In this document: positions 1-64,000 of the stretch, one piece after another | Position numbering within the stretch: the first letter of the stretch is position 1 | Layout: each line of letters begins with the position of its first letter | From: Chrysaora quinquecirrha | Lineage: Eukaryota; Cnidaria; Scyphozoa; Semaeostomeae; Pelagiidae | Direction: 5' to 3' | DNA: 64,000 nucleotides | NCBI GenBank assembly: GCA_014526335.1 | Contig: JACTAT010000291.1 | Span: forward strand, 464,404-528,403 | Position numbers and translations under genes: made by a program | Notes under the pieces: model-generated | Told to the model about the DNA's origin: nothing | Databases searched by the model: none | Seen by the model: only the letters and a program-made list of their open reading frames with translations

Positions 1-504
1 CCATTTTCTGGTCCTACTTTCATGCAATTTGGGTTGTTTCTTATGATGATAGAAATATTTTAAGCTTCGGGGCCACCCAGATTTTTTATTTTGGTGACCA
101 TAATGGCAGATTTTTCAATTAAGCCCCCCCGCCAATAGGCAAAATTATTTTTGTCTTCTAACCCCAACAAATTATATATCATTCGATTCGAAATTTGATG
201 CTGATCAAACTTTAATAAAAGAATTATATCTGAAATCAAGCTATCTCGAGATATTGAGCAATTTCGTTTTCATAATTCAGGGGGTATAGCATTTTTTCGA
301 ATTAGTTTTAACAACGGCTTTGAAAACTACAGGTTTGATGCATGAAATTTTATCGTTTGGGTCAAAGAGCCTGGTTGAAGAATGGAATATATTTTATTTC
401 TTTTTACTGAGACCCGTACAATATTTTTCGAAGTTAAGCTGAATGCATCCCTTGACAAGTATTTGAAAACCTTTTCGTTCAATAAAATAAGTCTGCTCAT
501 CCTA

Positions 505-1390
505 GATGCTTAACCGGCTTTTCTCGACCAATACGAGCCTGTTTTTTTCGACCAATATAGGCCCGCCTCCATGCTTTGCTGGCTTTTCTCGACCAAAATG
601 GGCCAGTGTCGATGCTTAGCCGCCGGCTTTTCTCGACCAATACCTGTTTTTCGAGCCCGCCTGCTTTTCTCGACCAATTTTGGCCCGCCTCGATGCTTAG
701 CCGCTGGCTTTTCTCGACCAAATATGAGCCCGTCTTTCTCGACCAATATAGGCCCGCCTCCATGCTTTGCTGGCTTTTCTCGACCAAATTTTTTCTCGAC
801 CAATATAGGCCCGCCTCCATGTTTTGGCTTTTCTCGAGTTATATGGGCCACCTCGATGCTTAGCTCCGGCTTTTCTCGAATTTTTTTCTCGACCAATATA
901 CGGCCAGCCTGGCCTTATGACTATGGGCCAGCTTTTCTCGACCAATACCGGACGTCCTCGATTTGGCCAAAATGGCGTTTCTCGACCAATATAGGCCCGC
1001 CTCCTTTTCTCGATGGGCCAGTTCGATGCTGGCTTTTCTCGACCAATACGAGCCCGCCGACCAATCCCGCCTCATGGCTTTTCTCGACAAATACGGGCCA
1101 ATGTCGATGCTTAGTTGCTTTTTCTCGACCAGTACGGGCTGCCTCGATGCCTAGTCGGCTTTTCTCAACTAATGCAGGGCTGCCTCTATGGTTAGGACAA
1201 TTTTATCAACACACACGGCCATTTTTCACGTCCCATACGGGGCTGCCTTGATGTTTTGCCAGCTTTTTTCAATGTATACGGAGCCATCTCGTTGCTTAAC
1301 TTAACCTGTATTCCTCAAGTTATACGGGCCAGCCTCGACTGCCAACATTTCCCGACCAATATGTGCCATCCACGATGCATGGCCGGGATT
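505..1390 (+). repeat. Left-arm minisatellite of FB1 (~40-45 bp unit)
   Basis: More than 15 imperfect units of the form TTTTCTCGACCAATAxGGGCC plus GCCTCGATGCTTAGC. Units vary in length, and the array decays towards 1390. It mirrors 2725-3205. Confidence 0.8.
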
Positions 1391-1799
1391 CTTTAAAACA
1401 TACGGGCCAGCCTGTCATTTTATTTAATATTATTTAAACAGAAATAACCTTTCAGCTAAAATATACGACCGTTAAAAGAAACTTCTATTCACAATAACAA
1501 AAATCTTAAGAGCGATTGCTACATACTTTCCTGCTAAACCTAATCATGCTGTTCTTCCAATTAGAGTTTGTTTCTGTCTTGCTCGTAATATATGTTTTGA
1601 TTTGTTTTTTGACACGATCTAATGCTGTAAGGGCAACCAATTTCTCTGGGTGAATCATTCCAGGTCTTCAGAGCTGTGCAGTGAAAGCCTTTTTAGCGTC
1701 ATGAAAGCATTTGTTCTTATATATAGGGATTTGGAGATCTTTGCAGTGCCTCGTTATACGGGCTAGTAGAAAGATCTCAATTGGTGTTTATCCAAAAGT

Positions 1800-2660
1800 C
1801 TTTCAGGGTTAGTTTGTTCACAATCTTGTATGTCAGACATTCCTGTTAAAACCGAACAGATTTCATACATTTAACCAGAAAGTTGACTGTGTTGCGTTTG
1901 CTATTATTGCGTATGCCCGATTTTGAAGACGTTGCAGAGCAGCGAGTTTGGCATTTGACAGACTACTCCAGATAACATCGGCATAACGCAGGTGACTCTC
2001 AATTAATGCACAATACATAATAAATAATTGGGATTGTGGAACGACGTCTTTCAGTTTGTTTAGAGCTGCAAGGCATCGAGGCACAAATGTTGCCACTTGG
2101 CGCGCTTAAACTGTTCGTCCAAGTTAAATTTTCATCCACAATCACTCTGAGGAATTTAGTCTTTTCGACTCTTTTAATATCAGAGTTACTCAATTTAAGC
2201 ACTTCTGACAGGTGGAGATTCTTTTTGTGGCCGTCCTATGATCATGAACTAAGCTTTTCTGGGATTAGGGCTAAGTTTTTACCCTCGTCCACTCAGCGAG
2301 ATTAGAAGGCTGTTGATGTGCGTCCGCAACAAGTTTCGCGGCATGATTCGATGCAATCGTCATACTGGTGTGGTAAGCATAAATTACGAAAAGATTAGGG
2401 ACTAAACAAGAACCTTGAGGAATACCACACATGACTTCTTTGGCTTTCGAATTCTGACCGTTCAGTTCAGAGCGCAAAAACTGTTTTCTGCTATTCAGGT
2501 AGGATTTAAGTCAATCTCCAGCTTTGCGTCTTATTCCATATGCACCTAATTTTGTGAGTAATACTGTATATCGTGATCGACTGTATAGAATGCTATCTTA
2601 ACGTCGAGAAGAATAGTGAGATTGACATTGCGGCAATCAATGTTTTTGCACCAGAAGTCA
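1800..2660 (-). pseudogene. Degenerate LINE reverse transcriptase fragment inside FB1
   Basis: Minus-strand translation in shifting frames gives successive landmarks of a non-LTR reverse transcriptase. They are LDVKIAFYTVDH near 2620 (the LDxxKAFDTVDH block), GIPQGSCLVPNLFVIY near 2400, and FLRVIVDENLTW near 2150. A C-terminal thumb-like stretch around YCALIESHLRYADVIW follows near 1990. Several frameshifts and stops separate them, so no functional protein is possible. It is the cargo between the two arms of the foldback element. Confidence 0.75.
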
Positions 2661-2724
2661 GAGCTGCTTAAAAGAGATGTTTATTGATTTTTAGGAACTC
2701 AAACAAATGATCTTTCGAGGCAAG

Positions 2725-3205
2725 GCAAGGCATCGAGGATGTCCCCTATTGGTAAAAAACACAGGCTAGGCATGTAGGCTGGGTCATATGGATCGAGAAA
2801 AGTCTGCTAGGCATCGAGGATGGACTGTATGTGTTAAATTCTGGCTGAGCATCGACCCTTGACAGTATAAGTCGAGGAATTCCGGTTAAACGACGAGACT
2901 GCTCCGTATAGATCGAAAAAAGCAGGCCAAGCATTGAGGCAGCCCCGTGTTGGTAAAAAAAAACGGATTAGGCATCGACACTTGCCCGTATGGGTCGAAA
3001 ACGCTGGTTAGGGATAGAGGCCTACCGCGTTGTGTCGATAAAACCAATCCAAGCATTGAGGCAGCCCAGCAATGATCGATAAAAGCAACTAAGGATCCAC
3101 ATTGACCCATATTTGTCGAGAAAAGCCAACAAAGCATGGAGGCGGGCCTATATTTGTCGAGAAAAACGGGCTCGTATTGGTCGAGAAAAGCCGGTTAGGC
3201 ATCAA
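2725..3205 (-). repeat. Right-arm minisatellite of FB1
   Basis: The same unit as 505-1390 but inverted (TCGAGAAAAGCC, CATCGAGGC and GGCCCGTAT motifs). About ten diverged units; the outermost (3110-3200) match the outermost units of the left arm best. Confidence 0.75.
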
Positions 3206-3697
3206 GGATTAGAAAACATATTTTATTGAACGAAAGGTTTCAAGCTACATGTCAAGGGGTGCATTCAGCTTAGCTTCGAAAATTATTCTACGGGTCTCAG
3301 TAAAAAGAAATAGAATATATTCCATTCTTCAACCAGGCTTTTTGACCCAAACGGTAATGTTTCATGCATCAAACCTGTAGTTTCTCAAAGCCATTGTTCT
3401 TCGAAAATACTATACCCCTGAATTATGAAAAAATTGCTAATATCTGGAGATAGCTTGATTTTCAGATATAAGTCTTTTATTAGAGTTTGATCAGCATCAA
3501 ATTTTGAATCGAATGATATATAATTTGTTGGGGTTAGAAGACAAAAAATTTTTGCCTATGGGCAGGGGGAGCTTGATTGAAAAATTTGCCATTTTGGCCA
3601 CCAAAACCAAAAATCTGGGTGGCCCCGAAGCTTAAAATATTTTTATTATCATAAGACACAACCCAGCCCAAATGAAAGTAGGACCAGAAAATGGATA

Positions 3698-4500
3698 AGA
3701 TATTTCTTCTCTGGTACGGGCTATTTGTATCTTTTATCAAAGTTTCATTTTCGCATGTCATTAGATATATGAATTTTTGTTCATTTGTTGGGATCGATTT
3801 AAATTGGGGACATAGATTTTCAATCTTTTCAAGGAAAGTCTTGCGTTCAAAGTTGTAATTTTTACAGGATAACAAAAAGTGTGTTTCATTTTCTACTTCA
3901 TTGCTACAGTATTTGCAGAATCTTTGATCTCTTTCAATGGGGGGTTTCAAGTGTCTCCCCTTTTCAATTGCTAGGCAATGGTCGCTAAGTCTTAATTTTG
4001 AGAAGAATCTTCTACATTTACGATTTTGGATTAAGTATAGATATGGCTCAAAGTAGGTTCGAGTCTTGTATGTCTTATAGGAAAGAGCTTTTGAGCAGCT
4101 GTCAATGTAAGATTTCCAGTATATGTGATATTGATGTTTTAGTACCTTTTTCGTGTTAGTTTTAGAGAGAGATGTTAGAGAGTCTATGGCTAAGCCGTTT
4201 TCTTTTACATCGTTAGTTATTTTATTAATATAAGAGTTTATTGTTTTACGAGAATTAACAGAGTTTTCATATTCAAGTGCTTGAAAAACAAGTGAATCTG
4301 GTTCACAATCGCCTTTAATATGTTTGACAAAATTATTAACTCTACAGTCAATTGCCACGTTTAGAGGGAATCGTCCCATTTCAGCACGGACCAAAGCATT
4401 TGTAGTGGATCTGTTAACACCAAGAATTCTTTTAAGGAATTGGGTGTGCACCTTTTCGATTTCCTGTTTATCCCAATCACTTTGTTTAAAGTTGAAGATG
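3698..4500 (-). pseudogene. LINE ORF2 C-terminal fragment (family L-A)
   Basis: A minus-strand open frame starts at 4451 and runs about 250 codons before reading into the FB1 arm. It contains the hallmark C-terminal block of a non-LTR ORF2: CLAIEKGRHLKPPIERDQRF, then CKYCSNEVENETHFLLSCKNY-like spacing, a CCHC-type zinc knuckle. The upstream part (QFLKRILGVNRSTTNALVRA, GRFPLNVAIDCRVNNFVKHI) is the usual linker after the thumb. EN and RT domains are absent, so the copy is 5'-truncated. The frame diverges from family sequence near 3715, at the FB1 boundary. Relatives lie at 21780-22170 and 28140-28790. Confidence 0.85.
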
Positions 4501-4790
4501 AGATGAGATGGGGCACTTGTACATTGATGAATGCCAAAGCCAGAAATAATGATGACGATGCGTGACGAAGTTGATGGGATATTGATGATTACGTTGACAG
4601 ATGATGATGACCATTATGGTGATGATTATGAAGATTTTGATAACGATAATGATAATAACCACCACTCATTCTTCCTCCTACATAAGCCCTCGTATTCATG
4701 AAGAGGCATAATTTATGCCAAATCTCAAAAATTAAAATAATTGCAAACACAACACGTCATAGAAATTTTTTAATTTTTCAGATCTTCCTC
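4501..4790. other. No gene seen; degenerate GAT-rich sequence
   Basis: Holds an imperfect GATGATGACGATG-type simple repeat (about 4540-4660), probably the microsatellite tail or flank of the LINE, followed by plain AT-rich DNA upstream of the SRA1-like first exon. Confidence 0.5.
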
Positions 4791-4810
4791 TCAGCTGCTT
4801 TTATCGTGAA

Positions 4811-4832
4811 ATGGCGGTGTATGATGGAACTG
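4811..4832 (+). CDS. SRA1: SRA1-like exon 1 (coding part)
   Basis: ATGGCGG start with a purine at -3 and G at +4. It encodes MAVYDGT plus one base, followed by the donor GGTAAGT at 4832-4838. A pyrimidine-rich stretch ending in CAG at 4779-4781 lies just upstream, so this could also be an internal exon with a 5'UTR exon further upstream. Confidence 0.65.
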
Positions 4833-7800
4833 GTAAGTTTTTTTTATTAAACTTTGCGTATTTAACATGGTCCTGTTCTTTGCAATTACCAACCTGTTGA
4901 CCTGGTACCTATTTAATTTCACACTGGGAAATTTTTGTCTCTGGAATCGCTGTTAGTTGAAATCACGTTACATAATTGTGATGATAGGTTACCTTGGGTT
5001 GGCCTATTATGACGACGCAGATTAGGCTTGGCCTAAGTACTATCTACATTTGAGTGGATGTTTCGCTGTTTAGCTTCCCACAAGTCCCGCAGTTTTTATC
5101 TTTGAATCAAGACATCAACAAAAGTTTAAAAGTTATTGGATCTTTCAATTCGCTTTTCGTTCAGTAGTTATCCTTATTCTCCCAATTCAATTCACATACA
5201 TCTGGCAAAACCAGTTGATGATCATCATTAGGTACCTATTATGCCCTATGTAGGCTACACTTACCTTCAGCTGTTAGGTCTACAAAACGACTTTTGGGAG
5301 ACAATAAGAGGTAAAAAAATTAGCTGTTAACAAACTTCAACATGTAAAACATGACAACGAACAATTTCTTTACAACAAGAAAGAGTATAAGCTTGGTTTT
5401 TTGACTTCTTAGTTGCTTACAGTAATTCAATTGAGCCCTGAAGTTGCTTCAAGGATTATTCTTATTAGTTGCCAGGCAGGCTCCAATCCACGTACTTAAG
5501 CCTGAAGATCTTTAGTGTGTAGAACGATTTTGTTATCATAATTGGCGTGAGAGTCTTAAAATAAAAATAGAAATTGGCATGAGATTTCTAGAAAATTAAA
5601 AATTTTGTTGTTTTCTGGCAAACAGTATATGTCAATACTGTTTGGTGTAACCTTTGGCATCAGGTTTCATGGAATGCACCATGGATTAGTTGTGAAGTAA
5701 AAGGTTCTTAATACAGCTTCACACTACTCCTAAATCGAAAGTCGAATATACATTTGTCGTAGGTGTTATTTTGCTTTTTGATATTTGGATATCAGGGCCT
5801 GCCACCCACAAACCCCCACTGTACAGTGTGTATGTTTTTATTGGAAAACTTGCCTGTATAGTTGCAAACTGTTCTAGGAGCAGTGCGAAACTGTAGTGCA
5901 AACGAAATACTAACAGTTGATTTATCCTTGAGGTGCTCTACAAGTTAAAATTAGAAGGTGAATATGAAATGAAAAAAAATAAGGAAAATTTAACTGTAAA
6001 CTTTCAATGAAGCTTGCATTTTAAACAGAACATAAAAATAATGTATATAATAATCTTTGATTTTATTTTTCATTGTGATGCAAAACCGAATATTTTCTTA
6101 GAGGTTTTAGAAAAGTTAACTTAAAGTTATAGAATCTATTCATGGTGATGATTTTTAACCTTGTATCTAAGATTTTATTTGAATTTCTTTTTTTAACAAT
6201 TGTAGACAGCCCTGGCTCACTGAATGTCTTGGCATACAATGTTTGCTTGTATTTTTATGTTTGAAGAATTCAAACATTATGCAGGGGTTTTCGGCAAACC
6301 GGAAGAAATAGACCTAGATAGATAGATAGATAGATAGATACCTAGATACCTAGGAATCAGGAATGTTGTAACAATAAGATCGGAATTTCTATTCTCTATG
6401 TAGGAATTTCTATTCTCTATGTGCACAATGAAAACAATCGTTTCATTGAACCACTGAGTTCCCTATTGTTCTGCCTCTGTACTCAGCCTCATAAACAAAT
6501 TTAATGAATGACTCCCGCCCTGCTGTACCTAGAAACGCGTTTCTTTTTTTGAACGAAGCCTTTTATGCCCAAAAAGTGCAAGCCGTATTATTCTAAATGT
6601 TTTTGGTCCTGCAATGTGGTCAAAATTTTGATTTGCTCTTGATTTTGAAGGGTTTGGTTTCATTGCGGACATATATTGTTTGTTGAACTCAACCAATTGT
6701 GTTCCTTTGTTCTACCAAAGTTGTTTACCACTCAATTACAAGCCACTTGCGTAAAAGCAATTTGTCTATGTATCTCTAAAAGCTGGAACAAAGAATGAAG
6801 TCAGGAACGATCTGGAAACAGTGGTTTTCGGCGGAACGTGCGAGAACGGAGGGGAATAAGTGCGAACACGCACAAGGAAACATGTAGATAAAGCGGAATC
6901 AGTGGCAATTATTGCTAACAGGAGAAAACAACGATGGTTAGGCGGTTAGGGAACAATGTCGGATCTGATAGAAATCAGATTTGTGTGCCGATGGGGTACA
7001 GCTGGATTTGGATTCAGTTAGAATCAGGTTAAAAATGCGAGGACAGGGCCGAAATTTGTTGCAACTCTATTCTGTTCATTGCAATCTCCTAGGCGTGATC
7101 TCATTCTTCAAACATGGCTAATGGGTACCTTTAATTCAAACAGCAAATAAAGCAGTTCCCCATAATTTCAGTCAAGTGCACCATGCCACAACAAACAAAA
7201 GGATGGAAATAGATACTCTGTCTCAACATGGACCAAGCTTGCTGACACCTGCAACAATGCCAGGGCCCCTTTCTCAGCCTGTGGTTACTGGATCTAGTCA
7301 TGTTCAAAGTCATCACCTGGTTCATGCATCAAGTATGCCAAATTTGCAAGAATTCGGGAACAGAATTACCCCTCAAATCACACCAGACATTTCTCAAGGA
7401 CAGAGCATTTCAACACAATACAGTGTTAGCGGTAGTGCTATTAATCCACTAGTAACGCCAGGATATCACACTTCACCAATTACAAAAGGGGAATCATCAA
7501 TAAGCCAAAGTAGTCAAGGTTTATCTACTTTTCAACAAGGCAATGCAACAACATCTCATGTAGGACAGCCACTTTTCTACTTTTCCTCTCAACAATCACA
7601 TCCCGCTGTGGCAAATGCTGTTTCAGCAGTGACAAATGATTTGAGATCAAGTGCGGAAATATCTTTATCTGGAAATACTGGAGAAACTATAAAGCATTTT
7701 GAACATGGAGCTCCAAAGGTAGAGTCAGTCATTCATCAATATGCAGCTGAAGGACATGATCATGGACATCATGTTCGGAGTACTTCAATGCCAAATTTTA

Positions 7801-10469
7801 ACGAAGTGAAAGATCCAGGGCAAAGCATGATTGCCCCACCAGTAGAAGGCTATTATACAAAAAGAGCATCATCCGCCTGCTCTTCAAGACAAAGGACACC
7901 ATCTCCTTTGGCTGAGAAAAAGCTAGAAACAACTGCATATGGTGAACAGGATGATGCTCAGATGTTAAGAGATACTATAGACAAGTTTGAATCTATAATG
8001 GAAAAATTTTCTTTTGTCTCTGATGTGAAATTACTTGAAGATGTCAGAAAGCGAATCAGCATTTTTAACCAAAGTTGGATTGAAGGGAAGCTTTCCCCAA
8101 AAGTTAAGTCAAAAATGGTGGAATTATCGTCAGGTAAGCATCCCAAGAACATGCATTTCTAATCTAATTTCTTTTATGTTCATTCATAATTGATTTAAAA
8201 TTTCAATTAGTCCAAAGCCCTGTCATCACTAACAAAAAATTCCAAATATGTCCAACATTGGGCTAAGTTGCTACTCAGTCTTGCTATACTGATTGGTTAT
8301 AATTTGATGAACTTTTGCCATCTCAGAAGTGCATGATTTCTCTGATGTTGGGTTTGAAAGCTTGAATGCATTTAATTGCTCAATTTGTGCTATGCCACCA
8401 GCTTCTAATCTTCTTACAAAGCTTAAACTACATATGCCTTATTCTATGTGCCTCAGGATTCTTGCTAAAGCCACAGCTGCATGTGGAACTTCTTGCTTGA
8501 AATGGCAACAGGACAGGTAAAAAAATTGTCTCCATGGTCAAAAAAACTAATTGTTCTTCAGCCTGAGGTGCAGTCTTAGAACACTGGTTTGTCACCTAAA
8601 ATGTTGCAGCGACCTATTTTTCTTGTCATGCAAGTTGACTGTTGCAGAACTAGTGCTGCATCATTTTTGTTGGAGCATGTAGCCAGCTCAGGATTTCTCA
8701 GAACAGAAAATTTCAATGTGTTTTTGTCATCAGAATAGATGATAAATTGTACTTGTAGCTGTGGGCTAAGCAAAACCCGCATTCAAAACATGTTTATGTC
8801 ATACCCTCCTGGTCTTCATGAATGAAAATTTGAAAAAGCTTTATGGAGACCAACCTCAATCCTGTGGTGACTCTGAAATTACTGACTGCACTAACTTGTA
8901 CACAGAAAAGAAACTGTAGCCGCATCTTCTTTCAGCAACTATTTAGACTATGTGGCTGGCTAGCATTTACTGCAATAGCATTATTAACCTTGATTGTGTG
9001 AGCAGATAAGTATATGCAAAATTGTGTCCATTGAGGCGAAATTCCAATGCTGATTGCTGACTCTTGCTTGGTCACATTGTCGGCACAAATTTGGGAAAAA
9101 TAGTCGCTGTGCTCTATTCATAATACTGCTGTGTGGTTTCTCCAGGCGTGATCCAGCGAGAACTGCTTTCTTGAACAAAGAAACGGAGTCAGAAACAGGC
9201 TTTCGTCAAAGAGCTTTCGACAATTTTCGAACTTCACTGAACTTAAATTTTCTAGCTATTTACATGTATATAAAGTAAAAACAAGGAAATAAAAATTACG
9301 TTGGTGCAAATTAGATTTGATCGTAACAAGAAAGGCTTGGCTGCTCGAGATAAAAACGCAAAGGAAGAAATTTGCATTTATTAGTAGAAGGTCGTCTGAA
9401 GGTACTATTAAAACAAATGTACTCTTTAAGATCACTTACGACTTTGCCTGAGATCACAAACCTGTGGTAGCTGACATTTGCTTAGAGCTGAAGAGTAACA
9501 CAAAGAGAAATCAACAACCTCAACTTGACTTGGAGAAATTGAAAACTGGTAGTCTACTACAACACCAATACAAGGTGGAGAGATGAAGCAGAGTCAGGAA
9601 AAAGTTACGGTCACACGGTCATTGACCGGAGGAAGGTCCATTAGAACAATAGAAAATATTTTGCCACACCCAAAACACGCCTATTTTTCATTGTTAAGTG
9701 AGGAAGGTTCAAGCTATGGGTATTTTTGTCTGGAGGAAGGTTGAACACTTTTCTGGACTCTGAGATGAAGAATCGATATAAAGTACTAGCAACTGTCAAA
9801 TCAGAACAAAAGATGATTGGGAAACTTTCAAGGAGGCAATTTCGCATGATGAATGAGAGAATAGAAGTAAAGAACAAAAATACTGATAGATATAGAGAAC
9901 TGAACGAGACGATCAGGAATATGCGTACAGAAGCTAAAGAGAAATGGTGGAATGATCAATTTAGAGAAATACGTACAGCAAAATCCATCCTTAGCTCAGA
10001 AGAGAGTAACGAAAGCGATAAAGAAGAAATTACGTATTAAGAAAAGAATGGTAATATGCTAATGAATAAAGACGATGTACTAAACAGATGGTCTGATTAC
10101 GACTGTAGAGGAGAAAACCTGTGATAAATAAAGATGTGAATGGTCCATCAATTAAAAATAGCAACGCTGTAGCAATGTCCGAAGGACGCTGATGATGATG
10201 ATAATAACGATGAAGATGATGATAATAATGACGAAGATGACGAAGAAGAAGACAACGATGATGAGAATGATGATTATGTTGATGGCGATGACGATGATGA
10301 TGATGATGATGATGATGATAATGATGATGATAATGATGATGATGATACGTTGATCACGTTGAAGATGACAATGATGATCACCGTCTTCAACATGATCATC
10401 ATCGTATTCAACATGATCATCATCTTCTTCAACAATGATGATCATGTTGAAGACGATGACTGGTGATTG

Positions 10470-10518
<49 letters not shown>

Positions 10519-13500
10519 CCATTATGATGATGATGCGAATGATGACAATGATGATCAGATGAACCTTTCCTGGAAGAATCCCAAAACTTTGAATCGAAAA
10601 TAGAAAATCTGTAGTTACGTATACTGTACTAATAAATTCGAACTCATGGGTTAAACTGTGTATGTAACAAATAAATCCGTTCAGTGCACCGAAACCTGTA
10701 ATCTTCGTTTCAAATGATGAATTAAATTCTAGAACCTTCAAAAGCTATCATAAGAATTCGCATACTATGCAGATGACTATATTCGATCATTAGTAGCACT
10801 TAGAAGAATTGATTGCCAACTTTGAGTCATTCATTTTCAGATGATTCTCGAAGCCGCAAAACTGTTTTGAAAAAATTCTTCTGTCTAACTTGGCCACAAT
10901 TTCTACTGCGCCACAATCTCCTCCTCTCTTCACACGAAAATATCTTACACCTGAGACGACTTCTAGAAACTTCTGACAATAACAACCCAATCAAAATTGT
11001 ATGAAAATATTTCAAAATAAAAAATCAAATCAAATTAGATTCGAGCAACATTTTGCAATATTGTGGTCAAACCTTTTTTCGAAGCTCGACCGAGCCGGCT
11101 TTTTTGCGAGAAAATCATGGTGTCAAATTTTTAGTTTCGAAAATCTTGATGTTAGAATGTTCCTGCATCGTGGATCGAACTCACAACCCTTAGCCTAAGA
11201 AACAAGCGCATTATTCCACTACGCTACACTGACAATTGATACTTATTGATCTTTCTGGCAAGCAATTGCATTTTGTTAATGATGCCCACTAACGACAACG
11301 CTTACGGCGACTTCAAAGTTTACTCCCTATTATTTGTGGTTTATCTTTTGTTACGTTTTGGCACGAAAAAGCGTCTATATGCCTATCTATCTATCTACCT
11401 AACTATTTTTATGTCCGAAGGACATATTAAGAGGGTGTTTTGGAACGCATGTATGCATAGATTAAAGGTACCCATTAGCCATGTTTGAAGAATGAGATCA
11501 ACCCAAATCAGCCCAGATCAGCCTATTAGCTAGCAGCTTGCAAGGGATAGTTTACAAAAGTCCCAACTTTGTTCCTACTTGTTCCCTGTGATCCTAGCTG
11601 TTTCAGGCTTTGTTCCTGCTTTTCCTCGCGATCGTCATTGATCCCTTTTAGTTTCAACTTGTACTTCGTTCCCATTTGTTCCCTCCGATTTTAAGTTATT
11701 TCCATTCCGTTTCATCATGTTTTACTGGTTCCGTCCAGGTCCGTTTATTCCGAGTCATTCCAGGGGTTCCCACCTCTATTGCTTGTTCCACATTTTATCG
11801 CATTCTGGATAATGAATTCCTAATGGCTTTGTTGTTAAAATTGAAGCCAATTTGGACAGGAAATAGATTCTTGGCATCATTCTCTCCAGATTGTTTCGAT
11901 TGTTTGCATTTACAATGCAATTAATCTTTATGAAATTCCTGCTGGATTGTCTGATTGTTCAAAGTAAGAATAGAAATTCCTATCTTTTGTTACAAAAATT
12001 CCTTTCACATTACGGGGGTTATTGCGCAAAAAGATTTAATATTTTCGTACTAATCACCACAAAATTTCCTCCATAACATGTTTTTTTATGAAATCGCGAT
12101 TTTTGAAGTGATTAGTATGGGAAAACGTTGAAAATTTGCATGCAACGGGGGTAATGCTGGAATTCAGAATGCCCCTATCATGTTTGAATTCTTCAAACAT
12201 AAAAATAGGTAGGTACATAGATAGGCATATAGACGCTTTTTGCTGCCAAAACGTAACAAAAGATAAATCGCAAATAATAGGAAGTAAACTTTGAAGTCGC
12301 CGTAAGTGTTGTCGTTAGTGGGCATCATTAACAAAATGCAATTGCTTGCCAAAGACATCAATAAGTATCAATTGTCAGTGTAGCGTAGTGGAATAATGCG
12401 CTTGTTTGTTTCTTGGGCTAAGGGTTGTGAGTTCGATCCACGATGCAGGAACATTCTAACATCAAGATTTCCGAAACTAAAAATTTGACACCATGATTTT
12501 CTCGCAAAAAAGCCGGCTCGGTCGAGCTTCAAAAAAAGGTTTGACTACAATATTGCAAAATGTTGCTCGAATCTAATTTGATTTGACTTTTTATTTTGAA
12601 ATAGTTTCATACAATTTTGATTGGGTTGTTATTGTCAGAAGTTTCTGGAAGTCGTCTCAGGTGTAAGATATTTTCGTGTGAAGAGAGGAGGAGATTGTGG
12701 CGCAGTAGAAATAGTGGCCAAGTTAAGCAGAAGAATTTTTTTCAAATTAAACAGTTAAACAGAAGAATTTTTTTGCGGCTTCGAGAATCATCTGAAAATG
12801 AATGACTCAAAGTTTGCAATCAATTCTTCTAAGTGCTACTAATGATCGAATATAGTCATCTGTATAGTATGCGAATTCCTATGATAGCTTTTGAAGGTTC
12901 TAGAATTTAATTCATCATTTGAAACGAAGATTACAGGTTTCGGTGCACTGAACGGATTTATTTGTTACATACACAGTTTAACCGATGAGTTCGAATTTAT
13001 TAGTACAGTAACTACATAATTTCTATTTTCGATTCAAAGTTTTGGGATTCTTCCAGGAAAGGTTCACCTGATCATCAATGTCATCATTCGCATTATCATC
13101 ATAATGGATCACCATCATCATCATCATCATTACCACCACCAGTCATCGTCTTCAACATGATCATCATTGTTTAAGAACATAATGATCGTGTTGAAGACGA
13201 TGATGATCATGTTGAAGACGGTGATCATCATTGTCGTCTTCAACGTGATCAATGTATCATCATCATCATTATCATCATCATCATCATCATCATTGTCATC
13301 GCCATCAACATAATCATCATTCTCATCATTGTTGTCTTCTTCTTCGTCATCTTCGTCATTATTATCATCATCTTCATCGTTATTATCATCATCATCAGCG
13401 TCCTTCGGACATTGCTACAGCGTTGCTATTTTCTATCTATACATGCGTTCCACGACACCCTCTTAATATGTCCTTCGGACATAAAAATGGAAAAGCTATA

Positions 13501-16500
13501 GGACTGGATAGTATCTTTGTAGAAATACTTGTGGTGGCAGGAGATTTCGGGATAAAGAAATTCACTGGAATTATAAATGTTATTCATCATACTGGCGACT
13601 TGCCATTAGATCTTATGAAGTCTTCATTGCTTTTCCAAAGAAACCAGGAGCCGTGGAATGCGAGCTACATAGAACCATCAGTATCATGAATCCTGTAGTG
13701 AAGATCATATTACATATAACGGTTAAAAGAATGAAACGTATAACAAAAGCAGAAATATCAGAAATGCAGTGTTTTTTTGTTCAGGATAAGGGAACAAGAA
13801 ATGCAATTTTGATGATACAAGCGTTCAGTGAGTGAGCTATTGAAAGAAATCTAGATGTCTATTGCTGTTTCATAGATTATTCCAAGGCATTTGATTGTCT
13901 GTGTCATGGTGACTTCTTAGAGTTTTTTAATGGTCTAGAACTGGAAGGTAAAGATATCAGGTTGCTACGCACCATCTACAAGGAGCAAGAAGCAACCACG
14001 GAGAACTAGGAGAGTGGACAGAAATCCGGCGTTGCGTGCGACAAGGATGTTTAGCAACTCCAGAATTGTTCACGCTGTATAGTGAAATGATACTCAGGCA
14101 CTTAGAAGGTGGAGGAGTGCTAATCGGTGGGAAGAAAATACCAAATTTAAGATATGCTGATGATACCATTATTATCGCAAAGTCAGAAGAAGAGCTGCGG
14201 AAACAGTTAGACATTTTGGTAGAAGAAAGTAACAACTGAGGATTGGATTTGAACGTGAAGAAAACAATGAGTATGGTTATAATATCTAAAGAATCCATTC
14301 CACTGAAGATTGGTGACACCGTTATTCAACAGCACAGAAATTCCAATATTTGGGTAGCTGGTTAACATCGGACAGCAAGTCAGAAGTTGAGATAAAATCA
14401 CGTATAGCACAAGCGAAACAGACATTTATGAAGATGGAACATGTATTGAAGAACAGGCAAATTTGTATGGAAACGTGTAGAATCATGTAGTCATATGTCT
14501 GATCAATACTAACTTACGCCTGTGAAACGTTAACGATAACATCAAAGCTAGAGAAGACACTAGAAAGTACTGAAAGACGTAGGCTGGGAATAATCTGGAG
14601 AGGTCATATCACAAATGAAGAAGTTTGAAGAAGGTGTAAAAGAAAGTCGGAACTAATGTCGTTGATAAAAAAGAGGCAGATGGGATTTATAGGTCACTTG
14701 ATGAGAAGAGAAGGACTAGGAAACTTGATCTTTAAGGGATACATTGAAGGACGAAAGTGAAGCAGGAAGAGGTATGAGATTATGGACAATTTGAAACGAT
14801 GGACCAAAATAGAGGATATAACAGCAATATCGCACACCACCAGAGATCATTGTTGCTGAAGAGCCATAATCGCCCACGCCTCTAGGCATGGCACATGATG
14901 ATGATAATGACTCTTTATGGAATGTTGATTTTGATATAAAGAACTTGACGTTAAACAACTACAACAATATCCAAAATCTATATTGAAGAAAAGTGGGAGT
15001 TTCTTGCAAAAAAGCACTACAGTACACCCTCAATTGTCCGAATAGGTTGAACTCAATTTTACAGAGGTTCGTTCAGAAAACCGAAAATTTCACTTGCTAA
15101 CCTTCCTTTTAAGTTTTGTTACTGCCAACATGTACTTAAGGATTGCTCAAATGGAATGCAGACGACATTAGCAGAAGTTTTTCGACGCGTATTAGCTACA
15201 TGACAATCGAAAAATGTTTATTGTTCTGAAAAAGTTAAGAACCGTTAAAAACGATAGATAAACTGACTTAATATAATGGTTAAAATAATACAGTAATTAT
15301 ATTGGACAAAGACTCAAAGTAGTTGGGCTTACATTTGGTTAATTTAAAATTAAGTTGGATAAAACAAAAGGATTAAGAAATTTTGGCGTTTCGAAAAATT
15401 GAGGTTCGGATATTCGAGGATTGTACAAATAGTGTTCCACCATTCATGATTGTTGTGTGATTCGATATGAAATTGATGCTTGATAAGTTTGATTTCTTTG
15501 CTACCATGTAAATACGCACTGCACTTATTGACCAGTTGGGTGCATTCTCACTTCAAAGCCGAATAATCACTGGTAGCCCCCACCCTCTGCCCTACCCTAC
15601 ATCCCCCACATACCTTTTTAACATTAATCGTCAAAGCCCTCTTATGCTGTACCTATTACATCCCCATAATTTCACATTTACATCACTACTCTAAACTATC
15701 CAGATTACCCAAAAGTGGCCCAATAGACAACGTGCTTGCATCCTCCATAAATTATAATGGGTTGCCTTCCATGTCGTTATGGCTGAACCCCCACATATCT
15801 TCACGTCACCAAATAACGCATGATAGCCATCGGCACTACTGCTCACCCTGCACATCAGTCCACATCTTTTACCTTACTTTGTACTTGAAAAATAAGAGCA
15901 ATTGCTGCTTGAATATTTTTAAAATTATCTTTATTTTAGCTCTTTCAAGTAAACAGTTGAAAGAAGCAGATTCAATTCATCAATCTCTTATTGTTGATTA
16001 CTCAAATGAAGTAAGTTTTTTGTTATAGTCAATGTGAGACCTTTAAAGGAGATTGATAAGGTTAATACTGGCACGGACCAGTTATTCTCACTCTCAGATA
16101 TCATGAATAAACTACTGTCCTTCTGGTAATGGACAATAAACTGTTTCTATTGTGCAGAGCACAAAATTATTGCTATGATAAACTTTTTTTCAAATTTAGA
16201 GATTGAATAGGCTATTTTTTAGGATATACCGCCTTAAACTTTGTCAATTCCCGATGACACAGGCTGTCTGTTTGTGTGTGTCCTGCGATTGTGAAATCAA
16301 GACAGAGATGTGGAGCCTGTCCTGTCCTATACTTTGTTTCTAAGGTGCAAACTCGTCACATTTTTCAATTAAAAAAAGTTTAACCACAGCCAGCAATGTG
16401 ATGAGCCATCATCATGTTTTACTGCAAAAGTGGACAAAGCGTAGAAATTATGGACTTACGTCGCCACTAAATTTGTCTGTCCTTTTTATAATGACAAACC

Positions 16501-17352
16501 TCAATTGAGCCTCTTGTTTTAGCCATGAGTGTTGAGTTGCTTCATGTGCTTCATCACATGAAACTATATAAGACTGCATTTCTTTGGAAATTTTTCGGAA
16601 GAGGAATAGACATGTAACAATTAGGAATAGACATAGACATGAAATGCAACAATTTTCTGGAATAGGGAGGTGGAATTCTATTACTGCCATACAGATATTA
16701 CGGCCCCTGAGGGTTAAATAGAAAGTGCTGTGGCGTCGTGGTGTTATCCAGCTGACCCGTGGTGTCAAGAGCTCAGTGTGGTCAGGGTTCGAGCCCAGCC
16801 ACGGTAGCGTCACAGCCAGGGTCGAGGTCTCGATTAGTTAACCTACTACTGAGATCCTAGCGACTGGCGCTAAAACACCATTTCACCTTCACCTTCACCT
16901 AATAGCTGGATGAAAGTATACCTCGAAATTGGTGAGAAAAGACATGAATTCAATATGCTGGTTCATGCTGCAGTAGTGTGGAAGAGGGAAACTTGACTTT
17001 ACAAAGCGGGAGAAACGCAATTAGACCAAGCACTTCTTTGGCCGTTTTAATGATTGTGAGGGTATTTTGCTTAAGCCTTCTTGTTGTTTCGACTTTAACC
17101 TTCATTATCAGAGCTATGTATGCGGGAAAAGACAGTATTGTGTATCATTTGAAGAGCAGCTTTCGGTCTATTCCAATTTTTTGAAAGGAATTCGCTCTAT
17201 ATTTTTGACTTTCAGTTTCTACAAGCATAAACAGAAGTTTTCTTGTAAAAGAGCTTTCGGTTTAATGGTTTGCTTTATCTGCCTAGGTTAAACAGTGGAT
17301 GGTTGGAATCAAAAAGATAATTGTGCTAAGTCAGCAGAACATGAAGGAGTAA
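4811..17352 (+). CDS. SRA1: SRA1-like protein, four coding exons (4811-4832, 7156-8133, 15940-16010, 17287-17352)
   Basis: The joined exons give a 378-residue protein ending in TAA at 17350. Residues ~273-375 match the SRA1 (steroid receptor RNA activator protein) helical domain, related to the Sec31 C-terminus. Landmarks are RKRISIFNQSWIEGKLSPKV, then ADSIHQSLIVDYSNE, then VKQWMVGIKKII (vertebrate SRA1 has VSQWMVGVKRLI). The start MAVYDGTVPHNFSQ resembles the SRA1 N-terminus (MAELYVKPGN, PPQFSYG). The middle (~15-270) is Gln/Ser/His-rich, looks disordered, and contains a duplicated SSMPNLQEF / TSMPNFNEV motif. Junction phases 1, 1 and 0 agree and all donors read GTAAG. At 378 aa it is longer than human SRA1 (~236 aa), mostly in the disordered part. 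The weakest point is the exon 2 acceptor. In vertebrates the protein is a receptor co-regulator; the role here is inferred. Confidence 0.78.
4833..6250. other. SRA1-like intron 1, first part: no other feature
   Basis: AT-rich DNA with no recognisable coding or repeat structure. Confidence 0.5.
6251..7135 (+). mobile_element. Element E1 (hairpin-ended, non-autonomous)
   Basis: The left end ATTTTTATGTTTGAAGAATT runs into a hairpin, ATGTTTGAA-GAA-TTCAAACAT. The right end reads CATTCTTCAAACATGGCTAA then TGGGTACCTTTAAT. Both ends recur, inverted, in E2 at 11461-12206. A GATA microsatellite sits at 6318-6341. The interior has dispersed GGAAC(AAAG)-type motifs also seen in E2. No coding capacity. 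It ends about 20 bp before the acceptor of SRA1-like exon 2. Confidence 0.6.
7156..8133 (+). CDS. SRA1: SRA1-like exon 2 (large, low-complexity plus start of SRA1 domain)
   Basis: 978 bp, open throughout. Acceptor AG at 7154-7155 gives phase 1, which fits exon 1. The better-looking acceptor TTTCAG at 7166-7171 would need the other phase and would break the join with exon 1. Donor CAG|GTAAGC lies at 8131-8139. It encodes residues 8-333, including both SMPN motifs and the first helix of the SRA1 domain. Element E1 ends only ~20 bp upstream of the acceptor. Confidence 0.8.
8134..9600. other. SRA1-like intron 2, first part: no recognised feature
   Basis: Only short open frames without family resemblance. 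One stretch (8327-8518) is bounded by AG and GT and is open, but it shows no SRA1 similarity. Confidence 0.45.
9640..10150 (+). pseudogene. LINE fragment, 5' half (linker between endonuclease and RT)
   Basis: The open frame 9726-10040 includes RNMRTEAKEKWWNDQFREI and is followed, out of frame, by MLMNKDDVLNRWSDY. This is the familiar linker before the RT of a common invertebrate LINE (AKEKWFNEECxEI ... EKEDVLKRWSEY in relatives). The match stops at NGPSIKN near 10150, where the inverted composite begins, and resumes at 13487 with KNGKAIGLDSIF. The two parts are therefore one LINE split by an insertion. Confidence 0.75.
10180..10530 (+). repeat. GAT/GAC trinucleotide microsatellite of arm A
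   Basis: Long runs of GATGATGAT with interruptions, plus short palindromes of the type TTGAAGACGATGATCATGTT. Histidine- or isoleucine-rich frames here are artefacts. Confidence 0.85.
11162..11233 (-). other. tRNA-like segment in arm A
   Basis: Minus strand reads TAGCGTAGTGG (A-box-like), then ~33 nt, then GAGTTCGATCC (B-box-like). TTGTG/CACGA can form a T-stem. It is a degenerate tRNA-derived, pol III-type internal promoter shared by all four family copies, not a functional tRNA. Confidence 0.5.
11406..11460. repeat. 55-bp terminal module of the GTCC-hairpin family (arm A)
   Basis: TTTTTATGTCCGAAGGACAT, then ATTAAGAGGGTG and GGAACGCATGTATGCATAG. ATGTCC-GAA-GGACAT forms a hairpin. Relative to the body, this module is inverted compared with copies C and D. 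Confidence 0.65.
11461..12206 (-). mobile_element. Element E2 (second copy of E1 family)
   Basis: Reverse-strand ends match E1 (start near 12206 with ATTTTTATGTTTGAAGAATT; end near 11461 with GGCTAATGGGTACCTTTAAT). The interior has many GGAACAAA-type units. It lies exactly between arms A and B. Confidence 0.6.
12375..12449 (+). other. tRNA-like segment in arm B
   Basis: TAGCGTAGTGG and GAGTTCGATCC in tRNA-like spacing, as in arm A and copies C and D. A four-base insertion sits in the anticodon-arm region. Confidence 0.5.
13100..13405 (+). repeat. ATC/CAT trinucleotide microsatellite of arm B
   Basis: Mirror of 10180-10530. A 145-codon frame starting at 13252 begins inside this run and continues into the LINE; its His-rich part is not a protein. 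Confidence 0.85.
13487..14895 (+). pseudogene. LINE reverse transcriptase, 3' half
   Basis: A colinear but frameshifted RT: NGKAIGLDSIFVEIL, ELHRTISIMNP, VYCCFIDYSKAFDCLCHGDF, RQGCLATPELFTLYSEMIL, IPNLRYADDTIIIAKS (catalytic YADD intact), FQYLGSWLTSDS, RQMGFIGHLMRREGLGNLIF, and a terminal ASRHGT-like motif at 14880. At least six stops or shifts make it non-functional. The order is that of the widespread invertebrate 'endonuclease-reverse transcriptase' LINEs that end in HxxRHGT. It continues the 9640-10150 fragment and lies in SRA1-like intron 2. Confidence 0.85.
14896..15939. other. SRA1-like intron 2, last part: no feature seen
   Basis: Only AT-rich DNA without family resemblance. Confidence 0.5.
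15940..16010 (+). CDS. SRA1: SRA1-like exon 3
   Basis: 71 bp between TTATTTTAG and GTAAGT. It supplies residues 334-357 (ALSSKQLKEADSIHQSLIVD and YSNE), the conserved SRA1 segment that matches ADDIHRSLMVDHVTE of the vertebrate protein. Phase 1 in, phase 0 out. Confidence 0.85.
16725..16900 (+). mobile_element. tRNA-derived SINE
   Basis: A-box-like TGGCGTCGTGG at ~16731, B-box-like GGTTCGAGCCC at ~16787, then the body GAGGTCTCGATTAGTTAACC, TACTACTGAGATCCTAGCGA, CTGGCGCTAAAACACC and a CACCTT-type tail. The body plus tail recurs at 37415-37505 without the tRNA head, showing an interspersed family. It lies in SRA1-like intron 3. Confidence 0.75.
17287..17352 (+). CDS. SRA1: SRA1-like terminal exon 4
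   Basis: Follows acceptor CTGCCTAG. It encodes VKQWMVGIKKIIVLSQQNMK, then E and a stop. The W-M-V-G core is the most conserved part of the SRA1 domain. The protein lacks the longer charged tail of vertebrate SRA1. Confidence 0.85.
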   Translation, partial: VKQWMVGIKKIIVLSQQNMKE

Positions 17353-17560
17353 CAACTGGAGAGGATATTGAAATTTTAACATAAATGGTCAAAAAAGATT
17401 TCGAATGTATTATTTATATATAAAGTATATATTAATTCATTACATTATAGAGTTTCTACCCTATCTGGCAGAGTCTCTATCAGCTGGTCCGTCGAGACTA
17501 GTACCTTTTCCATTAAAATCAGCATAAATAGTTTTGTTGATAAAAGCTTCCTAATTGTGA

Positions 17561-17566
17561 AATAAA
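17561..17566 (+). terminator. Candidate poly(A) signal of the SRA1-like gene
   Basis: AATAAA about 210 nt after the stop codon, followed by T-rich sequence at 17640-17660. It is the first canonical hexamer downstream. Confidence 0.5.
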
Positions 17567-18329
17567 TCTCCTTTCCAGTAAGAATGTTCTATTGATGTTC
17601 TAAGAATGTTCTATTGTTCAACAATTTCATAAAGTCGGTGGTAAGGAAGTTTTGTTTTTTCACCTATATTCACAAAATTTTATCCTGACTGAAGTTTCTA
17701 GAACAAAACATTCTTAACAGTTTATTCAGAATGCAATATGAAATTTATCACATTATGAGATAAGATAATTTTTATCTTGTTTTCACTGATCTACGATTTG
17801 GATAACTATATCTACACACGGGAAAACTCGTTAAAAAATTTAATGATGTGTTCTTATTATCAAGAAGTGAAGCAACATTCATTTTACCTCGATGGTGTTT
17901 CAGAAAAATTCTGAACAGTACCTTGCGGTTTAGGATATCAGTCACCTATGCCCCAGGCTCTGTAGTCATTTTCTCGGACATCTTTAATTCCCACCATTTC
18001 AGTACTCTTATAGAAGCCTGTAATATAGAGCATGGTATCAAGAATTGCAATGGACAGCGGCAACTGTTTATCGCAATTCTGAAGTTTTGTACAACTCAAA
18101 ACTATTCACTTACTTGCGGACACGGTACGCCACACATGAGATTGAGTAGTAGACTTTTTAAAGTAGTCAGTGCTAGGCGTTCTAATTTAAAAGAGACAAG
18201 GGAAGCAAATTCCCAAGCTGGTGGTTATTGTGATTATTGTAGTCGCACAACGATGCTGTACACACTGTAAAGAACTACCAATAGTAGCAGATAAGAAAAT
18301 GTAACAAATGATACAAACAGGCAAAGGAC
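17567..18329. other. Intergenic, no recognised feature
   Basis: A 140-codon frame (17848-18270) has no recognisable motif and a composition like surrounding non-coding DNA; not called as a gene. Confidence 0.4.
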
Positions 18330-20440
18330 CAACCTCGTACCCAGGGTAAATAGGACCTCTACGTGAACACTGCGCTGCCCCATTTGACCCTGGAACCGGT
18401 TTCGATGTTCTGTATTCTGATTGGCTAAGAACGAACAATAGAATTTTGTTGTCCGCATACATTAGAAATGGCGTTCGCCGAATGAAAGAAATTTCAAAAC
18501 AAAACTGCTGCGGCCCGGGGCTTTTCCATTCCTACCCGACAAAAAAAAACAGCTAAAACTTGCTTTGTACTGAACTGGAATAGAAAGAATGTACAGAAAA
18601 TGAAAGATAAAGGGCGAATTAGTTTAACTACTCCACGAAGAAATTACAGAAAGTTTGTAGCAGTAAGAAAGTTTGTTTCTACCTAAACTTGCTTTCCGGC
18701 GGTAAAATTTTGAGCAAGCAAGGTAAGGTAAAGATAAAGAAAAATAATTTTCAAGAAGCCAAAGTGAACGAAAACAGTAAAATTTTGTACCTATTTAGAA
18801 AATAAGATTGTTTACGGTTTTGGCTAGAACTTTTTGTCATCAAGTCAGTTTTTGCAACATTTTTTGAACACAATTTCAAAGTGAAAAAATCTCATTCATG
18901 CATAGCAAAGCCAAACTTCTTTGTAGCAAACATCTATGTATGATTCAACTTAAATCTTAAACAATTTAAATCTACCGGCTTCAAATAAATTACTCTTACC
19001 TGAAATATTAGGATACTTGTAAAAGAGGAAAGCACTGAAGTTTGATGGCAATAATGAGTCGAAATCTAGCTAACCAATTCACGAAATAAGATTTGTTCCT
19101 GACTTGTGTAGAAACTCGCGGTGAAATTTCCAAAATTAACAAACATGATAACTTCTAACCACATCAAGCGCTTGCTAACATGGATTTCTCTCTACTGAAT
19201 TCTTTGAAGCATGTTTCTTTTCATGTTGGTTCAAATTAATCGTTGAAAGCAAGTGTAACCGAAGGAAAAATATTGTGAGTTGGAGAGCTGTGGCCGCCAC
19301 AGCCACGGACTGGAATCATTTACATAATTTATGCTAATTATTCCAAGCCAAAAACTGACAAATTTTGTCAACGGGTCCCACAACCTCGTACCCAGGGCAA
19401 ATAGAACCACTCCGTAAACACTGCGCTGTCCACATTTGACCCTGGAACCGGTTTCGCTGTTTTGCATTCTGATTGGCTAAGACCGAACAATAGAAATTTT
19501 GTTGTCCGCATAAATTAGAAAGTCGCCAATGGCGTTCGACCTGATGAAAGAAATTTCAAAACAAACCCGGGGCTTTTCCACTTCTAAATGACAAAGAAAG
19601 CAGCTAAAATGTTATTGCTTTGAACTAGGATATAAAGAATAGACAGACAAGGAATGATGAAGGCAAATTATAGCTGCAGTTTAACATCTCCACGGCAAAA
19701 ATACTGAAGGTTTGAAGCAAACAAACTTGCATTTACCGCGATAAAATTTTGAGCAGCAAAAGATAAAGGAAAAATAATTTTCAAGAAAGCCGAAATGAAC
19801 TGAAATAGTTTAAAATTTGCACTTTAGAAAAAAAGTTTGTTTAAATTTGAGCGGCAATAACTTTTTGTCGCTTTTTGTAACATTTATTTTGTTGCACAAA
19901 ACTTCAAAAGTGGAGAATTCTCATTCACGCTCACGCATCGCAAAGCAAACTTCTCTGCAGCAAATATTTATGATTCAACTTGAATCTTCAAGAAGAAAAA
20001 GTTACCGGCTTTAAATAAATTGCTCTGACCTGAAATGCATAGGAAGGCACTGCAGTAATGTATCTAGCAATAATGAGCGAAAATCTTCATTCTTCACGTA
20101 ATACAAGTTCATGGCTTTTGTAAAAACTCGGTAGAAGCTCTCAATAAAACTTTCAGTATAAACCCGAGTATAAACAAACTTGATAACTTCTAACAACAGC
20201 AAGAGCTTGCTAACATGAATTTCTAAGATATTTCTTCAACATTCTGTCTTCTGATTCCTCTAAAGCATTTATTTTTTCATTTTGTTTGAAATGAATCGTT
20301 GAAAGCAAGTGCAACCGAACGAAAACATTTTGCTGCGTCTCAAACTCATTGACGAGTTGAAGAGCTGTGGCCACTGCTGCAATCATTTACATAATTTATG
20401 CTAATTATTCCAATCCAAAAACTTACAAATTTTGGAAGCC
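18330..20440 (+). repeat. Tandem duplication of a ~1.05-kb unit
   Basis: Unit 1 (18330-19379) and unit 2 (19380-20440) both begin with CAACCTCGTACCCAGGG, then CTGGAACCGGTTTCG, TTCTGATTGGCTAAGA and TTTTGTTGTCCGCATA. Both close with ATTTACATAATTTATGCTAA. The copies are clearly diverged with indels, so the duplication is old. No long open frame is conserved between them. Confidence 0.75.
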
Positions 20441-20445
20441 GGTTT

Positions 20446-21228
20446 CAAGGGTTAGACTCACTACACAAGTCTCTAGTTTACGCTCCCCTTATTTTGATTT
20501 GTCACTCCAACAGAGACTCATGTCCTTACAGCTCTGGAACTGGCAAAAAAGAGTTGCCTCGTTTTCATTTTACCGGTATGTGGAAAAGTCGGAATGCTAC
20601 CGACCAGGGACTCTTAAGGCTCTCTTGCCTTTATTCGAGAATTAATTCCAATTTTTATTTCAAATTCTGTTGTAAAATTTCATAGCGAATCTAATGATGT
20701 TTTCAGCTTGTTTCTATCTGTTTTACAAGACTCACAACTTGTCTTTAAGTCTGCCGACACTTCGGCTTAGGACTCTGATGGGCCTAGATTCGGTGAAACT
20801 AAAGTGGGTCGAAAAACAATGTTACTTTGAGCAAAAACTTGATTTCTTTTACCTTGAAGCCAGAATAAAAGCTTTTCTGACTCCCAAAATATTTTACTGT
20901 TATCAGCTTGACCAAAAAGTCACTGAAATCGGGTCGGTTGGGTCTTGATTTCGGCCGCAGCAACTTAACATTTTCCAGACCGGTCCGAGTAATCCAGACT
21001 ACGGCCTCACTCTGGAGTTTCAGGATTTAAAGGCATTTGATTGGTTCAAAAAACAATACCTATTGTTTTTGAGGCAAATGCTGCAATCTGATTGGGACGC
21101 CAATTTTTTGGCGCGGCTTGCCAGTTTCAGAGCTGTAAGGACATAAGTCCCACACTGAGCGATTTTAGAAAACAACAACAACAACATCGAGCGAAGTAGT
21201 GGGACTTATGGAGTGAGTCTACCCTTGT
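20446..21228. mobile_element. TIR element (MITE-like), ~0.78 kb
   Basis: CAAGGGTTAGACTCACT at 20446 is inverted at 21212-21228 (AGTGAGTCTACCCTTG). Subterminal CATGTCCTTACAGCTCTG (20519) is inverted near 21130 (CAGAGCTGTAAGGACATAAG). The interior has no transposase. Confidence 0.6.
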
Positions 21229-21780
21229 AAACTTGCATCGAAATACCTGAAAGTACAGTTGGGTATGATTCATGCATCCAGTGTCTGTAATCTAAAATGA
21301 AACATAAGAGACTATTAGCATGTGAAGCAAACCTATTTGCATAAAAGTAAATTTCTAAGGGTTACCTAAAAATAAAATTCTTGGGGTCTGAGGGTCTTAT
21401 ATGCAAAAGTACATCTTTTGTTGGGGGCTTATTTGATGGGAGAGCTTTTGAAGAAGTTCCGTTGTTCCAATATGTTTGACAGAAAACAAGAAATGATGCC
21501 TTAACAATACAATTTAATCAGTAATTCTCAGCAAAAAGGAGATCGTGTAGTTGTTATTAGTTGAATTGACCTTGAAACTTGACTGGGCTGATAATTTTAT
21601 TTGTGTTTAACTAGATAAAAGATGGAATATACGCGAGAAAAAATTAACGACGCATTTGCACAGGGAAAATCTATCTTATTTAACTATACATTTTAAAACA
21701 CAAACCCTGAATTTAATTCATGCACAGTCTGGCCTTATTACAACTAACAAAATAAAAATGTGGCCGGCATGTACAGCAAG
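21229..21780. other. No feature seen
   Basis: AT-rich DNA between a TIR element and the LINE L-A tail. Confidence 0.4.
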
Positions 21781-22170
21781 TTGGGTGGGCCCGTATTAAC
21801 AAGTAACTCATTCTCGTTTGTCATAAGATAAATGCATTTTTGCTCTTTTGTTGGGATATTTAAGAAATTCTAACAGAAGTTTTCTTGGATTTTAGTAAGG
21901 AAATTTTTACGTTCCGGGCCGTAATTCTCGCATTCTAGAAGGAAGTGGACTTCATTTTCTACTTTATTTTTACAAGATGTGCAAAACCTTTTCGATCTTT
22001 CTATCCGCGGCTTACAATTTCTTTCTTTTTCTATCTGTAAGCAATGGTCGCTGAGTCTTAGTTTTGACAGTGTTCTTCTGTGCTTCCTATATGTTATAAG
22101 CTGCAGGTATGGTTCGAAAGAGATATGACTCTTATGCGTTTAAAAAGTAAGGGCTTTGGAACATTCGTCA
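21780..22170 (-). pseudogene. L-A LINE ORF2, C-terminal zinc-knuckle part
   Basis: Minus-strand reading gives LQIEKERNCKPRIERSKRF, CTSCKNKVENEVHFLLECEN and IPTKEQKCIYLM, the same block as at 3780-3990. It continues the fragment at 28140-28790; between them sits the CR1-like element. Confidence 0.75.
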
Positions 22171-22628
22171 ATGTATTTCAATTCAATTCAATTCAATTCA
22201 ATTTCAATTCAAATTTTTCGTAAAATACAAGTTTACAGAAGAAAAAGTTACTATCAAAATACTTGTATTCTACGCGACCCAAGAGAAGCAGAGCTTATCT
22301 AAGCTTGGGCCGCTAAAATAAAGTTTAAAAATTCAATTAACAAAATGCATTAAATTCAACATGTTTCAATAAAATAATTGAAAATACGTAAGTTACAATA
22401 ACTACTTAGATAGCAATAAAGAAAAGGATAATAGTAAGAGTGCAGTAAAATTTTTAACTACTCAACAAAATATTAAAATTTTTTTATTATTATTATGATT
22501 TTTATTAATATTATTATTATTATTTTTTTTTACCAGATCAACAAATAAATTACTTACTAAGCAATGTTATTTCGACGCAATATAAAAAGTCTCTAACTAT
22601 AATTTTCTAGATAAATTACTTTTTTTTC

Positions 22629-25600
22629 TTAGCTTTTGTAATTGGAGAGTATATTTTGCTTGATCAATTTACAAAACTTATTATGTTTAGATGTTGTCTT
22701 AAGAAACAGTGGAAGGTCATTCCAAAGTCTAGCCCCAATATTTTGCAGAGTGTAGTTTCCCCATTTTTTATTAGATTTAACAATTCTGTAGTTTTGTTTC
22801 TGTCTGGTCTCATAATGGTAATGCTCATTTGTAACGAAGTAATTTTGAAATTTTTCTGGCAACAATGTAGGGTTGAAGTGAACATTATGTATGAATTTTA
22901 AGATTTTAAGACGGTAAAGATCACTTACTTTAATTATTTTTAGTTCTTTATGTAAACGATCTGTTGAATACCTATTATCTTTAAAGTTTATTATTCTAAG
23001 GATTCTGTTCTGTAATACTTGAATTTCTTTCAGTCTCTTGGTTGTAGCTGTGCCGTAAGTTTCTAGTCCGTATGCTATCTTGGAGGTTACGAGTGATTCA
23101 TATACAGTAGTGTTAATAAGCATTCCTTTGGTATCGAGTGCCTTAGTTTAGCGAATATTGAAGAATATTTTATTATTTCGCTTTTTACTTTGTTAACATG
23201 GGAGTCCTATGAGAGTTTATCGTCAATTTTTAGACCAAGATATTTTATATCATGAGCTCTAGTCAATTCAACGCTCATTTCAATTTTAATGTTAGGGATT
23301 ATGGTATTTTTTGAGGGAGCGAAAATGCAATAGTTTGTTTTACTTGTATTAACTAGTAATTTGTTTGCAGCTAGCCATTCAAAAAGTAACCGGAGCTCAC
23401 CATATAATGTAGATGTCAATGCAGATATACTTTTATCAAATGTAAAAATGCATGTGTCATCAGCAAAGAGTCTTAGTTTAGCAGAAACTGCATTAGGCAT
23501 ATCGTTTACATATAACGTGAAAAGTATCGGTCCTAATACAGATCCTTGAGGAACACCTGTAGAAATTTCTTCAGTTTTAGAGATTTTACTATTCACACAG
23601 GTGTATTGTTTTCTGTGTTTAAGATAACTGGAGAACCAAGTGTGGATTTTCCCTCTAAAGCCATAATTATGTAGTTTCTCGAGTAGAATATCGTGTTGAA
23701 TAGTATCAAAAGCTTTTGATAAGTCAAGAAACACACCTATACAAGAGTTATTATCGTCAAGATTGTGATATACATTATCAAGAAGCTCAAGGAGGGCATG
23801 AGTTGTTGAATGACCCTCTCTGAAGCCGAACTGTAGTTCATAAAGAACTTTATATTTGATTAAAAAAGACCTAATACGTTTTGCTAAGAGTCGTTCAAGA
23901 ATTTTTTCAAAACAGGACAAAAGAGAAATAGGCCTATAGTTGTCTGGGATATTTCTCTCATTTTTTTTAATACTGGCACGACCTTAGCAACTTTCCAAAT
24001 TTCGGGCATGATTCCGGTGTCAAAGGATGTATTGTAAATGTGTGTAAGAGGTCGCGCTAGTGAATGAAGAGAAGCTTTTACAATTTTTGGTTTTATTCCA
24101 TCATGCCCAGCAGCCTTATTTGTTTTTAGTTGATTCATTTCATTCATTACTTCTTGCACACTGATTTTTTCCATATAAAAAGTATTTTCCAATGGCTTAG
24201 TAAGAAAGGATAAATAACTAGTTTTAGTCCTTTGTACCTTAGCAGAGATTTTAGCTCCAATGCTGCAGAAATGAGAGTTTAAAGCATTTGCTATCTCAGT
24301 ATCATCTTTAATAAACTTGCCATCGTAAAGTATTTCTTTAATGAAGGTAGACTGGGATCTTTTTTCCGGATTTAAAATTTTTCCTAGAACTGTCCGCATT
24401 TTCGTAATTCTAGTCGATTTTTTATCAAAAAGTTCTCTATAATAAGATTTTTTAGATTGTCTGATACAGAAACAAGGACATTACGGTATTTTGTGTATTT
24501 CTCCTTATTTTCCGAACTTTTTGTGTATGCATGAAATAGATTGTTCTTTTTATTAATGCACTTTTTCAAAGATGTTGAGATCCACGGTTTGCCCTTTATT
24601 CTTTTTTTTGAAATAAATTTCATAGGGAAAGCTTTTTCGTAGGCTTTATTAACAATGTCAGTAAAATAATTTGCACAAGTATTAGCATCTTGTGTGGAAT
24701 ACAGAGAATTCCAGTCAGTTTCTTCTAATATTTGAACGAAACTCGCAATGTGCTTTTTGCCAAATATGCGAATTTTTCTCTACTTGTATCATTTTTTTCT
24801 TTTGTACTAAAAGAGAGATAAAAGTGGGCAAAATGATCTGAGATATCTGTGAAAATATTGCCTGAAATACTTTGATCATTTAAGGTTTGCTCTTTCACGA
24901 AGATATGATCAATTAGTGTAGCAGAGTGGTCAGTTATTCTAGAGGGTAGGGTTATGCAAGGGAGATATCCGTATGAAAGCATCATATCTAAGTAATGTTT
25001 AGTATTGCTTTTTCCTATTTCGCTATATTTTATGAGATCTATATTTATGTCGCCTACAATAAGACAACGATCAGGTTTAAATTTTTGAGCTTCTTGAATC
25101 GATTTTTCCAGTGGTTCATTAAAGTCTCTAATGTCGCCAGAGGGGTGTCTGTAAACTATGCCTAAGATTGTCTCCTTATTATCTTTTGTCAAATTTATCC
25201 AAAGATTTTCGCAAGCATCTTTGCATACCAAGTTAAGATTATTTAGAATGTTTAATCTTATGCTCTTTTTTACATAAACACCCACACCGCCTACCTTATA
25301 CCGTGCTCAGGGATCACATGATAGAAAACATGGTTATGAAGAAGCAATGTATACATATCGACTGTTTATCTCTGTTAAGCAGATGCAGTCAAAATTTATC
25401 TTTATTTCACTGAGCAAGTTGACCAGTTCAGTTGAATGTTTATTGAGGCTACGAATGTTTAAATGAAATATTGATAAATCGATTTTTTTTTATATTTTTT
25501 ATTTCATTTAATGAATCAATTGTGTAATACTCATGTACTTTTGAATCTTTAACTGTATCGTAAATGTAATTATTCAAATTATCATTTGCAATCAGTTCTT

Positions 25601-25688
25601 TAAGTTTCACTTTGTCGGATTTGAAAATTGCAATAATTTCATTGTTTGTCAAAGAAGAAAAAGGTAGGTTAGCTAATACAGGGTCCAT
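22629..25688 (-). pseudogene. CR1-like ORF2: endonuclease, reverse transcriptase (frameshifted)
   Basis: It starts at MDPVLANLPFSSL (25688). The endonuclease begins FHLNIRSLNKHSTEL near 25450 and continues after a shift and a stop as GVGVYVKKSI (25285), GIVYRHPSGDIRDF, IVGDINIDL, LIDHIF and ISDHF. These are the AP-endonuclease blocks, including the SDH motif. A linker (24623-24384) precedes the RT: FGFREGHSTTHALLELLD, FLDLSKAFDTIQHDIL, TGVPQGSVLGPILFTLYVND, LRLFADDTCIF (catalytic FADD) and IKYLGLKIDDKLS. The thumb and tail (LVTSKIAYGLETYG, LWNDLP) end at 22629. At least five frame breaks. Confidence 0.88.
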
Positions 25689-25860
25689 GTTTGGATTGTT
25701 GGAAGTTCAGTGGATATGATTTTAGGAAAAGTATTTGTGAATAACCTGGTCTAAAACGGGGTTTCGAGTGTAAGTTAAGTCTTGGTTAAGTTAAGGTTGG
25801 AAGGGTTTTTAAAACCAACCAACAGGTATACTAAGAAAGCAAAGATGTATAGTTAAATCA

Positions 25861-27955
25861 TCAATAAATTGGTCCGTAATTAAAGTTTCTAGCCCACTGA
25901 GGTCCTGTTGTAGGAGGTGTAGTTAGAGGATAATTTTGAAAGTTCGCACTGCTATAAGGCCAAAAGAATCCTTGTTGTTGCTGGGATTGTGGTACAGCCA
26001 TTGCTGGACGTGCTGGAGGCCAATTTGCTTGATACGGCATTTGGTGATACTCACCCGTTCCTTGGTAGTGTGCTTGTGGTGTCACGAATGCTGTGCGAGT
26101 CTCTTTGAATTCTAATGCGCTTTGCTGTTGTTGTTGTTGTTGTTGCTGTTGTTGTTGTAGTAGTTGTTGTTGTCGCTCTTTATGCTGATGATTTTCTTCT
26201 TGTTGACGATGCTGTGGTTTTCTGTTGTCTTGCTGCTTCCATTGTGTAGTAAGATTCAGACCAGCAGCTGGATTTAATATTTTGAACCAGCTTCGATGTT
26301 CCTTTATAGGACAGATGTAAACCATCGTATCTATTTGTTGGATCATCAAGGTTGTTGTGGTTTATGATATTTACATTATAAGCTGACGAAAGATTTTCTA
26401 AATAATTGTTTAACTCTTTGATTTCAGTACTATATCTTTATAGGAACCATGATGCTTTTCGCGTTGGATAATGTTTGATACGAATAAATTAGCGGATGGG
26501 AATTTGTTCTGAATTTTCTGAATTAAATTTTCAAATTTTTCTATTATAATGGAGACCGAATCGCAAGATATATTGTTTGTTCCTACATGAAGTACAATTG
26601 TGTCAAGTTTGGTCGGCAAAATATTTGATATATAGCTTGAAACATCTTCGATTTTACCTCCTCTTATGGTTTTTATGAACGTCGAACCTGTTTTGTCAAA
26701 TCGCATTGTATTGATGTATTTAAGGATTGAGTCTCCAATGATTAAAACTTTTTTATCATGAAGATCAACTTTTCTGTCACCAGACCTGCTCTTAATTGCC
26801 TCCGAGGAAACATTGAGACTTGGCAATGGTATCTGTTGTCTTGCTGGTGATTTTTCGGCATCTTCTGAATGAATTATATTCCTTTCAAGATTGGCATGAG
26901 CTGAGGTTTGGCTAGACTGAGTATTTCCTTTGTTAGGTGTGGCTGGTTGGGTGGTGACTTGCTTATTAATTATCTGGCTCAAGTGATTCATTTTATCATT
27001 AACTTTGTTTTTCAAAGCGTCGAAATTCGTTTGGAGCTTATCAACATGTTCTTGCGCAACAACCACGTCTTGCTGAATAGCACAGATCTGCTTTTTCGAA
27101 AGCCTCTCTCCCGTTTTCTCGCAAGTTATACTATCGTTATAGTTTTCAATAAAACTCGAGAAATTTTTACTCAATTGATCGTGATCTTTTGTGATGTCAG
27201 AGACCGATGACTTGATTTCAACAATTTTCTTTTCAAGAGACGCGGCTTTTTTTGATATTTCATCATGCTCAGTAGAATCAACCTTCGGTTTGGCACTTTT
27301 ACTAAGCGCAGTCACGCATTGCTTGGTTATCAGTCTTTAAAGTTAAGATTTCTATAGTACATTCTGAAAGGTCCGATGTTAGTTTTGATACAACGTTTTT
27401 TAGATTCTTATTTTCCTCCTCAAGGCAATTTAAACGAAGGACAATTTCTTTCAGGTTAATATTATCTTGGTCTAGTTTCGTTGATTCTGAGATTCCGTCA
27501 TTTTCAAAGTCACCGCAGTCACCGTCCGGCAACGGGATGTCCTGAGCTAGTATTGGTGTGGTTTTTGTTTTCAAATCTTGCCCACGTAGGCTAGTAATAA
27601 ACGAATCTATGGAATCGCTAGGTTGTTTTTCGCCTTCATTTATTTTGAATAAGATGTCGACTTCAGCATCTTTCCAAACCTTAAGTGGAGCTTGTTGGCC
27701 TTGTGCCATGATCGTGCCCGTGGAAAATATCGACAGAGTCAGCACAGGTTTCTTAGGTTTCTTAGAAAAGTTATCAAAAATTGTGAACGATGTTTTCTTT
27801 GCATCATCATTTTTCATTTGAATTAGAAAACCATCAGTTCGTTGAAGAAAATTTACATACCTCTCATTAAATATTGATATCCATAAGTGTAAATCTTCGA
27901 CTGGAACATTGAACGTGATACATGTGTTCTTTTCATTCACTTGATATTTACTCAT
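25861..27955 (-). pseudogene. CR1-like ORF1: coiled coil plus SGNH/GDSL-type esterase, poly-Q tail
   Basis: The N-terminal part (27955-27302) begins MSKYQVNEKNTCITFNV and ends in a leucine-rich coiled coil. The next frame (27315-26410) has further coiled coil, then the esterase: KVLIIGDSILKYI (nucleophile Ser in GDS), IVLHVGTNN (block III), and DGLHLSYKG after one more shift at ~26330 (Asp/His pair). The C-terminus is Gln-rich, with a run of 12 Q encoded by TTG/GTT repeats near 26130-26160. Two frameshifts break an otherwise continuous reading. Esterases of this type are standard in CR1 and L2 ORF1 proteins. Confidence 0.82.
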
Positions 27956-28135
27956 ATTTCATTCCATATTCAAACTATATAATATAACTCCAGAGTCGAG
28001 ACACAATAATATTCCATAAAAAGATCCACTGAAACTTAAATTTTCTTTAAAACATACTAGATTTATACATATGCTGAGAGCTAAAGAAAACACGTCTTAC
28101 TCTTCCCTCACTCTCAAGTCCCTCACTCTCTTCCC

Positions 28136-28790
28136 TCACTCTCATGTTTCGGATATGTGTTATAATGTTGTGTTGAAAACTGTTTTGTCTCTCTTTTGGA
28201 CAGAGATATAAATGTGTTGATATTTTGTCTTTCAGTCATGTTTGGTAACTTATTTATGTAGGATACAACCGTGTTTCGACTTGTTATGGACTTCTCATAT
28301 TCGAGAGCTAGTGATACCAAGGAATCTGGTTCAGAATGATGCATGACGTGTTTAATGAAGTTTTTTATCCTGCAATTTATCTCCACGCTTGGGGGATAGC
28401 GACCTGTTTCAGCTCGAACTAACGAATTTGTTGTAGATCTGTCGAGTCCAAGTAGGCATTTTAGGAATTGTGTGTGTATCTTTCAATTGCCGTTTTGTCA
28501 CAGCCTTGGTGGTTATGGTTGAGGTAGGGAGCCCATACTTCAGAGCCATACAATAAGATCGGCAGTATCATTGAGTCAAAAAGTTTTAAAGCAGTCTTTA
28601 CAGGAAGGTTTCGAATTTTGAATTTATTGTTTAGAGCTAGAAGAGGACGGTTGGCCTTTGAGCTTAGCATGTTTAGGGTTTCTTTAAAGTTGCAAGCTGC
28701 ATTCAGAGTAATGCCAAGATATGTAAATTTAGTTAAGTTTTCAAGGGGTGCACTGTTTTTATAGAATGTTTCTTTATACTTTACATTGCA
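28136..28790 (-). pseudogene. L-A LINE ORF2, thumb and linker part
   Basis: Minus-strand fragments LFDSMILPILLYGSEVWAPY (28590) and, after a shift, EINCRIKNFIKHVMHHSEPD (28380). They align with 4300-4450 and lead into KHESE at the CR1 insertion point. The continuation is at 22170-21780. Confidence 0.8.
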
Positions 28791-29690
28791 ACATGCTCAT
28801 CTCATCTCGGTCAAAAACAAGCCGTAATGGACCATGCCCAGGCTTTGACAAGTCAACTCGCTGAATCAGAGCCGCCAGGATGGAACACAGCCACGTCTGG
28901 CTTAACCATCAACCTTCAGGCTGAAAACAAGCCAACTTCCAAAGAGAGAGGAAATGACAAGTTACTCAGAGCCTACAACATGCCGATCATAAACATTAAT
29001 CGAACCACTATCCCCAGAAAGCCCGGCCACTTCAGTCCGGCATCTACGGACAAAGATAAAAAAAGACACTTGCTGAATTTGCTGAAAAAGACACTAGCTG
29101 AATTTATTTGCTGAAAAAGACACTGCGGGGTATATGCTTGCATCATAATGCTGCAAATTTTATGTTGTTCAAGACGAGCAACATAGAAAGTGAAAGAGAC
29201 TTCCTTGATGCAGGTTATTGGATTGCGAAATACGCCATGAAGTTTCCCTCAAATATGCTAGTACATAGTTGGACAAAAAATAATGAGACAACCAAAAACT
29301 TCTGAGTAAAACAAGCCAATTCCTTAACTTTAGCTTTGCTAATCAATAATTCACATTCACTCCCCCTCCCTTGGATCAACGTTGATGTTGAGTGATAATT
29401 TCCAAGTTTGTAGATAAAGCAAAAAAGAGCTAAAAGGGTGTGAAAAGTTTATGGCAGAAAATAAAAAGGATAAGGTCAATATAAAGACCACAGTATGCAA
29501 TAGAGAAGAAGATCACTTTTTTGAAGACTTGCACTATGCTGTAAGAATGAAAATGACAATAAATATGAAAATGATGTTATTGATAAAGCTTGTTGACGTA
29601 TTGATTGTTGTCAAGCATTTTCCAGCTCTGGAAAGGGAGAACGTTGAAGTCAACGGTCATATCGAGTAGTAATGAAGTTCTTCACCAGTA
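28791..29690. other. Two unassigned open frames, function unknown
   Basis: 28827-29114 (+) encodes 95 residues starting MDHAQALTSQLAESEPPGWN, with a higher GC content than its flanks and a small duplicated HLLNLLKKTLAEF / LLKKTL end. 29451-29669 (+) encodes 72 residues rich in Lys and Met. Neither matches a family I recognise, and no splice context supports them. They may be remnants of a mobile element. Confidence 0.25.
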
Positions 29691-30060
29691 TTTAATGAAG
29701 TTCTTCGCCGAGGAGCACCAGGATTTTTTTTTCATGGCTATGGATGTTCCTTAATTTTTTCAACAAAAGAGGCTGAAAGTTCCTTATACTGTTCCTTGTT
29801 GTGGGATACGTATAAATACTAATTTTTACAGCAAATTCATTGAAACTATTCTTCATTTCTAACTTTAAGTATAAATTGAGCCTTTTGGGGAAGAATGATG
29901 GGAAATATATTGTACTTCTGTTCCTTTTAGTACAAACCATCTTGTTCTTTAAAAAAGGGTTTCTTAGTTTTTCATCTGAGCCTCGAAAGTTCCTTAAAGT
30001 TCCTTAATTTTTTGGGAATTTTCAGGCTCGAGTTCCTTATAAAGGACTCGTCATAAAAAA
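29685..30060. mobile_element. TTCCTTA-type MITE-like element
   Basis: Rich in GTTCCTTA and AAGTTCCTTAATTTTTT motifs in both orientations, ending with GAGTTCCTTATAAAGGACTC. The same motifs, as inverted ends, occur at 58235-58615. Confidence 0.4.
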
Positions 30061-31355
30061 ATGTGTAATAAAGCTTTCATTTCTATGCATTCAAAAGCAT
30101 CTTATTTAAATTTGTTAGCATCAGTTATATTATAAGAAGTACTAATGCAACACCTAAGGAGAGCAGCTATCCACTCATACAGTGTAAGGTCTTTAGTTTT
30201 TGCAATTATTCTGCAAAAGGTGATATGAAGTCATATTAAAGAGTTACCAAGTGAAGTGATGACCTCATTTTGGGGACTCGTGCACTTTTTTTTACATAGT
30301 TTCCAAATGACTGAAATTTTTGCTTTTGTTTTTTAAGTTAGAAGTTTCTACATTATGCATACCTTTTGCATACCAGTGTTGTAATCTAAAGAAGATTTGA
30401 TAGCATGAAATTAGAGTTACCAAAATTTCTCAGCACTATGAGACTTGAGATTAGTTCGTCATGTGCCTTGTACGAATAATGTGTCTTTTGCTATTGGTTA
30501 GTTTGTCATTAGCTACTATTGTATTTTTAAACTTTCAAAATTTCAAATTTTAAGTTACCTTTTGTATAACGGTTTTTTGTAAATCTGCCAAATAATGTTG
30601 TTATAAATAATCACAAAATATAAGCGTTAATTTAACTGAAGATGGATGATGAATCCGAAACATGTCTTTTAAACTAAAATCTGTTGTCGTTTTTTTTTGA
30701 AACTAATCTCAAATTAGAGTTGTAATGAAAATACTGTAAAAGTGAATAAGCAAATTGGAGCAAAGCAAGAGGACTGCGGAGATAAACTTCAAGACAAAAA
30801 AAAACAGGCAATAAATAATTTTGAGTTATCCATTGAAATTTAAAACTTAAACATTATTATTCCAAAGTTAGAGCAAATATTTTGTTCCACTTGCCTTGGG
30901 TTTGAAGTAGACTAGTCCCCAAAAACCCTTTTGCTATTAATCAATTATGTTCATTTAACTATTACATGTTGACACAAAATGAAGAAAACTGTTATTTTTG
31001 TTTCAGATCTTTCTTCTCTTTCCTTTACCCAATCAAACCGGGGGGGGGCACAATGTGTATAGGCCTATCTAGGTTTGGGGGTTTAGAGTCCATTCATAGA
31101 TTCGTTTCCCTTTTCCCGTCCCCCAAGAAGAGCAGGAAAACACTTAAATTTACCTTGGCTTGTATTCATCTGATGCCACACTTTATATGATACAAGCAGC
31201 ACTCCAATTTCCCCAACAACAAGACCTTTGATTAAAGCAGTTCGCATCGACATTTTACATTTCAGCTTGAGCCCCTCGCTTGTTGCTTCACGCCAATCAG
31301 GCCTTGCCTTGCCTGAACCAAATTTCCCGCGTGGGCTGTGGGCTTGATTTGACGA
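30061..31355. other. No gene recognised
   Basis: AT-rich DNA; no repeat partner found in the window. A short G-run (GGGGGGG) is at 31041. Confidence 0.4.
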
Positions 31356-31361
31356 AAGGAA

Positions 31362-31375
31362 TGCGCATGCGCACT
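31362..31375. promoter_or_regulatory. NRF1-like palindrome
   Basis: ATGCGCATGCGCAC matches the YGCGCAYGCGCR consensus of metazoan NRF1, in a locally GC-richer stretch (31260-31385) of an AT-rich region. No gene start is visible beside it; a LINE begins ~40 bp downstream. Confidence 0.3.
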
Positions 31376-31409
31376 GAGAATAAAGTGAACAATTTCAGTG
31401 AAAAAAAGT

Positions 31410-32840
31410 CAGTTTACCAAATCATTGTATGTTGATCTATTACTTGCTGATTCACCCGAAAATTTGCAAAGTCTTTAGATATTTTATATAGATACAGTAA
31501 TTTATGGAGATTAAAAGTTAATGTTAGTAAAACGAAAATTATGACCTTCTCAAAAAATGGTCGGAGTAAAGAGGTTGTTTTTAAATACAATGATGAGAGA
31601 ATTGAAATTGTTAAAGAATTTAAGTATCTTGGTATTGTTTTTAAAAGTAATGGGCGTTTCGTGAGTGCAATGAAAGTTATCAAAAACCAGGCAAACAAAG
31701 CCATGAGATATTTAATCTCGAGAGCTAGAGCTATTGATATGCCCATAGACTTACAGCTAAAGATGTTTGATTCTTTAGTGATGCCAATATTAACCTATGG
31801 AGCAGAGGTGTGGGGGTTTGAGAAATTAAACGTTATTGATCAACTAGAGTTGCAATTTTACAAACTAATATTGAATCTTAGAAAATCAACACCAAGGTCG
31901 TTCTCCTGTGTCGATAAGAATTAAATCAAGAATGATAAATTTTTGGGGTAAGATCTTAACTGGGAGACAAGACAAGCTAGTGTTTAGACTATATGAACTT
32001 GCGTTACATAAATGGGAAAATATTGGCTGGATAAAATCAATGAAGAATTTATTTGATGATACTGGTTTATCGATAATTTGGAATTCTCATGTTGTAAATA
32101 GTAGTAGAAATTTGTGTAGTCTTATTGAGATTAATCTTAAAGACCAGTTTCTTCAACAATGGAATTCCGAAATGGAGTTGTCAAGTAAAGGTAAAATGTA
32201 CTCGAATATGAAACAAATTTTTGAAATGGAAAATTATATACATGTTTTGCCGCCAAGATTATCCCAGTATCTTTGCTGGTTTAGAAATGGAAACCATAAG
32301 CTTTCTGTGGAAACGGGAAGATGGAACAAAATAGACTATGGTTTACGTAAATGTGATATGTGTACTTCAAATGAGATTGGCGATGAGTATCACACTCTCT
32401 TAAAATGTCCTGCATTTGATCTCATAAGGGATAAACTTATACCAACATATTTTTCTAAGTACCCTTCAAAAATGAAATTTCAAATTCTAATGTCAAAAAC
32501 AAGAGACAAAAAACTTTGGGCCAATATAGCAAAATATATAAGAGAAATTTTCAGTTATAGGAAAAATAATTGTCACCTCCTGTAAAAAAAGACAAACGTA
32601 ATTTCATTGTTGCAGTTTCTGTTGCTGTTGCTGTTATCTTATGTTTCTTTGAATATTTTAGCTCATACCGTTGTTACTTTAGTTGCTTTTTTTTGTTAAT
32701 TAGACTTTTCGAATTGAAAAACTCTAAATTGTCACTATAGTGATGTAGAGTTTTCATTAATTTGTTTATTCTATAAATTCATTTCATACCCCAGCTGGGG
32801 GTATGAGTAAATTCTTGATGATGATGATGATGATACATCT
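31410..32840 (+). pseudogene. LINE ORF2 3' part (RT end, thumb, zinc knuckle) with 3'UTR
   Basis: 5'-truncated near the YxDD motif (LYVDLLLADSPENL at 31430). It reads on as LKVNVSKTKIMTFSKNG (after a stop), FKYLGIVFKSNGRF and MFDSLVMPILTYGAEVWGFE. After a frameshift near 31900 comes MSIRIKSRMINFWGKIL, then CDMCTSNEIGDEYHTLLKCP (CCHC knuckle), with a stop at 32583. The 3'UTR has a hairpin, CATACCCCAGCTGGGGGTATG, and a (GAT)n tail at 32816-32835. The frame from 31908 to 32585 is intact for 225 codons, so the copy is fairly recent. Confidence 0.85.
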
Positions 32841-33070
32841 ATTGCAAAATCAATCATTGCAATAGAAGTTGTTTTATTGCATCAAAAATAGTATGTCTTA
32901 AAACCGTTGGAATTTCTAAAACTTCGACAGTTTAGAGTATTTTGAGGAAATCTGAAGTTTATTTAGATTAGAATTCTTGTTGTCATTATTTGCGTCCGAC
33001 CTTTTATCTTATATTTCGACAGTCTGACGTCCTCTGACGTCCCTTGCATTCCTGATACTGACTGTGTGAG

Positions 33071-33733
33071 GGCTATCTCGAAAATAGTGAACGGGGAACG
33101 GGGAATGGGGAACGGGGGGTGGAAAACGAGGAACAGGGAATGGGAATTAAGGAATTTGAAATTGACTCTTTCTATCAATGTATTTTGGTGCGAGAGTTGC
33201 TAGATTGCAATGCGTACTCACTGTAAAGAAATTTGCGCTGACTTTTAAGGTACAGTTCTGTTGGAGACCTGTCTTTATGAAATCCTCTTTAATATTGTGA
33301 AATATGCAGTCTGCCACATGAAGTTTGCCATATCAAGGTGTTTCTATATATTTTATGATGAGAGTTTTGTTGAATGTTTTATGATTTTTCTTTCTGGTTT
33401 TTGCTGTGAAGCTAGGAATCAGAAGCCTACAAGATGCAACGATCAAAACATACTGAATCGAAAACAAAAATAACCTGTCTTTCTTCTCTAGTTTAGTTTT
33501 TTCCGCCTCTGCATATTTCACAATATTAAAGAGGATTTCATAAAGACAGGTCTCCAACAGAACTGTACCTTTACAGTAAGCGCAAATTTGTTTACAGTGA
33601 GTGCGCATTTCAATCTAGCAACTCTCGCACCAAAATACATTGGTAGAATGAGTCAATTTCGAAGTCGCAATTTCCCATTCCCCGTTCTTCGTTCCCCATT
33701 CCCCGTTCCCCGTTCACTATTTTCGAGATGGCC
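33071..33733. mobile_element. Foldback element FB2 with GGGGAAC minisatellite arms
   Basis: Left arm starts GGCTATCTCGAAAATAGTGA, then AACGGGGAACGGGGAATGGG repeats. The right arm is its reverse complement, ending CGAGATGGCC at 33733. The inner arm (GGAGACCTGTCTTTATGAAA at 33270) is inverted at ~33550. Flanks CTGTGTGAG (33062-33070) and CTCTCTGAG (33734-33742) agree at 7 of 9 positions, as expected for an aged 9-bp target duplication. Confidence 0.7.
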
Positions 33734-34040
33734 CTCTCTGAGGGCTCTGTGAAGAACGTGAAGCAAGAGAACAACTTATTAACAATAACAACTATATACA
33801 AAATAAACTTCATTATAACTGTGAGTATTGAAACGATTGATTGAATACGAAAGGGAATACGTGAACGAAGAGAATAACGTGACGTGACGAGCCAAGAACA
33901 ACTACTGTAGGTGAACGGAAATACACTAAAAAGAGTCTGGTAACGAGTAAGAATGATTGACACAGGGGGCCCGGGAGAAGGCTAATCTTCATTACCTTCT
34001 ATGGCAAGCAAGCAGATGTCACCATAGTCAGAAAAGCCCA

Positions 34041-35100
34041 CTTTTTATGTCCGAAGGACATATTAAGAGGGTGTCATGGAACGCATGTACGCATAGAAAA
34101 TAGGTAGGCATATAGAAGCTTTTTGCGGCCAAAACGTAACAAAAGATAAACCACAAATAATAGGAAGTAAACTTTGAAGTCGCCGTAAGTGCTGTCGTTA
34201 GTGGGCATCATTAACAAAATGCAATTGCTTGCCAGAAACATCAATAAGTATCAATTGTCAGTGTAGCGTAGTGGAATAATGCGCTTGTTTCTTAGGCTAA
34301 GGGTTGTGAGTTCGATCCACGATGCAGGAACATTCTAACATCAAGATTTTCGAAACTAAAAATTTGGCACCATGATTTTCTCGCAAAAAAGCCGGCTCGG
34401 TTGAGCTTCGAAAAAAAGATTTGGCTACAATATTGCAAAATGTTGCTCGAATCTAATCTAATTTGATTTGATTTTTTATTTTGAAATATTTTCATACAAT
34501 TTTGATTGGGTTGTTATTGTCAGAAGTTTCTAGAAGTCTTCTTAGGTGTAAGATATTTTCGTGTGAAGAGAGGAGGAGATTGTGTTGCAGTAGAAATTGT
34601 TGCCAAGTTAAACAAAAGAATTTTCTTCAAAACAGTTTGTGGCTTCGAGAATCATCTGCAAATGAATGACTCAAAGTTGGCAATCAATTCTTCTAAGTGC
34701 TACTAATGATCGAATATAGTCATCTGCATAATATGCGAATTCTTATGATAGCTTTTGAAGGTTCTAGAATTTAATTCATCATTTAAAACGAAGATTACAG
34801 GTTTCGGTGCACTGAACGGATATATCTGTTACATACACAGTTTAACCCATGAGTTCGAATTTATTAGTACAGTATACGTAACTATAGATTTTCTATTTTC
34901 GATTCAAAGGTTTGGGATTCTTCCAGGAAAAGTTGGCCTGATCATCAATGTCATCATTCACATCATCATCATAATGGCTCATCATCTTCATCATCATCAC
35001 CATCACCAGTCATTGTCTTCAACATGATCATCATTGTTGAAGAAGATGATAATCATGTTGAAGACGATGATGATCATGTTGAAGACGGTGATCATCATGG
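34041..35100 (+). mobile_element. GTCC-hairpin family copy C (3'-truncated)
   Basis: Starts TTTTTATGTCCGAAGGACAT then ATTAAGAGGGTGTC, followed by the same body as arms A and B (CGTAACAAAAGATAAACCAC, tRNA-like segment at 34258-34328, GGTTTCGGTGCACTGAACGG). It ends in an ATC-rich stretch at ~35100 without the family 3' end. The 3' boundary abuts the sequence leading to the 71-bp array. Confidence 0.75.
34258..34328 (+). other. tRNA-like segment in copy C
   Basis: TAGCGTAGTGG at 34264 and GAGTTCGATCC at 34308, with CTTAG-G-CTAAG between them. Same arrangement as the other family copies. Confidence 0.5.
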
Positions 35101-35295
35101 CAGACCCTCGATGGCTCAGGCACGAATATGAAATACACACACATACCTATACACGCCCAAGCACACCCATATTCGTTCCATCTGCCTCTTATTGATAGTG
35201 AGGTGAGTAATGGAATGAAACAAAACGTAGAGGTCGGGGGGACATAATTTAGGTCGACGTGTGCAACACATAGTATACACAGGTATCTATAGCGA

Positions 35296-36735
35296 TTAAG
35301 GGAGATGAAATTCATGTGGATGATGTGGACATGTGGACCAGATACTTACACACACATAGAGAGATACAGGGAGATGAAATTCATGTGGACGTGTGGAACA
35401 GATATATACACACACATAGAGAGATACAGGGAGATGAAATTCATCTAAACGATGTGAACGTGTGGCCCAGATATATACACACACATAGAGAGATACAGGG
35501 AGATGAAATTCTTGTGGACGATGTGGACGTGTGGACCAGATATATATACACACATATAGAGAGATAGAGGGAGTCGAAATTCTTGTGGACGATGTGGACG
35601 TGTGGACCAGATATATACACACACATATAGAGAGATAGAGAGAGTCAAAATTCATGTGGACAATGTGGACGTGTGGACGATATATATACACACATATAGA
35701 GAGATACAGGGAGATGAAATTCTTGTGGACGATGTGGACGTGTGGACCAGATATATACACACACATAGAGAGATACAGGGAGATGAAATTCTTGTGGACG
35801 ATGTGGACGTGTGGACCAGATATATACACATATATAGAGAGATAGAGTGAGTCGAAATTCATGTGGACGATGTGGACGTGTGGACCAGACATATACACAC
35901 ACACATAGAGAGATACAGGGAGATGAAATTCTTGTGGACGATGTGGACGTGTGGACCAGACATATACACACACACATAGAGAGATACAGGGAGATGAAAT
36001 TCTTGTGGACGATGTGGACGTGTGGACCAGATATATACACATATATAGAGAGATAGAGTGAGTCGAAATTCTTGTGGGCGATGTGGACGTGTTGACGATA
36101 TATATATACACACATATAGAGAGATACAGGGAGATGAAATTCTTGTGGACGATGTGGACGTGTGGACCAGATATATACACACACATATAGACAGATAGAG
36201 GGAGTCGAAATTCATGTGGACGATGTGGACGTGTGGACCAGATATATACACACACATATAGACAGATAGAGGGAGTCGAAATTCATGTGGACGATGTGGA
36301 CGTGTGGACCAGATATATACACACACATATAGAGAGATAGAGGGAGTCGAAATTCATGTGGACGATGTGGACGTGTGGCCCAGATATATACACACACATA
36401 TAGAGAGATAGAGGGAGTCGAAATTCATGTGGACGATGTGGACGTGTGGACGAGGTATATACACACATATATAGAGAGATAGAGGGAGTCGAAATTCATG
36501 TGGACGATGTGGACGTGTGGACGAGGTATATAAACACATATATAGAGAGATAGAGGGAGTCGAAATTCATGTGGACGATGTGGACGTGTGGACCAGGTAT
36601 ATATACACACATATAGAGAGATAGAGGGAGTCGAAATTCATGTGGACGATGTGGAAGTGTGGACCAGATATATACACACATATATAGAGAGATAGAGGGA
36701 GTGGAAATTCATGTGGACGATGTGGGTGAGGTGGG
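35296..36735 (-). repeat. 71-bp satellite, left inverted arm (~20 units)
   Basis: Unit on the minus strand: CTGGTCCACACGTCCACATC, GTCCACAxGAATTTC, then (G)A(C/T)CTCCCT and TATATGTGTGTATATAT. Two variants alternate: A (ACATGAATTTCGACTCCC) and B (ACAAGAATTTCATCTCCC). The inner ~8 units (36190-36735) are all type A; the outer ones mix A and B. The period of 71 (not a multiple of 3) leaves every frame open, which creates spurious reading frames on both strands. Confidence 0.95.
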
Positions 36736-37095
36736 CCCAACCAAATCATCAGCTTAGTTTAGGCCTAAAGGACGCAATAAATGCAATTTTTGACCGTATG
36801 GTTTCCCTCCTGAGGCAAAGGTAAGCAATTAATTTGTAATGTAGCGGAATAATATGATTAGACGAAGAGCGCTCTTTTTCTGAGATCCAATCCAGGTGAG
36901 TAGCTTCGTTTCTCCCCTCCTGTGGGGATTAGTGAAAGTTTTATGTTTATACCTAAACTCAGCCTGTATGAACACCGCAAACGTTATGCAGGACTTGTGT
37001 CTTCAAGGAAAAACTTCTGAAAAGCTCAAGGGTGACAGTTTTTTGAGATGATTCCCACATAATCATTACACAATGCACTAAACCTTTTCAACTAA
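36736..37095. other. Spacer between satellite arm and TIR element: no gene
   Basis: No coding signal or repeat partner recognised. Confidence 0.4.
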
Positions 37096-37414
37096 GAGCC
37101 TCGTTTCCAAAATAATTGAAAATCGCCTCACAGAAACATTTCGACTTAAGATTCGAATTCAGCACCTTTGTTTTACTATTGAGGCAAATTTTTACGCCTC
37201 TAGTTCTTACAAGAGAGGTACTTCGGGGGGGTCCCAATACCGCAATACCGCGCAAAAAAATCGCCGAATCCCGAATACCGAACGAAAAAGTTGCAAAATA
37301 CCGCAAAATCCTGAAAAATAAAAATATCAGTATTGTTTATGAGATTATGACACAGACCATCAGTGTATAAGAACTTGAATCCATCTGAAACGCACTTGTC
37401 CCATTTCTCCTGTC

Positions 37415-37505
37415 ACGGCCAGGATCGAGGTCTCGATTAGTTAACTTACTACTGAGATCCTAGCGACTGGCGCTAAAACATCAATTCACCTTCACCTTCA
37501 TCTTT
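37415..37505 (+). mobile_element. SINE body without tRNA head
   Basis: GATCGAGGTCTCGATTAGTT, TACTACTGAGATCCTAGCGA and CTGGCGCTAAAACATC, with a CACCTTCACCTTCA tail, nearly identical to 16818-16900. Confidence 0.7.
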
Positions 37506-38054
37506 CGTGATTCCACAGACACAATTCCTTATTGGCTGTTCAGAGTTAGAATAAAATTCGGTTCAAACCGAATCATGTTCCCATTGTATCCACCGGCAAC
37601 GCTTCATAGAGGTAGCCCAGTTGCTAAAAAGTGACGCTCATTCTTGCATTTTGGAAGTAATTCTTATTCAATTAGCTTGGGGATCGCAAACGTAAACAAC
37701 ACTGCCAAATTCAAGGACTAGTGACATTTTCTTCCTGGCCTTTTTTTATCAAAAAAGAACAACTTCGAGTCCAAAAAGTATCGCATGCGCGACAAAGCTT
37801 TTCCCACAATTGCCTGAATAACTTGAAGAAGTTCTGTGAGTATAAAGACGGCGTCTTTACATAATTGATTCAGTGTGTGAGTCGAAAGCTGGCGGGATAT
37901 CCAAGTGTAAGCAAATGGTCTGGGGCCGGATAGTCCCTCCCCTGGCTGGCCGAAGATTCACGGGAGAATAGCGATTTCCTGTAATGGGAACCACCATAAG
38001 ATGCGGCGCTTCAGCCACATTGCCTCGGCATTGTGGATGCAAGTGGGGAGCATT

Positions 38055-38377
38055 CAGAGGCGTAGTAGGGTATTGAAAAGTGAGGGGGCACATGAAAAAG
38101 AGGCAATATTGAGAGCAAGTACGCCGAAGGCGCACCTTCTTAGAGGAGTCCGGGGGCATGCACCCCCGGAAAATTTTGAATATAGAAGCAGCTACTTTGG
38201 CTCTTGTAGCCTCTTTCGGACTAATTATATAAACATATTTCCAAGGCAGTTGATGGTCCTACTTAGCCTTTCAAGGTGTAAGGAAGGGGCACTTCAGATA
38301 TAAAAGGGGCAGGCATAAGATTTGGCAGAAAAGTGGGAGGGCACGTGCCCCCTGGCCCCCCGGCTCCTACGCCACTG
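38055..38377. mobile_element. hAT-type MITE, copy 1
   Basis: Ends CAGAGGCGTAG and CTACGCCACTG are imperfect inverted repeats. They are flanked by a perfect 8-bp duplication GGAGCATT (38047-38054 and 38378-38385), the hAT signature. 323 bp, no transposase. A second copy lies at 46172-46503. Confidence 0.9.
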
Positions 38378-38599
38378 GGAGCATTCATCTCCAGCACTGA
38401 GCAATGTTTTTGCTTTTCACGCCATTTTGATTTACTACAAATAGACTCAATACATGCACGAAATGCATGACAGCAACTGCAACAACAGTGCCGCAAACAA
38501 ACAAATTTACAAAATTCCAATTTGTGCAAGAATTTAATGCTGCAACGCAGGCCCTTCGCGCAGCTCCGCAGCAACAAGGTACACTGATGCTACAGCTGG

Positions 38600-38850
38600 C
38601 GGTAAATGCGCCGACGGCGTACAGGACCCGGACCCCGACCTCAGAGATGTTCCTAATAAGGGGGTCTGGGAGCATGCTCCCGTAGAAAATTTTTCAAAAT
38701 ACAACCTCGAGATTGGCCCAGATTGGCTTTTCTTGGCAGTTTTCTTTTGAGAGGAGATTGTACTAGGGGGCAGCTTTATGAAACTAGGTGGGCAATGATA
38801 GGGGCTAGGGGGAATTTGCCCCTCTAGCTTCCTAGTTACTAGAGGCCTTG
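38600..38850. repeat. Diverged MITE-like sequence
   Basis: GGGGGTCTGGGAGCATGCTC and the following GTAGAAAATTTTT resemble the interior of the hAT MITE (GGGGGCATGC, GGAAAATTTTGAA), suggesting an older relative. No ends were identified. Confidence 0.35.
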
Positions 38851-38884
38851 CTGTCTGCATATGTGTAACTTGTACAGAAAATTG

Positions 38885-39125
38885 TTAAGTCGTGCAATCA
38901 AAATGTAAAATTGCGTAACAACATTGCAAAGTCGTGCAATCAAATGTAAAGTTGTGCAACCAAATATAGCGTTGTGCCATTAACACGTGAAATCGCGCAA
39001 CAAATTGCAAAGTCGTGCAATCAAAATGTAAAATCACGCAGCAAAATTGCAAAGTCGTGCAACCAAAATGAAAGTCGTGCAAAAAATATGCTATGTCATG
39101 CAGTAAAAACATAGAATCGTGCAGA
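38885..39125 (+). repeat. Short minisatellite, GTCGTGCAA/TAAAATCG units
   Basis: Repeated AAAGTCGTGCAATCAAAATG and AAATCGCGCAACAAA, about 18-20 bp per half unit, ~12 half units, imperfect. Lies inside FB3. Confidence 0.75.
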
Positions 39126-39799
39126 AAAATTTCACAAATTTCTGTCAAAAAATCATTTTCTGGCCGGTTTGGTGCGCCGAAACAATGGTTGAATTCACAA
39201 TTCAATACATAAACCTATATCGTCATTTCGACTTCTTTTCATGTAGCTATTGGTCTCTGGTAAATTTAAGTTTCCCTTCAGCTACTGTATGGCTTTTTAA
39301 CTGTTTCTTTAAACGTTCGTAAAATGCTAAATACCGCACTGTAAAAGTTCAATACCGCAACACCGCAAGGATTTTCCGTCAATACCGCAATACCGCGCAT
39401 ATTTTACCCACGATACCGCAGTACCGCAAACCCCGAAGTACCCCTCTTACAATGTTGATTTTATAGCAATTAAAATTTTGAACATTTGTAAGGGATTTGA
39501 CGGTGAAAAATGATCGAGGGTGCTAAGTTTCACCCCGAGCCATTTTTCACGGTCAATCCTTTTATAAATTTTCGTACTTTTAATAACTTTAAAATCGACA
39601 TCGTAGGGACTAGACGTAAAAAATTCACTCAACACTAAAATTAAGGTGCTGAATCTGATTCTGGGTTCAAAATTTTCGTAGAAACAAATTTTCGTAAATT
39701 TTGAAAACGAGGCTCTTAATTGAAAAGGTGTCTATGATGCCGAATTTCTAAATTGTAATAGTTTCTTAATGTTTTTTTCATTTCTTGTTTCATAGTGAT

Positions 39800-39990
39800 A
39801 AGTATGTTCAAAATCTTAAAATAAAGGTTGATTTAAAAGGTATCCCATTACACTTTCATATAAAGTTTAGTGCACGAGTGTTGCACTTGGATACAATGTT
39901 TAAGCAAATAAAGTATACAGTACACAGATTATTTTATAAGCAACTTCGCTCAGCCCTAGTTCTAAAAGTTGCTTATTTTTAAACATTTTA
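39800..39990 (+). repeat. Diverged single copy of the 190-bp satellite
   Basis: AAAATAAAGGTTGATTTAAA, then ATATAAAGTTTAGTGCACGA and GTGTTGCACTTGGATACAAT, is recognisably the 190-bp monomer but strongly diverged. It is not part of the homogenised array that starts ~180 bp downstream. Confidence 0.65.
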
Positions 39991-40164
39991 CTTTCACTCT
40001 TTAATAGCAAAAGTTGCTTAATAGTTGTTTAATTTTAACTGTATCTTTTTGGCCCTAAGCTAAGAATAGTATAAAGGCTAGAAAAACAGCAAAATCTAAC
40101 ATTGCACATAAAATATAAAACGACTGGAATTATTTCTCCCTGCTGATATTGTTACCATTTGAGG

Positions 40165-41744
40165 TTATTAAATAAACTAAAATGATTTGAAAAATTTTCA
40201 AATAAAGATTGATTTAAAAGTCATCCCTTACACCTGGATACAAAGTTTAGCTCAACGCGTTGCACCTAGATACAAAGTTAAGGCACACGGATACAGGAAT
40301 CAAACACTTCGATACTGTCAAATGGCCCATTAATAAAGTGCAAAACCCAGAAAATTTATTAAATAAACTAAAATGAGTCGAAAAATTTTCAAATAAAGAT
40401 TGATTTAAAAGTCATCCCTTACACCTGGATACAAAGTTTAGCTCAACGCGTTGCACCTAGATACAAAGTTAAGGCACACGGATACAGGAATGAAACACTT
40501 CGATACTGTCAAATGGCCCATTAAAGAGTGCAAAACCCAGAAAGTTTATTAAATAAACTAAAATGAGTCGAAAAATTTTCAAATAAAGATTGATTTAAAA
40601 GTCATCCTTACACCTGGATACAAAGTTTAGCTCAACGCGTTGCACCTAGATACAAAGTTAAGGCACACGGATACAGGAATCAAACACTTCGATACTGTCA
40701 AATGGCCCGTTAATAAAGTGCAAAACCCAGAAAGTTTATTAAATAAAATAAAATCAGTCGAAAAATTTTCAAATAAAGATTGATTTAAAAGTCATCCCTT
40801 ACACCTGGATACAAAGTTTAGCTCAACGCGTTGCACCTAGATACAAAGTTAAGGCACACGGATACAGGAATCAAACACTTTGATACTGTCAAATGGCCCA
40901 TTAATAAAGTGCAAAACCCAGAAAATTTATTAAATAAACTAAAATGAGTCGAAAAATTTTCAAATAAAGATTGATTTAAAAGTCATCCCTTACACCTGGA
41001 TACAAAGTTTAGCTCAACGCGTTGCACCTAGATACAAAGTTAAGGCACACGGATACAGGAATCAAACACTTCGATACTGTCAAATGGCCCATTAAAGAGT
41101 GCAAAACCCAGAAAGTTTATTAAATAAACTAAAATGAGTCGAAAAATTTTCAAATAAAGATTGATTTAAAAGTCATCCCTTACACCTGGATACAAAGTTT
41201 GGCTCAACACGTTGCACCTAGATACAAAGTTAAGGCACACAGATACAGGAATCAAACACTTCGATACTGTCAAATGGCCCATTAAAGAGTGCAAAACCCA
41301 GAAAGTTTATTAAATAAAATAAAATGAGTCGAAAAATTTTCAAATAAAGATTGATTTAAAAGTCATCCCTTACACCTGGATACAAAGTTTGGCTCAACGC
41401 GTTGCACCTAGATACAAAGTTAAGGCACACGGATACAGGAATCAAACACTTCGATACTGTCAAATGGCCCATAAAAGAGTGCAAAACCCAGAAAGTTTAT
41501 TAAATAAAATAAAATGAGTCGAAAAATTTTCAAATAAAGATTGATTTAAAAGTCATCCCTTACACCTGGATACAAAGTTTAGCTCAACGCGTTGCACCTA
41601 GATACAAAGTTAAGGCACACGGATACAGGAATCAAACACTTCGATACTGTCAAATGGCTCGTTAATAAAGTGCAAAACCCAGAAAATTTATTAAATAAAC
41701 TAAAATGAGTCGAAAAATTTTCAAATAAAGATTGATTTAAAAGT
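40165..41744 (+). repeat. ~190-bp satellite array, ~8 units
   Basis: Unit: GTCGAAAAATTTTCAAATAA, AGATTGATTTAAAAGTCATC, CCTTACACCTGGATACAAAG, TTTAGCTCAACGCGTTGCAC, CTAGATACAAAGTTAAGGCA, CACGGATACAGGAATCAAAC, ACTTCGATACTGTCAAATGG and TGCAAAACCCAGAAA. Units are >95% alike by eye with a few 1-3 bp indels. The last unit stops after GATTGATTTAAAAG and abuts the 71-bp array. Confidence 0.93.
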
Positions 41745-41761
41745 TTTTTGACTCATTTTAG

Positions 41762-44700
41762 TCCACACGCCCACATCGCCCACATGAATTTCGACTCCCT
41801 CTATCTCTCTATATATGTGTGTATATATCTGGTCCACACGTCCACATCGTCCACATGAATTTCGACTCACTCTATCTCCCTATATATGTGTGTATATATC
41901 TGGTCCACACGTCCACATCGTCCACATGAATTTCGACTCACTCTATCTCCCTATATATGTGTGTATATATCTGGTCCACACGTCCACATCGTCCACATGA
42001 ATTTCGACTCCCTCTATCTGTCTATATATGTGTTTATATATCTGGTCCACACGTCCACATCGTCCACATGAATTTCGACTCTCTCTATCTCTCTATATGT
42101 GTGTGTATATACCTCGTCCACACGTCCACATCGTCCACATGAATTTCGACTCCCTCTATCATTCTATATATGTATGTATATACCTCGTCCACACGTCCAC
42201 ATCGTCCACATGAATTTCGACTCCCTCTATCACTCTATATATGTGTGTATATACCTGGTCCACACGTCCACATCGTCCACATGAATTTCGACTCCCTCTA
42301 TCTCTCTATATGTGTGTGTATATATCTGATATCTGGTCCACACGTCCACATCGTCCACATGAATTTCGACTCCCTCTATCTGTCTATATGTGTGTGTATA
42401 TATCTGGTCCACACGTCCACATCGTCCACAAGAATTTCAACTCCCTGTGTCCCTCTATATGTGTGTATATATATATCTTCCACACGTCCACATCGTCCAC
42501 AAGAATTTCATCTCCCTGTATCTCTCTATGTGTGTGTATATGTCTGGTCCACACGTCCACATCGTCCACAAGAATTTCATCTCCCTGTATCTCTCTATGT
42601 GTGTGTATATGTCTGGTCCACACGTCCACATCGTCCACAAGAATTTCGACTCCCGCTATCTCTCTATATATGTGTATATATCTGGTCCACACGTCCACAT
42701 CGTCCACAAGAATTTCATCTCCCTGTATCCCTCTATATGTGTGTATATATATATCGTCCACACGTCCACATCGTCCACAAGAATTTCATCTCCCTGTATC
42801 TCTCTATGTGTGTGTATATGTCTGGTCCACACGTCCACATCGTCCACATGAATTTCGACTCCCTCTATCTCTCTATATATGTGTATATATCTGGTCCACA
42901 CGTCCACATCGTCCACAAGAATTTCATCTCCCTGTATCTCTCTATGTGTGTGTATATATCTGGTCCACACGTTCACATCGTCCACATGAATTTCGACTCC
43001 CTCTATCTCTCTATATGTGTGTATATATACCTGGTCCACACGTATACATCGTCCACAAGAATTTCATCTCCCTGTATCTCTCTATGTGTGTGTATATGTC
43101 TGGTCCACACGTCCACATCGTCCACATGAATTTTGACTCCCTCTATTTCTCTATATGTGTGTATATATATCTGGTCCACACGTCCACATCGTCCACAAGA
43201 GTTTCATCTCCCTGTATCTCTCTATGTGTGTGTATATGTCTGGTCCACACGTCCACATCGTCCACATGAATTTCGACTCCCTCTATCTCTCTATATATGT
43301 GTATATATCTGGTCCAAACGTCCACATCGTCCACAAGAATTTCATCTCCCTGTATCTCTCTATGTGTGTGTATATATCTGGTCCACACGTCCACATCGTC
43401 CACATGAATTTCGACTCCCTCTATCTGTCTATATGTGTGTGTATATATCTGGTCCACACGTCCACATCGTCCACAAGAATTTCATCTCCCTGTATCCCTC
43501 TATATGTGTGTATATATATATCGTCCAAACGTCCACATCGTCCACAAGAATTTCATCTCCCTGTATCTCTCTATGTGTGTGTATATGTCTGGTCCACACG
43601 TCCACATCGTCCACAAGAATTTCGACTCCCGCTATCTCTCTATATATGTGTATATATCTGGTCCACACGTCCACATCGTCCACAAGAATTTCATCTCCCT
43701 GTATCCCTCTATATGTGTGTATATATATATCGTCCACACGTCCACATCGTCCACAAGAATTTCATCTCCTTGTATCTCTCTATGTGTGTGTATATGTCTG
43801 GTCCACACGTCCACATCGTCCACATGAATTTCGACTCCCTCTATCTCTCTATATATGTGTATATATCTGGTCCACACGTCCACATCGTCCACAAGAATTT
43901 CATCTCCCTGTATCTCTCTATGTGTGTGTATATATCTGGTCCACACGTCCACATCGTCCACATGAATTTCGACTCCCTCTATCTCTCTATATATGTGTAT
44001 ATATCTGGTCCACACGTCCACATCGTCCACAAGAATTTCATCTCCCTGTATCTCTCTATGTGTGTGTATATATCTGGTCCACACGTCCACATCGTCCACA
44101 TGAATTTCGACTCCCTCTATCTCTCTATATGTGTGTATATATACCTGGTCCACACGTACACATCGTCCACAAGAATTTCATCTCCCTGTATCTCTCTATG
44201 TGTGTGTATATGTCTGGTCCACACGTCCACATCGTCCACATGAATTTTGACTCCCTCTATCTCTCTATATGTGTGTATATATATCTGGTCCACACGTCCA
44301 CATCGTCCACAAGAATTTCATCTCCCTGTATCTCTCTATATGTGTGTATATATATATCGTCCACACGTCCACATCGTCCACAAGAATTTCATCTCCCTGT
44401 ATCTCTCTATGTGTGTGTATATGTCTGGTCCACACGTCCATATCGTCCACAAGAATTTCGACTCCCTCTATCTCTCTATATATGTGTATATATCTGGTCC
44501 ACACGTCCACATCTTCCACAAGAATTTCATCTCCCTGTATCTCTCTATGTGTGTGTATATATCTGGTCCACACGTCCACATCGTCCACATGAATTTCGAC
44601 TCCCTGTATCTCTCTATGTGTGTGTATATGTCTGGTCCACACGTCCACATCGTCCACAAGAATTTCATCTCCCTGTATCTCTCTATGTGTGTGTGTATAT

Positions 44701-45726
44701 GTCTGGTCCACACGTCCACATCGTCCACAAGAATTTCATCTCCCTGTATCTCTCTATGTGTGTGTATATGTCTGGTCCACATGTCCACATCGTCCACAAG
44801 AATTTCATCTCCCTGTATCTCTCTATGTGTGTGTATATGTCTGGTCCACACGTCCACATCGTCCACATGAATTTCGACTCCCTCTATCTCTCTATATATG
44901 TGTATATATCTGGTCCACACGTCCACATTGTCCACAAGAATTTCATCTCCCTGTATCTCTCTATGTGTGTGTATATATCTGGTCCACACGTCCACATCGT
45001 CCACATGAATTTCGACTCCCTCTATCTCTCTATATGTGTGTATATATACCTGGTCCACACGTACACATCGTCCACAAGAATTTCATCTCCCTGTATCTCT
45101 CTATGTGTGTGTATATGTCTGGTCCACACGTCCACATCGTCCACATGAATTTCGACTCCCTCTATCTCTCTATATGTGTGTATATATATCTGGTCCACAC
45201 GTCCACATCGTCCACAAGAATTTCATCTCCCTGTATCTCTCTATATGTGTGTATATATATCGTCCACACGTCCACATCGTCCACAAGAATTTCATCTCCC
45301 TGTATCTCTCTATGTGTGTGTATATGTCTGGTCCACACGTCCACATCGTCCACAAGAATTTCGACTCCCTCTATCTCTCTATATATGTGTATATATCTGG
45401 TCCACACGTCCACATCGTCCACAAGAATTTCATCTCCCTGTATCTCTCTACGTGTGTGTATATATCTGGTCCACACGTCCACATCGTCCACATGAATTTC
45501 GACTCCCTGTATCTCTCTATGTGTGTGTATATGTCTGGTCCACACGTCCACATCGTCCACAAGAATTTCATCTCCCTGTATCTCTCTATGTGTGTGTGTA
45601 TATGTCTGGTCCACACGTCCACATCGTCCACAAGAATTTCATCTCCCTGTATCTCTCTATGTGTGTGTATATGTCTGGTCCACATGTCCACATCGTCCAC
45701 AAGAATTTCATCTCCCTGTATCTCTC
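41762..45726 (+). repeat. 71-bp satellite, right inverted arm (~56 units)
   Basis: Same monomer as 35296-36735, opposite orientation. The first ~9 units (41762-42410) are type A; beyond that A and B mix. Larger blocks are duplicated: about 44240-44760 recurs at about 45150-45700. All three frames of both strands are open for long distances, up to ~670 codons (43133-45148), purely because 71 is not a multiple of 3 and the unit lacks stops in all frames. These are not genes. Confidence 0.95.
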
Positions 45727-46169
45727 GGGGCCTATTATAGGGGTCCAGAAGCCGCGAAACCGCAAAAAATTTAGCTTAAAGCCGCAATCCGCGATGAAAT
45801 TAATCGCCAAGCCGCGGCCGCTATTGTTTAGCCTTCCACTCCTCCTCATTAACATCAGCTTGTCAATCGACATTAATCCGGTTACTTAGTTACTTCCCTG
45901 GTTACTGTACGCAACCATTACATTTTCTAGCGGCACAGAGCCCTTTTCAGCCCGTCTGTTCTGAAATTCAGAATATAGCCGCTGGCCGTTTATTCGATAA
46001 AAAGCCGCAGCCGCATTCACAAAGCCGTAAACCGAGGCCAAAACACAGCGAAAGACGCAAGCCGCAACTTTTTCTGAGGCCGCAAACCGTAGCAAAATCA
46101 TTGCCAAATCCGTAAACCGCACGAAAAAAGGGGTCGAAGCCGCGAAGCCGCAAACCTATAATAGGCCCC
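45727..46169. mobile_element. Foldback element FB4 with AAGCCGC minisatellite
   Basis: The left end GGGGCCTATTATAGG is inverted at the right end (CCTATAATAGGCCCC, to 46169). Both arms continue as GCCGCGAAACCGCAAA-type repeats. It sits exactly between the end of the 71-bp array and hAT MITE copy 2. No clear target duplication. Confidence 0.75.
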
Positions 46170-46171
46170 CT

Positions 46172-46503
46172 CAGAGGCGTAGGAGGGTATTGAAAAGTGG
46201 GGGGCACATGAAAAAAGGGGCAATATAGAGAGCAAGTGCGCGGAAGGCGCACCCTCCTAGGGGGGCGGGGGCATGCTCCCCGGAAAATTTTGAATATAGA
46301 AGTAGCTACTTTGGCTCTTGTAGCCTCTTTCGGACTAAAATTCTTAATTATATAAACATATTTCCAAGGCAGTTGGTTGTCCTACGTAGCCTTTCAAGGT
46401 GTAAGGAAGGGGCACTTTTCAGATATAAAAGGGGCAGGCATAAGATTTGGCAGAAAAGTGGGAGGGCACGTGCCCCCTGGCCCCCCCAGCTCCTACGCCA
46501 CTG
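46172..46503. mobile_element. hAT-type MITE, copy 2
   Basis: 332 bp, direct-orientation copy of 38055-38377 with the same ends. The 8-bp flanks (GGCCCCCT and TGGATGAA) do not match, so the left flank was probably replaced by FB4 or rearranged. On the right it breaks the copia integrase frame. Confidence 0.85.
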
Positions 46504-48975
46504 TGGATGAAATCGCTATTTCGTGACTTTTATAGATGATAAGTCAAGGTATGCTGCCATTTATTTCATGAAACGCAAGGACCAGGTTCTTGAGAAGTTT
46601 AAAGAATTCGAGGCAATGGCTGCTAATGTTCTGGAAAGAGCATTAAAGTACTTCGTTCTGATAATGGAGGAGAGTACCTTTCCAAAGAGTTTAACCATTT
46701 TCTGTCCAGCAAAGGTATTAGAAGGCAGTTGACTGTTCCAAGAACGCCGGAACAAAATGGAGTGGCAGAAAGAATGAACAGAACGATTCAAGAAACAGCC
46801 AGATCGATGTTACATGCAGCTGGTTTACCAGATAGTTTCTGGGCAGAGGCGGTATTAACTGCAGTCATCCTGAGGAATAGAAGTCCAACTATTGCTGTGA
46901 AAGGAATGACTCCCTATGAAAGCTTTATTGGAAGAAAGCCTGATGTTTCCAATTTGAGAGTTTTTGGCTGTGACGCTTATATGCATGTACCGCGAGAAAC
47001 AAGAAAGAAATGTGATGCTAAATCTGTCAAATGCATCTTCATTGGATATAGTCTGATTCGTAAGGGTTATAGACTGTGGAACACACAAACGAAGAGGGTC
47101 CATGAAATACGAGATGTTGTGTTTGTCGAAAATGAATTTGGAAATCGTGTTCTGAGGTCTGAAGTTAAGAAGATTGATTCGTCAACTTCAACTGAAGATT
47201 TGAAAGCTGTTGAGATTGTCTTGGATGATGAAGCTGACGCAGATGACGATGAAGTTTTTGTAGACAATCCTGGGAATGATGTAGATCCAGATGAAGAAAA
47301 TATTCAAGATGTTGAATTACATCGAAGATCAACGCGGTTGAGAAAAGAACCAGATAGAGGAGCTGCCATTACTGGAGAGTGGTGGAATGATGAACATTCT
47401 TTAAATGCTGAAGTAAAAGAAATTTCAGAAGAGCCTAGAACCATAGAAGAGGCATTGAACTCTCCTGCAAAAAGGGAATGGCAAAAAGCTCTAGATAGCG
47501 AATATTCTTCTTTAATGAAAAACAATGCTTGGTCTCTTGTCGATTTACCTAAAGATCGCAGTGCAGTTGGATGCCGTTGGGTGTTTAAAGTGAAGTATAA
47601 TGCAGATGGGTCAATAGAAAGGCAAAAAGCTAGGCTTGTGGCAAAGGGATATGCACAGGAGGAAGGTATTGATTATGAAGAAACTTACTCACCTGTTGCA
47701 AGATACACATCGATTCGCACAGTACTAGCTATTGCAAACTATTTGGACCTTGAACTTCATCAGATGGATGTTCAAACAGCATTCCTTAATGGTGAATTAC
47801 AAGAAGAAATATACATGGTTCAACCGGATGGATTTGTCGAACAAGGTAAAGAAGACTTAGTATGCAAGCTAAATAAGAGTTTGTATGGACTCAAGCAGTC
47901 ATCGAGATGCTGGTTTCAAACAATGGACAGTTTTCTCGAAGAATCAGATTATGAACAATGTAAGTCAGTGCTTATATGTTAAGCGAGTGGGAGACGATAT
48001 GGTTATAATTGCGTTATATGTTGATGATATGTTGATTGCTTCAAACAACAAAAGGATGTTACGCAAGGAGAAAGAAGCGTTGAAGGAAAGATTCAACATG
48101 AAAGATATGGGTGAAGCCCACTATTGTCTTGGTATTCAGATTCAAAGAGATAGAGCTAACAAGAAAATGTTACTTCACCAAACGAGATATCTGACCAACC
48201 TTTTGGAGAAATACAACATGGATAATTGCAAAGAAATATCGAAACCACAAGAGCTTGGCTCAAGGTTAACTGTAAATGAGGGCGATTGTGTTAATAAACA
48301 GAGATATCAAGCATTGATTGGTAGTCTAACTTATGCAGTAACTGGCACAAGACCTGACATCGCACAAGCTCTGGGATCAGTTAATCAATTTGCGTCAAAC
48401 CCTGGTAGTGAACACTGGAAGAGTGCTAAACGTATTCTTCGTTATATCAAAGGTACGCTCGACTGGGGAATATTGTTCGATGGAACTAAAGAAACAGAAA
48501 TTCGACTTAGTGGATTCGTAGATGCTGACTGGGGAAGTGATCCAAATGGACCTAAGTCACGTTCTGGATATATCTTTACCTTATGCGGTGGAATAATCAG
48601 CTGGTTAAGTAAAAAGCAAGCCACAGTGGTACTGTCTTCAACTGAAGCGGAATATATTGCTGCCAGTATTGCAACACAAGAAGCAGTTTGGTTAAGAGCT
48701 TTGTTAGCTGATTTGAAGTTCATTCAAGATACACCTACAGTAATAGAAGAAGACAATCAAGGTGCGATTGCTATGTCGAGAAATCCAAGGTTTCATGGAA
48801 GAACCAAACGTGGATATCAGATATCATTTTATTAGAGACAAAGTATAGAGCAAAGAGATTCTACTAAAGTATTGTCCAACAAAGAACATGGTAGCTGATT
48901 TTCTAACGAAAGCTTTGAGGAGGAATTCATTTGAAAGATTTCGTACAATGCTGTGCATGTCTAATAGAGTTTAAT
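46504..48975 (+). pseudogene. Ty1/copia pol remnant: integrase, RT, RNase H
   Basis: Gag and protease are missing; the hAT MITE abuts the integrase. Integrase: RYFVTFIDDKSRY, and after a frameshift near 46630, QNGVAERMNRTIQETARSML (catalytic Glu region) and FGCDAYMHVP. RT: VGCRWVFKVKYNADGSIERQ, KARLVAKGYAQEEGIDYEET, MDVQTAFLNGEL and SLYGLKQSSRCW. A shift near 47960 leads to YVDDMLIAS (catalytic YVDD), then RNase H (FVDADWGSDP, VVLSSTEAEYIA). A third shift near 48810 separates a DIRYHFIRD-like motif and the C-terminal FLTKAL. At least three frame breaks; non-functional. Neighbouring frames overlap at these breaks. Confidence 0.9.
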
Positions 48976-49041
48976 CAGAGACTCGTGGACAAAGACTGAT
49001 ATGTATTGATCGTAATGTTAAGTTTAATTTTCGAGTGGGAG

Positions 49042-49470
49042 TGTTAAAGAAATACGAAAAATAAACGAACATTAAACTTGGACTGCTCTCAAAGTGTTGA
49101 CGTTTTGTCATTATAACTTTTAGGCTGGTTTTGGGCAATTTTGGGTTGTTTCGCGTTTTTGGTAAGTACGTTTGCGAATTTACGCAGCAGTAATACTGCT
49201 AATTTTGCGTCTTAAGTTGACATAAAAGCGTTTGGAATATTCTCAGTAGATCTGGAAAATTGGTGGCAAAAATTTTCATTAAGCATTTACCATCGAACTC
49301 TTTGACTTTTAGTTAGGCTGTTAATAATAGGATTTTCGAGTGCAGACAGGGCATAGAAACGTTGCATTAGAAGTCAAGTGGATGAAACACAGTCAGAGAT
49401 CGCTCAGAGATACCCTTAACCTCCCTGACTCACTGGCTCACTTATATTTGACCTTCAGCTTTCATATTAT
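49042..49470 (+). mobile_element. Probable copia 3' LTR (start clear, end unclear)
   Basis: A purine-rich tract, GAGTGGGAG, directly precedes TGTTAAAGAAATACG at 49042, the usual polypurine-tract/LTR junction of Ty1/copia. An AAATAAACG signal follows. No 5' LTR is present for comparison, so the right end is a guess. Confidence 0.45.
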
Positions 49471-49476
49471 AATGTG

Positions 49477-49620
49477 ATGATGATGATGATTTTGATGACA
49501 TGAAGATAATGATGATTGTGATGATGATGATGATGATTATTATTATTAGCATGATTTTGATGGAATAATGATGATGATGATGATGATGATTATGATGATG
49601 ATGATGATGATGATGATAAT
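49477..49620 (+). repeat. GAT/ATG microsatellite
   Basis: Long imperfect (GAT)n with ATT interruptions. Confidence 0.9.
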
Positions 49621-49695
49621 GTTCTTTTTTTTAGCCGCAGTTTAATACCGTTTTATCAATTCTCTTATGTGTTTACCATTACAAGTAGACTAGCT

Positions 49696-50032
49696 TTTAA
49701 CTTGACGCCCGCGATGCGGGCAAACTTCTTTGACACCCGCGATGCGGGTGAGTTTCTATGACACCCGCGATGCGGGTGAATATTAATACCAGTTTAGCCT
49801 TGGAAAGACAAGATACCACTCAGCTGCCTTTTAACTTGCTGCCTTTTAACACAGCCTTCTGAACTTTCGCTAGAGTCCGGGAGGTTAGCTCCCATGGCAT
49901 CCCACAACCTCCCGGACTCTGGCGAAAGTTCAGAAGGCTGTAAAAGTTAAAAGGCAAAAACAAATATTCACCCGCATCGCGGGTGTCAAGTAAAACAAAA
50001 AAGCTCGCCCGCATCGCGGGCGTCAAGTTAAA
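49696..50032. mobile_element. Foldback element FB5, palindromes within a palindrome
   Basis: The left end TTTAACTTGACGCCCGCGAT is inverted at the right end (GCGGGCGTCAAGTTAAA). Each arm carries two or three CCCGC(G)ATGCGGG-type units that are themselves palindromic. The centre AGCCTTCTGAACTTTCGC and AGAGTCCGGGAGGTT are also inverted (49853-49945). 337 bp; the whole sequence can fold into one hairpin. No open frame of interest. Confidence 0.8.
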
Positions 50033-50409
50033 TTATAACTAATTAACTTCCGTTCGCTGCTCGTATGATTATCTCGTGACTTTGGTGTGCTTTTAGTTGT
50101 TGTTCGTTCGCTGTGTTTTAAATCGCTTGGACATTTGTATTATCGTTATTACAGTTTATCTTATTATTCAATACTTGAAGTGTCTAGTATTTGCTGCTGA
50201 GTTTTCAATAGGCCGTAGGCAATCATCAGAATCTTTAATTTTGAACGAATAATGTTTTAATGCAATCCTAATCAAGCATCTGCTGCTTAAGTCCTTAAGT
50301 GATGCTTTGCAAACGATGAATCTTAGAAGGCTAGACTGAAGTTTTCTTTTCCGAGATTTCAGGTTGGTGAATTCGATTGCTGTTTATGTATGAAAATAAT
50401 TGGGTACTG

Positions 50410-50725
50410 TACTAATCACCCGGGGTAATGTCTGTGCAGTACAGTGGAGGTTGTTCAGTGCAGTGGAGGGATAACATGATGCATGTGGGGGGATAACATC
50501 AGTACAGTGGAGGCTGTTCAGTACTGTGGAGGGATAACATCAGTACAGTGGAGGGATAACATGATGCGTTTTGGGGATAACATTGAGTACAGTGGAGGCT
50601 GTTTAGTACCCTGGAGGGATGACATCAGCACAGTGGAGGGATAACATGATGCTTGTGGAGGGATAACATCGGTACAGTGGAGGCTGTTCAGTACAGTGGG
50701 GGGATAACATCAGTGGAGGTTATAG
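50410..50725 (+). repeat. Minisatellite, GTACAGTGGAGGGATAACAT units
   Basis: About 10 imperfect units of AGTACAGTGGAGG followed by CTGTTC or GATAACATCA/GATGC. No coding potential. Confidence 0.8.
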
Positions 50726-51520
50726 CGCAATCGTGCTGCTTTCAGCAAGCTATTTTGTCGAGCATAATGGCACAATAAGAATAAACGTTGACAAAAACAT
50801 TATGGCTAAAAATTGCTTGAATTAAAAGGGATCTGGAGTCTCGAAGTCTAGAGAATAGAACATGGCGTACAGTACCCTATAGTACTTTTCTATTGAAATC
50901 ACAATTCCATATCATGTCCCGACATAAAAATATGCCATTGGGCTACCTTCAACAAATAAGACTGATTCTTACATCTCCTATCCTGCCATATGAGGTATCA
51001 TGCTGGCATTGTGTAACTGGGGCCTTATACTTTTTCCTAAATTTAGATGCAGCGTTCAATTGAAATTGACCCATGATAACGCAAAAGGCATCTTAGAAAA
51101 TAGAGGCTCTGCAAAAAATGCGCTGAAGGCAATTTTGAAGCCAGAGATTCCGGCAACCATTAGTGCTTGATAAGCTTTGAAAATACAATACTTAGGCAAT
51201 GTGCGCATTCCAATCCGCGAGTCGTTAAATTATCTTTCGAGTCGGTGGTCCGAAAATGCACGTGGACCACCTAAAGAGACCCCATGTTGAACGCCCATGT
51301 CAACAAGACACAGACATTGATAGGAAATGAGCATTCTCATTGTAGTTTTCCTGTGCAGATTACTGTGAATTAATAGAAGAGTCTGAAAGGAATATTACGC
51401 ATTTTCATTGGGTATTGTCAGAAAAAGGGCATTTCCATTGCACTAAGACAGTATGGAGCACTTGTGAAGCATACTACTTCTTAAGTAATAACAACAAGCT
51501 CAGAATAGCACAGAAAAAAG
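50726..51520. other. Intergenic downstream of RPS23, nothing recognised
   Basis: No open frame or repeat partner of note. Confidence 0.45.
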
Positions 51521-51542
51521 ACAGTTCATAACATTTTCCACA

Positions 51543-51548
51543 TTTATT
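51543..51548 (-). terminator. RPS23 poly(A) signal
   Basis: AATAAA on the minus strand 17 nt after the stop codon, giving the very short 3'UTR usual for ribosomal protein genes. Confidence 0.75.
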
Positions 51549-51564
51549 TATAACTCAAATATTT

Positions 51565-56242
<4,678 letters not shown>

Positions 56243-56276
56243 ACTTCGGCTCACGCTCTAACACGCTGTAAAATTT

Positions 56277-56283
56277 AGAAAGG
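56277..56283 (-). promoter_or_regulatory. Candidate 5'TOP start of RPS23
   Basis: CCTTTCT on the minus strand 35-41 nt before the ATG. A C followed by pyrimidines at the cap is the translational control signal of ribosomal protein mRNAs. The start site itself is inferred. Confidence 0.45.
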
Positions 56284-56289
56284 ACTCAC

Positions 56290-57845
56290 GTTCCACAAGG
56301 CCACATTATTTAGCATTAGGACCACAATGCATTGTTGCTGAAGTCGACAACCACAGCAACCAAACTGAATGACTGACAGTTTCAATGACAACTGAAAAGC
56401 ATGGAACATGGAATAAGGAACGACGGAATGGAATGAGCGCCTAAAATATTGAACACTTATAACCCACCACAGTATTGCATATCCACCACGATACGCATGA
56501 AATACCACCAGACCATAGTAATGTCTATCCACCACTGTAGTGCGTAGATTCGCTAGCGTGAGCCGTGATACTGATACACAGAGTGTTGAGTAGGGCATGT
56601 CGATTGGTCTTTAGGACTTTTTCACTGCAAAGGAGAGATAATTAATATAAAAAGAAAAAGGGAAATATTTTCTATAATTTGTTTATGCAAAATTTTCCGC
56701 TTGTTGAATTCCAAGAGGAAGATTTTGATATGAAATTTGTCAAGATGTATGCCGTCATTTTCGTATTCCAACTGAACTGACCATTCCAAACCAGTGCTCC
56801 GTGTTTTACTACAGATTTTTCGCTAGAAAGCGTGCCTCTGGAAGCTTCTGGAAGCTGAATCTGGGTTCAGTTGTTTTAGTTTTCATCGTTTTATCATGGT
56901 AGTAATTTGATGGAGATGTTAGTATTTTTGCAGTATTATGAGTTAAATAGGTTCAGAAGTCTACGAGGTGGTTTTGATGTAATTTTTATTGCAAATCTCA
57001 CTTTAACAGGTGTATTCCATACAAAGCATTCCGTGCCACGAAGAGCGCCATAATTTGCTGAAGGACTGATGGGGAATATCCGAAAAGCAACCAAATCTAG
57101 TGCGCTAGTAAAAATATAATGGGAAAAGCAAAAAAGCGGTAGTGCAATATGAAGTCTATCAGAAATATCAATCACAGTCCCGCAGCACTGTTTCTGCACT
57201 TGGTTGTCTGGTTATTGGTCTGAATGACATGGAAAGAGTTAAAAATTTTCTTGGAAAAAAACATAGAACTTTGAGCAAAGAACCAATTGGAATGTCCCTT
57301 ATCCTTAGAACACTCTTATTACAATCCTTACAGTTCGTAGAAAAATTTAGGTACGAATACAGATAACGTGTGGTGATACTGTTGTTATATTTATAAACAA
57401 AATGGAAATAATCTTTGATGCCGCTCCGACCCTTATCGCCTGGTCCGTCTAATAGATATATTTAGGGAGGAGATGGAATTATTTTTGTTGTTGTGTTGAG
57501 TGTGTGATCGAGCTTCCGTTGAATGTCACGTCACGTCATGTCGTTGCACAAGTTGTCAAAACTGCTGAGCTTCAAAGCCACAGTTCAGTGTCTTGACCAG
57601 AGAAATTGGCACGAATTATTTGAAAGACATATCCTTGCTCTGTCGCAGGCTCAGAGAGCTTGTTTGTCCATGTTATAATTTCATAGAAACATCGAAGAAG
57701 ACGACTTTTGCCTTTGAATTGGAGTGAGGAGAACTCGATAAAGTCAAGAAATGACCTTGAATTGAATTTATATGTGGCCTAGACTAGCTAGGCCTCTCTG
57801 CATGCAACTTTACAGTAAAAGACGGTGACAAGGCAGGAGAAAGAC
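56290..57845. other. Intergenic region between divergent RPS23 and STIM
   Basis: About 1.56 kb. Presumably holds both promoters; no TATA box stands out. A 74-codon plus frame (57142-57366) and a 107-codon minus frame (56598-56275) have no recognisable motif. Confidence 0.4.
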
Positions 57846-57847
57846 AA

Positions 57848-57887
57848 TGGAGAACATGTTCATATCGTTGCTTACCCTTATAATCGG
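57848..57887 (+). CDS. STIM1: STIM exon 1 (signal peptide)
   Basis: AACAATGG context, 13 codons plus one base, phase 1. Hydrophobic core FISLLTLIIVV once joined to exon 2. Confidence 0.8.
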
Positions 57888-58831
57888 TAAGCATTTTTAA
57901 TTTCTTTAGGTATCTACCTATAATTGTCAACTGTGGTTCTGACCTCTAGAGTTTTTTCATTCTTTTGTTTTGAAAAGTATTAGTTATATAGAAAAATATC
58001 CCCTTCATCGCAGGTAGACTATATATATAGATAAACATTTCAAAACATGATATCTAAAGTCACCCAAACGCCCAAAGCTACTGACATTATTTTAATGTAA
58101 GAGTATTTACACAATGTACATAGACTATATACCAAATTTGATTTGATAAAATGGATTTGATCTTATTTTATTTTATTTATAACAGTTGTAATGTACAAAG
58201 GCTTTTAGTCTACATACACGCTTTTGTTTTATAAAGAACCACTTTATAAGGAACGTACATGTAGAAGGCCCGAAAATTTAAGAACTTATACTACTAAAGA
58301 GAAAATCATTAAGGAACTTTTTAATGTTGAATGCTTTTATCGCTGCAAATAATCAAAAATTAGAAAGCTGGTTCCATTCATTTGCAGTCGAAAATCACAT
58401 AAATTGTATGTTAAGCATGTATCCAATGTTTCTTTGAGTAGTCTAGAGCTTTGCTCACATGCAAATGTTTCTCTTTTATTGTTATGACCACTGTATATGC
58501 AGTTAAAATTAACGAACTATTAAGGAACTTTTGGAACTACAATTGCGTCAAAAGAGGCCCAAAAATAAGGAACTTTAAGAACTAGGCCTTGAGGGAGGTT
58601 CCTTATAAAAAAGCGCGTATTTTGTTGTATACTTGTACAATTAGTTCCACATTTTTAATTTGATATACTATCCATACTTATTTATTAATAAAATATGTTT
58701 ATTTTGTAGTTGTGTCAGCTACTGATGTTAGTGATGAAATTGAAAATCTCAGTTATAAGTCAATAAAAGCGATTCATAAACACTTGGATGATGATCAGGA
58801 TGGAGATGTCAACCTAGAGGAATCAAATGAG
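57848..58831 (+). CDS. STIM1: Stromal interaction molecule (STIM), first two coding exons: 57848-57887 and 58710-58831
   Basis: Exon 1 encodes a signal peptide start, MENMFISLLTLII, with donor GGTAAGC. Exon 2 (acceptor TTTTGTAG) adds VVSATDVSDEIENLSYKSIK and then AIHKHLDDDQDGDVNLEESN plus E, followed by donor GTACCT. The canonical EF-hand loop D-x-D-x-D-x-D-x-N-x-x-E is intact; it senses ER-luminal calcium and, on depletion, triggers Orai gating. The exon break after EESNE matches the position where vertebrate STIM continues with FLRE. The rest (hidden EF-hand, SAM, TM, CAD) is not in the window; the following >5 kb is intron filled with repeats. Assignment to the STIM family is firm; STIM1 versus STIM2 is not meaningful here. 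Confidence 0.88.
58235..58615. mobile_element. TTCCTTA/TAAGGAA MITE-like element
   Basis: TTTATAAGGAACGTACATGT at 58241 is inverted at the right end (GGTTCCTTATAAAA at ~58600). AAGGAACTTTTxGAA motifs lie inside. Similar motifs at 29685-30060. It sits in STIM intron 1. Confidence 0.55.
58710..58831 (+). CDS. STIM1: STIM exon 2 (canonical EF-hand)
   Basis: 122 bp, phase 1 in and phase 0 out. Contains the full EF-hand loop DDDQDGDVNLEE. Confidence 0.9.
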
Positions 58832-60329
58832 GTACCTAATTTGCTAATTCATTATCGTGAAAAGAAGGTCTTGTTTCTTACGTTTTTTCTGGATATTTTC
58901 TTGCAGCTTTTTTTAGGGTGGCCTCTTTTTTTGAATCCTCTGCAACCCTTTTAGTGAGGAAAAGTGCTGATTAGGTCTGTGGTGAAACCCACACATCATT
59001 AAACTTGCATGTGTGTGCTGTGGTTGGTTGGAAGTGTGATTGCATGTGTCAGATGAAAACAACTGTCCCTACAAATTTCAAAAAAATTGCTCAAGTTTTG
59101 AATGTAAAGGCTATTGAACCTCACTTATTTTTTGGCAGTAGCTTTGTAGCTTTCTTTGAACTTTATATTTTATTCATAGATGGTTGCTATATAACTTTGA
59201 GAGAAATTTCCATTGCCTTTTGATCGAGAAAAGCTGACAAATGTTGTTGAAATGAATTGATAGCTTCCCATTTGATTACAATGACGAAAGAACAAGACAG
59301 AAGTGAATCATTTCCTTATTTGACCAAGCATATATACTCCACCGTTACTGGGGTGATTTAGGAAGAATTTTTTGATCATCATGAACGCATGATAAGAGAC
59401 AATTCTGCCAAAATTGGATAAATTTGCCAATTGTTAACCCATGTTCGGGGAAGGGGCCCAAAGGCATGCGGCTCCAGAAAGTTATAAATTTAAACTCGCT
59501 AGATTTTATCTCTATTTTTTATTTCAAAAATAAAAAGTTACTTTTATTGTTAAGACTATAACTTCATTTCATCAAAACATAAGAAAAAACAAATTACTGA
59601 TCAAAGAAAGGAACAGGGTGGACCCCAAATTGCACAGTAATTCAAGCAATCTCTTATGCCTTATTTTTCTTGGTTCCTTTTTTCAACTCAGTAAAATGTT
59701 GGTATATTTTTGAACTCCACAAAAAGGGCCACCCCCTCCCCCCTTCAATGAGTGTCACCTGAATTTTGAAAATGTTATTATAAGTAAGCAGCTTATTTAT
59801 TATAAGATGGGATATGATAAGCCTTTTCCAGGCTTCATTAACCTTCATTAACTCAAGGTCAAGTGACACTGTTTTGAAAATAATTGTCCTAAGTTTCTCT
59901 ACAGGATTCGTTTTTGTTGGATTAGTGTTTGACATGATCTTCGAACAGCATCCTATTTAACCTATTATATTTCAAAGAAAGAATAAAATGAAATCCTGAG
60001 AAATTAAAAAGAATATTGATTGCCATTTTTATTTACTTGGAGTAAAAAATAAATTTGAAGTAATATAAAGCCAAAAAAATGCCTGTTTTAAATTGATTGT
60101 ACATGTGAAAGGTTGGGGATAACTGGTATTTTGTTCAATGCAAGTATTGCTGCATTCTGTCCTTCAAGAGCTGTGTCTATTATTTGCTTAATGTTGACTT
60201 TGATTTCGAATTCGAATTCAAAAAAGTAAAAGTTTCTAGTGGTACAAAAGCTATATTTATATCACTGCATAACATTCATAATACTTTTAATACTGTATAA
60301 CTTGCAGCATTTTTTGCAGCATTTTGAGC
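58832..60329. other. STIM intron 2, first part: no feature seen
   Basis: I looked for the next STIM exon (FLREDL-like, then the hidden EF-hand and SAM domain) and found none. AT-rich DNA. Confidence 0.45.
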
Positions 60330-60545
60330 CTGAGCCCATTGTCAAATTAAATGACATTGAAGGAATGAGATTTTCTTTGAGTCGTAAAATATTTCAAAAT
60401 TGCAGAATAAGGCAGAAACGTCTTAAGCTTCTTTTTACTGACATTCTTCAAAGAATAAACGTCAGAAACAGACCGAAACGATTGATTACAGTAAGACGGA
60501 ATTAATAACAAGATGCAGATCTCATTTTGCAATGCATGGAGTGTC
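60330..60545 (+). repeat. Interspersed repeat shared with 52440-52720
   Basis: TGACATTCTTCAAAGAATAA, then ACGTCAGAAACAGACCGAAA and CAAGATGCAGATCTCATTTT; see the partner copy in RPS23 intron 2. Ends not defined. Confidence 0.55.
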
Positions 60546-60607
60546 AAACAATAGAAGGTTATGTCAAATTATGTTTCCGTTTTTATGTCCGAAGGACATA
60601 TTAAGAG

Positions 60608-62648
60608 GGCATACCGGAAAAGCGGGACCCGGGACCCTAGGTGGGACCCAGCGGGACCCGGGACCCTAAGTGGGACCCTAGACGTGGGACCCTGGTGGGA
60701 CCCGGGACCCTAGGTGGGACCCTAGACGTGGGACCCTGGTGGGACCCGGGACCCTAGGTGGGACCCTAGGCGTGGGACCCTGGTGGGACCCGGGACCCTA
60801 GGTGGGACCCTGGGCGTGGGACCCTGGTGGGACCGGGACCCTAGGTGGGACCCTAGACGTGGGACCCTAGGTGGGACCCGGGACCCTAGGTGGGACCCTA
60901 GACGTGGGACCCTGGTGGGACCCGGGACCCTAGGTGGGACCCTAAACGTGGGACCCTAGGTGGGACCCTAGGTTGGATCCTGAACGTAGGCATTGAGCAA
61001 TCAATAAAAAGATTGCAACGATGATCTTTTGCATCAAAAGTGCAACAAAAATGAGAGCAAGTTGTGAATTAATTTTCTTATAATGTTTTTCGTTCTCCAT
61101 AAATTTTCATCTCGTTGGTCATCGATGGCTTAGGCCTTTGCTTTACAGAAACTTCAGCTGAACATGGAAGCGTTTCAAAAATAGGTTTCCAAATATTAAT
61201 TCCAGTTTCAGTCGCAGCAGACATTGGACTGGAACTCGGACGAATTGAAGTGCGAATTTTGTCTTCAATTTGTTCACTGAAACTGATGTTCGCGTGTACG
61301 CGGGACAACTTGCTTCGTGTCTCCCATTTTTGTTGCACTTTTGATGCAAAAGATCATCGTTGCAATCTTTTTATTGATTGCTCAATGCCTACGTTCAGGA
61401 TCCAACCTAGGGTCCCACCTAGGGTCCCACGTCTAGGGTCCCACCTAGGGTCCCGGCTCCCACCAGGGTCCCACGTCAAACATCCATGAAGCAATAAAAT
61501 CACTGTCATTATATCTAATTGGCATTGTTCCTTGTCTGTGGAATGCGTAAACAGTATCACGCGAACGGAAGAGTGCCTGCAACACAGAAATTCTAAGGAA
61601 AATGGAAACAACGAGGCAGTAAAGTCCACGGCATATTGCTGTAAGTGGCTTCGGAGTGGGAAAATGAAAGAAATAACAACTGCGGCAACTGAAATTGGAG
61701 TTGATGTTTCAAAATTAATTTTTGAAACGAAGAGCGCTGCAATGTTCTGATGAAGTTGTTATAAACGACAAAGGCTTAGGCCACCGATTAATCGATGACC
61801 ACAACGAACGAGGGAAGACTAGGATAATTTATGGAATTTATTTTGAAAAAACTAAAGATTTGTAGAAAAATAGCAAGAAAAACATTATAAAAAATTTATC
61901 CCTATGTATTATTCGTATATTATAGAGGTTTCCATCTCAAATTTAGTGGCTGGACTTGAAATTTTGATAGAGGCCTACTGAAAGTTGTTACTTGTGGGCT
62001 GTAGCACGTTGCCAATATTGTATGATTTGTATGTCCCAAGAACAAGATTCAGATTCGAGGCCAGAACAAGATTCAGATTCGATTACTTTGAAATTTGTCT
62101 TGTTAAGCTTCTTGACGCAATTTTTCTTGATTTCTCTTGAATATATCGTCAATTTTGGCTTCGCACACCTCTAGCTTGGAAATTTTTCTCCCTTTGCCCA
62201 CAATTGCACCTAAATGTCCGTCATGTGCAAGAACTCACTCTATGTTTCTCATTTTGGTTACACTGTTGGCTTAGTAGGTTATCATTCCAATTTTTTGTCT
62301 GTTGTTCAATGATTTGTGTCGATTGTTCAAAGGTCCCACTTAGGGTCCCACGTCTAGGGTCCCACCTAGGGTCCCGGGTCCCACCAGGGTCCCACGTCTA
62401 GGGTCCCACCTAGGGTCCCGGGTCCCACCTAGGGTCCCACGTCTAGGGTCCCACCTAGGGTCCCGGGTCCCACCAGGGTCCCACGTCTAGGGTCCCACCT
62501 AGGGTCCCGGGTCCCACCAGGGTCCCACGTCTAGGGTCCCACCTAGGGTCCCAGGTCCCACCAGGGTCCCACGTCTAGGGTCCCACTTAGGGTCCCGGGT
62601 CCCGCTGGGTCCCACCTAGGGTCCCGGGTCCCGCTTTTCCGGTATGCC
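60608..62648. mobile_element. Foldback element FB6 with GGGACCCTAGGT minisatellite arms and 9-bp TSD
   Basis: The left end GGCATACCGGAAAAGCGGGA is exactly inverted at the right end. Arms are GTGGGACCC/GGGACCCTAGGTG/TAGAC repeats: 60625-60975 and 62330-62635, plus a short internal block 61405-61480. Flanks TATTAAGAG at 60599-60607 and 62649-62657 are a perfect 9-bp duplication of sequence in host element D. Nothing resembling a transposase. The core carries two inverted, diverged copies of a coding-like segment (61080-61340 and 61560-61800). Confidence 0.92.
61080..61800. pseudogene. Inverted pair of coding-like segments inside FB6
   Basis: Minus strand 61338-61078 includes MSAATETGINIWKPIFETLP and KQRPKPSMTNEMK. 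Plus strand 61532-61750 includes TTAATEIGVDVSKLIFETKS. The two translations are clearly related, while the DNA copies are inverted and diverged. Beside the first pair, ATTGCAACGATGATCTTTTG (61011) is inverted at ~61340-61370. The source gene is not recognised; capture of a host or transposon exon is possible. Confidence 0.5.
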
Positions 62649-62860
62649 TATTAAGAGGGTGTCGTGGAACGCATGTACGCATAGAAAATACATAGGTAGG
62701 TAGGCAGGCATATAGACGCTTTTTCGTGCCAAACCGCGTAACAAAAGAGAAACCACAAATAACAGGAATTAAACTTTGAAATCGCCGTTAAGTGTTGTCG
62801 TTAGTGGGCATAATTAGCAAAATGCAATTGCTTGCCAAAAACATCAATTAGTATTAACTG

Positions 62861-62930
62861 TTATTGTAGCGCAATGGAATAATGCGCTTGTTTCTTGTGC
62901 TAAAGGTTGCCAGTTCGATCCAAGATGCAG
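62861..62930 (+). other. tRNA-like segment in copy D
   Basis: TAGCGCAATGG and CAGTTCGATCC, the same spacing as copies A-C. Confidence 0.45.
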
Positions 62931-63579
62931 GAAACTAAAAATTTGACACCAAGATTTTCTCGCAAAAAAGCCGGCTCAGTCGGTCTTCAAAAAAAAGTTT
63001 GCAACAATATTGCAAAATGTTGCTCAAATCTAGTTTGATTTTATTTTTTATTTTAAATATTTTCATACAATTTTTGATTGGGTTGTTATTCTCAGAGGTT
63101 TCTAGAAGTCCTATTACATGTAAGATATTTTCGTGTGAAAAGAAGAGGAGATTGTGGCGCAGTAGAAATTGTTGCCAAGTTAGACAGAAGAAATTTTTCA
63201 AAACAGTTTGCGGCTTCAAAATGATCTGAAAATAAATGGTTCAAAGTTGGCAATCAATTCTTCAAAGTGCTATTAATTATCGAATATAGTCATCTGCATA
63301 GTATGCGAATTGTTATGATAGCTTTTGGAGATTCTAGAATTAAATTCATCATTTGTAGCGAAGATTACAGGTTTCGGTGCACTGAAGGGAGTTATTTGTT
63401 ACACAGTTTAACCTATGAGCTCAAATTTATTAGTACATATACGTTACTAGAGGTTTTCTATTTTCGATTCAAAGTTTTGGGATTGTTCCAGGAAATATTC
63501 ATCTGATCACATTGTCAACAATCGCATCATCATCATAATGGATCATTATCATCATCACCATCATCATCACAATCACCAA

Positions 63580-63736
63580 TCATTGTCTTCAACATGATCA
63601 TCATGTTGAAGACGGTGATCATCATTTTCGTCTTCAACGTGATCATCATCATCGTTGTCGTCGTCGTCGAGCATCATAATCATCATCATGATCGTCTCTA
63701 GCATGATCATTATGGTCATTATCATCCTCTTCAAAG

Positions 63737-63770
<34 letters not shown>

Positions 63771-63925
63771 TATCATCATCATCATCATCATCATAATAAT
63801 CATCATCATCATAATCATCATCATCATCATCACCAACATAATCATCATTCTCATCATCGTTGTCTTCTTCTTCGTCATCTTCGTCATTATTAACATTATC
63901 TTCATCATTATTATCATAATGATCA
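63580..63925 (+). repeat. ATC/CAT microsatellite of copy D
   Basis: Long (ATC)n with GTC and ATA interruptions. Ile- or Met-rich open frames on both strands are artefacts. Confidence 0.9.
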
Positions 63926-64000
63926 GCGTCCTTCGGACATTGCTACAGCGTTGCTATTTTTTATCGCAAGAATGATAATCGCAACGAAAATAAATTTGAA

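Follow-up and report, generated by a model that had tools for sequence, protein, structure and literature searches.

Short tandem arrays at transposon ends in a 64-kb window of a jellyfish genome point to at least two unrelated groups of elements

Introduction

Mutator-like (MULE) transposons with minisatellite arms are already known. In the portions of the literature used here, this applies to Muta1–14, which are MULE families of Aedes aegypti and include the "type 2 foldback" Muta1 (PMC5225508), and to Tm1, a Mutator/foldback family of root-knot nematodes (PMC3169594). Foldback-like terminal inverted repeats (TIRs) are found in different superfamilies (PMC4079207, PMC3573991, PMC3688188), and the repeats of Galileo bind the Galileo transposase (PMC3573991, PMC3688188). 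MULEs have also been reported from cnidarians, with a Ghost sub-group (PMC6446971).

We analyzed a 64,000-nucleotide stretch of Chrysaora quinquecirrha DNA (the window), in which a sequence-only reading had proposed six foldback elements, FB1 to FB6, sharing one architecture with inverted arms made of short tandem repeats. Repeats were indeed present at or near all six coordinates, but unrelated repeat families are mixed and a common architecture was not found. Inverted array arms were recovered for FB6, FB2, FB5, and FB1, whereas the arrays of FB3 and FB4 are direct. Very probably, the TIR transposons of the window that have terminal short tandem arrays fall into two or more groups of separate origin, i.e., the putative MULE foldbacks FB6 and FB2 on the one hand and FB3 and FB4 on the other, plus repeats of neither group.

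Results

FB6 is bounded by identical TIRs (GGCATACCGGAAAAGCGGGACC), and its arms are built of 12-bp/44-bp GGGACCCTAGGT repeats. The unit GGGACCCT occurs 23 times on the plus and never on the minus strand in the left arm, and 0 and 24 times, respectively, in the right arm. The features of the element and its target are as follows.

60608..62648, unstranded: FB6, non-autonomous foldback element, arms 97% inverted
60599..60607, plus strand: left 9-bp duplication TATTAAGAG, 9/9
62649..62657, plus strand: right 9-bp duplication TATTAAGAG, 9/9
61321..61477, minus strand: extra inverted piece of left arm and adjoining core, 98% to 60901-61057
11402..11470, plus strand: paralogue of the FB6 target with the site empty, a copy of repeat X in which TATTAAGAG occurs once
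near 13426-13487, minus strand, and 34042-34106, plus strand: further empty-site copies of repeat X

The extra inverted piece indicates that FB6 is internally rearranged. The flanking duplication is perfect, as had been claimed, and its left flank is equalled by only 4 of the 63,991 9-mers of the window. Together with the TIRs, the inverted minisatellite arms, and the sister copies of the host repeat in which the site is empty, this bears out FB6 as a foldback element.

Allowing up to three mismatches, we found 325 matches (165 + 160) to the FB6 end in the 328-Mb genome, and none for the control. Among 15 elements of the family (14 fetched pairs and FB6 itself), 11 carried a perfect 9/9 duplication, which lies within the 8–11 bp expected of MULE targets; the duplication was absent in four pairs (C147, C150, C173, and the second C2 pair). 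Swapped flanks never matched in more than 7/9 positions among 210 combinations. About 30 pairs of FB6-type ends were visible in the genome, and besides the large copy described below, four of them (C246, C302, C365, and C343) measure 9.7–10.6 kb.

The one large copy of the family that was read, C290, spans 10,607 bp and is flanked by a 9/9 duplication. Its outer 15 bp are identical to those of FB6 (21/22 over the pattern, one mismatch), and its arms are likewise 97% inverted, but they are made of a 13-bp unit, GGGACCCTAAGGT, instead of the 12-bp unit of FB6. The copy codes for a protein kinase and also contains a MULE-type transposase ORF, whose coding parts are spread over several frames. The transposase protein matched the MULE domain PF10551 with an E-value of 0.0079, which by itself is below the Pfam cut-off, and IS256 with 1.1e-4. 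Three of its 70 homologues have the PF10551 label in the database, and five of six scanned homologues matched PF10551, one of them over the cut-off. Residues D137, D206, H224, C227, and H230 were invariant across eight sequences; a third catalytic residue was not located in the C290 transposase. Pfam scans of the partial C290 ORFs at E 0.01 listed neither FLYWCH nor a PHD finger. The genome holds 59 MULE-domain matches; none of them falls within C290, and inspection by eye placed none within the FB6 pairs listed. In one copy, a MULE/IS256-type DDE transposase is combined with FB6-type ends, which answers the earlier suggestion to search for an autonomous partner with the same termini; C290 is likely the self-mobile (autonomous) relative of FB6. 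The constant outer 15 bp behind a changed array would fit recognition of the termini rather than of the arm sequence, which, with the fold as the other option, had been proposed for all six structures; this idea agrees with FB6 and C290, not with the whole set.

FB2 is a second foldback family and shares with FB6 the presence of inverted tandem-repeat arms.

33071..33733, unstranded: FB2, short foldback element, 242-nt arms 87%

Its arms consist of GGGGAAC repeats (plus/minus counts of 3/0 in the left and 0/4 in the right arm), followed by approximately 150 bp of unique inverted repeat, and the TIR reads GGC(T/C)ATCTCGAAAATAG. The ends matched the genome 54 times (30 + 24; control 0). The 7/9 duplication noted earlier does exist, but it is weak by itself, being equalled by 101 of the 63,991 window 9-mers, and convincing only through relatives. 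In six flank pairs from copies read at their ends, the match was 10/10 in two, 9/10 in one, 8/10 in one, 8/9 in one, whose flanks resemble those of the window copy, and 6/9 in one. The 9–10-bp duplications of this family likewise fall within the 8–11 bp of MULEs.

FB3 and FB4 behaved differently from FB6 and FB2.

37213..39446, unstranded: FB3, corrected limits, family GAGGGGTACTTCGGGG, own TIR GAGAGGTACTTCGGGG
37207..37212, plus strand: left 6-bp duplication TTACAA
39447..39452, plus strand: right 6-bp duplication TTACAA
45727..46169, unstranded: FB4, 443 bp, TIR GGGGCCTATTATAGG, direct GAAGCCGC-type arrays

The 8/9 match to a 9-bp duplication previously described for FB3 was a misreading of the 6-bp TTACAA on both sides. 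The subterminal arrays of FB3 are asymmetric, and the left and right ends carry their 8-mers, which are of the AATACCGC type, in one and the same orientation. In plus/minus counts, FB3 has 3/0 and 7/0 units and FB4 has 5/1 and 7/0; the GCGG arrays are thus direct at both ends, and only the 15–16-bp TIRs are inverted. In the genome, left-type ends of the FB3 family pair inverted with right-type ends. Same-strand arrays and this pairing rule out FB3 and FB4 as foldbacks. Controls for the end matches of FB6, FB2, FB3, and FB4 were 0, except for the right end of FB3 (8).

A 6/6 duplication was present in all ten fetched FB3 relatives, as in FB3 itself; the registers, extended by two bases for FB3 and by one base for FB4, were picked after the flanks had been seen, and the outermost two FB3-type bases are TA, not GA, in C113. 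The right-type end of FB4 matched the genome 145 + 164 times (control 0), fetched copies were mostly 438–457 bp long, and the best relatives matched at 96% along the entire element. The partner end was present in 9 of 12 fetched copies, with a 6/6 duplication in five, 7/7 in two, and neither in two; one duplication (L110) is a run of T, and swapped flanks matched in at most 5 positions (n = 72). The window copy of FB4 lacks a duplication (flank match 0/6 and 1/7). An assignment to MULEs by an 8–11-bp duplication was rejected, given 6 bp in the FB3 family and 6–7 bp in 7/9 FB4 copies. The earlier statement that arm sequences differ completely does not apply to this pair: the left arms have GGGGTCC and two 8-mers in common (4 of 20,000 shuffles as good), with a weaker likeness between the right arms (251 of 20,000). 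The termini of FB3 and FB4 match those of FB6 and FB2 at 4–5 of 14 positions. A 7.6-kb copy of the FB3 family encodes a protein without a clear Pfam domain that has coral relatives and, by eye, Cys-rich and PDCPH stretches. Among the pairs of FB3-type ends, C507:28580-36161 has exactly the same length as the copy C430.

The remaining structures were placed in neither group.

49697..50031, unstranded: FB5, palindromic arrays of CCCGCGATGCGGG with TTAAC at either end, 653 + 677 genome matches (control 0)
1..3728, unstranded: FB1, truncated at the edge of the window, ~40-bp repeats in its long inverted arms

FB5 contains 3/0 and 0/2 units by arm (plus/minus), the unit itself being nearly palindromic. 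Its proposed limits are not element ends, since one outside flank, AAGTAGACTAGCTT, is conserved in 9/9 copies compared, with at most one difference by eye; the dispersed repeat unit to which FB5 belongs is larger. The conservation outside TTAA on one side in these copies also speaks against a piggyBac/Kolobok-type TTAA element. FB1, formerly placed at 1-3697 with an 11-bp unit, starts outside the window and ends near 3728. Its arms align inverted at 88%, an outer unique TIR of about 500 bp encloses the ~40-bp repeats, and the core holds a reverse transcriptase remnant. Two further structures had been overlooked, i.e., a long inverted repeat whose arms are (TGA)n (10155-13432) and 69/71-bp satellite arrays forming an inverted pair (35383-36725 / 41761-45726).

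Discussion

Multi-copy dispersal, termini, duplication lengths, and coding copies are the demonstrated part of our explanation. FB6 and FB2 would be members of the MULE superfamily, both of them non-autonomous foldbacks. FB6 would depend on a MULE-type transposase, supplied from elsewhere in the genome, that cuts at the constant outer ~15–22 bp and inserts the element into staggered 9-bp targets; we infer that FB2 relies on an enzyme of the MULE type, and likewise that these elements are mobilized by the encoded proteins. The inverted minisatellite arms would be subterminal repeats and probably offer multiple transposase binding sites, for which Galileo provides a precedent (PMC3688188), and the arm unit may change through repeat turnover. 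FB3 and FB4 would form the second group, characterized by 15–16-bp TIRs, asymmetric ends, same-direction GCGG arrays, and 6–7-bp duplications. This duplication length calls for a transposase other than that of the first group, and the best candidate is the cnidarian-type protein of the 7.6-kb FB3-family copy. A swap of the array unit between FB3 (AATACCGC) and FB4 (GAAGCCGC) with the CCGC core and layout kept, a pattern that co-evolution of a DNA-binding domain with its repeated site would produce, is a tentative and rather unlikely reading.

A single transposase that mobilizes all six structures by reading termini or fold instead of arm sequence, as originally envisaged, is highly improbable. 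The FB2 and FB6 termini do agree in 9/14 positions (one of 15 pairs tested; P = 0.0028 when compared with random 14-mers of the window, and 0.021 with those starting with GG), and the two families make duplications of 9–10 and 9 bp, respectively. The 6–7-bp duplications of FB3 and FB4 contradict such an enzyme, as do their direct arrays, their dissimilar termini, and the false boundaries of FB5. Equally hard to credit is that satellites were inverted and duplicated locally by replication or repair, without transposition. Large inverted satellite arrays do lie beside FB3 and FB4, one array end adjoins the duplication-less FB4, and FB3 and FB4 lack the consistent 9-bp duplications whose absence had been proposed as a sign of local origin. 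However, the ends of FB6, FB2, FB3, and FB4 recur across the genome in numbers from tens to hundreds, with target duplications and in dispersed, TIR-bounded families, and FB6 has an empty-site paralogue.

Duplication length alone is indecisive as to whether FB2, and perhaps FB6, belongs outside the MULEs in another superfamily with 9-bp duplications, for example Merlin (8–9 bp). The FB2 family is known here from its ends, without a coding partner, and the MULE match of the FB6 partner is weak by itself. Nevertheless, with the MULE/IS256-like protein of the 10.6-kb copy, its MULE-matching homologues, and the MULE-domain matches in the genome, we regard this alternative as improbable, and MULE membership of FB6 and FB2 as the preferred reading.

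At least two transposition systems with unlike target-duplication lengths thus stand behind minisatellite arms in one 64-kb window, and private minisatellite arms are no marker of a single transposon type. In the same genome, a foldback family whose ends match 325 times is joined by a candidate autonomous partner and shows differing arm units behind a near-constant terminus. Whether the tandem arms are binding sites or mere passengers thereby becomes testable by arm swap. Through FB3 and FB4, a transposase type so far absent from Pfam may come to light.

Regarding known systems, as described in the portions of the papers used here, Dada shares 6–7-bp duplications with FB3 and FB4, and its D-x-x-H motif may be set beside the Cys-rich and PDCPH stretches of the FB3-family protein (PMC3706591). 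Dada-U6 and Dada-U1 have no TIRs and target small RNA genes, whereas the 15–16-bp TIRs and varied targets and duplications of FB3 and FB4 argue against Dada elements (PMC3706591). Tetris (PMC4079207) and Galileo (PMC3573991, PMC3688188) resemble FB6 in that tandem repeats lie inside their foldback TIRs; Galileo, however, is a P-superfamily element, unlike the MULE-type FB6 (PMC3573991, PMC3688188), and Tetris differs in its ~220-bp units and, in that portion of its description, the lack of a known transposase (PMC4079207). MULE-related Rehavkus has a 9-bp duplication and a minisatellite near one end, but it is reported to carry a PHD finger and to have the minisatellite before the 3' TIR, whereas FB6 has arms on both sides (PMC6446971). 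Tm1 resembles the FB6 family in composite TIRs containing 13–15-bp repeats, in 9-bp duplications, and in a MULE transposase, which in Tm1 is Phantom-like and present in some copies; its outer 7-bp motifs are asymmetric, whereas the FB6 ends are identical (PMC3169594). Muta differs in host and unit sequences, and the FB6 family has longer arms with 12–13-bp units and a 10.6-kb partner with a kinase ORF (PMC5225508). As in the window, Muta comprises several MULE families in one genome, with 8–9-bp duplications, non-autonomous derivatives that have unrelated cores, and a short terminal motif followed by an array; short (9–15 bp) subterminal tandem repeats like those of FB6 are found in 10 of 12 long-TIR Muta families (PMC5225508).

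Insertion and genomic family of FB6

FB6 (60608-62648), which has identical ends and arms matching at 97% in inverted orientation, is flanked on either side by TATTAAGAG and resides in a dispersed repeat, X. The locus reads ...ACATATTAAGAG-[FB6]-TATTAAGAGGGTGT..., whereas other copies of X in the window read ...GTCCGAAGGACATATTAAGAGGGTGT... with a single TATTAAGAG.

Copies of repeat X lacking FB6
11402 onward: single TATTAAGAG
34042 onward: single TATTAAGAG
13487 downward: single TATTAAGAG

The target site is thus seen empty in these paralogous copies. FB6 is an inserted transposon, and the 9-bp flanking duplication proposed by the sequence-only reading was confirmed. Part of the left arm, with some neighbouring core, recurs in inverted orientation at 61321-61477 (98%), and diverged inverted homology links the two core parts; FB6 has thus been rearranged internally.

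The 22-bp end of FB6 matched the genome 165 times in forward and 160 times in reverse orientation (≤3 mismatches), and a reversed-pattern control yielded 0 and 0; about 30 plus/minus pairs were visible among the places printed. Both ends of 14 fetched pairs were compared along with FB6 itself. A perfect 9-bp duplication was present in 11 of these 15 elements, the remaining four scoring 2, 6, 1, and 2, while 210 swapped flank combinations scored at most 7.

One family member, on contig C290, is a candidate self-mobile partner. This copy, the one read from end to end, comprises 10,607 bp and has GGCATACCGGAAAAGTGGGACC at start and end. Its 351-bp arms consist of GGGACCCTAAGGT and match at 97% in inverted orientation, and its flanks show a 9/9 duplication. 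Four further printed end pairs measure 9.7-10.6 kb. Its MULE-like protein matched the MULE domain with an E-value of 0.0079, under the Pfam cut-off, and IS256 with 1.1e-4. Seventy homologues were found, and PF10551 was matched by five of the six scanned, one exceeding the cut-off. Residues invariant in an alignment of eight sequences (the protein and homologues) include D121, D137, D206, H224, C227, and H230, of which D137 and D206 are taken, judged by position, as the first two catalytic residues. The same element codes for a protein kinase (PF00069, 9e-21; 1198-3236 of the fetched stretch L045), either a captured host gene or the element's own. The genome holds at least 59 MULE-domain matches (150 of 164 candidates scored), none inside the C290 copy nor, by eye, inside other printed FB6 pairs; the tie between family and enzyme therefore rests on this one copy.

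The FB2 family

The end of FB2 (33071-33733) matched 30 + 24 times (control, 0). Among six fetched pairs, flanking duplications scored 10/10 on contigs C631 and C58, 9/10 on C379, 8/10 on C14, 6/9 on C202, and 8/9 on C324. The C324 flanks match those of FB2 in the window, so the two probably descend, by duplication, from a single insertion. The family makes 9-10-bp duplications. FB2 and FB6 termini agree at 9/14 positions, which, after 15 comparisons, is only suggestive.

FB3 and FB4

The arrays of FB3 and FB4 had been described as inverted, but counting units by strand revealed the same direction at both ends. Aligned inward from the TIR, the left arms agree at 21/36 positions (equalled in 4 of 20,000 shuffles) and the right arms, more weakly, at 17/36 (251 of 20,000). 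Right-type ends of FB3 matched 69 + 55 times (control, 2 + 6) and left-type ends 38 + 47 times (control, 0). In pairs matched by eye, a right-type end stands opposite a left-type end 0.3-10 kb away; the family's ends are thus asymmetric. All ten fetched copies have a 6-bp duplication outside the TIR GAGGGGTACTTCGGGG (TA replaces GA in the C113 copy), in a register picked once the flanks had been seen; swapped flanks gave ≤4/6. With limits shifted to 37213-39446, FB3 itself is flanked by TTACAA on each side, and the 8/9 duplication reported earlier had counted in the last two bases of the TIR and a mismatch. An hAT-type MITE with CAGAGGCGTAG ends lies inside FB3 (38057-38377; 8-bp GGAGCATT on each side). 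A second copy (46171-46503), without duplication, adjoins a truncated copia element.

Right-type ends of FB4 (45727-46169) matched 145 + 164 times (control, 0). A partner end lay within the stretch in 9 of 12 fetched copies, seven of which span 438-457 bp. Duplications among the nine were 6/6 in five (one a run of T), 7/7 in two, and neither in two. FB4 in the window, between a satellite array (left) and an hAT-type MITE copy (right), has no flanking duplication. The duplication lengths of FB3/FB4 differ from those of FB6/FB2, which means that the transposases differ too; a joint mobiliser for all elements was therefore rejected.

FB5 and FB1

The FB5 (49697-50031) end pattern matched 653 + 677 times (control, 0). 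One outside flank is conserved in all nine copies compared (eight fetched plus FB5), so the TTAA ends are not those of the element, which leaves it without an assignable duplication. A tandem GTGGAGGGATAACAT-type array lies beside it (50433-50714).

FB1 (1-3728) continues beyond the window's left edge, and its arms recur at 91% in a second copy. Within the FB1 core lies a remnant of a reverse transcriptase (RVT_1, E 0.0076, under cut-off). A LINE-like ORF recognised by eye (3537-4613, no Pfam match) reaches from outside into the right TIR; FB1 thus appears to be inserted in a LINE.

Genomic setting

The window corresponds to C292:464404-528403 in an assembly of 328 Mb and 740 contigs. Within it lie an exon of an S12/S23 ribosomal protein gene, reverse transcriptase ORFs of copia and LINE type, and an ORF (7122-8162) whose 11 listed homologues carry PF07304 and which we take to be SEC31. 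Homologues of the proteins analysed include cnidarian names (Rhopilema, Hydractinia, Paramuricea, Actinostola, and Desmophyllum), which point to a cnidarian as the probable host. A long inverted repeat (10155-13432; 91% across ~1.27 kb), with (TGA)n arrays outermost and a tRNA-like stretch seen by eye, has partial copies at 34042-35099 and 62649-63964. A ~69/71-bp satellite (35383-36725 and 41761-45726, in inverted orientation) flanks FB3 and a 190-bp satellite. An unbiased scan returned a 174-bp element (9589-9762) with CAGAGTC ends and AGATGAAG on each side (8/8), possibly another hAT-type MITE.

Comparison with published elements

The FB2-family duplications fall in the 8-11-bp range stated for MULEs in PMC6446971, which also reports cnidarian MULEs of the Ghost sub-group. 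A literature search, mostly at heading level, recognised no cnidarian foldback case. PMC5225508 describes many MULE families (Muta) within one Aedes genome, the majority of which carry private subterminal repeats of 9-15 bp and make duplications of 8-9 bp; PMC3169594 describes 9-bp duplications and a Phantom-like transposase for Tm1, and foldback-like TIRs occur in several superfamilies (PMC3169594; PMC3688188). Given these precedents, FB6 and FB2 are therefore newly found examples of an already known element type.
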